DNA of 64,000 nucleotides from NCBI RefSeq assembly GCF_004135405.1, contig NZ_CP035491.1:1736001-1800000 (forward strand), in the 5' to 3' direction. The position numbers and the translations under genes are program-made. The DNA is from Agromyces protaetiae. GTDB lineage: Bacteria > Actinomycetota > Actinomycetes > Actinomycetales > Microbacteriaceae. The notes beneath the pieces were generated by a model. The model had not been told where the DNA came from, searched no databases, and saw only the letters and a list, made by a program, of their open reading frames with translations. Shown in pieces: positions 1 through 64,000 of this stretch (positions within the stretch are counted from its first letter, which is position 1; the number at the start of each line of letters is the position of its first letter).

Positions 1-110
1 TCGTGCAGGGCGCGTCCGAGGCATCCAGAGCCATGCGGCTCGTCCACGCGATCCCCGCGGGCGACCTGCTGCTCCTGCGCTACGCGCGCCTGATGCACTC
101 GCGCGCCTGA
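1..110 (+). CDS. 3' end of an unidentified protein (partial)
   Basis: The first complete codon begins at position 3 and the frame runs to a TGA at 108-110. The 35 visible residues (ending ...RLMHSRA) use G/C-ending codons like the neighbouring genes, and the frame contains an in-frame GAG GCA TCC word that is typical of genuine genes in this window. Nothing in so short a tail identifies the family. It converges on the xpb helicase gene, with a long inverted repeat between them. The start lies upstream of the window. Confidence 0.5.
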   Translation, partial: VQGASEASRAMRLVHAIPAGDLLLLRYARLMHSRA

Positions 111-124
111 CCTGCCCCCGCGCG

Positions 125-200
125 GTTTGTCGGACATCAGCGCGTTTGTCGGACATGAGAGCGTGCCCACGTCCGACAAACGCGCTGATGTCCGACAAAC
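125..200. repeat. 30-bp perfect inverted repeat built of TTTGTCGGACAT boxes
   Basis: Left arm 125-154 and right arm 171-200 are exact reverse complements, separated by 16 bases. Each arm contains the box TTTGTCGGAC twice as a direct repeat, and each box is itself nearly palindromic (TGTC-G-GACA). It lies between two convergent genes, so it could act as a bidirectional terminator. The two-box arms also resemble the double-box ends of the IS481-type elements further along, so a transposase-less (MITE-like) remnant is an alternative. Confidence 0.8.
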
Positions 201-231
201 GCCGCGGGCGCGGGCGCGGGCGTGGGCGCGG

Positions 232-1878
232 CTACGCCACCGGCTCGAGCGCGTGCGCGTCGAGGATCGTGTACGAGTACCCCTGCTCGGCGAGGAACCG
301 CTGCCGGTTCTGCGCGAAGTCCTGGTCGACGGTGTCGCGCGAGACGAGGGTGTAGAAGTTCGCCGAGAGACCCGACTCCTTCGGCCGCAGCAGGCGACCG
401 AGACGCTGGGCCTCTTCTTGGCGCGAGCCGAACGAGCCCGACACCTGGATCGCGACCGTCGCCTCGGGGAGGTCGACCGAGAAGTTCGCGACCTTCGAGA
501 CGACGAGCACGGGCGTGCGGCCGTCGCGGAACTCCTGGAAGAGCCGCTCGCGCTCGTCGACGGGCGTCGCGCCCGTGAGCTGCGGAGCATCGAGGGCTTC
601 GGCGAGCTCGTCGATCTGGTCGAGGTACTGTCCGATGACGAGGATGCGCTCGCCCGCGTGCCGCTCGACGAGCTGCTTCACGACGCCGAGCTTCGCGGGC
701 GCGGTCGCCGCGAGGCGGTAGCGCTCGTCGTCGGCGGATGCCGCGTACTGCAGCCGCTCGGACTGCGGAAGGTCGATGCGCACCTCGTAGCAGGCCGCCG
801 GGGAGATGAAGCCCTGGGCCTCGATCTCCTTCCACGGCGCGTCGAAGCGCTTGGGGCCGATGAGGGAGAACACGTCGCCCTCGCGTCCGTCTTCGCGCAC
901 GAGCGTCGCCGTGAGGCCGAGGCGGCGGCGCGCCTGCAGCTCGGCCGTGAGCTTGAACACGGGCGCGGGCAGCAGGTGCACCTCGTCGTAGACGATGAGG
1001 CCCCAGTCGAGGGCGTCGAGGAGCGACAGGTGGGCGTACTCGCCCTTCCGCTTCGCCGTGAGGATCTGGTACGTCGCGATCGTGACGGGCTTGATCTCTT
1101 TCACCTGGCCCGAGTACTCGCCGATCTCCTCGGGCGTGAGGCTCGTGCGCTTCAGCAGCTCGTCGCGCCACTGGCGGGCCGACACGGTATTCGTCACGAG
1201 GATGAGGGTCGTCGTCTTCGCGGTCGCCATCGCGCCCGCGCCGACGAGGGTCTTGCCCGCGCCGCACGGCAGCACGACGACGCCCGAGCCGCCGTCGAAG
1301 AAGTTGTCGACCGCCTGCTGCTGGTAGCCGCGCAGCTGCCAGCCGCTCTGATCGAGGTCGATGTCGTGGGGCGTGCCGGGCGTGTAGCCCGCGAGGTCCT
1401 CGGCCGGCCAGCCGAGCTTCACGAGTTCCTGCTTCAACGCGCCGCGCGCCCACGGCGCCACGAGGAAGCTTTCGTCGTCGATGCGCTCGGCGAGGAACGG
1501 CGCGATGCGCTTGGCGTTCGCGACCTCGGTGAGCACGGCGATGTCGTCGCTGCGGAGGCGCAGCGCGCCGTCGTCGGTGCGATCGACGACGAGCCGCCCG
1601 TAGCGAGCGACGGTCTCGCGCATGTCGACCGACACCGTCTGCGGCACGGGGAACTTCGCGTACTTCTCGAGCGTGCCGAGCATGTCTTCTGCGGTGTGGC
1701 CGGCGGCGCGGGCGTTCCACAGCCCGAGGCGCGTGATGCGGTACGTGTGGACGTGTTCGGGTGCGCGCTCGAGCTCGGCGAACACCGCGAGGTCGTGGCG
1801 CGCATCCTCGGCAAGGGGATTCGCGACCTCGAGCAGCACGGTGCGGTCGCTCTGCACGATCAGGGGGCCGTCTGACAT
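232..1878 (-). CDS. XPB/Ssl2-type DNA repair helicase
   Basis: Superfamily 2 DNA helicase of 548 residues of the bacterial XPB type, presumably ATP-dependent and acting on damaged or stalled DNA. Seen in the sequence: an N-terminal helicase-associated region (about 1-190), Walker A with LPCGAGKT, a DEVH box (VYDEVHLLP), motif III LGLTAT, and motif VI QRLGRLLRP near the C-terminus. The chosen ATG at 1878-1876 gives MSDGPLIV; a TAGACT -10 box on the minus strand (1892-1887) leaves only 8 nt before the start, implying a leaderless transcript separate from the upstream gene. A longer reading through the upstream region in the same frame is an artefact of GC-rich sequence. The helicase-associated protein upstream is its usual actinobacterial neighbour. 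Confidence 0.93.
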   Translation of the reverse strand: MSDGPLIVQSDRTVLLEVANPLAEDARHDLAVFAELERAPEHVHTYRITRLGLWNARAAGHTAEDMLGTLEKYAKFPVPQTVSVDMRETVARYGRLVVDRTDDGALRLRSDDIAVLTEVANAKRIAPFLAERIDDESFLVAPWARGALKQELVKLGWPAEDLAGYTPGTPHDIDLDQSGWQLRGYQQQAVDNFFDGGSGVVVLPCGAGKTLVGAGAMATAKTTTLILVTNTVSARQWRDELLKRTSLTPEEIGEYSGQVKEIKPVTIATYQILTAKRKGEYAHLSLLDALDWGLIVYDEVHLLPAPVFKLTAELQARRRLGLTATLVREDGREGDVFSLIGPKRFDAPWKEIEAQGFISPAACYEVRIDLPQSERLQYAASADDERYRLAATAPAKLGVVKQLVERHAGERILVIGQYLDQIDELAEALDAPQLTGATPVDERERLFQEFRDGRTPVLVVSKVANFSVDLPEATVAIQVSGSFGSRQEEAQRLGRLLRPKESGLSANFYTLVSRDTVDQDFAQNRQRFLAEQGYSYTILDAHALEPVA

Positions 1879-1951
1879 AACCGTCGAGTCTACGCCCGTT
1901 CCGTGAGGGTCGGCCCAGGGGGCCGGGTGGTGTGGAGAGCGGGCGGATGTC

Positions 1952-3817
1952 TCAGCCGAGGTCTGCCGGCGCGGGCCCGACGGCTGCGATCGCCGAGAGC
2001 GGCAGCGTGCGCTCGATGTCGGCCTTGCGGTCGCGTGCGCGGAGTCTGCCGTTGGCGACGCTCGCGGGCGCGAGGAGGTAGTCGGCGGTCTGCCCGCCGG
2101 GCATGAGCACGGTGACCGTGAGCGTCTCTTTCGCGCGCGCGGCGGCTTCGAGCTGGCGGGCGAGCCAGGCCTGCTCGGTCGCCGGGCCCGACGCGACGGC
2201 GAGCAGTCGGTCGAGGAGCTCGACGATCGGGTCGGCCTTGGGCGGCGGCGGGGGAGCGCTTGCGAGCCGGTGTCGGCGGAGCCGCACGATGCGTCCGTCG
2301 GCGTCTTCTGCCGCGACCGGGTAGCGCGCGTCGGAGAGCGCCCAGAACACGACGTCGGGCGCGAAGCGCGAGAGCAGCCGGTGCTCGTCGGCGCGGCGGA
2401 GGGCGAGCGAGGACAGGGCCTGATCGACCTCGAGCGTGCCGACGAGCTGCGGGTCGTCGGACCGGATCGTCGTGCGCGCGGGCAGCTCGGACTCGGGCGC
2501 CTGCGCGACGCGCACACTGCCGAAGCGCCTCGCGGCCTCGCCGATGAGGTAGTCGAGCGGTTGCGGCACGCCCGTGAGCGAGATCGACGAGAGGAACGAG
2601 CGGATCGACTCGGCCGATTCACCCGCGGCCAAGCCGCGATTGACGGATGCCGCGCTGACGCGATAGGTGGAGGCGAGGTCGCGCGCCTCGAGGTCGGCGA
2701 ACGACCGCAGTCGTGCGTCGATCGCGGGTTCGAGCGGCCCCGGAGAGACGACCGAGAGGTCGTGCTGGAGGTACACGCGGTCGACCTGGGTCGGGAACCG
2801 CGACGCGACGTCTTCGGCGGCGCGGTCGAGTTCGCCCGCGAGCACGAGTCGACCGGCCTCGACGGGCTCGCCGCCCACCGACAGTCCGAGGGCGGCGGCT
2901 TCGTCGCGGAGCCGCTCGAGGCCCTCGTCGAGCCAGCGCCCGCCCGCCGGGTAGAGCCAGCGCACGTCGTCGCGGAACGCCGTCGCCGAGAGCGTCTCGG
3001 TGCGCCGCGCGACGAGTTCGCGGAGGGCGACGGGCACGCGGTCGCGCCAGGCCTCGGCGAGCCGCCGCCAGCGCTCGGCCGCCGACGTGAGCGCCCACGC
3101 CCCGCCCAGGTCGGATTCGAGCCAATACGCGCCGTCGCGCACGACGAGCCCCGTCTCGAGCGCGCGGCGGAACAGCTTGGGCACCTCGTCGAGTTCGACG
3201 CCCGTCGCTTCGGCGAGCCGCTTCGAGTCGGGCAGCGACAGGCCGCCCTTCGCGAGCTCGCGCGCGGGCTGCAGTCCGAGCGCCGCGACGAGCTCGGTCG
3301 CCGCCGCGACCGTCGCATACGCCGCCTCGGAGCCGAGCCGGGCGAGGATCGTGCGGTCGACTTCGTCGACGGGCGCGAGCGCGGCAGGCGCCGGGGCGAC
3401 GAGTTCGGCCGCCGTCGGCAGGTCGTCGCCGAGCCGGGGCAGCAGGCGCGCCCGCACGGCGTGCGGCACCTCGCGGCGTTCGCCCCCGACGACGAGCAGC
3501 TTCGATTCGAGGTCGGCGACGAGCGTCGCGCGATCGGCGAGGATGCGGTCGGATGCCTCGAGCCGCTTGAGTTCTCGGTCGAGGAGGTCGTCGCCGACGT
3601 CGGGCTCGCTCTCGGCGAGCGTCGCAGCGACGGCGAGCACCCCGAGATGCGGGCGATCGAGCCTGCTCAGCACGTGGTCGAGCGAGTCGTTCGTGAGGAG
3701 CGCCTCGGCGAGGTCGAAGAGGTCTTTCAGACCCGCCGGGTCGAACTCACGCGTCGCGAGCGCGCTCGCGAGCTCGTCGCGCGACATCGCGCGGAGCCTC
3801 GCGGCGAGCTCGAGCAT
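1952..3817 (-). CDS. Helicase-associated (Helicase_C_3-type) protein
   Basis: A 621-residue protein of the actinobacterial family with an XPB-like helicase-associated domain but no P-loop or DEAD/DEVH box that I can see. The first 25 residues (MLELAARLRAMSRDELASAL) begin a long helical N-terminal half; the C-terminal third (about 450-600) carries the conserved helicase-associated fold with the stretch ARYPVAAEDADGRIVRLRRHR. Homologues are commonly encoded directly upstream of XPB, so it is inferred to be a partner or regulator of that helicase. It lies 9 nt downstream of a small membrane protein gene on the same strand and is probably co-transcribed with it. The role beyond helicase partnership is unknown. 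Confidence 0.85.
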   Translation of the reverse strand: MLELAARLRAMSRDELASALATREFDPAGLKDLFDLAEALLTNDSLDHVLSRLDRPHLGVLAVAATLAESEPDVGDDLLDRELKRLEASDRILADRATLVADLESKLLVVGGERREVPHAVRARLLPRLGDDLPTAAELVAPAPAALAPVDEVDRTILARLGSEAAYATVAAATELVAALGLQPARELAKGGLSLPDSKRLAEATGVELDEVPKLFRRALETGLVVRDGAYWLESDLGGAWALTSAAERWRRLAEAWRDRVPVALRELVARRTETLSATAFRDDVRWLYPAGGRWLDEGLERLRDEAAALGLSVGGEPVEAGRLVLAGELDRAAEDVASRFPTQVDRVYLQHDLSVVSPGPLEPAIDARLRSFADLEARDLASTYRVSAASVNRGLAAGESAESIRSFLSSISLTGVPQPLDYLIGEAARRFGSVRVAQAPESELPARTTIRSDDPQLVGTLEVDQALSSLALRRADEHRLLSRFAPDVVFWALSDARYPVAAEDADGRIVRLRRHRLASAPPPPPKADPIVELLDRLLAVASGPATEQAWLARQLEAAARAKETLTVTVLMPGGQTADYLLAPASVANGRLRARDRKADIERTLPLSAIAAVGPAPADLG

Positions 3818-3826
3818 GGGCGGTGC

Positions 3827-4102
3827 TCAGCTCGACTTCTCGCGGGCTTGCCGGGAGCGCCGCACGGCGCTGAGGATCATGATCGCGATGATCAGGAGGA
3901 TGCCGATCGGGAGCGCGATCAGGGGGAACACGAGCACGATGGGCCAGACGCCCTGCTCGGCCCAATGCTCGGTGCCCGCGTTGGCGAACGTGCCGATGAT
4001 GACGGCGATGAATGCGGCGACGGCGGCGAGGACGATGCCCGCGACCATGTAGGCGAGCACGCGGATGACGCGGGACTCGGCGGCGGGACGATCGGTGCTC
4101 AC
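3827..4102 (-). CDS. Small two-helix membrane protein
   Basis: A 91-residue protein starting at GTG (4102-4100). Two strongly hydrophobic helices are evident, about residues 14-38 (VLAYMVAGIVLAAVAAFIAV) and 50-76, followed by a basic, charged tail (RRSRQAREKSS), which suggests an integral membrane protein with the C-terminus in the cytoplasm. A TAAGCT box six nt before the GTG makes a leaderless start likely, and the divergent cold-shock gene has its own TAGACT box at 4143. The family is unknown to me. It heads the possible operon with the helicase-associated protein. Confidence 0.75.
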   Translation of the reverse strand: MSTDRPAAESRVIRVLAYMVAGIVLAAVAAFIAVIIGTFANAGTEHWAEQGVWPIVLVFPLIALPIGILLIIAIMILSAVRRSRQAREKSS

Positions 4103-4206
4103 CAGACCAGCTTAGGACAGCGCGCCGACGTGTGCCTGCGACCTAGACTGGGGGTGGACGGGCGCCGCGGATCGGCGCGCCGGCACGACACGAGCGAGGT
4201 TCATCG

Positions 4207-4587
4207 ATGCCCACCGGCAAGGTCAAGTTCTACGACGACGACAAGGGATTCGGCTTCATCGCCGCCGACGACGGCCAAGAGGTCTTCCTGCACGCGTCCG
4301 CCCTGCCCGCGGGCGCCACGGTCCGCGCCGGCACGCGCCTCGAGTTCGGCATCGCCGACGGCAAGCGCGGCGCGCAGGCCCTCTCGGTCCGCGTGCTCGA
4401 CGCCCCGCCGAGCCTCGTGAAGATGCACCGCAAGCCCGCCGACGACATGGCGATCATCGTCGAAGACCTCGTGAAGGTGCTCGACGGCGTCGGTGCCGAC
4501 CTGCGCCGCGGACGCTATCCCGACAAGGCCAAGACGCGCACGGTCGCGGCCGTGCTCCGACGCGTCGCGGACGACCTGGATGCCTGA
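4207..4587 (+). CDS. Cold-shock domain protein with C-terminal extension
   Basis: 126 residues. The first ~65 form a cold-shock domain with the RNA-binding motifs RNP1 (KGFGFIA, about 13-19) and RNP2 (EVFLHASAL, about 26-34), so it should bind single-stranded RNA or DNA. Unlike ordinary ~67-residue CspA proteins it carries a ~60-residue helical extension (AIIVEDLVKVLDGVGADLRR...). The start is preceded by a GAGCGAGG purine stretch. A TAGACT -10 candidate lies at 4143-4148. Its last eight bases overlap the start of the DUF3027 gene, implying translational coupling; this pairing is, to my knowledge, usual in Microbacteriaceae. Confidence 0.92.
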   Translation: MPTGKVKFYDDDKGFGFIAADDGQEVFLHASALPAGATVRAGTRLEFGIADGKRGAQALSVRVLDAPPSLVKMHRKPADDMAIIVEDLVKVLDGVGADLRRGRYPDKAKTRTVAAVLRRVADDLDA

Positions 4588-5386
4588 GATCGAGGGCGTC
4601 GCACCCGAACTCGAAGGCGTCGAGTCCGAGACATCCGTCGATCTCGAAGACGTGACCGAGGTCGAAGCCGAGACGCCCGCCGAGCCGTTCGTCGCAGACG
4701 AGGTGCTCCTCGCGTCGGCCGCGCTCGCGCAGCGCGCGCTGCTCGAGGTGACCCCGCCCGAGACCGTCGGTTCCGTCATCGGCCACATCGCCGAGGGCGA
4801 GCACGTGCTCACGCTCCTCTTCGCGGCCGATCTCGCGGGCTACCGCGGCTGGCATTGGAGCGTCACGATCGCGCGCGTCGAAGACGCCGAGCCCACCGTG
4901 CTCGAGACCGAGCTCATGCCCGGCGACGAGGCGCTCCTCGCGCCCGAGTGGGTGCCGTGGTCGGAGCGCCTCGCCGAGTACCGTGCCGCGCAGCAGGCCG
5001 CGGCCGCCGCGGCCGCCGCGGCGGGCGAGGAGTTCGGGGAGGACGCGCTCGACGACGAGGCGCTCGCAGACGAAGCCGACGACGATGCCGACGACGACGC
5101 CGAGTTCGACGACGAGGACGACGACGCCGAGACCGAGGGCGACGACGTCGAGAGCGACGACGACGACGAAGACGACGGGTTCGAAGACCACGACGCGTTC
5201 GACGCGGCGCCCGGCGAGCCCGGATTCGACACGGGCGAGGTCGACGAGTTCGGCGACGGCGCGTACGACGCCGTGGGCGTCGACGCGTTCGACGGGATCG
5301 ACATCGACGCGCTCGACGAGGTGGGCGACGACGAGTCCGACGACGGATCAGACGACGACGAGGATCACACCGAGTCCGACGGGTAA
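4580..5386 (+). CDS. DUF3027 family protein with long acidic tail
   Basis: 268 residues from the ATG at 4580, which overlaps the cold-shock stop codon; an in-frame extension upstream would lie entirely within the cold-shock gene and is rejected. Residues ~20-140 carry the DUF3027 domain, including the segment GYRGWHWSVTIARVEDAEPT and the PEWVPWSERLA motif. The last ~110 residues are mostly Asp and Glu with an alanine-rich spacer, an unstructured polyanionic tail. The function of the family is not known; the coupling to a cold-shock protein suggests an RNA-related role, which is inference. Its final 22 bases overlap the end of the convergent DUF2530 gene. Confidence 0.85.
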   Translation: MPEIEGVAPELEGVESETSVDLEDVTEVEAETPAEPFVADEVLLASAALAQRALLEVTPPETVGSVIGHIAEGEHVLTLLFAADLAGYRGWHWSVTIARVEDAEPTVLETELMPGDEALLAPEWVPWSERLAEYRAAQQAAAAAAAAAGEEFGEDALDDEALADEADDDADDDAEFDDEDDDAETEGDDVESDDDDEDDGFEDHDAFDAAPGEPGFDTGEVDEFGDGAYDAVGVDAFDGIDIDALDEVGDDESDDGSDDDEDHTESDG

Positions 5387-5670
5387 CCGTCGCGCGCCTG
5401 CGCGTCGGCGGCGTCCGGCTCGGCTTCCGAGGCTGCGCCCCGTCGCCGCACCTGCACGACGACGAGGCCGGCCACGCCGAGCGCGACGCCGACGATCGAC
5501 GCGGGCACGAACCATCCGAAGCCCGCGACGCCCAGCGGTTCGCGGAACCACCAGAACACCGCGAGCGCGACGATCCACAGGATCGTGCCCGCGAACAGGG
5601 CTTTTCTGGCATCGGCGCGGGCCGGCGCCGGGTCGGGGCGCCGTTCCTCCTCGCTCAGCCAGAAGCGCAT
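5365..5670 (-). CDS. DUF2530 small membrane protein
   Basis: 101 residues from the ATG at 5670 (MRFWLSEEERRPDP). Two membrane helices are visible (about 25-45, FAGTILWIVALAVFWWF; and 52-75, FGWFVPASIVGVALGVAGLVVV) followed by RRR and a soluble tail. The charged N-terminus ending in ADARKA followed by the helix pair matches the actinobacterial DUF2530 family, of unknown function. A TAGATT -10 box seven nt upstream of the ATG supports this start rather than the longer in-frame reading that begins 21 codons earlier. It is convergent with the DUF3027 gene and overlaps it. Confidence 0.85.
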   Translation of the reverse strand: MRFWLSEEERRPDPAPARADARKALFAGTILWIVALAVFWWFREPLGVAGFGWFVPASIVGVALGVAGLVVVQVRRRGAASEAEPDAADAQARDGYPSDSV

Positions 5671-5680
5671 GGCGACGAAT

Positions 5681-7865
<2,185 letters not shown>

Positions 7866-8759
7866 TTGGCTCTTTTCCCCCGGCGTCGCGTGAGCGGCGC
7901 ATCCCCCAGAACGTCCCAGTCTCTCTCGAACCGCATCGGCAAGCGCAACGTCGCCGCCGCCGCTTCCCTGAACGCAGCCCAGCAGCCCGGTTCCGAGGTC
8001 GCTCCCGTCGCAGCATCGCCTTCGGCCACGACGACGCTGGCGTCGACGAGTCGTCTGCGCCGCGGCGGCGTCGCGAATGTCGCCGTCATGACGATGGCAG
8101 TCGGCATCGTCGGCACGCTCGCGATCCCCGCCTACGCGATCGCTCCCGGCTCGAACGAGCCGCAGTTCTCCGAGACGGCCCAGACGAAGCTCACGAAGGC
8201 GCAGGCGCAGTCGGTCGACGTCGGCGATGACGTCATCGCCGCAGCCGTCGGCACCGACCAGTTGAGCGTCACCACGGGCGAGTCTATCCGCCAGGCGGCC
8301 GAGGCGGCTGCCGCAGCCGAAGCCGCGCGCGTCGCGGCCGAGCGGGCCATGACGTCGTACGCGGCCGGCTACTCGGGCCCGAGCGTCGGCGACTTCCTCG
8401 CGAACCCGCCGTACCCGAACTTCGACCTCGCGAGCGTCTACAGCGTCGCGACGCAGTACATCGGCGTGCCGTACGTCTACGGCGGCGCGACGCCCGCGGG
8501 CTTCGACTGCTCGGGCTTCGTCATGTACGTGTACGCGCAGTTCGGCGTCGGCATGCCGCACTCCTCGTCGGGTCAGGGCGCCATGGGCACCCCGATCTCG
8601 CAGGCCGACGCGGTGCCCGGCGACCTCGTCATCATGTCGGGTCACGACGGCTTCTACGCCGGCAACGGCAACATCCTGCACGCGCCGTACGAGGGCGCCT
8701 CGGTGCGCGTGCAGCCGATCTGGACGAGCTCGTACTCGATCGTGCGCATCGGTATCTGA
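7866..8759 (+). CDS. Secreted/anchored NlpC/P60 peptidoglycan endopeptidase
   Basis: 297 residues, read from a TTG at 7866 that follows the strong Shine-Dalgarno CGGAGGTAA nine nt upstream. Layout: a basic N-terminal region of ~68 residues, one hydrophobic segment (about 70-92, VANVAVMTMAVGIVGTLAIP) ending at AYA, a conserved ~60-residue linker (KAQAQSVDVGDDV...TDQLSVTT) and an alanine-rich helix, then the NlpC/P60 domain from about 190. Catalytic Cys is in GFDCSGFVMYVY (about 215) and His in MSGHDGFYAG (about 260), with a further His in ILHAPYEG. It should cut stem peptides in the wall. The hydrophobic segment is far from the N-terminus, so it may be a signal anchor or an extended signal peptide. 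It shares its N-terminal module with the CHAP protein at 9843. Confidence 0.9.
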   Translation: MALFPRRRVSGASPRTSQSLSNRIGKRNVAAAASLNAAQQPGSEVAPVAASPSATTTLASTSRLRRGGVANVAVMTMAVGIVGTLAIPAYAIAPGSNEPQFSETAQTKLTKAQAQSVDVGDDVIAAAVGTDQLSVTTGESIRQAAEAAAAAEAARVAAERAMTSYAAGYSGPSVGDFLANPPYPNFDLASVYSVATQYIGVPYVYGGATPAGFDCSGFVMYVYAQFGVGMPHSSSGQGAMGTPISQADAVPGDLVIMSGHDGFYAGNGNILHAPYEGASVRVQPIWTSSYSIVRIGI

Positions 8760-8787
8760 CGTGTGAACATCGCGTGACGCGATCTGC

Positions 8788-8821
8788 GAACGGCGCGCCC
8801 GGGGGTCCAGGCGCGCCGTTC
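8788..8821 (+). terminator. Strong hairpin terminator after the NlpC/P60 gene
   Basis: A perfect 12-bp stem, GAACGGCGCGCC paired with GGCGCGCCGTTC, encloses a 10-base loop 29 nt after the stop codon. No U-tract follows. Confidence 0.75.
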
Positions 8822-8827
8822 GTCGCG

Positions 8828-8833
8828 TACCCT
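8828..8833 (+). promoter_or_regulatory. -10 box upstream of the His-rich leader and HNH gene
   Basis: TACCCT fits the TANNNT consensus and sits about 44 bp upstream of the small ORF start at 8877 and 320 bp upstream of the HNH start, which would give the HNH gene an unusually long leader. Confidence 0.4.
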
Positions 8834-8876
8834 GAGGAATTGACGATCCTTCACGGCCGGAAACGGAGCGGGCACA

Positions 8877-9036
8877 TGGTCGAGCGGCGGGGCATCCATT
8901 CCACGGATGCGCGCGCGCTCTTCGACCAGCGCCGCAGCAGTCTGGCGCACGTGCAACTGCGCGCACATCAGCACGCGCATCTCGTGCACCAGACACCGCA
9001 TCAGAACGGGCACTGTCCATCGGACAGGGCCCGTTC
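8877..9036 (+). promoter_or_regulatory. Possible His-rich leader ORF followed by a hairpin
   Basis: An ATG at 8877 has a GGAG Shine-Dalgarno seven nt upstream and opens a frame (MVERRGIHSTDARALFD...) with seven histidines in about 22 residues (from AHVQLRAHQHAHLVH on). The His codons are followed at once by a long hairpin at 9004-9036: GAACGGGC pairs with GCCCGTTC, and inside it CTGTCC pairs with GGACAG. This is the arrangement of an amino-acid attenuator, although the next gene is an HNH nuclease rather than a his gene. The frame stays open to 9184, overlapping the HNH start. It may be fortuitous. Confidence 0.3.
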
Positions 9037-9152
9037 CGCGTTTCCGGGCCCCGACTCGCGTGCGCCAAGCGCGCCCGCCACGAGGCATCCGCACGGTTCG
9101 TCGACCTGTTCACGCGGCTGGAAGCCATCCAGCACCGATCGAAAGGCACTCC

Positions 9153-9647
9153 ATGCGAACGCTCGTGCTCAACGCCGGATATGAACCCCTCGCCATCGTC
9201 TCGTTCAAGCGGGCCCTGCTGCTCGTCATGCACGACAAAGCCACCGTCATCGTGAGAGACGAGCTGAATCCGGTCAGAGGCACGAGCGGCGCGTGGGAGC
9301 GGCCGAGCGTCATCGTCCTCACGCGCTACGTGCGCCCGCCGCGCATGCACCACGTGCCCGTGAGCCGCCGCGGAGTCCTCCGTCGCGACGAGCACCGCTG
9401 CGCGTACTGCGGGAAGTCGGCGGCGACGATCGACCACGTGCTGCCGCGCTCGCGCGGCGGACGCGACACGTGGGAGAACCTCGTCGCGTGCTGCCTGCGC
9501 TGCAACAACGCGAAGAGCGACCACACGCCCGCCGAGATGGGCTGGGAGCTGCGGTTCACGCCGCGCATGCCCGTCGATCGCGACTGGGTCGTGCGCGGAT
9601 TCGAGCGCCCGCTGCCCCAGTGGAGCGAGTTCCTCCAGGCCGCGTGA
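9153..9647 (+). CDS. HNH endonuclease family protein
   Basis: 164 residues from the ATG at 9153 (Shine-Dalgarno GAAAGG). It begins with MRTLVLNAGYEPLAIVSFKR, the conserved opening of a widespread actinobacterial HNH family. The HNH core is complete: CAYCGK zinc knuckle, DHVLPRSRGG with the catalytic His, WENLVACCLRCNNAKSDH with the second zinc pair. The nuclease would use a zinc-supported beta-beta-alpha metal fold. The biological role of this stand-alone family is not established; it sits between two wall hydrolases without obvious functional link. An extension of the frame upstream to 8907 is not supported by codon pattern or a ribosome site. Confidence 0.88.
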   Translation: MRTLVLNAGYEPLAIVSFKRALLLVMHDKATVIVRDELNPVRGTSGAWERPSVIVLTRYVRPPRMHHVPVSRRGVLRRDEHRCAYCGKSAATIDHVLPRSRGGRDTWENLVACCLRCNNAKSDHTPAEMGWELRFTPRMPVDRDWVVRGFERPLPQWSEFLQAA

Positions 9648-9699
9648 CCCGGCGGATGCCTCGCCCGCGCGCCGCCCGCTGCGTCACGCGTCGTGATGT

Positions 9700-9842
9700 C
9701 GCCGTGACTTTGCGGCGGGTGTGCTTTAGGGTGGGTGAAGCCCGGAGCGCGACCCGCGCGGTCCGGGGCGAACGCAGACGAAGCAGTCGTCCCCCGCTGC
9801 ACGCCGTCACCACCGGTGCGCGCGGAACCGGAGGTCCAATCA
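9700..9842 (+). promoter_or_regulatory. Promoter and folded leader of the CHAP gene
   Basis: A TAGGGT -10 candidate at 9727-9732 precedes a leader of about 105 nt. CCCGGA at 9739 can pair with TCCGGG ending near 9766, with a G/C-rich inner stem. GGAGG at 9831-9835 is the Shine-Dalgarno for the GTG at 9843. Together with the NlpC/P60 leader this suggests post-transcriptional control of both hydrolases, which is inference. Confidence 0.35.
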
Positions 9843-10850
9843 GTGAGCGGTGACGTGACGAGCGGCGAGCAGCCGACGAGCAGGGCAGCACGCCGCGCGG
9901 CCGAGCAGGCCGAAGCATCGCGTCGTAGTCGCACCAAGGCTTCCAAGGCGCAACTGCCGCCCGTTCCGAGCATTCCGCGGGCGCCTCGTCGGGCGGATGC
10001 CTCGGGGCGCGTGCCGGCGGCCGGTTCGGCGTCGTCCGTTGCGACGACGTTCGCGAACGCCGCGGCTCGCGCCGCTTCCGGCGCCGCGAGCGCCACCAAG
10101 CGGGTCTCCGACGCGGGCGGCGCCACGCGCCGGCACGCGCGCGTCTTCGCGACGATCCTCGTCGTGCCCGCGATCGTCGGCACCGTCGGGCTGCCGGCCT
10201 ACGCGCTCGTTCCGGGCGGCGCGGGCTTCGCGACATCCGACAAATTCAGCCTCTCCCGTTCGCAGGCCCAAGACGTCGAGGTCTCGGGGCTCGCGAGCGC
10301 GGCCGCAGTCGCGAGCGACCAGTACGACGTCACCACGAAAGCCGACATCGACAAAGCGGCAGCCGAGGCCGCGGCCAACGAGCGGTCCGCGTGGGCCGCG
10401 AGCATCGCGAACAACCCCGGCGCGTACTACACGCCCGCGCAGCAGGCTGCCGGCGACGACTACCCCTGGTGGAACGAGACCCCCGACGACTACGGTGGGG
10501 GCCTCTCGCCGCTGCGGTACTACTACCGCGAGTGCGTCGACTTCGTCGCGTGGCGTATGAACCGCGACGCGGGCGTTACGAGCGCGCCGTGGCGCTGGGA
10601 CTGGTCGAACCTCGCCTCGGGCAGCGCCTGGGCATGGGCCGACGAGTGGGTCTCGCGCGGCCGTCAGACGAGCAGCGAGCCCGTCGTGGGCGCGGTCGCC
10701 TGGTTCCCGTACAACCACGTCGCGTACGTGCAGTCGGTCAACGGCGACGGCACGGTCACGATCGAGGAGTACAACCAGCAGAGCGACCACTCGTACCACG
10801 TGCGCACGATCGACGCCGGGTCGGCGCTCTACCTGTACCCGCCCACCTGA
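9843..10850 (+). CDS. Secreted/anchored CHAP-domain wall hydrolase
   Basis: 335 residues from the GTG at 9843, chosen for its GGAGG site; an in-frame reading from 9735 would start inside the leader. Like the NlpC/P60 protein it has a long basic N-terminal region (~95 residues), a hydrophobic segment (FATILVVPAIVGTVGLPAYA), then the linker with SQAQDVEVSGL...SDQYDVTT. The CHAP domain follows from about 200: catalytic Cys in RECVDFVAW, His in YNHVAYVQSV and the acidic residue in TIEEYN. CHAP enzymes act as amidases or endopeptidases on peptidoglycan. The pair therefore places two different catalytic heads on one delivery module. Confidence 0.88.
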   Translation: MSGDVTSGEQPTSRAARRAAEQAEASRRSRTKASKAQLPPVPSIPRAPRRADASGRVPAAGSASSVATTFANAAARAASGAASATKRVSDAGGATRRHARVFATILVVPAIVGTVGLPAYALVPGGAGFATSDKFSLSRSQAQDVEVSGLASAAAVASDQYDVTTKADIDKAAAEAAANERSAWAASIANNPGAYYTPAQQAAGDDYPWWNETPDDYGGGLSPLRYYYRECVDFVAWRMNRDAGVTSAPWRWDWSNLASGSAWAWADEWVSRGRQTSSEPVVGAVAWFPYNHVAYVQSVNGDGTVTIEEYNQQSDHSYHVRTIDAGSALYLYPPT

Positions 10851-10901
10851 GCGGGCTCTTCCGGTGGTCGAGTAGCGCGAAGCGCGTATCGAGACCCGCT
10901 C
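10849..10901. terminator. Bidirectional terminator of a repetitive type
   Basis: Between convergent genes. An outer stem GAGCGGG (10849-10855) with CCCGCTC (10895-10901) encloses an inner hairpin GTAGCGCGAAGCGCGTATC-like with arms GGTCGA and TCGAGACC (10863-10896). The inner sequence is of the kind I recognise as frequent between genes of Microbacteriaceae, in both orientations. Confidence 0.65.
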
Positions 10902-12012
10902 AGAACCGCATGATGCACGCGGGCGCGGGCGTCGACACGGTCGCGACGACGCTCACGGGTGCACCCTCGGCGTCGAGCGAGACGATCGCGATCGAGTCGG
11001 AGCCCTGGTCGGCGACGAGCAGATGCAGCTCGTCGGTCGTGAGCTCGAGGTCGCGTGGGTGCACCCCGCCCGTGACGACGAGCCCGACGTGCTCGAGCGT
11101 GCCCGTCTCGGGATCGAGCCGGTGCGCCTGCACGCCGTCGAGGTCGCGGTCGCCCGTCAGCACGATGCCGCCGCTCGTGATGCGGATCGCCGACGCGCCG
11201 AACCCCCGCGGTTCGACGCCCTCGCCGAGCGGAACGACGTCGATCTCTTCGTCGAGTTCGAGGTCGATGACGCTCAGCGTGCGGTCGAGTTCGTTCGCGA
11301 CGACGGCGTACTCGCCCGAGATCGCGAGGTGGCGAGGGCCCGCGCCGGCGTGGATGACGATCTCGTCGTCGTCGTCGGAGTGCGTCGGCACGCCGTCGGC
11401 GTCGAGGTGCACGACGCGCACGCGGTCGGCGCCGAGGTCGACGACGAGCACGCGGTCGCGGTCGGCGTCGACGACGACCTGGTGGGCGTGCGGGGAGAGC
11501 TGGCGGTCGTCGCGCGGGCCGCGGCCGGCGAACACGACCGTGTGGACATCGGCGTCGCCGAAACCGCCATCGCGGACCGTGCGCACTGCGAGGCTGCCGC
11601 CCGAGTAGTTGGCCGCGAGGGCGGCCCGGCCGTCGGCCGTGAAGTCGACGTGGCACGGGTCGGCGCCGATCGCGACCGGTTCGCCGACCGCGGTCACGGT
11701 CTCGCCGTCGATGCGGTGCAGCGTCAGCTCGCCGTCGGCGAGTTCGTGCACGATCGCGACGAGTCCGTCGCCGCGATGCGCGAGGAACATGGGGTTCTCG
11801 CCCACGTCGACCGGGTCGCCGATCCAATGGTCGCCGTTGTAGGCGATCTCGAACGGCCGGATGCCTGCTGCCGCCGAGCCGAGCACGCCCGCGGTCGAGG
11901 CTCCGATCCAGAAGCGTTCGGCGTACCCTTCGGGGAACGGCTCGTCCGAGGCATCCGGCATCGGAACCTCGTCCTCGCGACCCCAGCGTCCGAGCAGGCC
12001 CCAGCCGCTCAC
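10900..12012 (-). CDS. Lactonase-family beta-propeller protein (6-phosphogluconolactonase type)
   Basis: 370 residues with repeated beta-propeller blades, typical of the Pgl/YbhE lactonase family (PF10282): motifs such as GGSLAVRTV, SPHAHQVVVDADRDRVLVVD, GAGPRHLAIS and VHPRDLELT recur once per blade. The HQ/HxxxxDP-like residues around SPHAHQV match the putative active site of the family. The GTG start at 12012 overlaps the aldolase stop by four bases, so it is the last gene of a three-gene operon. In this context the likely substrate is a sugar lactone feeding the keto-deoxygluconate route; hydrolysis of 6-phosphogluconolactone is the alternative. Confidence 0.85.
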   Translation of the reverse strand: MSGWGLLGRWGREDEVPMPDASDEPFPEGYAERFWIGASTAGVLGSAAAGIRPFEIAYNGDHWIGDPVDVGENPMFLAHRGDGLVAIVHELADGELTLHRIDGETVTAVGEPVAIGADPCHVDFTADGRAALAANYSGGSLAVRTVRDGGFGDADVHTVVFAGRGPRDDRQLSPHAHQVVVDADRDRVLVVDLGADRVRVVHLDADGVPTHSDDDDEIVIHAGAGPRHLAISGEYAVVANELDRTLSVIDLELDEEIDVVPLGEGVEPRGFGASAIRITSGGIVLTGDRDLDGVQAHRLDPETGTLEHVGLVVTGGVHPRDLELTTDELHLLVADQGSDSIAIVSLDAEGAPVSVVATVSTPAPACIMRF

Positions 12013-12629
12013 CCGACGATCCCGACGCTCGCGACGAACGCGGCGAGCTCGGCGTCGTCGAGCTTGAAGAGCGCCGTGCCCATGCCGACGGCGATCGCGC
12101 CCGCGTCGAGCCAGTCGCGCGCCGTCGCGGGCGTGATGCCGCCCGTCGGCATGATCTCGAGCTGGGGCAGCACGTCGCGCACGGCCTTCAGGTGCCCCGT
12201 GCCGACGCTCGCGGCCGGGAAGAGCTTCGCGACGCCCGTCGCCGCGCCCGCGGCGCGCAGCTCGCCCGGCGTGAGTCCGCCCTGCACGAGCGGCGGAGCG
12301 TCCTCGAGCACGGCCTCGGGCACGGGGAACGGCGACACGAGGAAGTGCGCGCCGAGCGCGGCGGCCTCGCGCGCGATCTCGGGTGAGACCACGGTGCCGA
12401 CGCCGATCGCGAGGTCGGCGTAGCGCGAGTCATCCACGACGTCTTGCAGGACCCCCTGCCAGCCCGGCACCGTCGCCGTCAGTTCGACGACGCCGAAGCC
12501 CGCGACGCGGCTCGCTTCGACGAGCGCGCGCAGTTCGTCGGCCGTCGACGTGCGCAGCACGGGGACGACGCGGCTGCGCGCGAGGAACGTGCGCAGCTCG
12601 GCGGGGGAGAGGACGGTCGCGGCGGTCAT
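12009..12629 (-). CDS. eda: KDPG/KHG aldolase
   Basis: 206 residues, a class I aldolase cleaving 2-keto-3-deoxy-6-phosphogluconate into pyruvate and glyceraldehyde 3-phosphate. The family is recognised by RVVPVLRTSTADEL, the E of VVELTATVPG, GVGTVVSPE, FLVSPFPVPE, the Schiff-base lysine in GVAKLFPAASVG, and MPTGGITPATARDWLDAGA. Its ATG overlaps the stop of the upstream kinase gene by four bases (ATGA), and its own stop overlaps the GTG of the lactonase gene in the same way, so the three genes are tightly coupled. Length is normal for the family. Confidence 0.93.
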   Translation of the reverse strand: MTAATVLSPAELRTFLARSRVVPVLRTSTADELRALVEASRVAGFGVVELTATVPGWQGVLQDVVDDSRYADLAIGVGTVVSPEIAREAAALGAHFLVSPFPVPEAVLEDAPPLVQGGLTPGELRAAGAATGVAKLFPAASVGTGHLKAVRDVLPQLEIMPTGGITPATARDWLDAGAIAVGMGTALFKLDDAELAAFVASVGIVG

Positions 12630-13615
12630 GCGGTCTCCGAAGGGGTCAGGGAGGGGGTGCGGATGTCTCGGGGCTGCTGGATGTCTCGTGCTGCGACGAA
12701 TGCGGCCACGGCGTCGGCGTCGGGGAAGCCCTCGTAGTCGCCGGGGTGCTGCACGACCTGGGCCGCGACGAACGCCGCGAGGGCGAGCGAGTCGTCGAGG
12801 CCGAGGCCCGCGAGGCGGGCGTGGATCCAGCCGGCGTTGAACGCGTCGCCCGCGCCGACCGGGTCGACGGGGTTCGGGGCCGGATGGGCCGGAACGACGC
12901 GGCGCTCGCCGTGGTGGAGCACGAGCGCGCCGTCGGCGCCGCGCTTCACGATGACGGTCGACGGGCCGAGCGCTGCGAGCGCGTCGAGCGCCGCGTCGAG
13001 GTCGGCCTCGCCCGTGATGAGGCGCGCCTCGGTCTCGTTGCAGAGCAGTTCGTCGGTCGAGGCGAGCACACGGCGGTACTCGTTCGAGGCGTCGGCCTCG
13101 GAGATGATCGCCGGACGGAAGTTCGGATCGAAGCTCACCGTGACGCCGGCTGCCGCCGCGCGCTCGGCGGTCTCGTGCACGAGCGCCCGAGGGCCCTCGC
13201 CGATGGCGATCGCGACGCCCGTGAGGTGCACGCGTCTCGCGCTCGCCACGACCGCTTCGTCGAGGTGGCCCGGCGCGAGCTCGGTGCCCGCCGAGTCGCG
13301 ACGGTAGTAGGTGACGGCGGTGTCGTGGGCGCCACGGCGCTCCTTGAGCATGAGGGCCGTCGGGCGGGTCGCGCTGCGGCCGACGTGGTCGGTGCGGACG
13401 CCCTCGCCCGCGAGCGTGTCGAGCACGTACTCGCCCAGCGGATCGTCGCCGAGCATCGACGCCCAGACGACGTCGTGGCCGAGGCGGGCGAGCCCCATCG
13501 CGGTGTTCGCTTCGGCGCCGCCCATCGAGCGCACGTACCGGCCGCGGGCGGCCTCTTCGGGGTCGGTCGGTCGGGAGAAGCACACGAGTGCCTCGCCGAG
13601 GGTCAGAACCTCCAC
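12626..13615 (-). CDS. kdgK: PfkB-family 2-keto-3-deoxygluconate kinase
   Basis: 329 residues from a GTG at 13615, preceded by AAAGGCAGG; the in-frame stretch further upstream has no ribosome site and is excluded. PfkB signatures are clear: GGAEANTAMGLARLG near the N-terminus, and the C-terminal DPVGAGDAFNAGW with the catalytic Asp. SFDPNFRPAI and KRGADGALV also match sugar kinases. Being in one operon with KDPG aldolase it most likely phosphorylates 2-keto-3-deoxygluconate to KDPG, letting hexuronates or gluconate enter central metabolism. A LacI-type operator lies about 165 bp upstream. Confidence 0.88.
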   Translation of the reverse strand: MEVLTLGEALVCFSRPTDPEEAARGRYVRSMGGAEANTAMGLARLGHDVVWASMLGDDPLGEYVLDTLAGEGVRTDHVGRSATRPTALMLKERRGAHDTAVTYYRRDSAGTELAPGHLDEAVVASARRVHLTGVAIAIGEGPRALVHETAERAAAAGVTVSFDPNFRPAIISEADASNEYRRVLASTDELLCNETEARLITGEADLDAALDALAALGPSTVIVKRGADGALVLHHGERRVVPAHPAPNPVDPVGAGDAFNAGWIHARLAGLGLDDSLALAAFVAAQVVQHPGDYEGFPDADAVAAFVAARDIQQPRDIRTPSLTPSETA

Positions 13616-13779
13616 GGACCTGCCTTTCTTCGGCTCATGTCTGCTGCTCACGCATCCCGCTCGCGTCTCCGCGTGTCGGGTCGACGCGCCCCGCAGCAGA
13701 CTACCCGTCGGGGGCGGTGGTGCCTCTCCCGCACGGGCCGCCTGTGCGAACGAGCGCGGGCGCGAGGCATCCTGGTCGA

Positions 13780-13793
13780 TGATAACGTTTACG
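13780..13793. promoter_or_regulatory. LacI-family operator candidate upstream of kdgK
   Basis: TGATAACGTTTACG has the AACGTT core and agrees with the LacI/CcpA-like consensus TGWAANCGNTNWCA at 12 of 14 positions. It is the only AT-rich island in the ~250 bases between kdgK and the tRNA gene. No LacI-type regulator gene is in the window. Confidence 0.5.
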
Positions 13794-13866
13794 CGCCCTG
13801 ATGCCACCTGTGCGCCACCCGCCCCGCACCGACGCACCCCGCGCACTCGTTAGAATCGGAAGCCTG

Positions 13867-13941
13867 GCCTCTGTAGCTCAATGGAAGAGCAGTTCCGTCC
13901 TAAGGAAAGGGTTGGGGGTTCGAGTCCCTCCAGGGGCACCA
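13867..13941 (+). tRNA. tRNA-Arg (anticodon CCT), CCA encoded
   Basis: Acceptor arms GCCTCTG and CAGGGGC pair with one G-U; the D-arm is TAGCTCAATGGAAGAGC. The anticodon stem TTCC/GGAA encloses GTCCTAA with anticodon CCT, reading AGG. The T-arm has GGTTCGAGTCCC and the 3' CCA is encoded. It is the insertion point of a foreign island: its 3' end is repeated at 15243 and 17841. Confidence 0.95.
13921..13941 (+). repeat. Attachment repeat, left copy (tRNA-Arg 3' end)
   Basis: The last 21 bases of the tRNA-Arg gene recur at 17841-17861 with two differences, and its last 15 bases recur exactly at 15243-15257. The positions fit the left junction of an integrated element that restores the tRNA 3' end. 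Confidence 0.7.
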
Positions 13942-15242
13942 TGTGATGAGTCGCGACATAGGTCTCACCTGAGTCGCGACATAGGTCACGTTTTGAGAGC
14001 CCCGGGCCATCGGCCTGGGGCTCTCATCGTGTTGCGCCAGTAGGCCTTGTTGGGGTCGATGGTGTTGGTCGCGATGATTTCGCCGGTGCGGAGTGCGATG
14101 ACGGTGACGGTGTGTTCGTCGGCGATGAGGATGACGGGTGTGCCGCGGTGGTTCGCGCCGATTCCGAGGTGGTGCATGCGGGCGGCACGGCGGAAGCTGA
14201 TCTTGCCGTTGCTGCCGACGTGGTCGTGGCGGACGCGGTAGTGGATGGTGTCGGGGCGGCTGCTGGCGGGCGCGGCTTTCGGTGAGGCTGCGTAGGCGAT
14301 CGCGGGAGTCGTTTCTCGAGCGCGGTGCGGGCGGTGCTGGTTGTAGTGCTCCCGGAATTGATTGAGCTGATGTTGCAGCTCGGGGATCGTGGTCGCGCGG
14401 GGTCGGGCGGTCAGCCAGCGTTTGAGGGTCTGGTGGAAGCGTTCGATCTTCCCCTGAGTCTGCGGGTGGTTCGGGGCGCCGTTCTTCTGCACGATGTTCA
14501 GTACGGCCAGGACGTATTCGAACGCGTTGCGTCCTCCGCCATGTCGGGCGGTGTAGACGCGGCCGTTGTCGGTCAGCGTGGACGCCGGCGGGCCGTAGTC
14601 GTCGACGCAGGCGAGAAACGTGTCCACGACGTCCTGGCCGGTGACCGGGTGGTGGACGGTGCAGGACAGCAGCAGGCGGGAGTGGTCATCGAGCCAGTTC
14701 AGGATCTCGACATCGGTGCCGTCGGCAAGGCGCCAGTGGGTGAAGTCGGATTGCCAGGTCTCGTTGGGCTGGGATGCTTCGAACCGCACGTAGGAGGATC
14801 TCGGACGCTTCCTCGGCTCGGGAATGATCAGGCCGGCGGCGTGCAGGACCCGTCGGATCGTGGACGTCGACGGCGGTCGCAGCCCTTCCGTGCGCAGATA
14901 CCAGGCGATCGTGACCGGCCCGGCATCGCTTCCGGCGTCGGTCAGAGCGCGGCGCAGTTCGACGATGCGGTCCCGCACCCGGTCTGTCGTCTTCTGCGGT
15001 GAGGTTCGAGGGGCTCGGGAACGAGACTCCAGGCCATCCAGTCCCTCCTCCCGGTAACGGGCGAGGAGCCGGTGCAGATGCCGCCGAGAGAGTCCGTACT
15101 GCTCCGCCGCCTCGGTGACGGTGAGTTGCTTCGCGACGATCTTCAACACGATCACCCGGTGCTTCGACATGCCGCCGACTGTGACCTATGACGCGACTCA
15201 TGAGCGACACATCACCTGTGACCTATGTCGCGAACTCAGACA
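13942..15242 (-). mobile_element. Complete IS481-family insertion sequence
   Basis: The element is flanked by a 15-bp direct repeat, CCTCCAGGGGCACCA, at 13927-13941 and 15243-15257. Its ends carry repeated boxes of the form GAGTCGCGACATAGGTC: two on the left (from 13948) and similar ones inverted on the right (about 15180-15237). It contains one transposase gene. The left flank is the tRNA-Arg 3' end, which the duplication copies. Confidence 0.85.
13986..15170 (-). CDS. IS481-family transposase
   Basis: 394 residues. The N-terminal helix-turn-helix (LTVTEAAEQYGLSRRHLHRLL) is followed by a second HTH region and an rve integrase core with the DDE triad in TWQSDFTHWRL, STLTDNGRVY and GKIERFHQTLKRW. 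The C-terminal region ends in the IS481-type beta domain (SNGKISFRRAARMHHLG...). It looks intact. It would bind the boxed ends of its element and catalyse transposition. Its base composition is slightly less extreme than that of the host genes. Confidence 0.93.
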   Translation of the reverse strand: MSKHRVIVLKIVAKQLTVTEAAEQYGLSRRHLHRLLARYREEGLDGLESRSRAPRTSPQKTTDRVRDRIVELRRALTDAGSDAGPVTIAWYLRTEGLRPPSTSTIRRVLHAAGLIIPEPRKRPRSSYVRFEASQPNETWQSDFTHWRLADGTDVEILNWLDDHSRLLLSCTVHHPVTGQDVVDTFLACVDDYGPPASTLTDNGRVYTARHGGGRNAFEYVLAVLNIVQKNGAPNHPQTQGKIERFHQTLKRWLTARPRATTIPELQHQLNQFREHYNQHRPHRARETTPAIAYAASPKAAPASSRPDTIHYRVRHDHVGSNGKISFRRAARMHHLGIGANHRGTPVILIADEHTVTVIALRTGEIIATNTIDPNKAYWRNTMRAPGRWPGALKT

Positions 15243-15257
15243 CCTCCAGGGGCACCA
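15243..15257 (+). repeat. Second copy of the tRNA-Arg 3' end (IS target duplication)
   Basis: An exact 15-base copy of the tRNA 3' end lies between the intact IS481 element and the decayed one. It can be read as the target duplication of the first element, which then was inserted between the tRNA and an older element. Confidence 0.7.
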
Positions 15258-15880
15258 TTGTGATGTCCCGCGACATGTGTCTCATATGTCGCGGGACATT
15301 TGTCATTTCTGGGGCCATCGTCCGGGTGTGGTGAGTTGGTTTCGCCAGTAGCTGTGGTCGGGGTCGATGGTGTGCTCGCTGAGGATCTCGCCGGTGTCGA
15401 TATGGATGACGGTGACGGTGGTTTCGTCGATGAGGGCGAGGACGCGTTTGCCGCGGTGCTGGTAGCCGATGCTGAGTTGGTGCATGCGGCCGGCGCGGCG
15501 CAGGCTCATCTTCCCGTTGGCGCCGACGTGGTCGTTGCGAATTCGGTAGTGGGTGCGGGCTGCGTGCCCGGCGGGAAGTGCGTGCGGGGCTGTGGCGTAG
15601 GCGATGGCTGGTGTGGTTCCGTGGGCGCGGTGTGGGCGGCGGGTGTTGTAGTGCTCCGGAACGTGGCGAGTTGGGCTTGCAGTTCGCTGATCGTAAGGGC
15701 GCGAGGTCGGGCGCCGAGCCAGCGTTTGAGGGTTTGGTGGAATCTCTCGATCTTCCGGGGCTGTCCCTCCCTTGGATCTGCGGGTGGTTCGGTGCGCCGT
15801 TCTGCTGCCGGATGTTCAGGGCGGCGAGGACGTATTCGAACTCACTGCGGGCGCCGGAATGGCGGGCGGTCTAGAACTAG
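15258..15880 (-). pseudogene. Decayed second IS481-family element and transposase
   Basis: The left end (15261-15302) has inverted boxes, TGTCCCGCGACAT and ATGTCGCGGGACA. The C-terminal part of an IS481-type transposase is readable on the minus strand (from HYRIRNDHVGANGK to the stop at 15303), and further upstream pieces match the intact copy: EHYNTRRPHRAHGTTPAIAYA and RFHQTLKRWLGARPRA. One base is missing near 15660, where the intact element has GGGAGCAC and this one GGAGCAC; an extra stretch interrupts the frame near 15765, and the N-terminal half with the first two catalytic residues is gone. It is a non-functional relative, not a copy, of the neighbouring element. Confidence 0.8.
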
Positions 15881-15940
15881 ACCCGGCAAACGCCTCGCCG
15901 AGTGAAGCAGCGATATGCGAACGGGGGCCGCCCCGCGGTC

Positions 15941-15975
15941 TACTCTATGCTGGCGAATGTTGATGATCGATCATC
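15941..15975 (+). promoter_or_regulatory. Promoter and palindromic operator of the P-loop ATPase gene
   Basis: Two overlapping -10 candidates, TACTCT (15941-15946) and TATGCT (15946-15951), are followed by a perfect 14-bp palindrome, GATGATCGATCATC (15962-15975), directly before the GGGGG ribosome site. The palindrome would lie at or just after the transcription start, where a repressor could block initiation. Confidence 0.5.
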
Positions 15976-15984
15976 GGGGGCCGC

Positions 15985-17541
15985 GTGAAGACTTCGGAGT
16001 TGTTGACCTCGCTAAGACTGGGCAGCGAAGTCGCTGAGAGTGACGACGAGTTGCAAGACCTATTCGTGCCGATCGCCGCGTTCCACGAGATGGTGTATGA
16101 CGAGGCCGACCTGATTCTGGGCCCCAAGGGCAGCGGAAAGACGGCCATATTTCGAATGATGGCTGATGACGACTTTGCGATAGCCAGCCTCGACGATGTA
16201 GACATCCTGCCGGCCTTCAACACTCAGGGCGACATCATGTTCCAGCATCTTCGGCGCGAGATCGGGATGCCGACGGAAGAGCAACTGCGGACCGTCTGGA
16301 CGGCATACATCCTGACATTCGCGGGCTGGCACATCGTCGAGATGTACAACACCCCTGCAGTCGAGAAGTTAAAGGAGGTGCTGGAACTTGCGGGACTGCC
16401 CCAGTCGGGGCAAAAACCACAGAGCATTTGGAAGGCGTTGGTCGATCGCTTCGCGCGATTGACCAAACCAATTGGCGTCGAGGCGAAGCTCGGTATGGGG
16501 ACCGGGATGCCTAATGTTGAGGGCCGGCTGGAGTACCAAGAGGAGTCCCCGACGCCAACGCCGCAAAAGGATAGCGCCTTCGCAAGCCTGGACGTGAATG
16601 CCGTCGTACTGGCGATGATCGATGCTCTTCGTTCGACAGGACGGAGATGCTGGATTATATTTGACCGACTGGACGAAGCCTTTGAGGACGACCCAGAGTT
16701 TGAGCGACTGGCGCTGCGTGCCCTGATGCGTGCGCACTCCAACATCTCGTCGTATGGCAAAGAATTCCGTACCAAGCTGTTCCTCCGAGACGACGTCCTC
16801 GATCGTGTGACGAACGACGCTGGCTTCGTGAATCTGACGCACCTGCGGTCGATGCGCATCTCGTGGACTCGTAATCAACTTCTGGACATGCTCGTCAAGA
16901 GAATCATCATCAGCGACCTCGCGCTGAAGCACCTTCACCACAGAGGTGTGAAGAATCAGGCCGGCGTTCTTCGAGCAATATTGCCAACCGTTAACGAGAG
17001 TTCCGGCAGGAAGAGCCGCGGAAACCGAAGTTCGGAGCTCATTGACCCGCTCACTTACCTCATCAGTAAGAGTTCCGACGCGACATTGGAGATCAATCCG
17101 CGCAACGTCATCTCGATGATTCGATCGGCCAGAACGATTGAGCTTGCTGCATGCCAAGTGAGGGATCCCGAACTCAACGGGAATGCTCAACCTCCGATCA
17201 AGCAAGAGTCATTCGTCAGGGCTTGGCAGCAGTTGAGTAGCAAGCGTCTAGTTGACACGCTTTACGCTGAAAACAACAGCCTGCGAGAAATCATCGAGTC
17301 ATTCCGCAACGGTCCACAAGGTTTCGGTGGGAATTTTCTTAGGAGCCATCTGAATCAGTCTGGAGTGCCCAGTTCGGAGATCGATTCAAAGCTTCGGGCG
17401 CTCCAGTATTGCGGTTTCCTCAAACTCACTGGTCGCAACCTATACCGCATCGCCGACCTATACAGGCCAGGGCTTGGCCTCAATCCCCAAACGATAAAGG
17501 GCGCCGGTGCTGCACGATCGGCGGAGCCTAAGCTGACCTGA
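15985..17541 (+). CDS. P-loop ATPase of the Sll1717 type
   Basis: 518 residues from a GTG at 15985 (ribosome site CGGGGG). Walker A is GPKGSGKT (about 46-53), preceded by the LFVPIAAFHEM segment; Walker B is CWIIFDRLDEAF (about 221-232). The layout, a P-loop close to the N-terminus and a long helical C-terminal half ending in a winged-helix-like part (LRALQYCGFLKLTGRNLYRIA), fits the Sll1717 family of STAND/KAP-like ATPases, which I know mainly from variable genome regions. Codon use is clearly less GC-biased than the flanking genes (many A/T third positions) and the gene lacks the GGATGYCYCG word, so it is horizontally acquired. Function is unproven; phage defence is a reasonable inference. 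Confidence 0.75.
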   Translation: MKTSELLTSLRLGSEVAESDDELQDLFVPIAAFHEMVYDEADLILGPKGSGKTAIFRMMADDDFAIASLDDVDILPAFNTQGDIMFQHLRREIGMPTEEQLRTVWTAYILTFAGWHIVEMYNTPAVEKLKEVLELAGLPQSGQKPQSIWKALVDRFARLTKPIGVEAKLGMGTGMPNVEGRLEYQEESPTPTPQKDSAFASLDVNAVVLAMIDALRSTGRRCWIIFDRLDEAFEDDPEFERLALRALMRAHSNISSYGKEFRTKLFLRDDVLDRVTNDAGFVNLTHLRSMRISWTRNQLLDMLVKRIIISDLALKHLHHRGVKNQAGVLRAILPTVNESSGRKSRGNRSSELIDPLTYLISKSSDATLEINPRNVISMIRSARTIELAACQVRDPELNGNAQPPIKQESFVRAWQQLSSKRLVDTLYAENNSLREIIESFRNGPQGFGGNFLRSHLNQSGVPSSEIDSKLRALQYCGFLKLTGRNLYRIADLYRPGLGLNPQTIKGAGAARSAEPKLT

Positions 17542-17932
17542 ATGTTTCCGGTGCACGGGGGCTCGCTAAAGGGTGTGCGCCGTCGTTGTGACGACAGACC
17601 TTCGAGCAAGTTCGCCGCCGGAGGAGTGCCCGATCGACACGGTTGGTACGGTGGCTTTGCCACGGCGGGTGCGCAGGTCATCGCTGGTGCGCACTGGCAA
17701 GTCTTGCCTGCATTTTGGCGCATTTTGTTCGCCGCTAGCTGTTTCCGGACGTCGTTCGATGTCGTCGTGGTCCTGACAACCCGCGGAATTACGCGGAAGT
17801 TGCCGCTCGACGTTGCTATGCAGAATGCTCAAAACGTGTTCGAGTCATTCCAGGGGCACCAGACCAGACCAGACTTGACCATCTATCCGGCCAGGCGAGC
17901 AACCCGAGCGGAACAGAAGTTAGGCAAGACCT
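17542..17932. other. Non-coding stretch holding the right attachment repeat
   Basis: No credible gene is visible. Both strands are open in places, but codon pattern, ribosome sites and similarity are all lacking. The stretch contains the right copy of the tRNA-derived repeat at 17841 followed by short tandem CAGAC units at about 17861-17875. Confidence 0.5.
17841..17861 (+). repeat. Attachment repeat, right copy
   Basis: Matches the last 21 bases of tRNA-Arg at 19 positions, including all of CCAGGGGCACCA. It gives a 3.9-kb island (13942-17861) bounded by tRNA-derived repeats. No integrase gene lies inside, so the element is either a remnant or was mobilised in trans. Confidence 0.65.
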
Positions 17933-18670
17933 TCAGGAATGGGCGTCGTGTGTCGTCGTCGGCAGCCCTCGAGTCGACCCGTCGTGAGACGTGTCGGGTT
18001 GTCCCGAAGCCACGCGTCGCATGCCGGGATGCTCTGGCGCGAGCCTGGCAGGGCGTTCGGGGCCAGCGACGAGCAAGCCTTGGACCGTGCTCGACGACGT
18101 GGCGAACTTCAGGCGCCTGAGCTGTGAGGCTCTCGCGACAAGCTCGTCGGTGAACTCGTTGGCGAACGCCGCGAGCGCCCAATTGAGCTTGTGCATTTCG
18201 TCGGTCGCTTGAGGGAGCACGGACGGATCGGCGGTCGCGCGCCGAATCAAGCGCGTCGACCGGACGAAGCGGTAGTGAAGCGAACTGGCTCCGTCGACAT
18301 CGAAGTCGTCTGCGTAGTCCAGGAAGGCGAGAGCGGTCTTCGCCAAGGTGGATTCGAAGTCTGTTGTGGAACAGTCCGATACGGTTGTTCCAATTCGCGA
18401 CGATCACGGCATGCGCGTCGATTCGTTCCTGGAGCTCATGCTCAGACACTCCTCTGCGAGCGCCTGATTCCATTTGAACAACGCGAAGTACCGAGAATCC
18501 ACGAGAACGGTCAGCTCCTCGAAGATCGCGTTGAGGTCGGCATACGACTGCCCCGCTTGATCAAGCCGAACCTGGCGTTTCCACGCCCAGCGTTGAAACC
18601 ACGCGCCGAGGAACCCGCCGATGACCGTCGTCAGCACGAAAGTGAGTATCAGGGTCTGGATCTGATCCAC
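17933..18670 (-). pseudogene. Broken membrane-protein gene with at least two frameshifts
   Basis: A GTG at 18670 with the Shine-Dalgarno GGAGGAAG begins VDQIQTLILTFVLTTVIGG..., an N-terminal membrane helix followed by QRWAWKRQVRLDQAGQSYAD. Around 18440-18470 the sensible reading changes frame to RRGVSEHELQERIDAHAVIV and ANWNNRIGLFHNR, and around 18340-18360 it changes again to AKTALAFLDYADDFDVDGAS, ending at 17933. The three pieces abut in order and read like one soluble domain behind a membrane anchor, so I take this as one gene disrupted twice. The codon use is foreign. The family is unknown to me; a helical domain anchored in the membrane is all that can be seen. Confidence 0.6.
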
Positions 18671-18933
18671 TTGGCTTCCTCCGCGAGATCGGTGCTCTCC
18701 AGGATCGCGGCACACTCGCAGGCACGCAGCGCGCAACCGCGCGGTCATCGTTGGAAAACGGCCCGTCCTTCGTTGGTGCTACCCTGACTCTCGATAGCGC
18801 CTAGGGTTCCGGAGTCTCGACTCGCCTGGTCCGAGCGGCGCCACGGCCTCCGCCCGCGCGGGGTCGTCATCTGACAGGACAAAAGCCCGGAGGACCCGGT
18901 TCGTCGCGCCCGCGGCGAGCGGAAGGGTCCCGG
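18671..18933. other. Intergenic stretch upstream of the EamA gene
   Basis: It contains no gene. The part from about 18840 on regains the host composition, so the right edge of foreign DNA lies between 18.67 and 18.9 kb. TAGGGT at about 18803 is a possible -10 box for the transporter gene; GGAAGGG at about 18921 is its ribosome site. Confidence 0.4.
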
Positions 18934-19800
18934 ATGTCCGTCACCGCCGTCCTCCTCGTCCTCGGCGCGGCCGTCGCGCACTCGGCGTGGAACATCGTCG
19001 CCCACGGCGTCAGCCGCGCGGGGCTGCCGTTCCTCTGGTGCGGCTCGGTCGTGAGCACCCTGCTGTGGCTCCCGCTCGTGCCGCTGACGGGCGGCATCGG
19101 CGCCGGGGACATCCGCGGGTTCCTCATGGGCGTCGGGGTCTCGGCGGTGCTGCACCTCGGGTACATGCTCGTGCTGCAGCGCGGCTACGCCGTCGGCAGC
19201 CTGTCGACCGTCTACGCGACGGCGCGCGGCTCCGGGCCGCTGCTGACCGTGGTGGTCGCGGTGCTCGCGCTCGGGGAGCGGCCCTCGCCGGCGGCACTCG
19301 TCGGGGTGGCGGCGATCATCGCCGGAGTCGTCGCGATCGGGTTCGTCGACCGCGCGCCGCGCATCGGCGGCCGTCGCGGGGTCGATCCGGCGATCGTCTT
19401 CGGGCTCCTCACGGGCGTCGCGATCGCGGCCTACACGCTGTGGGACGCGCACGCGCTCCGCACCTGGAGCATCTCGCCGGTCGCCTACATGGTCGGGTGC
19501 ACGGCCCTCGAGGTGCCGCTGTTCACCGCGCTGCTCGGGCGCAGGCTTCCGCAGGTCGTGCCCTTCGCGCGGCGGGAGTGGCGCCGGCTGCTCGTGTTCG
19601 GGTTCCTGTCGCCGCTCTCGTACATCCTCGTGCTCGTCGCCGTCACGATCGCCCCGGTCGCGCTCGTCGCGCCGATGCGCGAGGTGAGCGTCGTTCTCGT
19701 GAGCCTCTTCGGCGCGCTCGTGCTGCGCGAGGGGCGGCCGGGCGCGCGGCTCGTCGCGTCGGGCGTCGTCGTCGCGGGGATCGCGCTCCTCGCGGTGTAG
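18934..19800 (+). CDS. EamA/DMT-family transporter
   Basis: 288 residues, almost entirely hydrophobic, with about ten membrane helices in two repeats, the layout of the drug/metabolite transporter superfamily. Typical features are the N-terminal AHSAWNIVAHGVSRAG, the GSLSTVYATARGSGPLLTVV helix of the first EamA unit, and LSYILVLVAVTIAPVALVAP with the following EVSVVLVSLFGALVLREG in the second. The substrate cannot be told; relatives export amino acids or other metabolites. The ATG has GGAAGGG seven nt upstream. It stands alone, between the foreign island and a bidirectional terminator. Confidence 0.88.
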   Translation: MSVTAVLLVLGAAVAHSAWNIVAHGVSRAGLPFLWCGSVVSTLLWLPLVPLTGGIGAGDIRGFLMGVGVSAVLHLGYMLVLQRGYAVGSLSTVYATARGSGPLLTVVVAVLALGERPSPAALVGVAAIIAGVVAIGFVDRAPRIGGRRGVDPAIVFGLLTGVAIAAYTLWDAHALRTWSISPVAYMVGCTALEVPLFTALLGRRLPQVVPFARREWRRLLVFGFLSPLSYILVLVAVTIAPVALVAPMREVSVVLVSLFGALVLREGRPGARLVASGVVVAGIALLAV

Positions 19801-19809
19801 CGCGAGCCC

Positions 19810-19863
19810 CGAGGCATCCTGAAACGACGAAGGATGCCTCGCGCCCACCGCGCGAGGCATCCT
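19810..19863. terminator. Bidirectional terminator made of three copies of one word
   Basis: GAGGCATCCT (19811-19820), AGGATGCCTC (19831-19840) and GAGGCATCCT (19854-19863) allow two exclusive hairpins: an 11-bp stem between the first two, or a 14-bp stem between 19831-19844 and 19850-19863. It separates two convergent genes. Confidence 0.75.
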
Positions 19864-19908
19864 CCGTGTCGTTCGCGCCCCCAGGGGCGTCTGTTCAGGG
19901 GCGTCCGC

Positions 19909-22620
19909 TCAGCCGATGACCTTCCAGGGGCCGTACTTCTGGGTCGGCGACGGGGCGGTGCCCGTCACCCACCACTGCGCCTGGTAGGTGACGCCCTGGT
20001 AGACGACCTTCTCGCCGCCGACGTAGACGGTCGCGGCGCTCCACGCGGGGACGCCGCCGGGGGTCGTGGGCGCGACGACCTCGCTCCACGGGCCGCCCGA
20101 CCCGCCGGGGGTCTGGCCGCGCGTCCACCAGAGGGCCTTGAAGGTGCGGCCCTGGAAGACGACGACGTCGCCGGTGTCGAAGATGCGCGTCGCGGTCCAG
20201 AGGTCGTGGCCGTCGGCGGCGATCGCGATCTCGGCCCACGCGCCGGACGTGTTCGAACCGGGCTTCTCGCCCTTCGTGTACCAGAGCGCCTCGAAGACCT
20301 TGCCGTCGACGCTCGCACGGTCGCCCGTGTTGTAGACGGTCGTCTTCGACCACGCGGCGGGCTTCGGCACGCCCTGGCCGCCGAGGCCGAGGTCGCACGA
20401 GATGCCGCCCGTGAAGAGCGCGTGGCCCTCGGTCGCGCTGCCCGGCCCTGCGCCGTAGATGCCGTCGTCCGACCAGACCGCGGCGCGGGTGCCCGCGACG
20501 CACGTCGAGGCCGGCGCGAGCGCGAAGCCCTCGATGTTGTTGTTCAGGAGGCCGGCGGGCTTCTCGTACGCGACATCCGGAACGATCGCGCCCGACGCGC
20601 CGACCTTCAGGAGCGTCGTCGTCACCCCGCACGTGTTGTCGCAGAGCGCCCAGATGCGCTGGGTGTCGGCGTCGAACTGCACGTCCATGACGTGCCCCAT
20701 CTTCGTGTCGACGACGGCCACGCGGTGGAACGTGCGGTCGCTGTTGAGCGCGTAGGCGTAGAGCTTGCCGTCGTTCTCGAGCGCCGCGAAGTAGAGGCCC
20801 GTGCCGTGCAGCGGGTACTCGTAGGGGCGGTAGGCCTTGCCGGTCGACTGGTCGACGAAGCCGTTCGCGACGAGGTAGGTGTCGGGCACGAACGTGACGC
20901 CCTCGAAGCCGAGGTTCGCCTCGGTCCTGTTCCCGGCGTGGAGCTCGGGGAACTCGGCCGTGAGGTTCCACTCGTCGGTCGCGACGAGCTGCGTGTCCGA
21001 CCGGGTCGGGTCGAACCGCAGGATCGAGTTGAGCGGGATGTCGTTCGCGGCGTTGTTGCGCTCGGTCGTGACGTACAGCGCACCGTCGGCGCCGATCGTG
21101 AGGCCCTCGGTGTCGGGCTGGTTCGACTGCGTGTCCGTGCTGCCGGGGAAGAAGATCTGCTTGCCGGCGCCCCAGCCGTTCGCCGTGTCGGGCACCCACA
21201 GGCCGCCCTGGTTCACGAGGCGGTAGATCCAGCTCTTGTTCTTGACCGAGTAGAGGACGTTCGGGTTCGACGGGTCGAAGACGAGGCCGCTGACATCGCG
21301 GCCCTCGGGGCCGGTCGCGGTCGTCCACGCGCACTGCGCGTCGGCGACGGCGACGGTCGCGCTGCCGGGCCAGGCGACGGGCGCGAGCGCTCCGGCCGGC
21401 AGGGTGCCGGAGCCCGAGGGACCCTCGGGCTCGCACGGCAGCGTCGGCACCGGGTTGTCGGCCGGGTTCTCGAGGATCGTCTCGCAGGCTTCGGCATTGG
21501 ATGCCCCGAAGCTCTTGCCTGCGACCGACACGAACCCGCCCGTGCCGTCGGGGCAACGGGCGAAGGCGCCCGCGCCGAACCCGTTGGTCTCGTCGGTGCC
21601 GGCTTCGCCGCCCGTGTACTCGACCGAGTCGACGAGCGTGCCGGCTGCGCCGTTCGCGCCGTCGGGAAGGTACACCTTGACGGCGTCGCCGCCGCTGCCG
21701 AGCCCCTTCGTGGACGAGAAGTAGACGTAGCCGTGCGCGGGGATCACGGTCGTCGCCGCGCCGCCCGCGAGCTTCGCCGCGAACGCCGTCGCACTCGCCG
21801 CCGCGCCGCTGTCGGTCTGCAGCCAGCCCGTCAGGTCGACGTCGGCGTCGCCCGTGTTGACGAGCTCGACGGCGTCGCCGACGGGGTTGTTCGGGTTGTC
21901 GGACGAGATCTCGTTGATCTTGACGTGCTGCCAGGCGGAGCCCGGGTCGGTCGGGTCTGTGGGGTCGGTCGGGTCGGTGCCCTCGCCCGCGAACCGGCTC
22001 GTGCCGGGCGAGCCGATCGCGCCGACGGTCGACGTCCACGAGCCCTCGGCGTCGCCGACGGCCGAGAACTTCCACTGCGACGCGTTGTTCGCGCCGAGCG
22101 CCGCCGCGTCGTTCGGCACGCCCGAGACGCCGACCGTGCGGGGGCCCTTGACCGCACCGGTGCCGTCGTCGTCGTAGGTGAGCCGGTCGACGAGGTTCGC
22201 GACCTCGTCGGGTCCGTCGAAGATGTTGATCTCGTCGGCGCGGCCGAGGTTCACCGTGTTGCCGGCGAGGATCTTCACCGAGGCATCCAGCGCCCACTCG
22301 GCGCGGAACGCGGCATCCGTCGACTCGGTGATGATCGCCGACTCGCCGACCGCGAGCGTGCCGAGGCTGTCGAGCGGAACCGTGCCCGGGTCGGCGCTGT
22401 CGTCGTCGAACGACCAGCCGGTGAAGCTCACGGGAGCGGTGCCGAGGTTCGTGAGCTCGATGAACTCGCCCTTGCCGGCGGAAGGGTTGTACATCCATTC
22501 GGTGATGGTGACGCCTGACGTGGAGTCGGCGTGGGCCGCGATGGGCAGCGAGACGGCGAGCGCGCCGACGACGGCGGTCGCGGCCAGACCGGCGATGGTC
22601 CGGGAGGTGTGAGGTCGCAT
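19909..22620 (-). CDS. Secreted lamin-tail / beta-propeller / carbohydrate-binding protein
   Basis: 903 residues with a Sec signal peptide (about 1-31, ending AAHADS). Two lamin-tail domains follow: about 35-200 (TITEWMYNPSAGKGEFIELTN) and about 235-370 (KINEISSDNPNNPVGDAVEL), joined by a DPTDPTDPTDP linker. Residues ~400-740 form an SdiA-regulated/esterase-like beta-propeller (EGLTIGADGALYVTTERNN, LGFEGVTFVPDTYL, NNNIEGFALAP). The C-terminus has three tandem chitin/cellulose-binding type modules (about 750-903), each with WSxxxVYxxGDxVxxxGxxxxAxWWT-like spacing. It is probably extracellular and binds polysaccharide, possibly with nuclease- or phosphatase-associated lamin-tail function; no catalytic centre is obvious. 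Minus-strand TAGCTT eight nt upstream could drive it. Confidence 0.82.
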   Translation of the reverse strand: MRPHTSRTIAGLAATAVVGALAVSLPIAAHADSTSGVTITEWMYNPSAGKGEFIELTNLGTAPVSFTGWSFDDDSADPGTVPLDSLGTLAVGESAIITESTDAAFRAEWALDASVKILAGNTVNLGRADEINIFDGPDEVANLVDRLTYDDDGTGAVKGPRTVGVSGVPNDAAALGANNASQWKFSAVGDAEGSWTSTVGAIGSPGTSRFAGEGTDPTDPTDPTDPGSAWQHVKINEISSDNPNNPVGDAVELVNTGDADVDLTGWLQTDSGAAASATAFAAKLAGGAATTVIPAHGYVYFSSTKGLGSGGDAVKVYLPDGANGAAGTLVDSVEYTGGEAGTDETNGFGAGAFARCPDGTGGFVSVAGKSFGASNAEACETILENPADNPVPTLPCEPEGPSGSGTLPAGALAPVAWPGSATVAVADAQCAWTTATGPEGRDVSGLVFDPSNPNVLYSVKNKSWIYRLVNQGGLWVPDTANGWGAGKQIFFPGSTDTQSNQPDTEGLTIGADGALYVTTERNNAANDIPLNSILRFDPTRSDTQLVATDEWNLTAEFPELHAGNRTEANLGFEGVTFVPDTYLVANGFVDQSTGKAYRPYEYPLHGTGLYFAALENDGKLYAYALNSDRTFHRVAVVDTKMGHVMDVQFDADTQRIWALCDNTCGVTTTLLKVGASGAIVPDVAYEKPAGLLNNNIEGFALAPASTCVAGTRAAVWSDDGIYGAGPGSATEGHALFTGGISCDLGLGGQGVPKPAAWSKTTVYNTGDRASVDGKVFEALWYTKGEKPGSNTSGAWAEIAIAADGHDLWTATRIFDTGDVVVFQGRTFKALWWTRGQTPGGSGGPWSEVVAPTTPGGVPAWSAATVYVGGEKVVYQGVTYQAQWWVTGTAPSPTQKYGPWKVIG

Positions 22621-22725
22621 GGAACCGAAAGCTAACGATCCCGTGCATACGCGGCGTGAACCGGGGGCTGAACGAGTGGTGAACGGCGGCGCGTCGGAGC
22701 GGGCGGGTCGCGCGGGTCGGGTGCC

Positions 22726-23190
22726 TTAGGCGCCGACTCGTGCGGGCGTGAGCACGACGACCGGGATCGCCCGAGTCGTGCGCTGCTGATACCCGTTGTA
22801 GCGGTTCCGGTTGCCCGGCATGTCGTTCGCGACCTTCCAGAGGCGCGCGTAGTCGGCGTCGTCGGGCGTGACGCCGCGCGCGGTCGCGCGGAATCGGCGC
22901 GGGCCGACGTTGACCTCGACCTGGGGGTGGGCCTTGAGATTGAAGTACCAGCCGGGCGACGCCGGGGCGCCGCCCTTCGAGGCCACGACGATGTAATCGT
23001 CGCCGTCGCGCGTGTACGCGAGCGAGTTCGAACGCTGCGCGCCCGTCTTCGCGCCGACCGTGTGGAGGATGAGCGTCTTCGGCCCGCCCGGGAAGTGATG
23101 GCCGATCCGCCCGTTCGTGCCGCGGTAGATCTTGTCGTGCAGGCGCAGCATCGGCACGCCGACGTACTTCTCGAACGGGGGCATCGTCAT
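22726..23190 (-). CDS. Deazaflavin (F420)-dependent nitroreductase family protein
   Basis: 154 residues if begun at the ATG at 23190 (MTMPPFEKYVGVPMLR); an in-frame ATG at 23217 is possible. It matches the split beta-barrel family of Ddn-like enzymes: RIGHHFPGGPKTLILHTVGAKTG near the N-terminus, then RSNSLAYTRDGDDYIVVASKGG, SPGWYFNLKAHPQVEV and the C-terminal RYNGYQQRTTRAIPVVVL. Such proteins bind F420 (or F420-like deazaflavin, sometimes heme or FAD) and reduce nitro or quinone compounds. Another possible F420-type enzyme pair lies at 51.7-53.6 kb. It is divergent from the GAP-family gene. Confidence 0.87.
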   Translation of the reverse strand: MTMPPFEKYVGVPMLRLHDKIYRGTNGRIGHHFPGGPKTLILHTVGAKTGAQRSNSLAYTRDGDDYIVVASKGGAPASPGWYFNLKAHPQVEVNVGPRRFRATARGVTPDDADYARLWKVANDMPGNRNRYNGYQQRTTRAIPVVVLTPARVGA

Positions 23191-23260
23191 ACCGACAGTC
23201 TCGTGCGGTCGAGGCATCCGGCGCCAGCGCGCAGCCGCGGCGCACCGCTACGCTGACCCC

Positions 23261-23971
23261 ATGTCCGCCGAGTCGGCCGCCCCCATGCTGCTGCACGTGC
23301 TGCCGCTCGCGGCGGGCGCGGCGGTGAGCCCGGCGCTCCTCGGCGCGAGCCTCGAGATCCTCGCGGGCTTCCCGAAGCGCGGCAAGCGGCTCCTCTTGGC
23401 CTACCTCACCGGCGCGGCGGTCGTCGTGGCGGCCGTCATCGTGCTCGCGACGGCGCTGCCGCGTCGGGCCGCGCCGACGGGGGCGAAGGTCGTCGACGAC
23501 GTGTTCTCGCTCGTGCTCGCGGGGCTGCTCGTGGTCATCGCGGGCGTGCTCGCGCTCCGGCGGCCGAGGAAGGCCGCCCAGGGCGCCGGCACCGCGGGCG
23601 GCGCGGGCGGCGACTCGCGCTTCGCGCGACTGCGTACGTCGAAGTGGGCGGTCCCGGGCGTCGCGGCGCTCGGCGTCGTCATGACGGTGACGGATGTCTC
23701 CTCGCTCGTCCTCGTGCTCGCGGGCGCGCGCGAGGTGGCGTCGGCGGATGCCCCGGCGCTCGCCGCAGCGGTCGGCTACCTCCTGCTCGTCGTCGGAGCA
23801 CTGCTCCCGATCGTGCTGCCGCTCGCGTGGGTGCTCGTCGACCCGAACGCCGCGTCGCGCGGACTCGGACGGGTCAACGCGTTCGTCTCGAAGCGCGGGC
23901 GCGTGCTCGGCATCGTCGTGTGCCTCGTCACTGCGGCGTACCTCGTCGCCCGCGGACTGGGATGGGTCTAG
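23261..23971 (+). CDS. GAP-family (Sap-like) membrane protein
   Basis: 236 residues with about six membrane helices (starting MLLHVLPLAAGAAVSPALLG). A central soluble loop with GTAGGAGGDSRFARLRTSKW separates the two halves, as in the GAP/SfLAP family of actinobacterial membrane proteins associated with glycopeptidolipid or other exported lipids. TACGCT at 23249-23254 lies six nt before the ATG, giving a leaderless start. The last ~40 bases, coding for TAAYLVARGLGWV, are found again in altered form at 29644, on the far side of the RCC1/Tat cassette. Substrate unknown. Confidence 0.82.
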   Translation: MSAESAAPMLLHVLPLAAGAAVSPALLGASLEILAGFPKRGKRLLLAYLTGAAVVVAAVIVLATALPRRAAPTGAKVVDDVFSLVLAGLLVVIAGVLALRRPRKAAQGAGTAGGAGGDSRFARLRTSKWAVPGVAALGVVMTVTDVSSLVLVLAGAREVASADAPALAAAVGYLLLVVGALLPIVLPLAWVLVDPNAASRGLGRVNAFVSKRGRVLGIVVCLVTAAYLVARGLGWV

Positions 23972-24071
23972 GAATCTCGGCGCCTGCCCTCCCGTTCCGC
24001 GAGCGCTCCTGCTAGGGTCCGGGTACGACGATCACCCCACCCGCTCACTCGAACTCGGTGCTGGGAGTCCG

Positions 24072-25907
24072 ATGCAGAGTAGTGCCCCCCGACTCACCCG
24101 TGCGCTGCTGGCGTGCGTGCTCGTCGCCGCCGGCTCCCTCGCCACCTCCGCTGCGGGAGCGGTCTCCGCGTCCGCCGATGCGCCCAGCTCGGGCTTCGCC
24201 TGGGGCGCGGGCTCCGCGGGGGCGCTGGGCACAGGCACCGTCGCCCATGCGCTCGCCCCGGTGCCGGTCGAACTCCCGACGGGGACGGTGGAGGTCGCGG
24301 CCGGTGCCACCTCCGCCTACGCGGTGACAGAGCGGGGCGAGGTCTACGCGTGGGGGGCGAACGACCGGGGAGGTCTCGGCGACGGGACGACCGTCGATCG
24401 GCTCCGCCCGGTCGCCGTCGCGTTTCCCGACGGCGTGCGGGTCGTCGACGTCGACGTGACGGGCGACCATGTGCTCGCGCTCGACGACGCCGGCGGCGTG
24501 TGGGCTTGGGGCCTGAACCACCGCGGACAGCTCGGCGTGACCGACACGACCGACCGCTCGTCGCCGACGGCGGTCGCGATCCCCGGACGAGCGACCGCGA
24601 TCGCGGCGGGTCGAGACCACAGCATCGCGCTCCTCGACGACGGCACGGTGCTCGCGTGGGGCGACAACGCCGTCGGCCAGCTCGGGATCGGCGTGCTCGA
24701 GGGCCGGACGCAGCCCGCGGTCGCGATGCCCGCGGGGTCGGGAGTGATCGCCGTCGCGGCGGGCGACGCGTTCGGCGCGGCGCTCCGCTCGAACGGGACG
24801 GTCCTCGTGTGGGGGGACGGCCGGATGACCGGGGGTGTCGCGATGCCGGTCGCGGCGGACGTCGCCCAGGCCACGGGCGTCATCGAGATCGCCGCAGGCG
24901 GGTCGCATCTGCTCGCCCTCACCCGCTCGGGGAAGGTCCTCGCGTGGGGGAGCGACGAGCACGGGCAGCTCGGCATCGCGCCCGACGCATCCCGGCTCGA
25001 AGGCCCCGCGTCGAGCACGACGGCACCGGTGACCGTCGACCTCTCGGACGTCGTCGCGGTGAGCGCGGGCGGCGGTTCCTCGCTCGCCCTCACGAAGGAC
25101 GGACGCCTGTGGACGTGGGGGGAGAACGACTTCGGCCAGCTCGGCGACGGCACGAAGCAAGACCGCCCGACCCCCGAGCCGGTCGCGGCGCTCGCCGGCG
25201 CCGACATCACCGCGGTCGACGCCGGCGCGGACTCGGTCGCCGTCCTCGTCGAGCGGGGTCCGCTCGTGCGGCTCGCGCTGAGCCCCGCCGACGCGACCGT
25301 CACCGTCGGCGCCCCGCAGACGTTCACGGTGTCCGGGGCGGACGCCTTCGGCAACGACCTGGGATCGGCGTCGGCGACGCTCACTCTCGACGGCGCGCCG
25401 TGCGACGGCCTCACGTGCACGCCCACCGAGGTCGGAGTCCACGTCGTCTCGGCGCTCCTGTCGGCGCTGTCGGGGCCCGAGGCGGCGGGCGGTGCGAACG
25501 TGACGGGCGCGAGCGGGACCGGTCCGGGCGTCGTGCTCGCGTCGGTCGTGCGGGCGGCCGGCCCGGCCCCGGCCGCGGCCGCGGCGGCTGCGCAGCCGAC
25601 GATCACGGGTGAGACGCTCCTGACCGCGGTTCCGGCGGAGGACGGCGGCCCCGGCGGTCCAGGCGACGGGTCGGGCGACGACGGCGGCACGGGCACGCCG
25701 GGCTCGGGCGGCACGAGCAGCGGGGCGGCGAGCGGAGGCGGGTTCCTGGGGCTCACGGGAACCGAGATCGGCGGGCTCGTCGTCGTCGGAATCGCGCTCC
25801 TCGCTGCGGGCGCGACCTTGTTCGCAGTCGGCCGCCGGCGCCGCGCGGCCACCGCCGACGCGAACGGCGAAGGTTCCGCGAGCGCAGCGCGAAGCGAGAA
25901 GGAGTGA
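24072..25907 (+). CDS. Secreted, membrane/wall-anchored RCC1-repeat protein
   Basis: 611 residues. Signal peptide about 1-36 (LLACVLVAAGSLATSAAGAV), then seven RCC1-type repeats to about residue 395, recognisable by recurring WGxNxxGQLG motifs (AWGANDRGGLGDGTT, WGLNHRGQLG, WGDNAVGQLGIG, WGSDEHGQLGI, WGENDFGQLGDGT). These fold as a beta-propeller. An Ig-like segment (about 400-460, VTVGAPQTFTVSGADAFGND) and a Gly/Ser-rich spacer follow, then a C-terminal anchor: LGLTGTE, a hydrophobic helix and RRRRA, resembling a sortase-sorted or simple membrane-anchored tail. It ends 3 nt before the Tat-exported protein gene and is surely co-transcribed. A TAGGGT box at 24013 gives a 5' leader of ~47 nt. 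Partner or ligand unknown. Confidence 0.85.
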   Translation: MQSSAPRLTRALLACVLVAAGSLATSAAGAVSASADAPSSGFAWGAGSAGALGTGTVAHALAPVPVELPTGTVEVAAGATSAYAVTERGEVYAWGANDRGGLGDGTTVDRLRPVAVAFPDGVRVVDVDVTGDHVLALDDAGGVWAWGLNHRGQLGVTDTTDRSSPTAVAIPGRATAIAAGRDHSIALLDDGTVLAWGDNAVGQLGIGVLEGRTQPAVAMPAGSGVIAVAAGDAFGAALRSNGTVLVWGDGRMTGGVAMPVAADVAQATGVIEIAAGGSHLLALTRSGKVLAWGSDEHGQLGIAPDASRLEGPASSTTAPVTVDLSDVVAVSAGGGSSLALTKDGRLWTWGENDFGQLGDGTKQDRPTPEPVAALAGADITAVDAGADSVAVLVERGPLVRLALSPADATVTVGAPQTFTVSGADAFGNDLGSASATLTLDGAPCDGLTCTPTEVGVHVVSALLSALSGPEAAGGANVTGASGTGPGVVLASVVRAAGPAPAAAAAAAQPTITGETLLTAVPAEDGGPGGPGDGSGDDGGTGTPGSGGTSSGAASGGGFLGLTGTEIGGLVVVGIALLAAGATLFAVGRRRRAATADANGEGSASAARSEKE

Positions 25908-25910
25908 CGG

Positions 25911-28900
25911 ATGCCGGATCTGAGTCGCCGTGGGTTCCTGCAGGCCAATCTCGCCACGGTCTTCGCCGCCATCCTCGCCGAGCGAGGGCTGTCGGCCGCC
26001 GAAGCCGAGCGACTCGCACTCCCCGGAGCCGCGTTCGGACCGGCCGCGACCGCCACCCCCGACCCGATGTGGGACGGCTCGACCACGACCGGTCCGTACA
26101 CCCTCAACGCGAGCTCGGCGATGAGCCAGGACTACTTCCTCACAGACGACGTCGTGCTCGACACGGAGGCATCCCTCGTCGCGCCGTTCGAGCACGCCGA
26201 CGGCAGCATCGCGGCGATCGTCGTGAACAGCGGCAACATCTCGATCCTGCAGCGCGACGCGACGGCGCCGACCGGGTGGTCGCTCACGACGTCGCTGAGC
26301 CTCGACAGCGACGACGGCGACAGCTACTACCCGCCCGCGTCGCTCGTCGCCGCCGGACGCGGGGCCGACGGGAACATCTATGGGCTGCTGTTCCTCGGCA
26401 CGGGGCCCAGAGCGGCACCTCGAAGGGCTCCTGGATGCTTCCGCTCCAGTGGGACTCGACGGGGGCCTTCACGTCCCAGATCCAGCCGCTGAAGCTCACC
26501 GACGGCTCGATCGACAACCTGCAGGCGCAGCGCGCGACCGACGGGCAGGTCTACTTCACGAGCTGGGCGGCCGACGGCACCCTGACGCTGTGGGCGCCCG
26601 AGTCGATGGCGTGGCGCACGCCGCTCGTGATCGACACCCTCACGGGCACCGGCGCGACCGAGCCGCAGATCATCTGGTCGGGCTCACAGACCTCGTCGTT
26701 CGACAAGCCTCTCATCTTCTGCGGCATCGCGGCCCACGGCATCGACCCGTTCGGCAATCCGGGCGTCGTCTGGTTCCAGCAGTTCGGGTCGGGCGCCTCG
26801 CCCGACTACGTCCAGAGCGACGACGCGGGCGTCGACGACGTCGACGGGCTCGTCGGCATCCGCCCGCACGCGGGCAACGGCGTCGGCCCCGACATCTACT
26901 CGATGTCGGGCAGCGTCATGATGCGCTTCATCGACTTCGGACAGGGTGCCACGACGTACGGCGACTTCGGCGGGATCGACGAGTTCTACACGTTCGGCGA
27001 CGAGGCGAACCCGGCGATCATCGTGCGGAACGGCACCGACATCGAGGTCATGTCGACGTTCGAAGAGAACGGCGTGCCCTCGGGCTTCGGCCCGGTCGTG
27101 ACGGTCGAGGAGGAGGTCGGGAGGCTCTACGGCCTCACGACGACGGCGACGAACGGCACGTTCTTCCTCGTGGAGGACGGCACGGGGTTCTTGAGCGTCC
27201 TCTCGCAGGATCAGACCCTCGGAATCTGGACGCGCATCCCCGTCCGACAGAATGCCGCGACGGCGTACGACGTCACCACGTGGCGCACGCAGTTGACGGT
27301 GCTCGACGCGAACGGCATCCCCGTCGCGAACACGCCCGTCACGGTCACACCCGACCGCGACGTCCTGTTCTGGCAGACGACGGGCAGTCAGCTCGTGACC
27401 CACGCGGCGGGCTGGGAGACATCCACCGACCAGTACGGCCGCCTGACGGTCGCCCTCCCGACCGTCGAACTCGACGCGCCGAGCCTCGTCGTCACGATCA
27501 CCGACAAGGACGGCGTCACGACCTACGACTTCGACGTCGCCCCCGACGGCGACGTGCACGCCTACCTCGCAGGCAAAGGGTCCCTCACGGGGAAGCCCGC
27601 GTTCACGGGGGCAGCGCTGCAGAGCGCGACGGATGCCTCGGGGCAGCCCCTTGCGCCGAATCTCGACGCCGCGACGGCGAACGCCGCCGCGAGTGCCGTG
27701 TCGAGCTGCATTCAGGCCGGAAAAGGCACGATCGACACGACGCAGACGGCTGCGTTCTCGATCGACTTCTCCCAGGGCACCCCCACATACGCCGAGTCGG
27801 CGACTTCGACGGCGTTCGACCACCTGCTCCCGTCGAACCCGACGGGCGGGTTCTTCGGCGACCTCATGAAAGACCTGCACGCGATCGAGCACGCGATCCG
27901 CAAGGCCGTCACGAAGGTCACGACGGTCGTGACGAAGTACGCGGGCGAGGCGATCGGCTGGGTCATCAACCTCGCGCTCGACGTCGGGCAGGTCGTGCAG
28001 TTCGCCGTCAACGGCCTGCGTTCCGCCATCACGGCGATCCACGGCATCCTGAGCGCCATCGGCGCGGCCGTCGAGAAGGCGATCGAGTGGATCCGGATGC
28101 TCGTCGACGACCTCATCGGCGACACCGTGTCGATGGCGGGGGTGCTCGACGACCTCGTGCGCAACAGTCTCGTCGGCGGCCTGCAGACGGCTGCGACGCA
28201 GCTGAAGGGCCTCGGCGACGGATACTTCACGGGTCTCAGCGACCAGGTGACGTCGGCCCTCGCCGACGCCGGCACGCAGAGCGCCGGATCGACGGCGGGC
28301 TCGCTCACGGGCGCCCCGCCCGATCCCGATGCCGTGGCCCCGCCGACGGGATCTCCGCCGGTGCTCGGCGATTCGGGGTTCGACGGCTCGGGGTTCCTCC
28401 ACGACGTCACGCACAACTGGCTCTTCGAGAAGATCCAGCACGAGTTCGACACGCTCTTCGGCGACGACGCCGACGGGTTCTGGGACGACACCGACGGCCT
28501 GATGGCCCAGCTCATGACCGATCTCGGCGACATCGAGACCCTCGCGGAAGACCTCGGGGTGGCCGTGTGGGATGCCGTCAAGGCCGTCGCGACGCCCTCC
28601 GGCGCGCGCGGCATGGCCGTGCAGAAGCTTCTCGACGCGATCGGCACGCTCGTCGCCGACGCGTTGCGACTCGCCGACGATGCCGTCAAGACACTCGCCG
28701 ACCTTCTGAACGCCCTCGCCGGCTTCCTCGGCGACCTGCTCGACCAGCCGATCCTCGAACTCCCGCTGCTCACCGAGGTGCTCTCGAAGCTCGGCCACCC
28801 CGTCGACCTGTCGACGGGCCGGATCGTCTTCATGATGGTCTCGTTCCCGACCGTCCTCGTGCAGCGGATCGTCGGGGGAGGCCCGCTGCCGGTCCCCCCG

Positions 28901-29644
28901 CTCTCGGGCGACATCACGGTGCCGACGACGGGCGGACTCCTCGAGGGCGACGGCTACCACGACGACACCTACGAGCACTGGGCCGAGCTGCAGCTCTACC
29001 TGCACGGTTCGGTGCGCTTCCTCCACGCGTTCGTCGACATCCTCAGTGACTTCAAGGTGCACAGCGACACAGGAACCAACCTCAAGCCCTACCGGATGAC
29101 CGCCCTCGTGGACTCCGTGCTGAGCCTCACCCTCCTGACGGTCACGTGGCCCGGTGCGGCTCGCACCGACGGCACGGCCGCCCGGCCGTTCGCGACGGTC
29201 CCGACGGCGTACTGGGGGCCGGACGGCCTCGCGTTCGTGCACTGGGTCGTCTCGGCGATCGGTCCGCTGCTCGGCACCGCGCTCGCGGCGCTCAGGATCG
29301 GCAACTCGAACCAGGTGCCGGCGGCGCCGACGGGCGCGATCCAGTGGACGAAGCCCTACCTGTGGTGGCTGCCGTGCGTGAGCCTGCTCGCCTTCGGCGC
29401 GACGATGGGGCTCGGCATTCACCTCTCCGTGCAGAAGCACGCGGCAGGCAAGCTCGGCGAAGCGGACTTCATCATCGAGGTCGTGACCACCGTGCTCGAA
29501 CTGATTCCGCGCATGTTCGCGCCGTTCGCGGCGCAGTGGATCAACGACACGACCTACGAGCTGCCGTTCGCGATCAAGCTCGGGCTCGACATCACGCAGG
29601 TGTTCTCGGGCGCGGGCTACTACGTGCAGGCGGCGAGGGCCTGA
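25911..29644 (+). pseudogene. Large Tat-exported protein of unknown family, one frameshift
   Basis: Starts at ATG 25911 with AAGGAG six nt before. The N-terminus SRRGFLQANLATVFAAILAE is a twin-arginine signal. The frame breaks at the GGGGCCC run (26402-26408): before it LYGLLFLGTG-like sequence, after it, one frame over, AQSGTSKGSWMLPLQWD. Adding one base restores about 1,244 residues, so this may be a sequencing indel, phase variation or a real mutation. Parts: residues ~40-440 with propeller-like beta repeats; an Ig-like region (~455-540, VLDANGIPVANTPVTVTPD); a long helical middle with amphipathic and hydrophobic stretches (AIGWVINLALDVGQVVQFA, ITAIHGILSAIGAAVEKAIE); a hydrophobic C-terminal third. 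No known catalytic motif is visible. Pairing with the RCC1 protein suggests a secreted two-component complex; effector or toxin-like function is speculation. Confidence 0.75.
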
Positions 29645-29683
29645 CCGCGGCCTACGTCGTCGCCCGCGTACTGGGGTGGGTCT
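29644..29683 (+). repeat. Diverged copy of the 3' end of the GAP-family gene
   Basis: These 40 bases match 23930-23969 at about 35 positions and in the same frame would encode TAAYVVARVLGWV, close to TAAYLVARGLGWV. No other part of a second GAP gene is present. The repeat overlaps the stop of the Tat-exported gene and marks the right border of the cassette. Confidence 0.7.
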
Positions 29684-29705
29684 CAGAGACATCCGCGTCA
29701 ATACG

Positions 29706-31445
29706 ATGACGTTCGTGCCCCGCATGATCCCCTCCGCGTCCAGGTTCGGCGCGAACGCGTCGGAACGACGGCTCTACTCCGCGCTCGGTGGGATCACCGA
29801 CCGCTCGGACTGGGTCGTCTTCCACTCGCTCGTCGTACGGCAGCACCTCGACAAGCTCATGGGCGAGGCGGATTTCGTCGTCGCGGTGCCAGGCAAGGGG
29901 CTCGTCGTCGTCGAGGCGAAGGCGCCGAGCGCCGTGTCGTACCGCGACGGCGTGTGGACGCTCGACGGTGTCCCGAGTCCGCACAAGAGCCCGCTCGAGC
30001 AGATCGACGGCGCGGCACGGAGCATCCGCTCGTATCTCCGTCGCGAAGGCGTCATCGACGGCGACGAGCCCTTCGCCCGCCTCGTGTGGTTCACCTCGAT
30101 CGGGCGCCACCACTTCGGCGGTCGCGCGCCGAGCGACCTCACGTTCTTCGAGTGGGAGCTCGCGTGGGCCGACGACCTCGCCCATCCCGCGGCGACGATC
30201 GAGAAGGCGATCGACGAGCACCTCGCGTGGCACGCCGAGTCGGCGCACGTCGACCACCGTCCCGAGGGCGTCACAGTCGAGAAGGTCGAACGGATCGCGG
30301 CCGCGCTCACGCGCGACTTCGACGTCGCGGCCGACCGTCGCGACGCCAAGCGCGAGACCGAGCAGCGCGAAGCGGAGGTGCTCGCCGAGCAGCGCTTCGC
30401 GCTCGAGCTCGTCGAGGCGAACCGGGCGGTGTACTTCGACGGACCCGCCGGCACGGGCAAGAGCCACCTCGTCGCGCAAGCGGCGCAAGCGGCCGTGAAG
30501 CGCGGCGAGAAGACCTTGCTGACGTGCTGGAACGTCGTCATGGCCGAGCGGCTCGCCGCCGAGGCGAAGCAGCTCCGGGGTCCGCTGTGGGTCGCGGACC
30601 TCGGCGCGGTCATGCTGCGGGTCGCGGGTCTCGACGCCCACCCGGCGGGGGCCGACAACGCGTGGTACCAGGACGAACTGCCGCGACTCGCCCTCGCCGC
30701 GCTCGCTGGGCATCCCGAACGCGGCGGCTATCGCCACGTCATCGTCGACGAGTTCCAGGACATCGCGGGCAATCCGCTCCTCCTCGACGTGCTGCTCGCG
30801 CTCGCCGCCGACGGCGTCCGGCTCCGGTTCGCGGGCGACGAGCGGCAGCAGATCATGCGGGCGCGCGCGCAGCGCGTCGACCCGTTCGAGGTCGCGAAGG
30901 CCCGCATCCCCGACCTCGTGCACGTGCGCATCCGGCGGAACTGCCGGCAGGCGCCGCAACTCGTCACGAAGATCGAGTCGATCGTCGGGCGTCCGCTCGG
31001 GTTCACCGGGCACCGCCTTCCGACGGGCACCGCGGGCGGCGCCGAGCGCGTCAACGTCACGCCCGGCAACGAGGTTCCCATGCTCGCGGGCGTGCTGAGA
31101 CTCCTCGTGCAGGAGTACGGCAGCGACGGCGTCGTCGTCGTGAGCCCGTCGGGGTCGCGGTCGACCGCCTCGCGCATCGTCGCGGGCGAGGTCGACGACC
31201 GCGCGCACGCGAACGACCTCCGCTGGCTGCGGGCGAACCTCGGCGACGCGCAGGGGCGCGTGCGCTTCGGCTCCATCTCGAAGCTCAAGGGCATCGAGGT
31301 CGACGCCGTCGTCGTCGCCGATGTCGGCCCCGACGCGCGCGCCTGGGTCGAGGAGCACGACCTCGACTGGGACGACCTCCTCTACGTCGCGCTCTCGCGC
31401 GCGAAGTACCGGGCGGTCGTCCTCGAGGCCGTGCCGACTTCCTGA
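29706..31445 (+). CDS. NERD nuclease-domain / UvrD-like helicase
   Basis: 579 residues from the ATG at 29706 (MTFVPRMIPSASRFG). Residues ~15-130 form a NERD domain: ASERRLYSAL, then EADFVVAVPGKGLVVVEAKA, which supplies the D-ExK nuclease motif. A superfamily 1 helicase follows, with Walker A DGPAGTGKSHLV (about 245), DEFQDI as Walker B, GDERQQIMRA as motif III, and a C-terminal UvrD_C_2-like part (FGSISKLKGIEVDAVVVAD, YVALSRAKY). It probably unwinds and cuts DNA in repair; related proteins also occur in defence loci. It stands alone, reading away from the RCC1/Tat cassette and convergent with the TMEM175-like gene. Confidence 0.88.
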   Translation: MTFVPRMIPSASRFGANASERRLYSALGGITDRSDWVVFHSLVVRQHLDKLMGEADFVVAVPGKGLVVVEAKAPSAVSYRDGVWTLDGVPSPHKSPLEQIDGAARSIRSYLRREGVIDGDEPFARLVWFTSIGRHHFGGRAPSDLTFFEWELAWADDLAHPAATIEKAIDEHLAWHAESAHVDHRPEGVTVEKVERIAAALTRDFDVAADRRDAKRETEQREAEVLAEQRFALELVEANRAVYFDGPAGTGKSHLVAQAAQAAVKRGEKTLLTCWNVVMAERLAAEAKQLRGPLWVADLGAVMLRVAGLDAHPAGADNAWYQDELPRLALAALAGHPERGGYRHVIVDEFQDIAGNPLLLDVLLALAADGVRLRFAGDERQQIMRARAQRVDPFEVAKARIPDLVHVRIRRNCRQAPQLVTKIESIVGRPLGFTGHRLPTGTAGGAERVNVTPGNEVPMLAGVLRLLVQEYGSDGVVVVSPSGSRSTASRIVAGEVDDRAHANDLRWLRANLGDAQGRVRFGSISKLKGIEVDAVVVADVGPDARAWVEEHDLDWDDLLYVALSRAKYRAVVLEAVPTS

Positions 31446-31464
31446 GGGATGCGGCGTTCGAGGG

Positions 31465-32214
31465 TCAGGATGCCCCGGGGTCGCCGCCCGAGGGGTCGGA
31501 GCCGCCCGAGACATCCGGCGCCCCCGAGGCATCCGCCGCCCCCGAGACATCCGTCCCCTTCTGCTCCGCGACGATGCGCTTCACGCGCCGCACCGCGATC
31601 TGCCCGCTGATCGGCCCGACGACCGCGAGCGACAACCACACCCACCGAGCCGCCGGCACGCTCACGAGGTACGCGACGGGGATCGACGCGAGGAAGACGG
31701 CGGGCGTCGAGAGCGTGTCGACGAAGATCGCCCGGTTTGCGGCCCGCGGCAGCGGGTCGGCGACGAGCCCCGCGCGCCGCGCCACCGTGAAGACCGCCGA
31801 CTGGGTCAGCACCGCGAGCGTGATGTTGATCGAGTAGACGGCGACCGCGAGCGGCTCTTCGGACGACCCGGGGTCGCTGATGCCCTGCGTCGAGAACGGG
31901 ATGAGCACCACGAACGCGAGCGCGACGATGTTGGCGCCGATCGTGCCGGGGCTCATGCCCGTGAATCCCGAGCCGATGCGGTGGTTCGTGCGCCAGAACA
32001 CGGCGATGACGATGAAGCTCACGGCGAAGCCGAAGAGCTGCCACCCGATGCCGTCGAACCACGCGTCGAGACTCTTCCACGCTGCCGCCTCGGGCGGGTC
32101 GAGGTTCACGACGAGCAGGGTCAGGGCGAATGCGTAGACGGCGTCGAAGAACGTGAACGCGCGCGCGAACTCGACGCTGTCGCGGGGGTAGGTGCTCGAC
32201 GGCTGATCGCTCAC
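31465..32214 (-). CDS. TMEM175/DUF1211-family membrane channel
   Basis: 249 residues from GTG 32214. The N-terminal ARAFTFFDAVYAFALTLLVV resembles the RxxxFxD first helix of bacterial TMEM175-type K+ channels, followed by about five further helices (IGWQLFGFAVSFIVIAVFW, IGANIVALAFVVLIPF, ALAVAVYSINITLAVLT, VFLASIPVAYLVSVP, WVWLSLAVVGPISGQIAV). The cytoplasmic tail of ~30 residues is made of Asp/Ala/Val-Ser-Gly units (DVSGAADASGAPDVSGGSD) encoded by consecutive copies of the GGATGYCYCG word. The family moves monovalent cations. The reading from GTG is chosen because GGAGG lies just before it, although the spacing is too short for a good ribosome site. Confidence 0.75.
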   Translation of the reverse strand: MSDQPSSTYPRDSVEFARAFTFFDAVYAFALTLLVVNLDPPEAAAWKSLDAWFDGIGWQLFGFAVSFIVIAVFWRTNHRIGSGFTGMSPGTIGANIVALAFVVLIPFSTQGISDPGSSEEPLAVAVYSINITLAVLTQSAVFTVARRAGLVADPLPRAANRAIFVDTLSTPAVFLASIPVAYLVSVPAARWVWLSLAVVGPISGQIAVRRVKRIVAEQKGTDVSGAADASGAPDVSGGSDPSGGDPGAS

Positions 32215-32260
32215 CCTCCGAGTGTGGCGCGCGGGCCCGGTGGAACGGAAGACCGCCGGC

Positions 32261-32524
32261 TCAGGCCCAGTCGACCGAGTGCGTCCACCCGGCGAGATAG
32301 GCGCGCTCGTTCTCGTTCAGTCGGACGCCTCGCATGGGGGTCGATCCGTCGAGTTCGCAGAGTTCCCTGATGCGGCGCACGACGTTGACGCGCAACGGCG
32401 CGTCTGGCGCCTCGAGGATCTCGAACTGGAGTGTGCGCTCGAGCATCGGCCACCAGACTCCGATCGGCGGCAGGGCGCCGACCTGGGTCCGGCGTTCGCG
32501 GATCGGCGGGTCGACGACGGTCAT
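32261..32524 (-). CDS. Conserved hypothetical small protein
   Basis: 87 residues from the ATG at 32524, with the ribosome site AAGGAG eight nt upstream; a longer in-frame reading lacks one. Sequence features: an opening MTVVDPPIRERRTQVGALPP, a core WWPMLERTLQFEILEAPDAPLR and an acidic middle, ending NERAYLAGWTHSVDWA. It is soluble and small; I do not recognise a family. It lies between the TMEM175-like gene (same strand, downstream) and the divergent DNA ligase gene. Confidence 0.7.
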   Translation of the reverse strand: MTVVDPPIRERRTQVGALPPIGVWWPMLERTLQFEILEAPDAPLRVNVVRRIRELCELDGSTPMRGVRLNENERAYLAGWTHSVDWA

Positions 32525-32657
32525 GGCAGGGCTCCTTCGCTCGCTCGCGCGATTCGCACGGCGCCCGGTTCGGTCGGACGCATCTTCGAAGCTAGGCGCC
32601 GCCACCGACATCCGCTCGGGGATTGCCCTTTCGTCCGCCGGATGCTACTCAAGGCGC

Positions 32658-33728
32658 ATGGACCTCCCCGTCATGCCGCCCGTCGCGCCCATGCTGTCGA
32701 AGGCCGTCAAGGAGATCCCCGACACGGGGCACGTCGAGCCGAAGTGGGACGGCTTCCGCACGATCGTCTTCCGCGACGGCGACGAGGTCGAACTCGGCAG
32801 CCGCAACGAGAAGCCCATGACGAGGTACTTCCCCGAACTCGTCGAAGAGCTCAAGCGCAACCTCCCGCCCCGCATCGTCGTCGACGGCGAGATCGTGCTC
32901 GAACGCGGCGGACGCCTCGACTTCGACGCGCTCCAGCAGCGCATCCACCCTGCGGCGAGTCGCGTGAAGCTCCTTTCCGAGCAGACGCCGGCGTCGTTCA
33001 TCGCGTTCGACCTCCTCGCCCTCGGCGACGACGACCTCACGGGACGTCCGTTCGTCGAGCGGCGGAGACTGCTCGAACAGGCGCTCGCCGAGGCATCCGA
33101 CCCCGTCTTCATCACCCCCGCGACGGCCGACCTCGCGGTCGCCCGCGACTGGTTCGAGCGCTTCGAGGGCGCGGGCCTCGACGGCGTCGTCGCGAAACCC
33201 CTCGACGGCACCTACCAGCCCGACAAGCGCACGATGTTCAAGATCAAGCACGAGCGCACGGCCGATTGCGTCGTCGCGGGCTACCGCTGGTACAAGACGG
33301 GGGATGTCGTGGGGTCGCTGCTGCTCGGCCTGTACGACGGCGAGGGGCGGCTCCATCACGTGGGCGTCGCGGCGTCGTTCACGATGGCGCGGCGGCGCGA
33401 GCTCGTCGATGAACTCGCGCCGTATGTCGCGACGGATGCCTCGGAGCACCCGTGGGGCGAATGGGCGTTCCCCGAGGCGCACGCCGAGACCCGGATGCCG
33501 GGCGCTGTCAGCCGGTGGAGCGCGGGGAAAGACCTCTCGTTCGTGCCGCTGCGGCCCGAGCTCGTCGTGGAGGTCGCGTACGAGCACCTCGAGGGCGACC
33601 GGTTCCGGCACACTGCGCGGTTCCGCCGCTGGCGGCCCGACCGCGACCCCGCGAGCTGCACCTACGCGCAACTCGACGAGGCCGAGCCGTTCGAGCTCGC
33701 CGAGATCCTGCCGATCCGGGGGCGGTAG
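32658..33728 (+). CDS. ATP-dependent DNA ligase (LigC/LigD-type)
   Basis: 356 residues. The adenylation domain begins at once: the nucleophile is Lys29 in EPKWDGFR, with motif III-like VDGEIVL, motif IIIa FIAFDLLAL, motif IV LDGVVAKPLDG and motif V MFKIKHERTADCVV. An OB-fold domain follows from ~210 and ends with motif VI-like RFRHTARFRRWRPDRDP. It seals nicks using ATP, unlike the NAD-dependent LigA. The compact size and the lack of polymerase or nuclease domains fit the LigC group, accessory ligases of actinobacterial end joining or base excision repair. Neither ku nor ligD is within the window. CAAGG precedes the ATG. Confidence 0.9.
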   Translation: MDLPVMPPVAPMLSKAVKEIPDTGHVEPKWDGFRTIVFRDGDEVELGSRNEKPMTRYFPELVEELKRNLPPRIVVDGEIVLERGGRLDFDALQQRIHPAASRVKLLSEQTPASFIAFDLLALGDDDLTGRPFVERRRLLEQALAEASDPVFITPATADLAVARDWFERFEGAGLDGVVAKPLDGTYQPDKRTMFKIKHERTADCVVAGYRWYKTGDVVGSLLLGLYDGEGRLHHVGVAASFTMARRRELVDELAPYVATDASEHPWGEWAFPEAHAETRMPGAVSRWSAGKDLSFVPLRPELVVEVAYEHLEGDRFRHTARFRRWRPDRDPASCTYAQLDEAEPFELAEILPIRGR

Positions 33729-33761
33729 TCTCTCTTCCTCTCCCTGTTCCCCGTCCCGGCG

Positions 33762-33834
33762 ATTCAGGAAGAATCCCGAGACACGCCGGGCGGCGCCCCT
33801 CGACGCGCCGCGCGATCCGCGGTTCTTCCTGAAT
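33762..33834. repeat. 12-bp inverted repeat between convergent genes
   Basis: ATTCAGGAAGAA (33762-33773) and TTCTTCCTGAAT (33823-33834) are perfect complements 49 bases apart, flanked by CGGCG and ACGGCGG. The inner part is G/C-rich with further pairing. It may be a bidirectional terminator or a small repeat element. Confidence 0.6.
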
Positions 33835-33851
33835 TACGGCGGGGCGACTCC

Positions 33852-34397
33852 TTACAGCACCGCCCGCAGCCCCGCCGTGTGCGCCGTGTGGTGCTCGAAC
33901 ACGAGGTTCGTCTCGGTGAGGGCGACGGCGGGGTTCGCCGACAGGTTCTTCAGCACGAACTGCCGCACGTGCGCGCTGTCGCGCACGCGCACGTGGATCA
34001 AGAAGTCCTCGGTGCCGCCGAGGAAGAAGAGCTGTGCGACCTCGGGCTCGCGGCGGAGCTCGTCGGAGATCTGCTCCATGAGGTGCCGTGCGCCGGGGCG
34101 GATGCGCACGCTCACGAGCGCCTGCAGCGTGTAGCCGAGGGCTGCGGGGTCGATCTCGGCGGTGTAGCGCACGATGACGCCGCGCTCGCGGAGCGAGCGG
34201 ACGCGCGCGAGGCACGTCGAGGGCGAGATGCCCGCGGCCCGCGCGAGGTCGACGTTCGGGATGCGCGCGTTCTCGTGCAGGAGGGCGATGAGGGTGCGGT
34301 CGACGTCGTCGAGGACGACGGGCGGGGCGGATGCCTCGGGCTGCCCGAGCTGGGCCGGCCGGGGCGAAGCGGCGTCTGCGTGCGGTGCATCCGTCAT
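33852..34397 (-). CDS. Lrp/AsnC-family regulator (AldR-like)
   Basis: 181 residues. After a ~28-residue unstructured head, the Lrp layout is plain: HTH (DDVDRTLIALLHENARIPNVDLARAAGISPSTCLARVRSLRERGVI) and an AsnC ligand-binding domain (ALVSVRIRPGARHLMEQI, LFFLGGTEDFLIHVRV). It is divergent from alanine dehydrogenase, the usual partner of AldR, and is probably an alanine-responsive activator or repressor of that gene, acting as an octamer. The palindrome at 34412 in the shared intergenic region is the likely binding site. The head contains two further copies of the GGATGYCYCG word. Confidence 0.9.
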   Translation of the reverse strand: MTDAPHADAASPRPAQLGQPEASAPPVVLDDVDRTLIALLHENARIPNVDLARAAGISPSTCLARVRSLRERGVIVRYTAEIDPAALGYTLQALVSVRIRPGARHLMEQISDELRREPEVAQLFFLGGTEDFLIHVRVRDSAHVRQFVLKNLSANPAVALTETNLVFEHHTAHTAGLRAVL

Positions 34398-34528
34398 CTC
34401 GAGGCATCCAATCGAATATTCGAACTCAATGTGAGCACTCTACCGAATTCTGTACGGAAGACCTTTCGGAACTGCGAACAAGCGCGCAACATTGACCCGC
34501 TGACGACCCACGACGTTCGGAGAAGGCC
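34398..34528. promoter_or_regulatory. Shared regulatory region of the Lrp/AldR and ald genes
   Basis: A perfect 12-bp palindrome, TCGAATATTCGA, lies at 34412-34423. Further TTCGAAC, CCGAATTC and TTTCGGAACTGCGAAC segments are spaced at roughly helical-turn intervals, as expected for an Lrp-type octamer wrapping DNA. GGAGAAGG is the ribosome site of ald. Confidence 0.6.
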
Positions 34529-35626
34529 ATGCACATCGGGGTACCCGCCGAGATCAAAGACCACGAGTACCGCGTCGCGATGACGCCCGCGGGCGCGCAC
34601 GCGCTCACCCAGCGCGGCCACCGCGTCGACCTCCAGGCGCGCGCGGGCCTCGGCGCGGGCTACCCCGACGCCGAGTACGAGGCCGCCGGCGCGTCGATCG
34701 TGCAGACCGCCGACGAGGCGTGGAGCGCCGAACTCGTGCTCAAGGTCAAAGAGCCCGTCGCGAGCGAGTACGGGTTCCTCCGCAGCGACCTCACCCTCTT
34801 CACCTACCTGCACCTCGCGGCCGACCTGCCGCTCACGCGCGCGATCCTCGACTCGGGCGTCACGGCGATCGCCTACGAGACCGTGCAACTCGCCGACCGG
34901 TCGCTGCCGCTCCTCACGCCCATGAGCGAGGTCGCGGGCCGGCTCGCGCCGCAGGTCGGCGCCTTCTCGGTCCTCGCCTCGCAGGGCGGGCGCGGCGTGC
35001 TCCTCGGCGGTGTGCCGGGCACGTCGCCCGCGAAGGTCGTCGTCATCGGCGGCGGCGTCGCGGGGGAGCAGGCCGCCCAGACCGCACTCGGCCTCGGCGC
35101 CGACGTCACGGTGCTCGACATCTCGCTCCCGAAGCTCCGCGAACTCGACGAGCGGTACGGGCACCGCATCAAGACGCTCGCGTCGTCGCCGTACGAGATC
35201 GCGCGGCAGGTGAAGGACGCCGACCTCGTCGTGGGCGCCGTGCTCGTGCCGGGCGCTGCCGCGCCGAAGGTCGTCACCGACGAGATGGTCGCGACCATGA
35301 AGCCCGGCGCGGTGCTCGTCGACATCGCGATCGACCAGGGCGGATGCTTCGAGGGCTCGCGTCCGACGACGCACACCGAGCCGACGTTCCGCGTGCACGA
35401 CGCCGTGTTCTACTGCGTCGCGAACATGCCGGGCGCCGTGCCCGCGACCTCGACGCCCGCGCTCACGAACGCGACGCTGCCGTACGCGATCCGGATCGCC
35501 GACCTCGGGTGGCAGGCGGCGCTCGCCGCAGACGCGGCACTCGCGAAGGGGCTCAACGCGCATGCCGGACGGCTCACGAACGACGGCGTCGCAAAGGCGC
35601 ACGGACTCGAGTTCGCGACGCTCTGA
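34529..35626 (+). CDS. ald: Alanine dehydrogenase
   Basis: 365 residues, NAD-dependent interconversion of alanine and pyruvate plus ammonia. It begins with MHIGVPAEIKDHEYRVAMTP; the catalytic Lys is in LVLKVKEPVASEYGFL and His in TYLHLAADLPLT; the Rossmann motif is VVIGGGVAGEQAAQTALGLG. The C-terminal ATSTPALTNATLPYAI completes the family pattern. Length is normal. Regulation by the divergent Lrp-type gene is expected. Ald is used for alanine catabolism and redox balance in actinobacteria. Confidence 0.95.
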   Translation: MHIGVPAEIKDHEYRVAMTPAGAHALTQRGHRVDLQARAGLGAGYPDAEYEAAGASIVQTADEAWSAELVLKVKEPVASEYGFLRSDLTLFTYLHLAADLPLTRAILDSGVTAIAYETVQLADRSLPLLTPMSEVAGRLAPQVGAFSVLASQGGRGVLLGGVPGTSPAKVVVIGGGVAGEQAAQTALGLGADVTVLDISLPKLRELDERYGHRIKTLASSPYEIARQVKDADLVVGAVLVPGAAAPKVVTDEMVATMKPGAVLVDIAIDQGGCFEGSRPTTHTEPTFRVHDAVFYCVANMPGAVPATSTPALTNATLPYAIRIADLGWQAALAADAALAKGLNAHAGRLTNDGVAKAHGLEFATL

Positions 35627-35661
35627 GGCACCGAAGCTCGCGACGCCTTGCGAAGGTCGGG

Positions 35662-35964
35662 CTACTCGCCCGAGACGATCGGCAGCCCGCGCTGGTACCA
35701 CTCGATGATGCCGCCCTCGATGTTGACCGCATCGACGCCCTGCGCGGCGAGGAACTCGGTCGCCCGGCCGCTGCGCGCGCCCGACCGGCACAGCACGTAG
35801 ACCGTGCGGTCGTCGGGCACTTCGCCGACCCGCTCGACGAGGTCGCCGAGGGGGATGTGGGCGGCGCCCTCGACGCGGGCCTCGACGACTTCGGCGGGCT
35901 CGCGCACGTCGAGGATGTAGGCGTCGTCGACGGCGTGCACGGCTTCGGGGGTGATGGAATTCAC
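35662..35964 (-). CDS. Single-domain rhodanese
   Basis: 100 residues from a GTG at 35964 with GGAGG six nt upstream (that GGAGG lies inside a GGAGGCATCC word). One rhodanese domain: DAYILDVREPAEVVEARVEGAAHIPLGDL, the catalytic cysteine loop VLCRSGARSGRA, and VDAVNIEGGIIEWYQRGLP. It transfers sulfur from donors such as thiosulfate or persulfides; the physiological acceptor is unknown. Divergent from the large helicase homologue. Confidence 0.9.
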   Translation of the reverse strand: MNSITPEAVHAVDDAYILDVREPAEVVEARVEGAAHIPLGDLVERVGEVPDDRTVYVLCRSGARSGRATEFLAAQGVDAVNIEGGIIEWYQRGLPIVSGE

Positions 35965-36085
35965 GGATGCCTCCAGGGGGATCCCTTCGAGGCTACGCGA
36001 ACCGCGCGTGCGACAGAAACGACGGAAACGCCGCATCGCGGCGCAATTGCGCGGCTTCGGACGAGGGGCAACGTATCCTCTGGGT

Positions 36086-39000
36086 GTGCCGCGGCTGGAT
36101 CGTACCCCTGACGAGGAGGAAATCCTTCCTCCCGAGCGCGATGCCGCCGCCGACGAGATCACCCCGCACAGCATGAACGAGCACCTCACGAGTCCCCACG
36201 GCCTGAGCGTCGCCGACCCTTCGGTCACGACCGGCAACGTCGCAGATCCCGCCCACCGCCGCTGGCTCGCGGAGCTCGCCGACGTGGGCGGCCGGTCGCC
36301 CCTCGTGCGGTTCGTCGACACGCCTCGCACGCGCATCGAGCTCTCGACGACGCATCCGGGCGGCCTGCCGCAGTTCATCACGGGCAAGGCGACCCTCCTC
36401 TCCAACCTCATCCGCGACGACCTCGCGCTCCGCAACGCGAAGCTCGCGGCGAGCGAGATCACGCAGAAGGGCATCGAGCTCCGCGGGGTCCGCGGGATCG
36501 ACTCGGTGCACCTCGCGATCGGGCTCGCGTCGTGGCGGAACGACGGCGACGAGTTCCTCGCGCCCGTGCTCCTCCGTCCGCTCGCGATCCGCCGCTACGG
36601 CCGCGACTTCGAGCTGAAGCTCAAGGGCCAGCCGTTCCTGAACCCCGCGCTCGCACGCGAGTTGCGGGAGCAGTTCCAGATCACGCTCGACGCCGACGCG
36701 TTCGTGTCGCTCGCGATCTCGAACGGCGTGTTCAAGCCGCAACCCGTCATCGACCGGCTGCGCGGGTTGACCACGCATCTGCCGTGGTTCCGCGTCGCGC
36801 CGCGCCTCGTCGTGTCGAGCTTCGCCGAGGTCGGCCCGGCGATGGTGGCGGATGCCACGGGGCTCGACCATCCCGTCATCGACGCCATCGCGGGCAACCC
36901 CACGTCGCAGGCGCGCGTGCGCGCGCACGCCGAACCCGCGGCGATCGTGCCGCCCGACGAGCGGCCGCCGCAGGGCGACCGGCTGCTCCTCGACGCCGAC
37001 CCCGAGCAAGAGCGCGTGGTCGCAGAGGTCGCGGCCGGGGCATCCCTCGTCGTGAAGACCCTGCCGGGGACCGGCGGCACCCAGACGATCGTGAACGCCG
37101 TCGGCGCGCTCGTGCAGCACGACAAGCGCGTGCTCGTCGTGGGCGCGCGCCGCGCGAGCCTCGACGGCATCGCCCACCGGCTGACCCAGGTGGGGCTCGC
37201 GGGCGCCGCGGTGACGGGGGCGAACCTCCGCCGCGACCTCGTGAAGTCGATCACGCGCAACGAGCGCGTCGAGCGTCCGCGGGTCGCCGATGTCGACGAC
37301 GCCCTCGTCCGGCTCCGCAAGGTCCTTCTCGACTACCGCACGTCGCTCACGCGCCGCGACGCCGACCTCGGGGCATCCGTGCTCGACGCACTCGGCGAGC
37401 TGTCGCGGCTCGCCCTCGTGCAGCCCGCTCCGCAGACCACCGCGCGCCTCGACCACGCGTGCCTCGTCCAGATCGCCGCCGACCGGCCCGCCGTCGCACG
37501 CGACCTCGTGCGCGCCGCCGCGCTGGGCGAGTTCAAGTACGGGCCGGGGGACTCGCCCTGGTACGGCGCCCACTTCGACACGGCCGAGCAGTCCGAGGCG
37601 GCGCACGCGCTCGCGAAGCGCTTGCACGAGACGGATGTCCCGCGGCTCGTCGAGCGCGGCCGCACGCTCATCGGGCAGACCCGGCTCCGCCAGTTCGAGT
37701 CGATCGCCGAGCTCGGCGTGTTCCTGCGGCTCCTCCTCGACGTGCGCGACACCCTCGACCGGTTCCGCCCGTCGGTCTACGACCGCCCGCTCGGCGAGCT
37801 CATCTCGGCGACGAGCGCGCGCCGCGACTCGCCCGGCATGTCGGGGCCGAACCGCAGGCGTCTGCGGAAGCTCGCGCTCGAGTACGTGCGCCCCGGGGTG
37901 CACGTGTCCGACCTCAACGCCGCACTCAGGGGCATCCAGCAGCAGCGCACGCTGTGGCAGCGCTATAGCGACGCCGGTGCGACGCCCGGCGTGCCCGTCG
38001 GCCTCGACGACGTGCACGTCGCGTTCCGCACGGTCGCGGCCGACCTCGACGCGCTCGACGGCCCGCTCGGGCTCACGGGCTCTCCGCAGCGGCTCGCGGT
38101 GCGTCCCATCCGCGAACTCGCGGCGATGCTCGGCGGCCTCGCCGCCGACTCCGAGGTGCTGCAGAACCTGCAGGAGCGCACAGCGCTCCTCTCGCGTCTG
38201 CGCGACCTCGGCCTCGACCCGCTCCTCGCCGACCTCACGAGGCGCCACGTGCCCGAGCATCGCGTCGCCGACGAGCTCGAGCTCGCGTGGTGGCAGTCGA
38301 TGCTCGAGGGCGTGCTCGTGGCCGACAAGGCGCTCCTCGGCGCGAACACGCAGGTGCTCGACCGTCTCGAGGCCGACTTCCGCCTCGTCGACGATGCGCA
38401 CGCGTCTGCGGGCGGGCCGCTCCTCGCGTGGAAGCTCGCGGAGGACTGGAAGGTCGCGATCGTCGACCACCCCGAAGAGGCCGCCGAGTTGAAGCGGATG
38501 CTCCGTGGCGAGCGCGTGCGGCCGGGCGACCTGCACCGTGGCGCGCCGCGACTCTTCCGACTGCTCGCTCCCGTGTGGCTCGCCTCGCCCTACGAGGTCG
38601 CCGAGCTCGACGACGACATCCGGTTCGACACCGTGATCCTCGTCGACGCGGGCGCGACGACGATCGCCGAGAACCTCGGCGCCATCCGCCGCGCGAAGCA
38701 GGTCGTCGCCTTCGGCGACCCCGTGACGCAGACGCCGACCCTCTTCGAGACGGGCATCGACGACCCCGACCTGCCCGGCACGCCCGCCCCGCGCAGCGTC
38801 GACGCACTGCACGCCGACTCGGCGCTCGCGCGCCTCGGCGAGCTCCTGCCGACCATGACGCTCACGCACAGCTACCGCGCGGGCGGCGAAGACCTCGCCG
38901 AACTCGTGAATCGCCGCTTCTACGGCGGCCGCATCGACTCGCTGCCGTGGGCCGGGTCGTTCCTCGGGCACGGCAGCCTGCGCCTGCACTACGTCGACGG

Positions 39001-39838
39001 CAACGGCCTGCCCGATCCCGTGACGGGCTCGGTCGAGAGCCTCGACGCCGAGGTCGCGAAGGTCGTCGAGCTCGTCATGGAGCACGCCGTCAAGCGGCCG
39101 CGCGAGTCGCTCATGGTCGTGACCGCGAGCGCCCGGCACGCGGCGCGTGTGCACCAGGCCGTGCTCGCGGCGTTCGGCAAGCGCACCGACCTGTCCGACT
39201 TCATCCTGAAAGACCGGGCCGAGCCGTTCACGGTGCTCACCCTCGAGCAGGCCGTCGCGCAGAGCCGCGACCGCGTCGTGTTCTCGGTCGGCTTCGGCCG
39301 CACGCCCCACGGGCGCCTGCTCACGAACTTCGGCCCGCTCGGCGAGCCCGGCGGCGACCGATTGCTCGCCGTCGGCATGACGCGTGCGCGCCGCTCGATG
39401 GACGTCGTCTCGGCGTTCCGCCCCGAGCACATCGACGCCGAGCGACAGGCGCACGGTGTGCTCGCCCTCGCCCAGGTGCTCTCCCAGACCGAGGAGCGGC
39501 AGGCCGCAGAGGCGGCGACCGACGGGCATGACGCGATGCTCGCCGACCTCGCGAGGCGACTCGAACGCCAGGGCATCCGCGTGCAGCTCGGCTACCGCGG
39601 ACGTCTCGCGCTCGCCGCCGCGTTCGCCGGCAAGGCCGTCGTCGTCGAGACCGACGACTCCCTCCACGGTGAGAGCCTGCGCGAGTCGCTGCGCCTCCGA
39701 CCCGACGTGCTGCGCCGCCTCGGCTGGCACTACCTGCGCGTGCACAGCTTCGAGCTGTTCGGCAACCCCGACGCCGTCGCCGCGCGCGTCGCCGCGCTCC
39801 TCGGCAAGTCCGAGGCGGAGCGCGCAGCCGCCTCATGA
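36086..39838 (+). CDS. Catalytically degenerate SF1 helicase-nuclease homologue (DUF4011-like)
   Basis: 1,250 residues from a GTG at 36086, six nt after the -10 box TATCCT (36074-36079). The layout follows the DUF4011/AAA_11-AAA_12 helicases: N-terminal DUF4011-like domain (~50-240), helicase core, and a C-terminal PD-(D/E)XK-type domain (~1165-1245). Yet the P-loop reads TLPGTGGTQT (about 326-335), where the usual lysine of GPPGTGKSQT is gone; the usual FDEASQ Walker B reads ILVDAGATT (about 850); motif III is GDPVTQTP; the nuclease part reads RLALAAAFAGKAVVVETDD where the first acidic residue is expected. LTHSYRAGGEDLAELVNRRFYGG and GMTRARR are kept. It is therefore likely an ATPase- and nuclease-dead scaffold, or uses other residues. 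The next gene overlaps it. Confidence 0.82.
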   Translation: MPRLDRTPDEEEILPPERDAAADEITPHSMNEHLTSPHGLSVADPSVTTGNVADPAHRRWLAELADVGGRSPLVRFVDTPRTRIELSTTHPGGLPQFITGKATLLSNLIRDDLALRNAKLAASEITQKGIELRGVRGIDSVHLAIGLASWRNDGDEFLAPVLLRPLAIRRYGRDFELKLKGQPFLNPALARELREQFQITLDADAFVSLAISNGVFKPQPVIDRLRGLTTHLPWFRVAPRLVVSSFAEVGPAMVADATGLDHPVIDAIAGNPTSQARVRAHAEPAAIVPPDERPPQGDRLLLDADPEQERVVAEVAAGASLVVKTLPGTGGTQTIVNAVGALVQHDKRVLVVGARRASLDGIAHRLTQVGLAGAAVTGANLRRDLVKSITRNERVERPRVADVDDALVRLRKVLLDYRTSLTRRDADLGASVLDALGELSRLALVQPAPQTTARLDHACLVQIAADRPAVARDLVRAAALGEFKYGPGDSPWYGAHFDTAEQSEAAHALAKRLHETDVPRLVERGRTLIGQTRLRQFESIAELGVFLRLLLDVRDTLDRFRPSVYDRPLGELISATSARRDSPGMSGPNRRRLRKLALEYVRPGVHVSDLNAALRGIQQQRTLWQRYSDAGATPGVPVGLDDVHVAFRTVAADLDALDGPLGLTGSPQRLAVRPIRELAAMLGGLAADSEVLQNLQERTALLSRLRDLGLDPLLADLTRRHVPEHRVADELELAWWQSMLEGVLVADKALLGANTQVLDRLEADFRLVDDAHASAGGPLLAWKLAEDWKVAIVDHPEEAAELKRMLRGERVRPGDLHRGAPRLFRLLAPVWLASPYEVAELDDDIRFDTVILVDAGATTIAENLGAIRRAKQVVAFGDPVTQTPTLFETGIDDPDLPGTPAPRSVDALHADSALARLGELLPTMTLTHSYRAGGEDLAELVNRRFYGGRIDSLPWAGSFLGHGSLRLHYVDGNGLPDPVTGSVESLDAEVAKVVELVMEHAVKRPRESLMVVTASARHAARVHQAVLAAFGKRTDLSDFILKDRAEPFTVLTLEQAVAQSRDRVVFSVGFGRTPHGRLLTNFGPLGEPGGDRLLAVGMTRARRSMDVVSAFRPEHIDAERQAHGVLALAQVLSQTEERQAAEAATDGHDAMLADLARRLERQGIRVQLGYRGRLALAAAFAGKAVVVETDDSLHGESLRESLRLRPDVLRRLGWHYLRVHSFELFGNPDAVAARVAALLGKSEAERAAAS

Positions 39839-40152
39839 GCGACGGTCGCGAGGGCGGCGCTTCCGACGCACCGGATGTCTCGAGCTCGGCGGCTGATTCG
39901 GGCGCGCCGGATGCCTCGTCGCCGACGCCGTCCGACGCGCCCGCCGGCGGCTCCGCCGCCCGTCCGCGCCAGCGCGTCGAGCGCGCCTCCGGCGGCTCGC
40001 GCCGCGCGCGCCTGACTCCCGCACCCGGAACCGACCCGTCGCCCGAGGCGGCAGTGCCGGGAGCGCACGAGCCCGACGCCCCTGCGAAACGCGTGCGGGG
40101 GACATCCGCCGACGACGACCGCATCACGCGCGAGCGCCCGCCGCACTGGTAG
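39835..40152 (+). CDS. Small disordered protein coupled to the helicase homologue
   Basis: 105 residues; its ATG overlaps the helicase stop (ATGA), so translation is coupled. The first half is low-complexity Asp/Ser/Ala/Pro-rich (APDVSSSAADSGAPDASS), containing two GGATGYCYCG words; then a basic stretch ARPRQRVERASGGSRRARL; the C-terminus DDDRITRERPPHW is compact and looks conserved. No fold is apparent. The coupling suggests it binds or stabilises the helicase homologue. Confidence 0.7.
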   Translation: MSDGREGGASDAPDVSSSAADSGAPDASSPTPSDAPAGGSAARPRQRVERASGGSRRARLTPAPGTDPSPEAAVPGAHEPDAPAKRVRGTSADDDRITRERPPHW

Positions 40153-40200
40153 CCCACCCGCAGCCTCGGCTCATTCCGCACTCGCTCGTGCGCACGCGAA

Positions 40201-40230
40201 AGGGTCCCGCGCCGATCGGCGCGGGACCCT
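40201..40230. terminator. Strong bidirectional terminator
   Basis: A 13-bp perfect stem, AGGGTCCCGCGCC with GGCGCGGGACCCT, around a GATC loop, lies between the convergent small protein gene and mscL. Confidence 0.85.
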
Positions 40231-40247
40231 CGAATCGTGCGGGCGCG

Positions 40248-40685
40248 TTACTCGGAGTGCTTGCCCGATGCGGTGTTGTTCGCCGCGAGGAGGTCGCGGA
40301 TCTGCGCGAGGAGCGCGAGCTCATCTTCGGGCTCTTCGGCCGTGGCGGGCTCGCCGGCCTTGCGCTTGGCTTCGGTGCGCTCCTTGAGCGTGTTCATCGG
40401 GAGGACGAACACGAAGTACACGACGAGCGCGACGACGAGGAAGCTGATGATCGCACCGATGATCGCGCCGAACGCGAGCTTCGACTCGCCGCCGTCGACG
40501 GTCGGGATGGCCACGATGAAGGCCGTGTCGAGGCTGTCGGCCCGGAAGATCGCGCCGATGAGCGGGTTGATCAGATTGGTGACGATCGAGTTCACCACCG
40601 CGGTGAACGCCGCACCGATGACGACCGCGACGGCCAGTTCGATGACGTTGCCCCGAAGGATGAACTCCTTGAACCCCTTGAACAC
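40248..40685 (-). CDS. mscL: Large-conductance mechanosensitive channel
   Basis: 145 residues from GTG 40685 (ribosome site GGGGGG). The N-terminal FKGFKEFILRGNVIELAVAV, first membrane helix with the AVAVVIGAAFTAVV pore-lining pattern and NLINPLIGAIF are diagnostic for MscL; the second helix is AIIGAIISFLVVALVVYFVFV, followed by MNTLKERTEAKR and a C-terminal helix EPEDELALLAQIRDLLAAN. It forms a pentameric pore that opens under osmotic downshock. Confidence 0.96.
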   Translation of the reverse strand: MFKGFKEFILRGNVIELAVAVVIGAAFTAVVNSIVTNLINPLIGAIFRADSLDTAFIVAIPTVDGGESKLAFGAIIGAIISFLVVALVVYFVFVLPMNTLKERTEAKRKAGEPATAEEPEDELALLAQIRDLLAANNTASGKHSE

Positions 40686-40723
40686 GTAGGTCCCCCCGAA
40701 TTTCTGCTGTGGTTGGGAAATGA

Positions 40724-41044
40724 CTAAGCCACGTTAGCGGACGACGACCCCGTCGAAGAGGAGCCGCTTCCGTTTGTGGACGACGAACCCGACGACGACG
40801 ACCCCGAGGCATCCGACCCGCCCTTCGAGCCCGAGCCCGAGGCATCCGACCCGCCCTTCGACCCGCCCGACCGCGAGTCGGTGCGGTAGAAGCCCGACCC
40901 GTTGAACGTCACGCCGATGGTATTGAAGAGCTTGCGCAGCTTGCCGCCGCACACCTCGCACGTCGTGAGCGCGTCGTCGCTGAAGGCCTGGTGGATGTCG
41001 AAGGCGTTGCCGCACTCGGTGCAGCGGTACGAGTAGGTGGGCAT
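40724..41044 (-). CDS. FmdB-family zinc-ribbon protein with Ser/Gly-rich tail
   Basis: 106 residues. The first ~45 form the FmdB zinc ribbon: MPTYSYRCTECG, then CEVCGGKLRKLFN, with four cysteines. From about 60 on, the protein is a low-complexity tail of Gly/Ser/Asp (SKGGSDASGSGSKGGSDASG, then SSSSGSSSTNGSG), two units of which are encoded by GAGGCATCC words. FmdB proteins are regarded as putative regulators, without firm function. GGGAG precedes the ATG. It is followed on the same strand by mscL. Confidence 0.88.
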   Translation of the reverse strand: MPTYSYRCTECGNAFDIHQAFSDDALTTCEVCGGKLRKLFNTIGVTFNGSGFYRTDSRSGGSKGGSDASGSGSKGGSDASGSSSSGSSSTNGSGSSSTGSSSANVA

Positions 41045-41081
41045 GGGATCTCCCGGTCGGGCGCCCTGCGGCGGGCTGAAG

Positions 41082-41660
41082 TCAGAACGCGATGATGCGC
41101 GTCGGGGTGACGACGCCGTTCACCGGCTGGTCGTGCACCTCGCGGGGCACTGAGTCGAGGACCTCGTGGTCGAAGACGACGGCGTACACCGGAGGACATT
41201 TTCCCATCGAACCGAGGGTCTTGTCGAAATAGCCCCGTCCCCAGCCGAGGCGCATGCCCGTCGCGTCGATCGCGGCAGCCGGCACGAGGATGAGGTCGAC
41301 GTCGTTGATCGCCATGGGGCCGAGCAGTTCCCCCTCGGCCTCGGGGACCCCCGTCGGCCCGAGTCGCTCGGTCTGCTCCTCGCCGACGGTCCAGTCGAGG
41401 AGGCCGTCGTCGCGCGAGATGGGGAAGAGCACGCGGATGCCTCGGGCCTCGGCCCAGTTCACGAACGGGCGTGTGTTGGGCTCGGTCGGGGTGGAGAGGT
41501 ACGCCGAGAGCGACTCGGCGCCCGTCGAGCCGACGAGCTCTTCGAGACGCGCGGTGATGCCCTCGGTCGCGAGTTCGCGTTCATGGCCGGGCATGTTCTG
41601 TCGACGCTCGCGCAACTCGGCGCGGAGGATGCGCTTCCTGATGCTCGGGTCGTCGGGCAT
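41082..41660 (-). CDS. 5-formyltetrahydrofolate cyclo-ligase
   Basis: 192 residues from the second in-frame ATG (41660), because the -10 box TAGGAT (minus strand, 41673-41668) overlaps the first ATG and would leave it outside the transcript. The family motif is present: ATGMRLGWGRGYFDKTL, with KRILRAELRERRQNM at the N-terminus and ILVPAAAID before it. The enzyme converts 5-formyl-THF to methenyl-THF using ATP. It is divergent from galU, an arrangement common in actinobacteria. Confidence 0.93.
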   Translation of the reverse strand: MPDDPSIRKRILRAELRERRQNMPGHERELATEGITARLEELVGSTGAESLSAYLSTPTEPNTRPFVNWAEARGIRVLFPISRDDGLLDWTVGEEQTERLGPTGVPEAEGELLGPMAINDVDLILVPAAAIDATGMRLGWGRGYFDKTLGSMGKCPPVYAVVFDHEVLDSVPREVHDQPVNGVVTPTRIIAF

Positions 41661-41713
41661 GGCACTCATCCTAGGGGCGCACCCGGCCGACGCGCCCCGC
41701 TACGATCGAGCGC

Positions 41714-42616
41714 ATGACCTCTCGGATCACGAAAGCCGTCATTCCCGCCGCCGGACTCGGAACGCGGTTCCTCCCCGCGACCAAGGCCATGCCGAAGGAG
41801 ATGCTGCCCGTCGTCGACAAGCCGGCCATCCAGTACGTCGTCGAAGAAGCGGTCGCAGCGGGCCTCGACGACGTCCTCATGATCATCGGGCGCAACAAGA
41901 ACGCCCTCGCGAACCACTTCGACCGTGTCACCGAGCTCGAGCAGACCCTCGAGAGCAAGGGCGACGCGGGCAAGCTCGAGCGCGTCAAGGAGTCGAGCGC
42001 CCTCGCCGACGTGCACTTCGTGCGGCAGGGCGACCCCAAGGGGCTCGGGCACGCGGTGCTGCGGGCACGCAAGCACGTGGGCGACCAGTCGTTCGCCGTG
42101 CTCCTCGGCGACGACCTCATCGACTCCCGCGACGTGCTGCTCACGCGCATGCTCGAAGAGCACGAGAAGCGGGATGCCACGGTCATCGCCCTCCTCGAGG
42201 TCGACCCCGAGCAGATCCACCTCTACGGCGCCGCCGCGGTCGAGCCGACCGACGACCCCGACGTCGTGCGGGTGACGGGTCTCGTCGAGAAGCCGGCGCG
42301 CGAGGTCGCCCCGTCGAACTACGCGGTCATCGGCCGGTACGTGCTGAAGCCCGAGGTCTTCGACATCCTCGAGCACACCGAGCCCGGCAAGGGCGGCGAG
42401 ATCCAGTTGACCGACGCGCTCATGGAGATGGCAGAAGACGTCGAGGGCACGGGCGGCGTGTACGGCGTCGTATTCCGCGGCCGACGTTACGACACGGGCG
42501 ACAAGCTCGACTACATCAAAGCCGTCGTGCAGATCGCAGCCGACCGCGACGACCTCGGGCCCGACTTGCGCGAGTGGCTGGGCGGGTTCGTGGCGCGCGG
42601 CGCCGACTCGCGCTGA
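41714..42616 (+). CDS. galU: UTP-glucose-1-phosphate uridylyltransferase
   Basis: 300 residues. The nucleotidyltransferase signature is AAGLGTRFLPATKAMPKEML (first part of the active site), followed by DKPAIQYVVEEAVAAGLDD; VLLGDDLIDS holds the metal-binding Asp, and LVEKPAREVAPSNYAVIGRYVL the sugar-binding Lys/Glu. It makes UDP-glucose for wall polymers and glycolipids. TACGAT at 41701-41706 lies seven nt before the ATG, a leaderless start. It heads a same-strand series with the acetyltransferase and the SepX-like gene, although each has its own -10 box. Confidence 0.96.
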   Translation: MTSRITKAVIPAAGLGTRFLPATKAMPKEMLPVVDKPAIQYVVEEAVAAGLDDVLMIIGRNKNALANHFDRVTELEQTLESKGDAGKLERVKESSALADVHFVRQGDPKGLGHAVLRARKHVGDQSFAVLLGDDLIDSRDVLLTRMLEEHEKRDATVIALLEVDPEQIHLYGAAAVEPTDDPDVVRVTGLVEKPAREVAPSNYAVIGRYVLKPEVFDILEHTEPGKGGEIQLTDALMEMAEDVEGTGGVYGVVFRGRRYDTGDKLDYIKAVVQIAADRDDLGPDLREWLGGFVARGADSR

Positions 42617-42661
42617 GCCGAGTGCTCCCGAGAACGCCCGTCCGCCCGGTACCCTCTCACC

Positions 42662-43324
42662 ATGCCCGCCGCAGCCCTGCCGACCCTCGCCGACGGAGAC
42701 GTCGTGCTGCGGCCCATCCGGGCGAAAGACGCGAAGCCGCTCGAGCGGTCGCTCCTCGACAACCGCGGGTGGCTCCGTCCGTGGGAGGCGACGTATCCGG
42801 GCAGCGGGTCGATCATCGACACGCGCGCGAGCATCCGCAGCCTTCTCGCGCACGCGCGCGACGGGCACGGCCTGCCGTTCGTCGTCGAGTCGGGCGGGCG
42901 GCTCGTGGGGCAGCTGAACGTCTCGTCGATCACGTACGGCTCGCTGTCGTCGGCGTCGATCGGGTATTGGGTCTCGCAGGAGGTCGCGGGGCGCGGTATC
43001 ACGCCGACGGCAGTCGCGCTCGCGACCGACTACTGCTTCCGGGTGCTGCGGCTGCACCGCATCGAGATCTGCATCCGCCCCGAGAACGGGCCCTCGCTGC
43101 GGGTGGTCGAGAAGCTCGGGTTCCGCTACGAGGGGCTCCGGCGCCGGTTCATCCACATCGACGGCGACTGGCGCGACCACTTCTCGTTCGCCCTCGTCGC
43201 CGAGGAGGTGCCGCAGGGCGTGCTCGAGCGGTGGCGTTCGGGCCGCGTCGACGAACGCGTCGCGCACGTCTCGCCCGACGACCGGGCGGCGTCGGCGCAT
43301 CCGCTGCGTCCGCTCGAGCGCTGA
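42662..43324 (+). CDS. GNAT-family N-acetyltransferase (RimJ-like)
   Basis: 220 residues. GNAT features: LRPIRAKDAKPLERSLL, LVGQLNVSSITYGSLSSASIGYWV, and the acetyl-CoA loop with VAGRGITPTAVALATDYCF; then LHRIEICIRPENGPSLRVVEKLGFRYEGLRRRFI, the typical C-terminal half of RimJ/RimL enzymes that acetylate protein N-termini or amino acids. TACCCT at 42650-42655 is six nt before the ATG. It lies between galU and the SepX-like gene, a conserved actinobacterial neighbourhood. Confidence 0.92.
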   Translation: MPAAALPTLADGDVVLRPIRAKDAKPLERSLLDNRGWLRPWEATYPGSGSIIDTRASIRSLLAHARDGHGLPFVVESGGRLVGQLNVSSITYGSLSSASIGYWVSQEVAGRGITPTAVALATDYCFRVLRLHRIEICIRPENGPSLRVVEKLGFRYEGLRRRFIHIDGDWRDHFSFALVAEEVPQGVLERWRSGRVDERVAHVSPDDRAASAHPLRPLER

Positions 43325-43406
43325 CGACAGCGCGGATCGACTCCCGATCGCTGACATGCCGACACACGATTGGGGTCGTGACGCGCTCGTGACCTAGCGT
43401 GGTCGC

Positions 43407-44438
43407 ATGGACGCGATCGGTGGGGGCGTGCTCGTGGCGGTGGCCGCAGCACTCTGGATCGCGTACCTCCTGCCGACCTGGCTCCGCCGGCGGCAGTACC
43501 TCGACACCGAGCGCAACGCCGTGCGGCTCCAGCAGACGCTCCGCATCCTCGCCGAGACGGCCGAGACGCCCGAGACGGTGCGCGTGGCTGCGACGGCGCG
43601 CGAGGTCGCCGCGCAGCAGCGCATCCTCGCGGAGCGCGAGGAGACGGCCCGGCTCGCGGCCGAGACGGCCGAGCAGCTCGCGATCGCCGAGCGGATCGCG
43701 GCAGAAGAGGCGGCGGCCGCGGCGCGCGCACGCGCGGCGCAGGCGCAGGCGCTCGCGACCCAGCCGATCACGGTCGTGGCGGATGCCCCGGCGCCGGCGT
43801 TCGAGGCATCCGGTGCTGCCGCGCGTACCGCGCGCCGGTCGGTGCGGCGTCGTCGGGTCTTGTGCTCGTTCGTGCTCCTCGTGTCGTTCGTCCTCGCCGT
43901 GGCAGGGGTCATCGGGCTCGCATCCGGTTGGAGTCCGCTCGTCGCCGCTGCGGGCGGTGTCGGCGTGGTCGCGGCGTTCACGGCGCTCGTCGTGCTCGCT
44001 CGTCGCATGCCGGCCGCTGCGGGCGCGCCGACGGTCGTCGCACGGCCCGACGTCGACGTCGAGGCATTCGAGCCGGTCGAGGTCGAGGCCGAAGCCGCCG
44101 AGGCGTCCGAGCACGGGTGGACGCCGCAGCCGTTGCCGAAGCCGCTGCATCTCTCGCGGGGCACGATCGCGGCCGCGGCGATGGCGTCGGTCGAGGCGGC
44201 CGAGCAGCTTCGCCGGGCCGCCGTCGAGGCCGAACTCGCCGAACGCGCCGCGCGCATCGCACCGCCTGTCCCTCGGATCGCGCCGAAGCCGGTCGACGAG
44301 CCGGTCGCGTCGGCCGACCCGGCTGCGTCCATGCCCGTCGAGGCCGACCGCTACGCCGCCATGGGCGTCGTCGGCGACACCGCGCCCGGCTTCGACAGCC
44401 TCGACGCCGTGCTGCGTCGTCGTCGCCAGTCGGCGTGA
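43407..44438 (+). CDS. SepX/GlpR-like divisome membrane protein
   Basis: 343 residues. An N-terminal membrane helix (GVLVAVAAALWIAYLLPTWL) is followed at once by RRRQYLDTERNAVRLQQTLRIL, the hallmark of the SepX/GlpR family, then a long Ala/Glu-rich coiled coil (about 55-115), an RRSVRRRR patch, two further membrane helices (about 150-195), and a proline/alanine-rich cytoplasmic tail. In other actinobacteria SepX/GlpR works with the MoeA-like Glp at the division septum; here no glp gene lies between galU and this gene. TAGCGT (43395-43400) is six nt before the ATG. Confidence 0.83.
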   Translation: MDAIGGGVLVAVAAALWIAYLLPTWLRRRQYLDTERNAVRLQQTLRILAETAETPETVRVAATAREVAAQQRILAEREETARLAAETAEQLAIAERIAAEEAAAAARARAAQAQALATQPITVVADAPAPAFEASGAAARTARRSVRRRRVLCSFVLLVSFVLAVAGVIGLASGWSPLVAAAGGVGVVAAFTALVVLARRMPAAAGAPTVVARPDVDVEAFEPVEVEAEAAEASEHGWTPQPLPKPLHLSRGTIAAAAMASVEAAEQLRRAAVEAELAERAARIAPPVPRIAPKPVDEPVASADPAASMPVEADRYAAMGVVGDTAPGFDSLDAVLRRRRQSA

Positions 44439-44500
44439 TCGCCGTTCGGGCCAAGTGGTCAAAACCACCCTGCGAGGGGTGATAGAGTCGTTCACGGCTC

Positions 44501-44573
44501 GGGCCCATGGCGCAGTTGGTAGCGCGTCTCGTTCGCAATGAGAAGGTCGGGGGTTCGAATCCCCCTGGGTCCA
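44501..44573 (+). tRNA. tRNA-Ala (anticodon CGC)
   Basis: Acceptor GGGCCCA pairs with TGGGTCC; D-arm GGCGCAGTTGGTAGCGC; anticodon loop TTCGCAA with CGC, reading GCG, the favoured Ala codon in this GC-rich genome; T-arm GGTTCGAATCC. CCA is not encoded. An IS481-type end begins five nt after the tRNA. Confidence 0.95.
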
Positions 44574-44577
44574 CCCG

Positions 44578-44611
44578 TGTGATGAGTCGCGACATAGGTC
44601 TCATCCGAGTC
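44578..44611 (+). repeat. Solitary IS481-type end beside tRNA-Ala
   Basis: TGTGATGAGTCGCGACATAG and the next bases match the left end of the intact IS481 element (from 13942) over about 34 bases with two differences, up to GAGTC. The similarity then stops and the tRNA terminator follows. No transposase or second end is nearby, so this is a remnant or a captured end. Confidence 0.75.
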
Positions 44612-44613
44612 AG

Positions 44614-44639
44614 AAAGGCCCCGCTTCGGCGGGGCCTTT
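44614..44639 (+). terminator. Terminator of tRNA-Ala
   Basis: AAAGGCCCCGC-TTCG-GCGGGGCCTTT, an 11-bp stem with a stable TTCG tetraloop and a short T-run. Confidence 0.85.
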
Positions 44640-44802
44640 CGCGTTCGCGCGGTGCGTTACGATTCTGAGAACTTCTCGTCTTTTTTCGTGCGCATCGCTA
44701 CTCTGAGCGCTAGCGAGATATCCCGCCGTGGGCCCGCACGGCGTACAGGGCGCCCTTCCGCTCCATCCGGTTCCATCACGGTTCGGACATCAAGGAAGCC
44801 CG

Positions 44803-47205
44803 ATGATCCCGAAGCACAGCAAGCCGAAGCAAGGACGGCCGAAGCGGACGCCGACGATGCGCCGATTCTCCGCGGCGGCGATCGCCCTCGGCCTCGCGCT
44901 CGGCGGTGCCCTGCTCCCGGCCGCGGTCTCGGCGGCAGACAGCGACGACGGGACATCCGTCATCGATGTGCCGGCGCCCGACGGCGCGCCTTCGCCCGAC
45001 GACGCGCCGCACGACCCGGCGCCCGGCGAGCGACGCTTCGACCCCGGGCCGGCGGTCTCGTACGACTTCGCGCCGGCCGAGGTCGACGTCGCGGTCGATC
45101 CCGGCAAGGGCTCCCACATCGCGGGGGCGTCGATCTCGCGCGTCGGCGGCGCCCCGGCGCAGCAGTGCGGCGGCGATGCGAGCTGGAACGACCCGGTCGT
45201 CTCGTGCGCATTCACGGGGCTCGACACGGGCGAGTGGCTCGTGCGCGGCGGGCAGGACTTCGGCTGGTGGAAGCTGCACTGGCGGTGGGAGTCCCATTCC
45301 GACGCGCCGTGGGGCGGCTGGTGGGCGTGGAGCTGGCGTTGGCATTCGGAAGGCCTCTCGCCCTTCACGGCGGAGGCCGTCGTGACGATCCCGGCGACGC
45401 CCATGATCGGCTCGGCGGTCGTCGCGGCAGACGGGTCGCTCGCGGTGTCCGGCAGCGGCGGTTCGGCGGGCGATGCGGTCCACGTGCTGGATGCCTCGTG
45501 GTCGCTCGTGTGCGACGCGACCGTCGACGGTGCCGGGGCGTGGGTGTGCGCGGCGGGCGGCCCGTTCACGGCAGGTGCCTCGCTCGTCGCAGTCGAGGAA
45601 GACGCCCACAGCGGATGCTGGAGCGGGTTCTGCAGGGTTCCCGGCGGGCTCTCGGCGGTGAGCGGGCCGGTGCAGACGACTGCGGCGCCCGTCGCGCCGA
45701 GGATCGTGGTCGATCCCGCATGGGCGTTCTCGATCGCGGGCATCGACCTGTCGAGCATCCATCCGGGCGACGCGTTCTCGATCTCGGGCTCGCACCTGCC
45801 GCCGGGGCTCGACGTCTCCGTCGTGCTCCACTCCGACCCCGTGACGCTCGCGACGACCGCCGTCGGCGGCGACGGGGCGTTCGCCGCCCGCGCGACGGTT
45901 CCCGTCGGCACCGAGCCCGGCGTGCACCGCGTCGTCGTGACGCTCTCGGGGCAAGGGATCGAACCGACCTCGAAGGAGGTGCAGGTCACGGTGGCGGCGG
46001 TGCCCGTGGCGGCTGCGGCCCAGGCACTCGTCGCGGCGTCGACCGGCACCGGGCTGACGCCGAGCTTCGTGCCGCCGCTGGCCGCTGCACCTGCGGCGGC
46101 GCCCCCGACGGAGCGTGAGGAGCCCGTCGAGCACGTCGCCGAAGCGGAGCACGAGGCCGAGCCTCCCGAGCCGCACGGACTCGAGGGAGAGCTCGAGCCG
46201 AACATCCTGACGGACGCCCTCGAACCGATCACCGTCGTGTTCACGAACCCGCAGGCGGTCGCGTCGTCGTTCGCCATCGGGCTCGTCCTCATCATCCTCG
46301 CGATGGTGCCGGCGCACCTCCTCAACGCGACGATCGCCGAGCAGTATCAGCGGTTCGGCGGGCGGTTCGCGAACGTCCGTCGCCCGCGCTGGTACGACCG
46401 TCTGGTCGCGTGGCTCGGCAGCCGCACCTCGGTCGGCGCGATCGTCCTCGTCGCCGTGACGGCGATGCTCCTCGGCTTCGCCGACCCGCACTTCGGCTTC
46501 AACGAGCATTCGCTGCGCCTGATCATCGCGCTCGCGATCGCCCTGTTCTACGTCGCGTTCGTGACGAACTGGATCACGGCGCTCATCCTGAAGACCCGAT
46601 GGTCGGTCGCCGCGACGATCAGCGTGCGGCCGCTCGGCATCATCCTCACCGTGCTCGGCGTCATCGCGTCGCGCTTCCTCGACTTCTCACCGGGGTTCCT
46701 CATCGGCCTCGTGCTCGGCCTCTCGATCTCGACGACCGCGATCCACGAGTTCGCGTGGCGAGCGGTGGCGATCCGTTCGTCGCTCATCATCGGCGCGGGC
46801 CTTGCGGCGTGGATCGGGTACAGCATCATGACGGTGCACGGCGAGCCGCACGACTTCTGGGGTGCGCTCTGGGTCGAGACGCTCGTCGCGATCGCCGCGG
46901 AGGGCATCGTGCTCCTCCTCGTCGACCTGCTGCCGTTCAAACTGCTGGAGGGCGAACGGCTGTGGGAGAAGTCGCGGTGGCTGTGGGCGGCGTTCTACCT
47001 CGTCACGACGGTGCTGTTCATCGTGACGGTGGCGTCGTGGGAGGGCAACTGGCGAGAGCTCGGCGGCGCCGTCTGGCTGTGGGTCGCGACCGTGAGCGGG
47101 TTCGCGCTCGTGAGCGTGCTCATCTACCTCTACTTCCGGTTCTGGGCGCCGCCCCTGCCCGAGGAGCAGCCCGGCGAAGAGGTGCCCCTCGAGCGCGTCG
47201 AGTGA
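44803..47205 (+). CDS. Large membrane protein with extracellular Ig-like N-terminal half
   Basis: 800 residues from the ATG at 44803 (AAGGAAG at 44792). A signal peptide (about 16-45, AAAIALGLALGGALLPAAVSA) leads into an acidic stretch and two or three beta-rich Ig-like domains (about 75-400), one unusually Trp-rich (WWKLHWRWESHSDAPWGGWW). A charged linker (EREEPVEHVAEAEHEAEPPE) follows. From ~485 the protein has about eight membrane helices (FAIGLVLIILAMVPAHLL; SVGAIVLVAVTAMLLGF; LIIALAIALFYVAFVTNW). I do not recognise the family with certainty; actinobacterial proteins of this plan are often called FGLLP-motif membrane proteins. Its own stop is shortly before an MFS gene with a separate promoter. 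Confidence 0.75.
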   Translation: MIPKHSKPKQGRPKRTPTMRRFSAAAIALGLALGGALLPAAVSAADSDDGTSVIDVPAPDGAPSPDDAPHDPAPGERRFDPGPAVSYDFAPAEVDVAVDPGKGSHIAGASISRVGGAPAQQCGGDASWNDPVVSCAFTGLDTGEWLVRGGQDFGWWKLHWRWESHSDAPWGGWWAWSWRWHSEGLSPFTAEAVVTIPATPMIGSAVVAADGSLAVSGSGGSAGDAVHVLDASWSLVCDATVDGAGAWVCAAGGPFTAGASLVAVEEDAHSGCWSGFCRVPGGLSAVSGPVQTTAAPVAPRIVVDPAWAFSIAGIDLSSIHPGDAFSISGSHLPPGLDVSVVLHSDPVTLATTAVGGDGAFAARATVPVGTEPGVHRVVVTLSGQGIEPTSKEVQVTVAAVPVAAAAQALVAASTGTGLTPSFVPPLAAAPAAAPPTEREEPVEHVAEAEHEAEPPEPHGLEGELEPNILTDALEPITVVFTNPQAVASSFAIGLVLIILAMVPAHLLNATIAEQYQRFGGRFANVRRPRWYDRLVAWLGSRTSVGAIVLVAVTAMLLGFADPHFGFNEHSLRLIIALAIALFYVAFVTNWITALILKTRWSVAATISVRPLGIILTVLGVIASRFLDFSPGFLIGLVLGLSISTTAIHEFAWRAVAIRSSLIIGAGLAAWIGYSIMTVHGEPHDFWGALWVETLVAIAAEGIVLLLVDLLPFKLLEGERLWEKSRWLWAAFYLVTTVLFIVTVASWEGNWRELGGAVWLWVATVSGFALVSVLIYLYFRFWAPPLPEEQPGEEVPLERVE

Positions 47206-47251
47206 CGATCGGCGGATGTCTCGGGCTGCGGCCGCGCGTAGGGTGGTGCCG

Positions 47252-48727
47252 ATGACGGATGCACTGCAGACGCGTTCGATCCCGGTCACCTCGGCCAAGC
47301 GCTGGCGTGCGTACTGGGTGTGCGTGGCGGTCGCCGCCATCACGATCCTCGACCTCTCGAAGGTGAACGTCGCCCTCCCGTCGATCGAGACGGCGTTCGG
47401 GGCGACGTCGACCGAGTTGCAGCTCATCGTCTCGGGGTACGTGCTCACGTTCGGCCTCACGCTCGTGCCCGCCGGGCGCATCGGCGACCAGCGTTCGCGG
47501 CGGATGCTCTTCGTCGTCGGCCTCAGCATCTTCACGCTCGCGAGCCTCGTGTGCGCGCTCGCGCCGTCGGGAATCGTGCTCCTCGTCGCGCGGCTCGTGC
47601 AGGGCGTCGCGGCGGGCATCCAGATGCCACAGGTGCTGGGACTCGTGCAGGAACTCTTCCAGGGAGCCGAGCGCGGACGCGCGTTCGGCATCTTCGGCGC
47701 GACGATCGGGCTCGCGACGGCGTTCGGGCCGACGCTCGGCGGGCTCGCGATCGCGCTCGGCGGGCCGACCGACGGGTGGCGCTGGATCTTCTGGATGAAC
47801 ATCCCCCTCGCGCTCGCCGCGATCGCGGGGGCGATCTGGGTCCTGCCCGACACGAGGCATCCGTCGGATCGTCCGCTCTCGCTCGACCCGTTCGGCATCC
47901 TCCTCTTCGCGATCGCGGTCGTGGCCCTCATGTGGCCGTTCCTCTTCACGACGGGCGCGCCGACCGACGATCCCAAGCGGTGGTGGTTCCTCGTCGTGTT
48001 CGTGCTCGCGATCTCGGCGTTCGTCGCGTGGGAGCGCCGGTATGCGGGCACCGGGAAGCATCCGCTCGTGCCGCTCTCGCTCTTCGCCGTCTCGTCGTAC
48101 CGCAACGGCACGATCCTCGCCGCCGTCTACTTCGCGGCGCTGCCGTCGATGTTCCTCGTGACGACGCTCTTCCTCCAGCACGGGCTCGGACTCGAACCCG
48201 TCTTCGCGGGCACCGTGAGCATCGGCTTCGCGCTGCTCTCGGCGGTGTCGTCGTGGATCGGCGGCAACCTCGTCAACCGGTTCGGCCGGTCGCTCGTCGT
48301 GTGGGGCCTCACGGGCATGCTCGTCGGCATCGGCCTCCTCGTGCTCGCGGCGCTCATGACGCCCGCCGCCGTGACTCCGTGGGCGATGGCGGGCGCGCTC
48401 GTGATCGCGGGCGCGGGCGGCGGTCTCGTCGTCTCGCCGAACCAGACGCTCACGCTCGCCGACATCCCCGTCAAGCAGGGCGGGCTGGCGGGATCGGTCG
48501 GCCAGCTCGGCCAGCGCATCGGCACGGCCATCGGCACGGCGATCGTACTGTCGCTGTTCTACGCCTCGATCTACCGCGAGACGTCCGATCGGCCCACGCT
48601 CGCGGTGTACCACGACGCCTACGCGATCGGCATGCTCGCGGTCGCCGTGCTCGTCGCGATCGCGTTCACGGTCGCGGTCGCCGACCTCGGCGCGCGCAAG
48701 CGCGAGGCGCGGCGCGCGCTCGGGTGA
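47252..48727 (+). CDS. MFS transporter, DHA2 (14-helix) type
   Basis: 491 residues with about 14 membrane helices. DHA2 marks are LSKVNVALPSIETAFGATSTELQ (motif D1-like region), RIGDQRSRRMLFVVGL (motif A), LVQGVAAGIQMPQVLGLVQELF (motif B), and GIFGATIGLATAFGPTLGG with WIFWMNIPLALAAI (motif C), all typical of drug/proton antiporters. The substrate is unknown. TAGGGT (47239-47244) lies seven nt before the ATG. It converges on another DHA2-type gene at 48762. Confidence 0.9.
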   Translation: MTDALQTRSIPVTSAKRWRAYWVCVAVAAITILDLSKVNVALPSIETAFGATSTELQLIVSGYVLTFGLTLVPAGRIGDQRSRRMLFVVGLSIFTLASLVCALAPSGIVLLVARLVQGVAAGIQMPQVLGLVQELFQGAERGRAFGIFGATIGLATAFGPTLGGLAIALGGPTDGWRWIFWMNIPLALAAIAGAIWVLPDTRHPSDRPLSLDPFGILLFAIAVVALMWPFLFTTGAPTDDPKRWWFLVVFVLAISAFVAWERRYAGTGKHPLVPLSLFAVSSYRNGTILAAVYFAALPSMFLVTTLFLQHGLGLEPVFAGTVSIGFALLSAVSSWIGGNLVNRFGRSLVVWGLTGMLVGIGLLVLAALMTPAAVTPWAMAGALVIAGAGGGLVVSPNQTLTLADIPVKQGGLAGSVGQLGQRIGTAIGTAIVLSLFYASIYRETSDRPTLAVYHDAYAIGMLAVAVLVAIAFTVAVADLGARKREARRALG

Positions 48728-48761
48728 GGGCAGCGCGCTCCGCGCGGCCGGATGCCCCGGC

Positions 48762-50264
48762 TCAGGCGAGCACGTCGTCCGCGACCGCAGGGGCCGCGAC
48801 CGGGGCATCCGTGAACGCCTGCTTGGGCACGAACACGAGGAGCACGGCCGCGACCGCCGCGGTGACGCCGCACACGATCCACACGGTCATGTAGCCCTCC
48901 AGCGAACCCGCCGTCGACTCTTGGGCGCCCGCGGTCTGACCCGCGGCGTGGCTGAGGAGCGCGATGCCGAACACGCACGAGGCGATCGCACCGCCGAGGG
49001 TCTTGACCGAGTTCGTGAGTCCGGTCGCGACGCCCGTCTGCGAGGCGGGGGCCGCGGCGGCGGCTGCCGCGGGGAGGGCCGCGACGAGCGCACCCGATCC
49101 GATGCCGGCGATCACCATGTTCGTGATGACCTGCGAGAAGGAGCTGTGGAACGGCAGGGTCAGGAGGTACCCGAGGGAGACGAGTCCCGCCGCTCCCACG
49201 AGCGTGAGTCGGGGGGTGATGAGCCGGGCGATCGTCGGGTAGAGCAGCGCGCCCGTGATCATGGCGATGAGGTAGACGCCGATGAGGAGCGACGCCGTGA
49301 AGCCCGTCGTGCCGAGGCCGTAGCCGTAGACCTCGGGGTCGGTGCGGGCGAAGGTCGAGAGCGGCGCCTGCGCGCCGAGCACGCTCACGCCGAAGAGGCC
49401 GGCCGTGACGAAGACGGGCCAGAGCGCGGGGGAGCGGAAGAGTCGCACGTCGATGAGCGGGTCGTCGTGACGCAGTTCCCACCTGACGAACGGCACGACG
49501 AGCAGGATGCCGAGCGCGACGAGGCCCCAGCTCAAGAGGTCGGCGGGGCCGTTCAGACGCAGGAAGCTGAGGCCGCCCGTGAGCGCGAGGAGCGCGAGCG
49601 AGATGAGCACGAGGCCGATCGTGTCGAGACGGCCGCCCGCGAGCTCTGGCGACTCCTTGACGCCCAGCCAGATGACGAAGAAGCACACGACGACCGCGAT
49701 CGCAGGCACGAGGAGCACGATCTGCAGCGGGAGCGCGTCGATGAGTGCGCCGCCCGCGAGCGCGCCCGAGATGGCGCCGATCTCGAGCGCCGCGACGAGG
49801 AGGCCCGCGGCCTTCGCCGTCGTCGCCGCGCCATGCCCGGCACCGCGCGACCGCGACCAGATGAGGGCGATCTCGAGCGGTAGCCACACGACGTAGAAGC
49901 CCATGAGCGCCCACGCGGCGAGGAAGAGCGCGAACGAGTCCGTGAACGGCAGGATGAGCGCCGCGACGGCCGTGATGGCGGTGGAGACGAGGAGCATCCG
50001 CTTGTGGCCGATCATGTCGCCGAGCTTCGCGAACGCGGGCACGACGAGCGCCGACAGCGCGAGCTGCGCCCCCTCGAGCCAGTTGACGTCGGCGTCGTGG
50101 ATGCCGAGGTGGCGCGCGATATCGGTCAGGATCGGCGTGTAGTAGCCCTGCAGGATGCCGCTCGTGAGTTCGACGAAGGCGAGGAATCCGACGATCGCGG
50201 CGATCGGGCGGAGGGAGGCCGTGGGTCGGGTCGCCGCGGTGCGGGACGCGTCAGTGCGTGGCAT
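48762..50264 (-). CDS. MFS transporter
   Basis: 500 residues, 12-14 membrane helices. The N-terminal half has GYYTPILTDIARHLGIHDADVNWLEGAQLALSALVVP, then KLGDMIGHKRMLLVSTAITAV, a clear motif A; GAISGALAGGALIDALPLQIVLLVPAI replaces the usual motif C. A long alanine run (LVAALPAAAAAAAPASQTGV) lies in the second half. AGGAG precedes the ATG. It is probably an exporter; no neighbouring gene indicates the substrate. Confidence 0.88.
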   Translation of the reverse strand: MPRTDASRTAATRPTASLRPIAAIVGFLAFVELTSGILQGYYTPILTDIARHLGIHDADVNWLEGAQLALSALVVPAFAKLGDMIGHKRMLLVSTAITAVAALILPFTDSFALFLAAWALMGFYVVWLPLEIALIWSRSRGAGHGAATTAKAAGLLVAALEIGAISGALAGGALIDALPLQIVLLVPAIAVVVCFFVIWLGVKESPELAGGRLDTIGLVLISLALLALTGGLSFLRLNGPADLLSWGLVALGILLVVPFVRWELRHDDPLIDVRLFRSPALWPVFVTAGLFGVSVLGAQAPLSTFARTDPEVYGYGLGTTGFTASLLIGVYLIAMITGALLYPTIARLITPRLTLVGAAGLVSLGYLLTLPFHSSFSQVITNMVIAGIGSGALVAALPAAAAAAAPASQTGVATGLTNSVKTLGGAIASCVFGIALLSHAAGQTAGAQESTAGSLEGYMTVWIVCGVTAAVAAVLLVFVPKQAFTDAPVAAPAVADDVLA

Positions 50265-50338
50265 GGGGGTGCTCCTGGGGAGGGGGCGGCGCTCGGGTCA
50301 GCGCCGATCGGGTGCGAACACACTACTGCCCGCGAGTC

Positions 50339-51676
50339 TCACTCCGGCAATCCCGTGATGAACTCACGATGGAAGCGCTCGCCGGCGAGGAGCGATTCGG
50401 TCTCCACCCACTCGTCGAGTCCGTGGATCGACGCGCGCTGCGCGGCCGTCATCGTGATCGGCGAGAAGCGGTACACGCCGTCGGTCCACAGGTGGTACCA
50501 CCGCGAGTCGGTCGCCCCGAGTTGCAGGTACGGCGCGGTCAAGGTGCCGGGGTACGCGACCGAGACGGCGCGCGCGATCGCGTCGAAGCGTTCGTCGAGG
50601 GGCGACTCGGGCGACGGGTCGTTGCCTTCGACGATCGAGACCCTCACCGCCGGGTCTTTGATCGCCTTCTTCACTCGACGCACGGTCGAGTCGACGGTCT
50701 CGCCGAACGCGATGCGCAGGTTGATGATCGCGGATGCCTCGGCCGGCAGCACGTTGTGCGCGGTGCCGCCTGCGAGCATCGTCGGCGCCACGGTGGTGTG
50801 GATGAGGGCCGCGGGCTCTCCCGGGATCTTGGCGAACACGCGCGCCGTGAGCCACGGCGCCGCGCTGAGGAGTTTGATCGCGAACTTCGCGCCGCCCGTC
50901 GCCCGTGGGGCGAACGCGCGCAGCATCGCGCGGAGCGACTTCGGCAGCTTCTTCGGGAACGGGTTCGGGTCGAGCCGATCGACGGCGCGCGCGATCCGCG
51001 CGGCGGCCGTGAGCCCCGTCGGTGCGGAGGCGTGCCCGCCGACGCTGTCGGCCGTGAGCTTGAGCGTCACCACGCCCTTCTCCCCGAGGCCGACCATGGC
51101 CGACTGCACCTTGAGGAACGGCATCGGCGCGTCGACGACGGCGCCGCCCTCGTCGAGGACCATCCACGGCTTCACGCCGCGTTCGCGCAGCGTGTCGGAG
51201 ACGGCCCGGCCGGCCTTGCCGTGGCTCTCTTCGTCGCCGCCGAAGGCGAGGTAGATGTCACGCGTGGGCGTGTACCCCGACGCGAGCAGGTTCTCGACGG
51301 CTTCCAGCACGATCAGCAGGGAGCCCTTGTCGTCGAGCGCCCCGCGCCCGCGCACGATGCCCCCTTCGATGCGGCCTTCGAACGGCGGGGCGCTCCACCC
51401 CTCGCCCTCGTAGGCGGGCACGACGTCGTAGTGCGCCATGAGGATCAGCGGCCGGCTGTCGCTGCGTCCACGCCAGCGGTACAGCAGGCCGAGGTCGCCG
51501 ATCTGCTCGAACTCGAGTTCGGCGGCGACGTGCGGGTAGAGCTCGAAGACGAGGTCGCGGAACGCGTGGAACGGAGCGAGCCCGCGCGTTTCGAGTTCTG
51601 CGGAGACGGTCTCGAGGCGGATCATCCGCGCGAGTCGTTCATCGATTCCGGGGCGCACGTCGACGGGCTGGCTCAT
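50339..51676 (-). CDS. M20/M25/M40-family metallopeptidase
   Basis: 445 residues. The zinc-dependent peptidase family is shown by LILMAHYDVVPAYEGEGW (first His-Asp metal site), GRGALDDKGSLLIVLEAVE (bridging Asp), and FGGDEESHGKAGRAVSD (catalytic Glu pair), followed by the lid domain (DSVGGHASAPTGLTA) and a C-terminal TDSRWYHL with later His. Relatives of this length act as carboxypeptidases or aminoacylases on small peptides. No signal peptide, so it is cytoplasmic. TAGGCT six nt before the ATG gives a leaderless start. Confidence 0.92.
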   Translation of the reverse strand: MSQPVDVRPGIDERLARMIRLETVSAELETRGLAPFHAFRDLVFELYPHVAAELEFEQIGDLGLLYRWRGRSDSRPLILMAHYDVVPAYEGEGWSAPPFEGRIEGGIVRGRGALDDKGSLLIVLEAVENLLASGYTPTRDIYLAFGGDEESHGKAGRAVSDTLRERGVKPWMVLDEGGAVVDAPMPFLKVQSAMVGLGEKGVVTLKLTADSVGGHASAPTGLTAAARIARAVDRLDPNPFPKKLPKSLRAMLRAFAPRATGGAKFAIKLLSAAPWLTARVFAKIPGEPAALIHTTVAPTMLAGGTAHNVLPAEASAIINLRIAFGETVDSTVRRVKKAIKDPAVRVSIVEGNDPSPESPLDERFDAIARAVSVAYPGTLTAPYLQLGATDSRWYHLWTDGVYRFSPITMTAAQRASIHGLDEWVETESLLAGERFHREFITGLPE

Positions 51677-51721
51677 GCGACCAGCCTAAAGGCATCGGTG
51701 TTGCAAAATGCACCAGCTCGC

Positions 51722-52375
51722 TCAGGCGGCGACCGCCGCGGCCGGCGTGAGCAGTGCGCCGAGCTCGGCTGCGCTGAGCTCGCGACCGAAGGCCGGATGT
51801 CCGGGCTCGAGCACACGGCCGTGCGCGAGCGCGCCGCCGTCGACGGGGTCGAAGCCGATCGCGTCGATGAGCCGGGCGACGATCGCGCGCGCCTCCTCGT
51901 CGTCGCCGACGACGGCCATCGAGCTGCGGAGCGGATCGCCCGCGGGCAGGCTGTCGTCTTCCATCTCGTGATAGCCGACGTGGTTGAAGCTCTTCACGAG
52001 CCGCACGTCGGGGTTGCGTGCGGCGTTCTGCTCGCTCGTCGAGCGCGGGTCGGCGTCGACCTCGGCGATGTTGCCGTCGACGGGCGGCCAGTAGTTCATG
52101 GCGTCGACGACGACGCGGCCCGAGAGGGCGTTCCACGGGATGCTTCCGGCCTTGCCGAACGGCACGGCGACGAAGACGACGTCGGATGCCTCGACGAGCT
52201 CGTCTGCCGTCACCACACGGGCGCCGGGCGCGACGACGCCCACGAGCAGGTCGAGCGCGGTCTGGCGGGGCGAACCCGCGATGAGCACCTCGTGCCCGGC
52301 TGCGAGGAGGAGTCGCGCGAGCGCGGTGCCGACCTTGCCGGCGCCGAAGATGCCGACGACTGCGCGCTCCGTCAT
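51722..52375 (-). CDS. F420/NADP oxidoreductase-type Rossmann protein
   Basis: 217 residues from the ATG at 52375 (GAGG six nt upstream). The N-terminus AVVGIFGAGKVGTALARLLLAAGHEVLIAGS is a dinucleotide-binding Rossmann motif of the PF03807 (F420H2:NADP oxidoreductase / pyrroline-carboxylate reductase-like) family; VVFVAVPFGKAGSIPWNAL and VVDAMNYWPPVDG, then LVKSFNHVGYHEME are typical of the subgroup annotated as NADPH-dependent F420 reductase. Divergent from an LLM-type oxidoreductase gene, which makes a deazaflavin or flavin redox role plausible for both. Substrate not determinable. Confidence 0.85.
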   Translation of the reverse strand: MTERAVVGIFGAGKVGTALARLLLAAGHEVLIAGSPRQTALDLLVGVVAPGARVVTADELVEASDVVFVAVPFGKAGSIPWNALSGRVVVDAMNYWPPVDGNIAEVDADPRSTSEQNAARNPDVRLVKSFNHVGYHEMEDDSLPAGDPLRSSMAVVGDDEEARAIVARLIDAIGFDPVDGGALAHGRVLEPGHPAFGRELSAAELGALLTPAAAVAA

Positions 52376-52520
52376 CTCCGCCTCGCTTCCCGGGTCTCGA
52401 CCGGCGATGCCGCTCATCATTCCATGCACGTTCATGGGAAACATCCGCTTCCTCGGACGCATTCCCCGCGACCATGCTCTCACTGGCCGCGGTATGCGCG
52501 CTGGGAATAGGCTCGAACGC

Positions 52521-53576
52521 ATGACCGGCTACGAGTTCGGACTCGACACCTTCGGCGACATCACGAGAGGGCCGGGCGGCGACCCGCTCCCGCACGCCGA
52601 GGTGCTGCGCAACCTCGTCGACCAGGCGGTGCTCGCCGATCGGCTGGGTCTCGACTTCTTCGGCGTCGGCGAGCACCACCGCGTCGACTTCGCCGTCTCG
52701 GCCCCCGAGGTCGTGCTCGCGGCGATCGCGAGCCGTACCGAGCGCATCCATCTCGGCTCGGCCGTGACAGTGCTGAGCTCCGACGACCCCGTGCGCGTCT
52801 TCGAGCGCTTCGCGACGCTCGACGGGCTCTCGAACGGGCGTGCCGAGGTCATTCTCGGGCGCGGGTCGTTCATCGAGTCGTTCCCGCTCTTCGGGTTCGA
52901 CCTCAGCCAGTACCAGGAGCTCTTCGAGGAGAAGCTCGAACTCTTCGCGGCGCTGCTGCCGCAGGAGCCGGTCACGTGGGCGGGCGCGCTCCGCCCGCCG
53001 CTCACCGACCAGCTCGTCTTCCCGCCCGTCGAGCACGGGCGCCTGACGACGTGGGTGGGCGTCGGCGGCAGCCCCGAGTCGGTCGTGCGCGCGGCGCGCT
53101 ACGGGCTTCCGCTCGTGCTCGCGATCATCGGCGGCAGTTCGGCGCGATTCCGCCCGCTCGCCGACCTCTATCGGCGCGCGCTCGAGCAGTTCGGGTTCGA
53201 CGAGCAGCCCATCGCGGTCCACTCGCCCGGCATCGTCGCGGCGACCGACGACGAGGCCCTCGACCGGCTGTGGCCGCACTACCAGGCGATGATCGACCGC
53301 ATCGGGCGTGAGCGCGGGTGGGGTCCGACCTCGCGCGACCACTTCGAGGCCGAAGCCGCGCAGGGCGCGCTCTACGCAGGGTCGCCCGAGACGGTCGCGC
53401 AGAAGATCGCGGCGACGATGCAGGCGCTCGGCGCGACGCGCTTCGACCTCAAGTATTCGAACGGCACGCTCCCGCACGAGGTCATGCTCGAGACGATCGA
53501 GCGGTACGGCACCGAGGTCGTCCCGCGAGTTCGCGAGCTGCTGGCTACCCCGCCGTCTTCGCCCGCCGACGCTTGA
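52521..53576 (+). CDS. LLM-class (luciferase-like) flavin-dependent oxidoreductase
   Basis: 351 residues. It has the bacterial luciferase-like TIM-barrel pattern: YEFGLDTFGDI, DRLGLDFFGVGEHHRVDFAVSAPEVVLAAIASRT, LGSAVTVLSSDDPVRVFERFATLDGLSNGRAEVILGRGS, and GSPETVAQKIA near the C-terminus. The cofactor is FMN or F420. TAGGCT (52508-52513) is seven nt before the ATG, so the transcript is leaderless. Its last 32 bases overlap the end of the convergent antiporter gene. Confidence 0.9.
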   Translation: MTGYEFGLDTFGDITRGPGGDPLPHAEVLRNLVDQAVLADRLGLDFFGVGEHHRVDFAVSAPEVVLAAIASRTERIHLGSAVTVLSSDDPVRVFERFATLDGLSNGRAEVILGRGSFIESFPLFGFDLSQYQELFEEKLELFAALLPQEPVTWAGALRPPLTDQLVFPPVEHGRLTTWVGVGGSPESVVRAARYGLPLVLAIIGGSSARFRPLADLYRRALEQFGFDEQPIAVHSPGIVAATDDEALDRLWPHYQAMIDRIGRERGWGPTSRDHFEAEAAQGALYAGSPETVAQKIAATMQALGATRFDLKYSNGTLPHEVMLETIERYGTEVVPRVRELLATPPSSPADA

Positions 53577-54725
53577 CCGCTTCGCGGAACCATTTCTGAT
53601 CGGGCACGCGCACGAGCAGGGTGCCCGCGACGATCGTGAGGAGCACGTACGCCGTCGCGAGCGACGCGAGGTCGCGCGTGACGCCCGCCGTGACGGCGAG
53701 ACCTGCGATGACGATCGAGAACTCGCCGCGCGGCGTGAGCGCGAGACCGGCGCGCCACTGGCCGAGCGTGCCGACGCCCGCGCGCCGCGCCGTGTAGATG
53801 CCCGTCAGAAGCTTCGTGCCGATCGTCACGATCGCGAGGCCGATGGCGGGCAGCAGCATCGACCACAGCGCGTTCGAATCGGTCGTGAGGCCGAAGAACA
53901 CGAAGAAGATCGCCGCGAACAGGTCGCGGAGGGGCGTGAGGACCTGGCTCGCGTTCTCGGCGACGCGGCCTGAGAGGGCGATGCCGACGAGGAAGGCGCC
54001 GACGGCCGCCGAGACGCCGACCTGCGCGGCGATGCCCGCGACGAGCATCGTGAGACCGAGCACTCCGAGCAGCAGCGGCTCGTACTGCTCGGCCGGGAAG
54101 AGCTTCGACACGAAGTGCCCGTATCGCAGCGCGACGAAGAGGATGATCGTGACGACCGCGACGGCCACGGCGACCGAGACGGCCCCTGCACGAGGCTCAC
54201 GCCCACGACGACGGCCGAGAGGATCGGCAGATAGAACGCCATCGCGAGGTCCTCGATGACGAGCACGGCCAGGATGCCCGGCGTCTCACGGTTCGACAGA
54301 CGCCCGAGGTCGCGGAGGAGCTTCGCGATGACTCCCGACGACGACACCCACGTGACGCCCGCGAGGGCGAGCGCCGCGACCGGCCCCCAGCCGAGCAACA
54401 GTGCGAGGGCGGCACCCGGTATGGCGTTCAGGAGGGCGTCGACGATGCCCGACTTCCGAGACGTGCGGAGGCTCTCGAACAGCTCGGTCGCCGTGTACTC
54501 GAGTCCGAGGAGCGCGAGCAGCAGGATGACGCCGATCTCGGAGCCCGTCTGGAAGAACTCCTCACTCGCGTCGAGCGGGAAGATCCCGCCCTTGCCGAAG
54601 GCGAGTCCGAGCACGAGGTAGAACGGCACCGGCGAGATGCCGATGACGTTCGCGAGGCGCCCCAGAAGACCCATGCCGAGGAGCAGCGCGCCGGCTTCGA
54701 TGAGGAGCAGCGTGGTCTCGTGCAT
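53545..54725 (-). pseudogene. CPA2-type cation:proton antiporter, one frameshift
   Basis: The N-terminal ~185 residues (MHETTLLLIEAGALLLGMGL..., SGVIAKLLRDLGRLSNRETPGILAVLVIEDLAMAFYLP) and the C-terminal ~205 (AVVTIILFVALRYGHFVS..., AAIFFVFFGLTTDSN) lie in different frames that meet at the CCCC run 54183-54186 (GGGGCC on the coding strand). One added base restores a ~393-residue KefB/KhtU-like antiporter with about 12 helices. Upstream at 12 nt is the TrkA-C regulatory protein, so the pair resembles KhtTU-type K+/H+ antiporters. The break may be a sequencing indel; everything else in the gene looks intact. Confidence 0.8.
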
Positions 54726-54737
54726 GCGCGGCCCCGA

Positions 54738-55241
54738 TCAATCGGGACCGTTGGCGAGGAGCCGTGAGACTCCGTCGAGTCCTTCCCGGGTGCCGACCAC
54801 GACGATGAGGTCTCCGGCACGCAGGGCTTCTGCGGGTGTCGGGGACGGGATGACCACCCCGTCGCGGACGATGGCGACGATCGACGCGTGCGTGCGCGTG
54901 CGAGCCTTGGTGTCGCCGAGGGTGCGGTTGAGAAACGGCGAGTCGGTCGGCAGCGCGATCTGCTCGGTGTAGAGGCCCGCGGTCTCGTCGGAGAGACTCG
55001 TGAGGCGCGAGAGCATGACAGAGGCGCCGAGCACGTCTGCGAGCGCGGCTGCTTCGTCGTCGTTCAGTTGGATGGTGTCGCGGCAGGCGTCGGGATCGTC
55101 GGCGTCGAAGACTCCGAGGTCGCGCTCGCCGTCGCGGTGCGACACGACGCTGATGCGTCGGCCGGCCTCGGTGACCAGGTCGTGACGAATGCCGATCCCG
55201 GGCAGATCGACCTTCTCGATGCGAATTCCCACGCCCGACAT
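54738..55241 (-). CDS. Antiporter regulatory subunit with TrkA-C domain (KhtT-like)
   Basis: 167 residues from ATG 55241 (GGGG five nt upstream); a start eight codons earlier is possible. The N-terminal half (VGIRIEKVDLPGIGIRHDLVTEAGRRISVVSHRDGERDL) is the KhtT-type beta domain; the C-terminal half holds the TrkA-C fold (ALPTDSPFLNRTLGD, ASIVAIVRDGVVIPSPTP, LRAGDLIVVVGTREGL). Such subunits bind nucleotides (c-di-AMP in KhtT) and gate the adjacent antiporter. It is the first gene of the two-gene unit. Confidence 0.88.
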   Translation of the reverse strand: MSGVGIRIEKVDLPGIGIRHDLVTEAGRRISVVSHRDGERDLGVFDADDPDACRDTIQLNDDEAAALADVLGASVMLSRLTSLSDETAGLYTEQIALPTDSPFLNRTLGDTKARTRTHASIVAIVRDGVVIPSPTPAEALRAGDLIVVVGTREGLDGVSRLLANGPD

Positions 55242-55272
55242 GCTAACCCCGTTGGGCGGGTTCACTGCCCGT

Positions 55273-56178
55273 TCAGCTCGGAGCGTGGGCGCGCGTCGTC
55301 ATGACGAGGGTCGGCGTGCCGTCGTCGTCGACGAGTTCGAGGCGCACTCGCACGTCGCCGAGGTCGGCGAGCGAGGTCGCGTGGGTGCCGCCGCAGAAGA
55401 GGCGCGCGGTGCCGCCTTCGAGGTCGGCGGCCCACTGCCGCCGGTCGGTCAGGAGGTCGCCGTCGCGTTCGATGCGGATGTCTCCGCCTCCGGCGATCCA
55501 GGTCGCGAGGGTGTCGTCGATGGATGCCTCGGCGGCACGCAGCTCGTCGGCGCCGTATTCTCCGGTGAAGACCGTCGCGTCGAACCCGGCCCGCCGCAGC
55601 GACTTGTTGAGGCGGTACCGGTCGACCGAGCCGTTCGGCTCGATGCGAGACGACGCGATCGCGGCGGCGTCGAAGTCGGGGGAGCCGAGCGGGTCGCGTC
55701 TGGGGTCTTTCGTCCAGCGATCCGCGAGCGCACGGTTGAGCGCGAGGGAGGCGAGGTGGCAGGCCGTGTGGCCGCGCGAGAGGGATGCGCGCAGCAAGGC
55801 ATCCGCTCTCGTTTCGACTTCGTCGCCTTCTGCGATCGCCGAGCCCGCGTCGACGAGGTGCGCGACGACGAACGCCCACCCCTCGGTGCCCTTGCGCACC
55901 GGGATGTCTCGGCCGAGGTGCAGGGTCTCGCCGTCGGTCGCGGCGACGATCGCGTCGAGCACTGTCAGTGCGGCGCCGTCGATGACCGTGATCACGCCCG
56001 CGTCGGCGGGCTGATCGGGCCAGCCGGCGTCGACCGGATGGATGCTCGTCGTGTCGAGGAGCACGGCGAGTCGTTCGCCGTCGTCGGTCGCGACGGGCTC
56101 GACATGCAGCACGCGCGCACGCGCGATGAGGTCGCCGGCCGGGTAGGTGACGCGCGTGCCGACGCTGGGAAGCGCCAC
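55273..56178 (-). CDS. AlaX-like alanyl-tRNA editing protein
   Basis: 301 residues from GTG 56178. The second additional domain of alanyl-tRNA synthetase is present with its zinc/catalytic motifs: SRGHTACHLAS (HxxxH) and RLFCGGTHATSLADL (CxxxH). The N-terminal ~130 residues form the beta-barrel part (VLHVEPVATDDGERLAVLLD, HPVDAGWPDQPADAG), where a cis-prolyl or GG motif usually sits. It should deacylate mischarged Ser- or Gly-tRNA-Ala. It follows a 58-codon membrane protein gene by four nt. Confidence 0.85.
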   Translation of the reverse strand: MALPSVGTRVTYPAGDLIARARVLHVEPVATDDGERLAVLLDTTSIHPVDAGWPDQPADAGVITVIDGAALTVLDAIVAATDGETLHLGRDIPVRKGTEGWAFVVAHLVDAGSAIAEGDEVETRADALLRASLSRGHTACHLASLALNRALADRWTKDPRRDPLGSPDFDAAAIASSRIEPNGSVDRYRLNKSLRRAGFDATVFTGEYGADELRAAEASIDDTLATWIAGGGDIRIERDGDLLTDRRQWAADLEGGTARLFCGGTHATSLADLGDVRVRLELVDDDGTPTLVMTTRAHAPS

Positions 56179-56182
56179 CGGG

Positions 56183-56359
56183 TCAGGCGCTCTGGCCGCG
56201 GCCGAGCACGTTCACGGGGATCGCGACCGCGATCGCGATGCACAGGATGCCGCCGAAGAAGAGGAACGGCTCGGCGCCTGCGACGCCCGGCGCGGTGCCC
56301 ATGAGCCACATGCCGAACAGGAAGATCGCCATCGTGACGATGAAGATGATGCCGTTCAT
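56183..56359 (-). CDS. 58-residue two-helix membrane protein
   Basis: Begins at ATG 56359 with GGAGG nine nt upstream and ends at 56183. The sequence opens MNGIIFIVTMAIFLFGMWLM and has a second helix FLFFGGILCIAIAVAIPVNV, joined by GTAPGVAGAEP, with a polar end LGRGQSA. The two-helix hairpin with both ends outside or both inside fits a small structural membrane protein. Codon use matches the neighbours, and the spacing of four nt to the AlaX-like gene implies one operon. Family unknown. Confidence 0.75.
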   Translation of the reverse strand: MNGIIFIVTMAIFLFGMWLMGTAPGVAGAEPFLFFGGILCIAIAVAIPVNVLGRGQSA

Positions 56360-56419
56360 GAGAGCTGATCCTCCAAGTGGGGCGCGTCGGTGCGGTGACG
56401 CCAGTCTATCCGGGACCGG

Positions 56420-57583
56420 TCACCCCGAAACCGGCCCGATCCACGCGTTCGCGATGGTCGAGTGCGCCGACTCGTCGTCGGAGGGGTGGAAGACACCCGC
56501 GAGCACGTCGCGATAGAGCCGCCCGAGCTCGTTGCCCGCGAAGTAGCTCGATCCGCCCGCGACGCGCACGGCCTGGTCGACGACGTGCTTCGCGGTCTCG
56601 GTCGCGCGCACTTTCGCGCCCGAGAGCTTGGCGAACCAGAAGCGGCCGTGATCGGCGAGGGTGTCGACGTCGCGCGCGAGCGCGACGAGCTGCGGCTCGA
56701 TCGCGTCGTGGGCGAGCGCGGCGTCGGCGATCCGCCAGCGGATGTCCGGGTCATCCGAAAGCGGCTTGCCGTCGTTCTTGAGCGACGTGCGCCGCTTCGC
56801 GGCGGCGACCGCGAGTTCGAGCGCGCGCTCGCCGATTCCGGTGTACACCGCCGCCAAGAAGAGCTCGAAGCACGCGAAGATGCCGAAGATGAAGGGGTCG
56901 GCGTTGGGGCCGGGGTCGAGGCGGCGCACGATGCGGTCGGCGGGCGCGAACGCGCCGTCGAGGATGGTCGTGCGGCTCTGGCTCGCGCGCATGCCGAGCG
57001 TGTCCCAGTCGTCGAGGATCCGGATGTCGGGGTCCTCGCGATCCACGAACCCGTAGACGATCTTCGGGGCGTCGGCAGACGCCGTGTCGAGGCCCATCGT
57101 GCCGAGGCGCGTCCACGCGGGCGAGAGCGACGTGAAGATCTTGCGGCCCGTGTACCGGTAGCCGCCGCCGTCCTGCGGGTCGGCGACCGTGCGCGACCCG
57201 AACAGCATGAGGTCGTTGCCGGCCTCGCTGATGCCGAAGCCGAACACCTCGCCGGCCCCGGCCTCGCGCTGCAGGAATTCGAGCGTGTCGTCGCCGCGGT
57301 CGCGCAGCACCTTGGCGACGCCCGTCCACACGAGGTGCATGTTGACGGCGAGCGCCGTCGCGGGCGCCGCGCCCGCAAGCCTGATCTGCGACCGCACGGC
57401 GTCGTCGAGTGACCACCCGAGACCGCCGAACTCGGTCGGCACGAGCGCCGTGAGGTACCCCGCCGCCTTCAGGTCTTCGAGGTCTTCGGCGAAGAACTCG
57501 TTGCGTTCGTCGTACCTCGCGGCACGCGCGCGGATGCGTTCGAGGAGGTCGTCGTCCAACAGCGTCGTCGTCTCGGTTCCCAC
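56420..57583 (-). CDS. Acyl-CoA dehydrogenase family protein
   Basis: 387 residues from a GTG at 57583. The fold is recognisable by YLTALVPTEFGGLGWSLDD, FGFGISEAGNDLMLFGSRTV, YRYTGRKIFTSLSPAWTRLG and, at the C-terminus, AVRVAGGSSYFAGNELGRLYRDVLAGVFHPSDDESAHS. FAD-dependent oxidation of an acyl-CoA or a related flavin reaction (some relatives are desulfurisation or hydroxylating monooxygenases) is expected. The general base cannot be assigned with confidence. TAGGCT lies six nt before the GTG, within the end of the upstream lipoprotein gene, showing an independent promoter. Confidence 0.88.
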   Translation of the reverse strand: MGTETTTLLDDDLLERIRARAARYDERNEFFAEDLEDLKAAGYLTALVPTEFGGLGWSLDDAVRSQIRLAGAAPATALAVNMHLVWTGVAKVLRDRGDDTLEFLQREAGAGEVFGFGISEAGNDLMLFGSRTVADPQDGGGYRYTGRKIFTSLSPAWTRLGTMGLDTASADAPKIVYGFVDREDPDIRILDDWDTLGMRASQSRTTILDGAFAPADRIVRRLDPGPNADPFIFGIFACFELFLAAVYTGIGERALELAVAAAKRRTSLKNDGKPLSDDPDIRWRIADAALAHDAIEPQLVALARDVDTLADHGRFWFAKLSGAKVRATETAKHVVDQAVRVAGGSSYFAGNELGRLYRDVLAGVFHPSDDESAHSTIANAWIGPVSG

Positions 57584-57592
57584 GGCGCCAGC

Positions 57593-58525
57593 CTACGCCC
57601 GGGGCACGTCCGACCCCGAGGCATCCGACTCCGTCGCCCGCCGCCGACCCGCACTCCGCACCCCCAACACGATCGCGAGCACGATCGCCCCGACGACGGC
57701 GAGGAGCCCGATCCACGGCAGGAGCACGCCGAGCACGACGGCGAGCCCCGCGAAGAAGGTCATGAGGGCGTTCCATCCCGACGTGAGTCCGCTCCAGAAG
57801 TCGGCGGGCTTCGGCTCGGGCGCGGCCTCCTCGGTGACGAACTCGACCGAGAGGGTGGAGAAGTCGACCTGGTCGACGAGGAGGTCGCGCTGCTGCGTGA
57901 GGCTGTCGAGCTCGGCCTGACGCGTCGTGATCTCGGACTCGATCGTGATGAGGTCTTCGGTCGACGTCGCGCCCGCGAGCAGGGCTTCGAGCCGGTTGAC
58001 CGATTTCGCGAGCGCCTCGACGCGGGCGTCGAGATCGGTGCGCTGCGCCGTGACGTCCGTCGCGTCCTGCTGGATCGAGTCGACCCGGCCCAGCTCGCGG
58101 AGCTGCTCGATGACGCCGTCGAGGTCGTCGGAGGGAATGCGCAGGGTGAGCGACGCGCGCGCCGACTGGAAGTCGGTGCCGGGCGTCTCCTCACGGTGGT
58201 CGACGCGCCCGCCGACGCGGTCGACGATCCGCACGGTCTCGGCCGAGGCATCCACCGGGTTCTCGACCGTCAGCCGCACCCAGCCCGTCGTGACGACGCT
58301 GCGCTCGCGCACGCTCGACGAGGCATTGCCCGAACCGCCTGCGGAGTCGGCGGCGCCGCCGGGAGTCGAGCCGTCTTCGGCGAACGACTCGCCCTGGCCG
58401 GGCGCCGGCTGCGCCGGAACGTCGTAGGAGGCGGTGCTGCCGCCCGATGCCGAGCATCCGGCGAGCAGGAGGACGGCGGCGAGCAGGCCCGCCGCGGCGA
58501 TGGAGCGAGGCGTTCGACTGGACAT
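57593..58525 (-). CDS. DUF4349 lipoprotein with coiled coil and membrane helices
   Basis: 310 residues. Lipoprotein signal with lipobox LLLAGCS (Cys about 24). Residues ~70-235 form a DUF4349 domain: TGWVRLTVENPVDASAETV, IVDRVGGRVDHREETPG, LTLRIPSDDLDGVIEQL, then a coiled coil (SVNRLEALLAGATSTEDLITIESEITTRQAELDSL). The C-terminal part has two membrane helices (about 250-290), then a basic-acidic tail ending SDASGSDVPRA, again encoded by the GGATGYCYCG word. Function unknown. TACGCT six nt before the ATG is the -10 box. Confidence 0.88.
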   Translation of the reverse strand: MSSRTPRSIAAAGLLAAVLLLAGCSASGGSTASYDVPAQPAPGQGESFAEDGSTPGGAADSAGGSGNASSSVRERSVVTTGWVRLTVENPVDASAETVRIVDRVGGRVDHREETPGTDFQSARASLTLRIPSDDLDGVIEQLRELGRVDSIQQDATDVTAQRTDLDARVEALAKSVNRLEALLAGATSTEDLITIESEITTRQAELDSLTQQRDLLVDQVDFSTLSVEFVTEEAAPEPKPADFWSGLTSGWNALMTFFAGLAVVLGVLLPWIGLLAVVGAIVLAIVLGVRSAGRRRATESDASGSDVPRA

Positions 58526-58676
58526 GGCGTCAGCGTATTGGCGCGGTCGAACCCCATGTCTGGGCGCCGACTGGGAGTCGGGTCACGATCGGATTGCAGC
58601 TCGCTGAGAGTCGCCGAACGGCCCCAACGAACCGCGCGAGCCACGCGTTCGGACTCGCGTGTGGGCGCCGACCGCC

Positions 58677-59498
58677 TCAGTCGAAGTCGGGGTCGCGCCC
58701 CGTGCGCTCGCCCGTCTCGAGGGCCGCGATCGCGGCGAGGTCGTCGGCGTCGAGCGCGAACCCGAACACGTCGAGGTTCTCCTCGATGCGTGCCCGCGAC
58801 GACGCCTTCGGGATCACGACGTTGCCGAGCTGGATGTGCCAGCGCAGCACGATCTGCGCGGGCGTCCGCTCGTGCTTCGCGGCGAGGCGGTCGAGCGTCG
58901 CGTCGCCGAGCACACGGCCGCGCGCGAGCGGCGACCAGGCTTCGATCCGGATGTCCCGTGCCGCACCGTACTCGCGCAGCTCGCGCTGCGGCAGCCACGG
59001 GTGGAGCTCGACCTGGTCGACGACTGGCGCGACGCCCGTCTCGGCGATGAGCCGGTCGATGTGGTGCGGGTGGAAGTTCGAGACGCCGATCGACCGTGCC
59101 CGCCCTTCTTGTTGCGCCCGGATGAGGGCCCGCCACGTGTCGACGTAGAGGTCGGTCGAGGGCACCGGCCAGTGGATGAGGTAGAGGTCGACGACGTCGA
59201 GCCCGAGCTTCGACATCGACCGGTCGAACGCGCGGAGCGCCGAGTCGTACCCGTTGTCGTCCTTCCACACCTTGCTCGTGATGAAGAGCTCGTCGCGCGG
59301 CACGGGCGCGTCGCGCACGGCCTCGCCGACCTCGCGCTCGTTCTCGTAGAACGCGGCCGTGTCGAGGTGGCGGTAGCCCGCGTCGATGGCGTCGAGCGAG
59401 AGTCGGCGAGCGTCTTCGGCGGGCACCTTGTAGAGGCCGTAGCCGAGTTGCGGGATGGCGTTGCCGTCGGAGAGGGAGAGGAGGGGCGCGGGGTGCAT
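58677..59498 (-). CDS. Aldo/keto reductase
   Basis: 273 residues. The AKR tetrad can be assigned: Asp and Tyr in YRHLDTAAFYENEREVG, Lys in LFITSKVW, His in DLYLIHWPVP. Other marks are IPQLGYGLYKVP, IGVSNFHPHHIDRL and VDQVELHPWLPQREL. NADPH-dependent reduction of aldehydes or 2,5-diketo-gluconate-like substrates is known for close relatives. AGGAG precedes the ATG; the upstream MFS gene ends 14 nt before, so both are probably one operon. Confidence 0.94.
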   Translation of the reverse strand: MHPAPLLSLSDGNAIPQLGYGLYKVPAEDARRLSLDAIDAGYRHLDTAAFYENEREVGEAVRDAPVPRDELFITSKVWKDDNGYDSALRAFDRSMSKLGLDVVDLYLIHWPVPSTDLYVDTWRALIRAQQEGRARSIGVSNFHPHHIDRLIAETGVAPVVDQVELHPWLPQRELREYGAARDIRIEAWSPLARGRVLGDATLDRLAAKHERTPAQIVLRWHIQLGNVVIPKASSRARIEENLDVFGFALDADDLAAIAALETGERTGRDPDFD

Positions 59499-59512
59499 GG
59501 GGACTCCTGAAG

Positions 59513-60721
59513 TCAGCTCGGCGTGACGGCGACGGGTTCGGTGTCGGGGATGGGGCTCGCGTCACGCCCGCGGAGGTCGGGATGCCACGGCTTGCCGATC
59601 GCGGCGGCGGCGACGCCGAGCGCCGCGAGCACGCCCGCAGCCCAGAACGCCCCGACCGCGCCGTTGCCGTCGATGAGGAATCCGGCGAGGGCCGATCCGA
59701 GGGCTGCTCCGATGAGCTGCCCGGTGCCGACCCACCCGTACGCCTCGGCCGTGTCCGAGAACTTGACGCTCGCCGACACGATCGCGAACAGCACTGCGAG
59801 CGCGGGCGCGATGCCGATGCCCGCGATGAAGAGCGTGACGGCGAGCCACCAGAAGTCCATCGCGAACGCGGCGAGCGCCGTGCCGAAGAACACGATGAAC
59901 ATGCGCCGCGCGGTCGACCACGGCCCGATGGGCGTGTGCCCGAGGAAGAGGCCGCCCGCGAGGCTCCCGACCGAGAAGATCGCGAGCACGATGCCGGCCT
60001 GCGGGCCGCCGTGCCCGAAGACGGCGACGACGCCGGCCTCGATCGCGGCGCACGCGCCGATGAGGAGGAATCCCACGACGGTCGCGAGCAGCACGGCGGG
60101 TCGCGTGAGCACGACGCCGAACTTGCGCTTCGAGCGCGGGATGCGCACGCGCCCGAGCTCGGGGGAGGAGATGAACCAGGCCCCGCCCGCGACCATCATG
60201 ACGGCGGCGAAGAGGATGCCCCACACGGTGCCGATCTGCGTCGAGATGAAGGTCGTGACGACGGGGCCGACGACCCAGATGATCTCCTGCGCCGACGCGT
60301 CGAGCGAGAACAGCGGGGTGAGCTGCCGCGAGTTCACCATCTTCGGGTAGATCGTGCGCACGGCGGGCTGCACGGGCGGGGTCGCGAGGCCCGCGACGAG
60401 GCCGAGCACGAGGTAGAGCGGGAGCACTGGCGGGATGAGCGCGATCGCGACGACGGCGCTCGCGCACACGCCGAGGGTCGTGATGAGCACGGGCCGCATG
60501 CCGAATCGGCCCATGAGCCGGCTCGTGAGCGGCCCGGCGATCGCCTGGCCGAGCGAGGTCGCGGCGAGCACGAGTCCCGCGATCCCGAACGACCCGGTCT
60601 GCCGTTCGACGTGCAGGAGGAACGCGAGCGAGAGCATGCCCGACGGGAATCGCGCGGTGAGCTGGGCCACGATGATGCGCGCGACTCCGGGCACCTTCAG
60701 CAGTTCCGAGTAGCTCCCCAC
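59513..60721 (-). CDS. MFS transporter
   Basis: 402 residues, 12 helices, from GTG 60721. The opening YSELLKVPGVARIIVAQLTARFPSGMLSLAF and the loop GRFGMRPVLITTLGV (motif A) are typical of small exporters of the MFS; QPAVRTIYPKMVNSRQLTPLFSLDASAQEIIWVVGPV belongs to the fourth and fifth helices. TAGGCT six nt before the GTG indicates a leaderless transcript. It leads the two-gene unit with the aldo/keto reductase. The substrate is not predictable. Confidence 0.9.
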   Translation of the reverse strand: MGSYSELLKVPGVARIIVAQLTARFPSGMLSLAFLLHVERQTGSFGIAGLVLAATSLGQAIAGPLTSRLMGRFGMRPVLITTLGVCASAVVAIALIPPVLPLYLVLGLVAGLATPPVQPAVRTIYPKMVNSRQLTPLFSLDASAQEIIWVVGPVVTTFISTQIGTVWGILFAAVMMVAGGAWFISSPELGRVRIPRSKRKFGVVLTRPAVLLATVVGFLLIGACAAIEAGVVAVFGHGGPQAGIVLAIFSVGSLAGGLFLGHTPIGPWSTARRMFIVFFGTALAAFAMDFWWLAVTLFIAGIGIAPALAVLFAIVSASVKFSDTAEAYGWVGTGQLIGAALGSALAGFLIDGNGAVGAFWAAGVLAALGVAAAAIGKPWHPDLRGRDASPIPDTEPVAVTPS

Positions 60722-60798
60722 TCGGCAAGCCTATCGAGCGCGACCTTTCTGCACGGTGAACGAGCGTGCACGCAAGGTCCTGCAGGCCCATAGTTCTC

Positions 60799-60829
60799 GA
60801 CATATATAATCGCAAAGTTATAGGATGTC
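60799..60829. promoter_or_regulatory. ArsR-type operator and promoter
   Basis: An imperfect AT-rich inverted repeat, GACATATATAA...TTATAGGATGTC, spans 60799-60829 and covers the TAGGAT box (60821-60826) six nt before the GTG of the arsR-like gene. A TATAAT at 60805-60810 is an alternative -10. The composition contrasts sharply with the surroundings, as expected for an autoregulatory operator. Confidence 0.65.
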
Positions 60830-60832
60830 TCC

Positions 60833-61183
60833 GTGCACGCGTTCGACGTCCTCGGAGACCCCGTCCGCCGCCGCATCCTCGAGATCCTCGCGAGCGGCGA
60901 GGCTTCGGCGGGCGACGTCGTCGACATCGTCGGCGGCGAGTTCGGCATCACGCAGCCCGCCGTCTCGCGGCAACTCCGAATCCTCCGCGAGACGGGGTTC
61001 GCGACCGTCCGGCCCGACGGCGCCAGGCGCCTGTACGCGCTCGATCCCACGGGCGTCGACGAGGCATCCGACCTGCTCGACCGCTACCGCGCCCGGTGGA
61101 CGGGCGCGCTCGCCGCCTTGCACACCGAAGTCGCCCGCGGCCGCCGCATGCGTCGCGGCGAGAACGACAGGAGCACCCCATGA
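60833..61183 (+). CDS. ArsR/SmtB-type winged-helix regulator
   Basis: 116 residues from GTG 60833. Winged helix with MHAFDVLGDPVRRRILEILASGEASAGDVVD, the recognition helix TQPAVSRQLRILRETGFATVRPDGARRLYAL and a C-terminal helix. No metal-binding cysteines are visible, so it is of the non-metal subgroup often paired with SRPBCC (AHSA1) proteins, as here: the next gene overlaps the stop by four bases. It probably represses this two-gene unit through the operator at 60799. Confidence 0.92.
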   Translation: MHAFDVLGDPVRRRILEILASGEASAGDVVDIVGGEFGITQPAVSRQLRILRETGFATVRPDGARRLYALDPTGVDEASDLLDRYRARWTGALAALHTEVARGRRMRRGENDRSTP

Positions 61184-61710
61184 CCGTCTCGAGCACCATC
61201 ACCCCGAGCGCCGACGGCGGCCTCGGCTTCCTCCTCGAACTCGACGAGGTCTACGCGACCGACCCCGCCGACCTGTGGCACGCGATCACGACGCCCGAGC
61301 GGCTCGCCCGATTCATGGCGACCTACCGCGGCGACCTCCGCCTCGGCGGGCGCTGGCAGGCGCTCACGGTCGACGGCGAGCTCTACTGCGACGGCGAGGT
61401 CACGGCGTGCGATGCGCCGCGCACCTTCACGACGACGTGGCAGGTCGTCGGCGAGCAGCCGACACTCCTGACGGTGACGCTCGAACCCTATGGCGCCGGC
61501 ACGCGCCTCAGCCTCCGGCACGAGCACGTCACGCGACTCGACTACGGTCCCGGCTGGCACACCTACCTCGAAAGCCTCGCGTGGCATCTCGCCGATCCGG
61601 GCGCAGCCAAGGACCGCGAGCGGTTCGGCCGCCGGTTCGCCGAGCTCGAGCCCGGCTACGCCGCGCGCTTCGCGGCGGTCGGCGCAGGCCCCGAGACATC
61701 CGAAGCCTGA
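61180..61710 (+). CDS. SRPBCC (AHSA1-like) protein
   Basis: 176 residues, a START-like helix-grip fold with a ligand-binding cavity. Marks are LDEVYATDPADLWHAITTPERLARFMATYRGDLRLGGRW, EVTACDAPRTFTTTWQV, and GTRLSLRHEHV with GWHTYLESLAWHL. Translationally coupled to the ArsR-type regulator (ATGA overlap). The ligand is unknown; in similar pairs the protein responds to small hydrophobic compounds or stress. Confidence 0.9.
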   Translation: MTVSSTITPSADGGLGFLLELDEVYATDPADLWHAITTPERLARFMATYRGDLRLGGRWQALTVDGELYCDGEVTACDAPRTFTTTWQVVGEQPTLLTVTLEPYGAGTRLSLRHEHVTRLDYGPGWHTYLESLAWHLADPGAAKDRERFGRRFAELEPGYAARFAAVGAGPETSEA

Positions 61711-61726
61711 CGCGCAGCGTCGCTCC

Positions 61727-64000
61727 TCAGCCCGCGAGTGCCTTGCGGATGCGCTGCACCGACACCGACTCGGCCGCGCGCAGCTCTTGCGCGAAGAGCG
61801 CGATGCGCAGCTCTTCGAGCATCCACCGCACGCGCACGAGGCGTTCGTCGGCGACCGGGTCCGTGCCCGCCGGCAGCGGGATGCGCCCGCCCTCGGCCTC
61901 GAAGACCTTCGCCGCGTCTTCGTACTCGGTCATGAACCGCCGGTCGCGGCCGGGATCGGCCTGCAGCTTCTTCACGCGCATCGTGATGCCCTCGAGGTAG
62001 CGCGGCAAGTGCCGGAGGCGTTCGAGGCCCGTCGCCGACACGAATCCCGCGGGCACAAGTGCCTCGAGTTGGGCGCGCGCATCGGCGAGCGGCGACATGA
62101 GCGTGAGGCTCGCGGCCTTCGAGATCGCCTGGTCGGCTTCGCGGGCGGCTTTCAAGATGCGGGCGACGAGCGCGACGGTGTCGAACATGCGGTCCATGAC
62201 GGCCGCGCCGACGGCGTCGCGGACGGCGTCGAACTCCGCGCGCGTCCAGATGAGACCGTCGGGATGCCTCGCCCGCAGCTCTGCGTCGACGATCGCCGCG
62301 AGGCAGTCGTCGAGGAGCGCACGCGGGCCCGAGTAGGCACTCTGCGCGAGCCGCAGCTTCTCGTCGTTCGAGAGGTGCTCCTGCACGTAGGCGACGGGCG
62401 ACGGCGTCGCGAGCACGAGCAGACGACGGATGCCTCGGCGCGACGCCCGATCGCGCTCCTCCGCCGTGGCGAGCAGCCTGAGCGACACCGACCCTGGCGT
62501 GCCGCCGTCGTCGACGAGCGCCGGGTACGCGCGGATGACGTTGCCGGCCTGCCGAGTGTCGACGTGCGCAGGCAGCCGGTCCCACTCCCACGTTGTGATC
62601 CCCGTCTTCTCCGCGAGTGCGGGACCGGCCGGCACGCTCGCGCTCGCCGCGGCGACATCGGTCGGGCCTGTCGTCGCAGTGGCGCTCCCACGGCGCGCAC
62701 TCGAGGCATCCGCCCCGCCGAACGTGCGCGCGACCGCCTGCCCCGCGCGCTCGGCGAGCCGCGCCTGCAGCGCCGCGAGGCTCTTGTCGCTGCCGACCGC
62801 GCGCCCGCGCTCGTCGACCGCGCGGAACGTGACGCGCAGGTGCGGCGGCACGCGCTCGAGGTCGAAGTCGCTCGGGTCGACGGGCGCGAAGGTGAGCTTT
62901 CGGATGGTCCGCCCGACGACGGCCGCGAACGGGTCGCGCGTCGCGCCCGACTCGGGCCCGGCGGGCAGTTCGTCGGAGATCTTCGCGGCCCAGTCGGCGG
63001 CGGGCACGACCTGGCGGCGCAGCACCTTCGGCAGCGTCCGCAGCATCGCGGTCACGAGTTCGTCGCGGAGTCCCGGCACCTGCCAGTCGAAGCCCGTGGC
63101 GTCGAGCCGGGGCAGCAGCACGAGTGGAACGATGACGGTCACGCCGTCGTCGTCGGTACCGGGCTCGAACCGGTAGGCGAGCTTGAGCGTCTGATCGCCC
63201 TGCTTCCAGCGGTCGGGGAAGCCGTCACCGCGGCCGTCGCCGTCATCGTCGACGAGGTCGGCGCGCACCATAGTGAGCAGGTCGGGCGCCTCGCGGAACG
63301 CCCCGCGCCACCAGCGCTCGAACGCGCGCGAATCGGTCGCTGCGGCATCCACGCGCGCGTCGTAGAACGCGAAGACGGCTTCGTCGCCAGACAGGATGTC
63401 ACGCCGACGCGTGCGCTCCTCGAGCTCGCCGAGCGACCGGCGGAGTTCGCGGTTCTTCCGCACGAATCCGTAGACGCGCTTGTCGAGGCGACCCCAGTCC
63501 CAGTCCTCTTCGACGAGCGCGTGCCGCACGAAGAACTCACGCGCGAGCGCGCGGTCGATGCGCGCGAGCTGGATGCGCCGCTTCGGCACGATCGGCACGC
63601 CGAACAGGGTGACCTTCTCGTCGGCGACGGCCGCGCCCTGCCGGCGCTCCCACCGCGGCTCCGACCACGTGCGCTTCGCGAGCGATCCGGCGAGCGGCTC
63701 GGCCCACGCGGGGTCGATCGCCGCATTCATGCGCGCGAACAGCCGGCTCGTCTCGACGAGTTCGGCGCTCATGATCGCCTGCGGCGGCTTCTTCGCGAGC
63801 GCCGATCCGGGGAACACGACGAATCGCGTGCCGCGCGCGCCGAGGAACTCGGCGGCCTGGCGGCGGCCCTTGCGCTCGGCCTCGCGCGCGTTGCCTGCCC
63901 CACCGCGCCCCGAGCCGGTCTTCGCGTCGTCGCGCAGGCCGATGTGCGACAACAGCCCGGCGAGCAGCGCGCGGTGGATGCCGTCGGGGTTCGGCGCGCC
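61727..64000 (-). CDS. hrpA: HrpA-like ATP-dependent helicase, C-terminal part (partial)
   Basis: 758 codons are visible and the frame continues past the right edge of the window. The beginning matches the region after the helicase core (GAPNPDGIHRALLAGLLSHI, typical of HrpA/DEAH helicases), followed by RQAAEFLGARGTRFVVFPGSAL in the OB-fold region and then the long DUF3418 domain that is special to HrpA: DWGRLDKRVYGFVRKN, DKSLAALQARLAERA, ITTWEWDRLPAHV, YPALVDDGGTPGSVSLRL. HrpA helicases act on RNA and have been linked to rescue of stalled ribosomes. An insertion of low complexity (SSARRGSATATTGPTDVAAAS) lies mid-way. The DEAH motifs themselves are outside the window. Confidence 0.92.
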   Translation of the reverse strand, partial: GAPNPDGIHRALLAGLLSHIGLRDDAKTGSGRGGAGNAREAERKGRRQAAEFLGARGTRFVVFPGSALAKKPPQAIMSAELVETSRLFARMNAAIDPAWAEPLAGSLAKRTWSEPRWERRQGAAVADEKVTLFGVPIVPKRRIQLARIDRALAREFFVRHALVEEDWDWGRLDKRVYGFVRKNRELRRSLGELEERTRRRDILSGDEAVFAFYDARVDAAATDSRAFERWWRGAFREAPDLLTMVRADLVDDDGDGRGDGFPDRWKQGDQTLKLAYRFEPGTDDDGVTVIVPLVLLPRLDATGFDWQVPGLRDELVTAMLRTLPKVLRRQVVPAADWAAKISDELPAGPESGATRDPFAAVVGRTIRKLTFAPVDPSDFDLERVPPHLRVTFRAVDERGRAVGSDKSLAALQARLAERAGQAVARTFGGADASSARRGSATATTGPTDVAAASASVPAGPALAEKTGITTWEWDRLPAHVDTRQAGNVIRAYPALVDDGGTPGSVSLRLLATAEERDRASRRGIRRLLVLATPSPVAYVQEHLSNDEKLRLAQSAYSGPRALLDDCLAAIVDAELRARHPDGLIWTRAEFDAVRDAVGAAVMDRMFDTVALVARILKAAREADQAISKAASLTLMSPLADARAQLEALVPAGFVSATGLERLRHLPRYLEGITMRVKKLQADPGRDRRFMTEYEDAAKVFEAEGGRIPLPAGTDPVADERLVRVRWMLEELRIALFAQELRAAESVSVQRIRKALAG

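Follow-up and report, generated by a model that had tools for sequence, protein, structure and literature searches.

A probable DNA uptake sequence with dialects in Agromyces protaetiae and related actinobacteria

The word CGGATGNCNCG, whose predominant form in the genome of Agromyces protaetiae is CGGATGYCYCG, is probably the trace that a DNA uptake sequence leaves in the genome; it occurs in dialects and would be maintained by biased uptake and recombination. By analogy, it is probably a counterpart of the words known from Neisseriaceae and Pasteurellaceae. To our knowledge, uptake words are confined to such Gram-negative families, and their origin and purpose are still debated. Short uptake words specific to self have been reported for both families (PMC7811141). 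The initial annotation knew of no described element with this sequence, and our literature search agreed, with no uptake word for the family or the phylum among the matches listed.

In the window (the whole stretch of DNA that was analysed, 64 kb), about 60 copies in both orientations had been counted by hand; the actual number is 69 for GGATGYCYC (34 on the forward and 35 on the reverse strand), of which 57 are followed by G (28 and 29, Table 1). Composition was said to predict only a few, and a Markov model of order 4 fitted to the window expects 1.5, 1.2, and 0.6 copies of GGATGCCTCG, GGATGCCCCG, and GGATGTCTCG, of which 35, 10, and 9 were observed. The excess stands over 515 kb of the genome, where the four GGATGYCYCG variants sum to 417 copies compared with 28.0 expected at order 4 (14.9-fold). 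Genome-wide, the count proved larger than stated, with 2909 copies in 3.68 Mb (1455 forward, 1454 reverse), and the reversed pattern, taken as a control, occurs only 3 + 3 times.

The word has nine fixed bases around two variable positions and is not a palindrome. The first consensus was slightly short, as C before and G after it are also preferred; information in the word alignment drops off within about 12 bases. Exact and one-mismatch copies of GGATGYCYCG stand at 417:440, similar to the 1:1.15 and 1:1.45 given for the uptake sequences of two example Neisseria species (PMC3630211). The DUS of Neisseriaceae is also alike in being a 10–12-base word with thousands of copies, frequent inverted pairs, and dialects that track lineages around a fixed core (PMC3630211). 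It differs in sequence and phylum and is read by the minor pilin ComP, whereas here no counterpart of ComP was found and Flp/Tad is the probable pilus. The USS of Pasteurellaceae (Haemophilus) shares the abundance and the short fixed core with weaker flanks, but the H. influenzae consensus is 29 bases long and less conserved towards its ends, compared with about 12 bases here (PMC1939737).

Table 1. Copies of GGATGYCYCG (each listed as copy) and related features in the window
Feature	Position	Strand	Remark
copy	17..26	-	not in called gene
copy	3551..3560	+	
copy	4627..4636	-	
copy	5930..5939	+	
copy	7432..7441	-	
copy	8888..8897	-	not in called gene
copy	9081..9090	-	not in called gene
copy	9654..9663	+	not in called gene
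copy	9995..10004	+	not in called gene
copy	11947..11956	-	
copy	12661..12670	+	18 nt to next copy
copy	12679..12688	+	
copy	13763..13772	-	last before island; not in called gene
motif-free island, IS481-type transposase, GC 63.5%	13773..19809		
copy	19810..19819	-	first after island; between convergent genes
inverted pair of copies, 14-bp stem	19831..19863		terminator-like by place and shape
copy	19832..19841	+	hairpin left arm
copy	19853..19862	-	hairpin right arm
copy	21499..21508	+	
copy	22279..22288	-	
copy	23210..23219	-	not in called gene
copy	23746..23755	+	
copy	27631..27640	+	
copy	31468..31477	+	
copy	31507..31516	-	tandem, 18-nt spacing
copy	31525..31534	-	tandem, 18-nt spacing
copy	31543..31552	-	tandem, 18-nt spacing
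copy	33089..33098	-	
copy	33434..33443	+	
copy	34329..34338	+	
copy	34400..34409	-	not in called gene
copy	37036..37045	-	
copy	37369..37378	-	
copy	37633..37642	+	
copy	39873..39882	+	not in called gene
copy	39909..39918	+	not in called gene
copy	40805..40814	-	
copy	40838..40847	-	
copy	41435..41444	+	
copy	43781..43790	+	left arm, inverted pair inside called gene
copy	43802..43811	-	right arm, pair with 43781..43790
copy	44949..44958	-	
copy	45489..45498	+	
copy	47214..47223	+	not in called gene
copy	47853..47862	-	
copy	48750..48759	+	between convergent genes
copy	48801..48810	-	
copy	50732..50741	+	
copy	52184..52193	+	
copy	55522..55531	+	
copy	55902..55911	+	
copy	57617..57626	-	
copy	58244..58253	-	
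copy	58949..58958	+	
copy	61060..61069	-	
copy	61692..61701	-	
copy	62262..62271	+	
copy	62428..62437	+	
copy	62702..62711	-	

As in an uptake sequence, both strands carry the word equally (1455:1454), and replication leaves no bias: with strands assigned from the position of dnaA, the 515 kb sample holds 215 leading and 202 lagging copies (p 0.56). An FtsK orienting site (KOPS-type), for which a strong leading-strand bias would be expected, fits these counts poorly. They also bear on a Chi-like hotspot, a word read during resection by a helicase-nuclease (AdnAB or AddAB) that then switches to recombination. Chi words (E. coli GCTGGTGG and others) are linked to recombination, abundant genome-wide, and present in species-specific variants, as is the word here, and they would work by number and not by place, as site turnover requires; they are, however, oriented with replication and only about 5 to 8 bases long. 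That Chi differs among species is documented (PMC3630211). In the E. coli Chi control (100 kb), the leading to lagging ratio was 22:11, itself only p 0.08, and order-4 enrichment was 2.6-fold (33 vs 12.7) compared with 14.9-fold for the 10-mer set. RecC was found in 0 of 24 actinobacterial genomes searched. The lack of strand bias, the failure to find RecC in these 24 genomes, and the longer and far more enriched word together weaken the Chi reading, which we consider unlikely. The interpretation first put forward, as an uptake sequence, a Chi-like hotspot or an architecture site, was partly supported.

Within genes, 291 copies compare with a mean of 23.3 after codon shuffling (sd 4.4, maximum of 100 shuffles 36), so that over 90% of coding copies are lost. 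The excess thus survives the two controls, Markov model and codon shuffling, that the initial annotation had named as able to refute it; over-representation far above composition and codon use is a trait of uptake sequences. The earlier claim that the word forces codons was right in sense, as 233 of the 291 lie in two of six frames, with Asp-Ala-Ser, Asp-Val-Ser, Glu-Ala-Ser or close variants as the main readings. These preferred peptides, together with a tandem spacing of 18 bases in 13 of 68 close pairs and one inverted pair forming a strong stem between convergent genes, might suggest an element acting in transcription or as RNA, for instance a terminator, or else an effect of codon pairs or protein repeats. 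However, coding copies are similar in sense and antisense orientation (129 and 162), and shuffling of codons abolishes more than 90% of them. The strand symmetry within genes largely refutes such an element, and we regard it as highly improbable.

Copies are about three times denser outside genes (1.95/kb) than inside (0.65/kb), and in gaps of up to 600 bases the density is 3.85/kb between convergent, 2.11 between divergent, and 2.21 between tandem genes. The inverted pair at 19831..19863 lies between convergent called genes and forms a strong hairpin; folding of 19800-19870 gave -37.6 kcal/mol (z -5.1), and none of 200 shuffles was equally stable. Two of the three folded pairs in the window are little or no better than shuffles. 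Presence in genes with a higher density between them, and inverted pairs at gene ends, are known of uptake sequences and were found in this genome. Among ten other word-bearing genomes, the density outside genes was lower than inside in four (G089, G282, and G063 clearly, G143 slightly). In G383, convergent intergenic DNA is poor in its own word, and in G437 the strands of its word stand at 46:65.

The higher density between genes would also fit a binding site of an abundant chromosome-organising protein, selected for number and rough spacing and not for place, as would the high density along the chromosome without a trend from oriC (Spearman -0.05, p 0.80). Even spacing was looked for and not seen (CV 1.13, no more even than random), and this also sets the word apart from the evenly spaced USS of Pasteurellaceae. 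Further points against an architecture site are that copies do not hold position between sister species, that a change of dialect within a genus would mean thousands of sites following a changing, presumably important protein, and that some relatives within the family, whose chromosomes need folding just as much, have the word only at background level. This explanation seems rather doubtful.

Comparison of three Agromyces species yielded 3204, 3103, and 3317 core copies, of which the YCY form drops (2909, 2113, and 732) and the CCG form climbs (381, 693, and 2246), becoming dominant in one of the sister species. Elsewhere in the family, genera favour other dialects of CGGATGNCNCG; in G079, T, A, C, and G all occur at one position. 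One genus of the same family (g36) carries the unrelated word AGGAGGCGCG in six of six genomes, with CGGATGNCNCG at background in the three counted, and another family of the order (f4) carries GTATGCCG in two genomes. Dialects with a constant core that track lineages, as judged here from word counts per genome, are a further trait of uptake sequences. Copies at the same place in sister species numbered 7 of 24, 3 of 23, and 5 of 22, with overlap fractions of 0.26, 0.16, and 0.28 compared with 0.18, 0.17, and 0.23 when control words made by permutation were used. Turnover of individual sites is almost as fast as for these controls, and the totals remain steady.

A functionless mutation or repair bias creating the word (e.g., a methyltransferase with short-patch mismatch repair, or gene conversion) could draw on the C/T transitions at the Y positions and on HIP1 of cyanobacteria, a highly repeated palindrome linked to methylation and very abundant throughout its lineage. 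Unlike HIP1, the present word is non-palindromic and has dialects. Invariance of nine bases around two variable positions, dialects that also differ by transversions (G079), and the distinct words of g36 and f4, which would require other repair specificities, argue further against such a bias, which is very unlikely.

The initial annotation had described an island free of the word, and none of the 10-mer copies begins between 13,763 and 19,810 of the window. This island, with its IS481-type transposase, ranks seventh longest among the motif-free stretches sampled, and a second one extends in L017 from 3.9 kb onward to its end. Uptake sequences would be scarce in DNA acquired recently, for which the islands and the codon-atypical genes give a mixed picture. 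Depletion in codon-atypical genes as a class was not seen (least typical fifth 0.66/kb, about the mean), and the lowest density belongs to the most codon-typical fifth (0.32/kb). Most DNA-level traits of uptake sequences that we tested were present; even spacing and depletion in atypical genes were not clearly so.

Competence genes, as expected for an uptake sequence, are present. ComEC was found in 24 of 24 genomes, and in this genome comEA adjoins comEC; a Flp/Tad pilus locus encodes TadA, TadBC, Flp, TadE, and a TadE-like protein. ComEC and Flp pilin also occur where the word is at background (G051, G110, G005, G010, and G015; in G051, 12 copies vs 38 of the reversed control). Competence genes are near-universal in the family and the word is not; thus, the machinery does not predict the word. 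A two-domain type IV pilus PilC has a strong match in this genome, and none was found in the word-rich G079 or G240. Micrococcus luteus belongs to the same order as Agromyces. Its transformation depends on Flp pili and needs both of two tad loci. Of these, tad-2 resembles the locus here in the fused TadB/C and the flp gene, comEA/comEC are a further shared feature, and the main text of that report does not use the terms 'uptake sequence', 'sequence specific' or 'DUS' (PMC4322843). Natural transformation is known in the freshwater Microbacteriaceae Rhodoluna and Aurantimicrobium (PMC11577799).

From the abundance, symmetry, dialects, turnover, and placement of the word and the presence of competence genes, we infer preferential uptake, a receptor, and a drive. 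Competent cells would bind free DNA via a surface component preferring CGGATGNCNCG. This component would most likely belong to the Flp/Tad competence pilus or be ComEA itself, and TadE, the TadE-like protein, and ComEA are candidate receptors. DNA bearing the word would enter more often through ComEA/ComEC and then recombine into the chromosome. Because such fragments would be over-represented among the DNA taken up, recombination would rebuild and spread the word on either strand at sites where protein function permits it, and the dialects of genera and species may arise as receptor specificity drifts at the flanks and at both N positions. Judged from sequence, it is an evenly balanced proposition that dialect-forming uptake words occur widely in this actinobacterial order, with CGGATGNCNCG and its variants in one family, where a single genus has AGGAGGCGCG in its place, and with GTATGCCG in a second family, and that they are read by a Flp/Tad and not a type IVa competence pilus.

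If true, sequence-specific recognition of self in transformation would have evolved in Gram-positive bacteria as well, as a species barrier. A case that arose independently in a different phylum, using a different pilus and shifting its dialect within a genus, would make the question of origin and purpose testable by comparison. The word would also provide a predicted tag for transforming strains in which engineering is difficult and may allow prediction of which species can exchange genes.

The word GGATGYCYCG, which is non-palindromic, was found 1455 times on the forward and 1454 times on the reverse strand of the genome (3,683,091 bases), as compared to 3 + 3 copies of its own reversed pattern. 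In the window, it was counted 28 and 29 times on the two strands and the shorter form GGATGYCYC 34 (+) and 35 (-) times, in keeping with the approximately 60 copies of this form or its complement reported in the initial annotation. The excess persisted against a fourth-order Markov model, with 35 copies of GGATGCCTCG in the window at 1.5 expected, and 417 copies of the word at 28.0 expected over 515 kb of the same genome (the window and 23 further stretches). Copies with one mismatch numbered 440 in these 515 kb (323 expected). The top 11-mers in 464 kb include CGGATGCCTCG and CGGATGTCTCG, and the 12-mer CGGATGCCTCGG, counted 83 times, was reduced to 0-3 copies by a single substitution at any of positions 2-6, 8, 10 and 11; position 7 was C (83) or T (45), and at position 9 T (83) was followed in frequency by C (35) and G (17). 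Little information was found in the flanks past about 12 bases. A mobile element was rejected as the source of the word, since no longer repeat underlies it among the families shown by the repeat finder and its flanks are unconserved. An RNA family does not explain it either, because Rfam at gathering scores yielded only two tRNAs in the window. The literature matches listed for the word itself resemble, by their titles, chance matches to primers.

Genes were our own uncurated calls from a simple codon model. Of the 417 copies in the 515 kb, 291 are entirely within genes, 125 are outside them and one spans a gene edge, which corresponds to densities of 0.65 per kb in genes versus 1.95 per kb outside. 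After synonymous codons had been shuffled within genes, 23.3 (sd 4.4) copies remained versus the 291 observed, so that the excess also withstood this control. Coding copies were in sense orientation 129 times and in antisense 162 times. The otherwise rare codons that had been ascribed to the word in the initial annotation are accounted for by the reading frame, because two frames hold 233 of the coding copies and encode mostly Asp-Ala-Ser, Glu-Ala-Ser and alike. Intergenic gaps of at most 600 bases contained 3.85 copies per kb when convergent, 2.11 when divergent and 2.21 when tandem, and gaps above 600 bases contained 10 copies in 12.8 kb. Two inverted pairs of the word are listed in the table; a third folded stretch of the window was no more stable than expected by chance. 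A long hairpin at window positions 111-214 contains another word, TTTGTCGGACAT; GTCCGACAAA was counted nine times in 400 kb, with almost none expected.

With dnaA located at contig position 847,786, 215 copies fall on the leading and 202 on the lagging strand (p 0.56), and thus the strand bias relative to replication raised in the initial annotation did not appear; a trend of word density with distance from the origin was not found either. For comparison, 100 kb of E. coli K-12 contained 33 copies of Chi versus 12.7 expected, with strands at 22:11 (p 0.08). A Chi-type or FtsK-type site as the nature of the word is disfavoured because of its strand symmetry. Spacings had a coefficient of variation of 1.13, and those below 30 bases were in excess (47 versus 10.2); 13 of 68 close pairs were tandem at exactly 18 bases. 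The called gene at window positions 31465-32214 bears the word in tandem with this 18-nt spacing.

Among 299 genomes of the same family, counts of the 10-mer ranged from background up to 2909, with strands near equal wherever it was frequent. The highest counts belong to the genus of A. protaetiae (2909, 2113, 1606, 932, 732 and 659; 169 to 790 per Mb). Of 396 genomes across the phylum, 390 belong to other families, and all of these stayed below 40 per Mb in a table read by eye. The core form CGGATGNCNCG, in which two positions are left variable, was counted 3204, 3103 and 3317 times in three of the six genomes seen from the own genus, on which this level total rests, versus 42, 29 and 56 reversed controls. 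In the same three genomes, GGATGYCYCG fell from 2909 over 2113 to 732 and GGATGCCGCG rose from 381 over 693 to 2246, so that the total is constant and the letters shift. Such dialects recur in the family; the samples behind them comprise 84-515 kb for each genome or group, and counts from whole genomes are given as such. CCG occupies the variable region at 78 of 129 sampled sites in G142. The forms preferred in other genera are GGATG(A/C)C(C/T)CG in G052, where AGC often precedes it, GGATG(T/C)CGCG in G089, GGATG(C/T)CACG in G282 and CGGATGCCG in G063 and G168. Named Cryobacterium loci carry AGCGGATGCC; named relatives comprised at most about 22.8 kb each, which is too short for most genera.

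Within genes, the core exceeded the codon-shuffled control in 11 of 11 word-bearing genomes tested (for example 44 versus 4.7 and 29 versus 1.6; weakest 24 versus 6.0), and was 4 versus 2.5 in G110 and 7 versus 2.7 in G014. Whole-genome counts were at background in G051 (12, control 38) and G110 (54 versus 51) and weakly raised in G014 (116 versus 29). The core was also at background in the small genomes G005, G010, G013 and G015, as in many small genomes, and above it in two others, G038 (61 versus 3) and G112 (60 versus 8).

Individual sites were compared with three sister species of 78-79% identity in aligned stretches above 300 bases only (63, 43 and 46 kb). Small numbers of own sites were also sites there (7 of 24, 3 of 23 and 5 of 22), and the overlap fractions of 0.26, 0.16 and 0.28 are near those of 400 permuted same-letter control words (0.18, 0.17 and 0.23). 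Sites are thus gained and lost nearly as fast as those of control words, and the counted genome totals are level. Of the few sites shared with G142, four of five have T here and G there at the second variable base, which is the letter of the dialect of G142 itself. A site for a chromosome-binding protein or a bias of repair could each set the number of copies without their place, but both less readily predict the wholesale replacement of one dialect by another.

The initial annotation had described an island free of the word in the window, and indeed no copy lies in it (table). Two further island genes had no PADLOC match. A diverged repeat of the transposase region was seen around 15256-15875. 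A 37-base sequence is present in 92% identical copies at 13939-13975, where it borders the island, and at 44575-44611, directly after both tRNA genes. In another locus of the same genome (L017, 11500-20000), a second motif-free stretch of lower GC has genes at GC 0.62-0.67, and one of its proteins appears sigma-factor-like by eye. Elsewhere in the window (36086-39838), a 1250-aa protein matches PDC-S37 in PADLOC (4e-96) and, weakly and below Pfam cut-offs, an MTES_1575-type nuclease and an AAA domain. Codon-atypical genes were tried as a proxy for foreign genes and rejected, as the least codon-typical fifth, among genes of at least 100 codons, was not depleted of the word. In genes with GC3 below 0.85, 7 copies were counted over 17 kb, compared with 279 over 424 kb.

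Features of the window related to the word and the island
Feature	Position	Strand	Remarks
Island without the word	13939-18900		beside tRNA gene
IS481-type transposase	13986-15170	-	in island
AAA ATPase	15985-17541		in island; PADLOC match PDC-M28C, 2e-13
Inverted pair of the word, 14-bp stem	19,831-19,863		between two convergent genes; 71-base stretch folded, z -5.1
Inverted pair of the word	43,781-43,811		within called gene; pairs, but 18 of 200 shuffles as good (slightly better than shuffles)

ComEC was found in 24 of 24 family genomes and RecC in 0 of 24. In A. protaetiae, comEA (SLBB and helix-hairpin-helix) adjoins comEC at locus L028, and locus L027 comprises, adjacent to topA, tmk and holB-like genes, tadA, a single tadB/C-type gene, a Flp-type pilin (54 aa, DUF4244) and two TadE-like genes. 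A second TadB/C-type gene pair lies at 2,186,962-2,188,379 (family match only). Transformation of M. luteus needs comEA/EC. It also depends on both of its two tad loci, one with fused tadB/C and flp (excerpts of PMC4322843). Since 163 of the 169 genomes carry the DUF4244 pilin, presence of the pilus is uninformative and no predictor of the word. Two Microbacteriaceae with small genomes transform naturally (excerpts of PMC11577799), and the word is missing from many of the family's small genomes, so that competence need not be accompanied by it. A type IV pilus (T4P) as the machine was rejected, since the two strong T2SSF matches of a PilC-type protein in A. protaetiae have no equally strong counterparts in the word-rich G079, G240, G052 and G057. 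The idea that the fastest-changing competence protein is the receptor was also dropped: TadBC (53%) and the TadE-like protein (58%) are the most divergent between A. protaetiae and G079 and Flp (94%) is the least so, and no protein is singled out.

Other words were also found. In G110, a different word, AGGAGGCGC, is prominent, and AGGAGGCGCG was counted 513 to 952 times in all six genomes of its genus, with strands near equal and no raised count in 16 other genomes searched. When 60 kb from each of six genomes of other families were scanned identically as a method control, a strong word was seen in G383 and a hint of the same word, within the noise of others, in G437. In 260 kb each, this GTATGCCG occurred 147 versus 8.3 and 111 versus 8.0 times, and in genes 119 and 79 times versus 8.6 and 11.0 after codon shuffling; G602 of the same family had three copies in 60 kb. 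The tails of GTATGCCG differ between these two genomes from another family of the order (L199-L204, L211-L230). Words of the TTGAGCCTGTCGAAA type, with 12-19 copies in 140 kb of G168 (L180-L186), are perhaps a dispersed intergenic element, and TACAGCCCTA, seen 13 times in G142 (L157-L165; none expected), perhaps forms one tandem array.

Several observations speak against a DNA uptake sequence (DUS). Spacing is not even, codon-atypical genes are undepleted, and density outside genes was below that inside in four of ten word-bearing relatives tested. Competence genes occur with or without the word. An earlier report of an uptake word in this family or phylum was not among the matches listed, including excerpts of PMC6370729; most subscription journals and preprints lie outside this search, and a report could therefore exist. 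For the DUS of Neisseriaceae, excerpts of PMC3630211 describe about 1900 to nearly 6000 copies, ratios of exact to one-mismatch copies close to one, dialects that differ between lineages and frequent inverted pairs. The features of the word fit these published traits, and the word agrees with a DUS of the Neisseriaceae type, with a putative role in DNA uptake.
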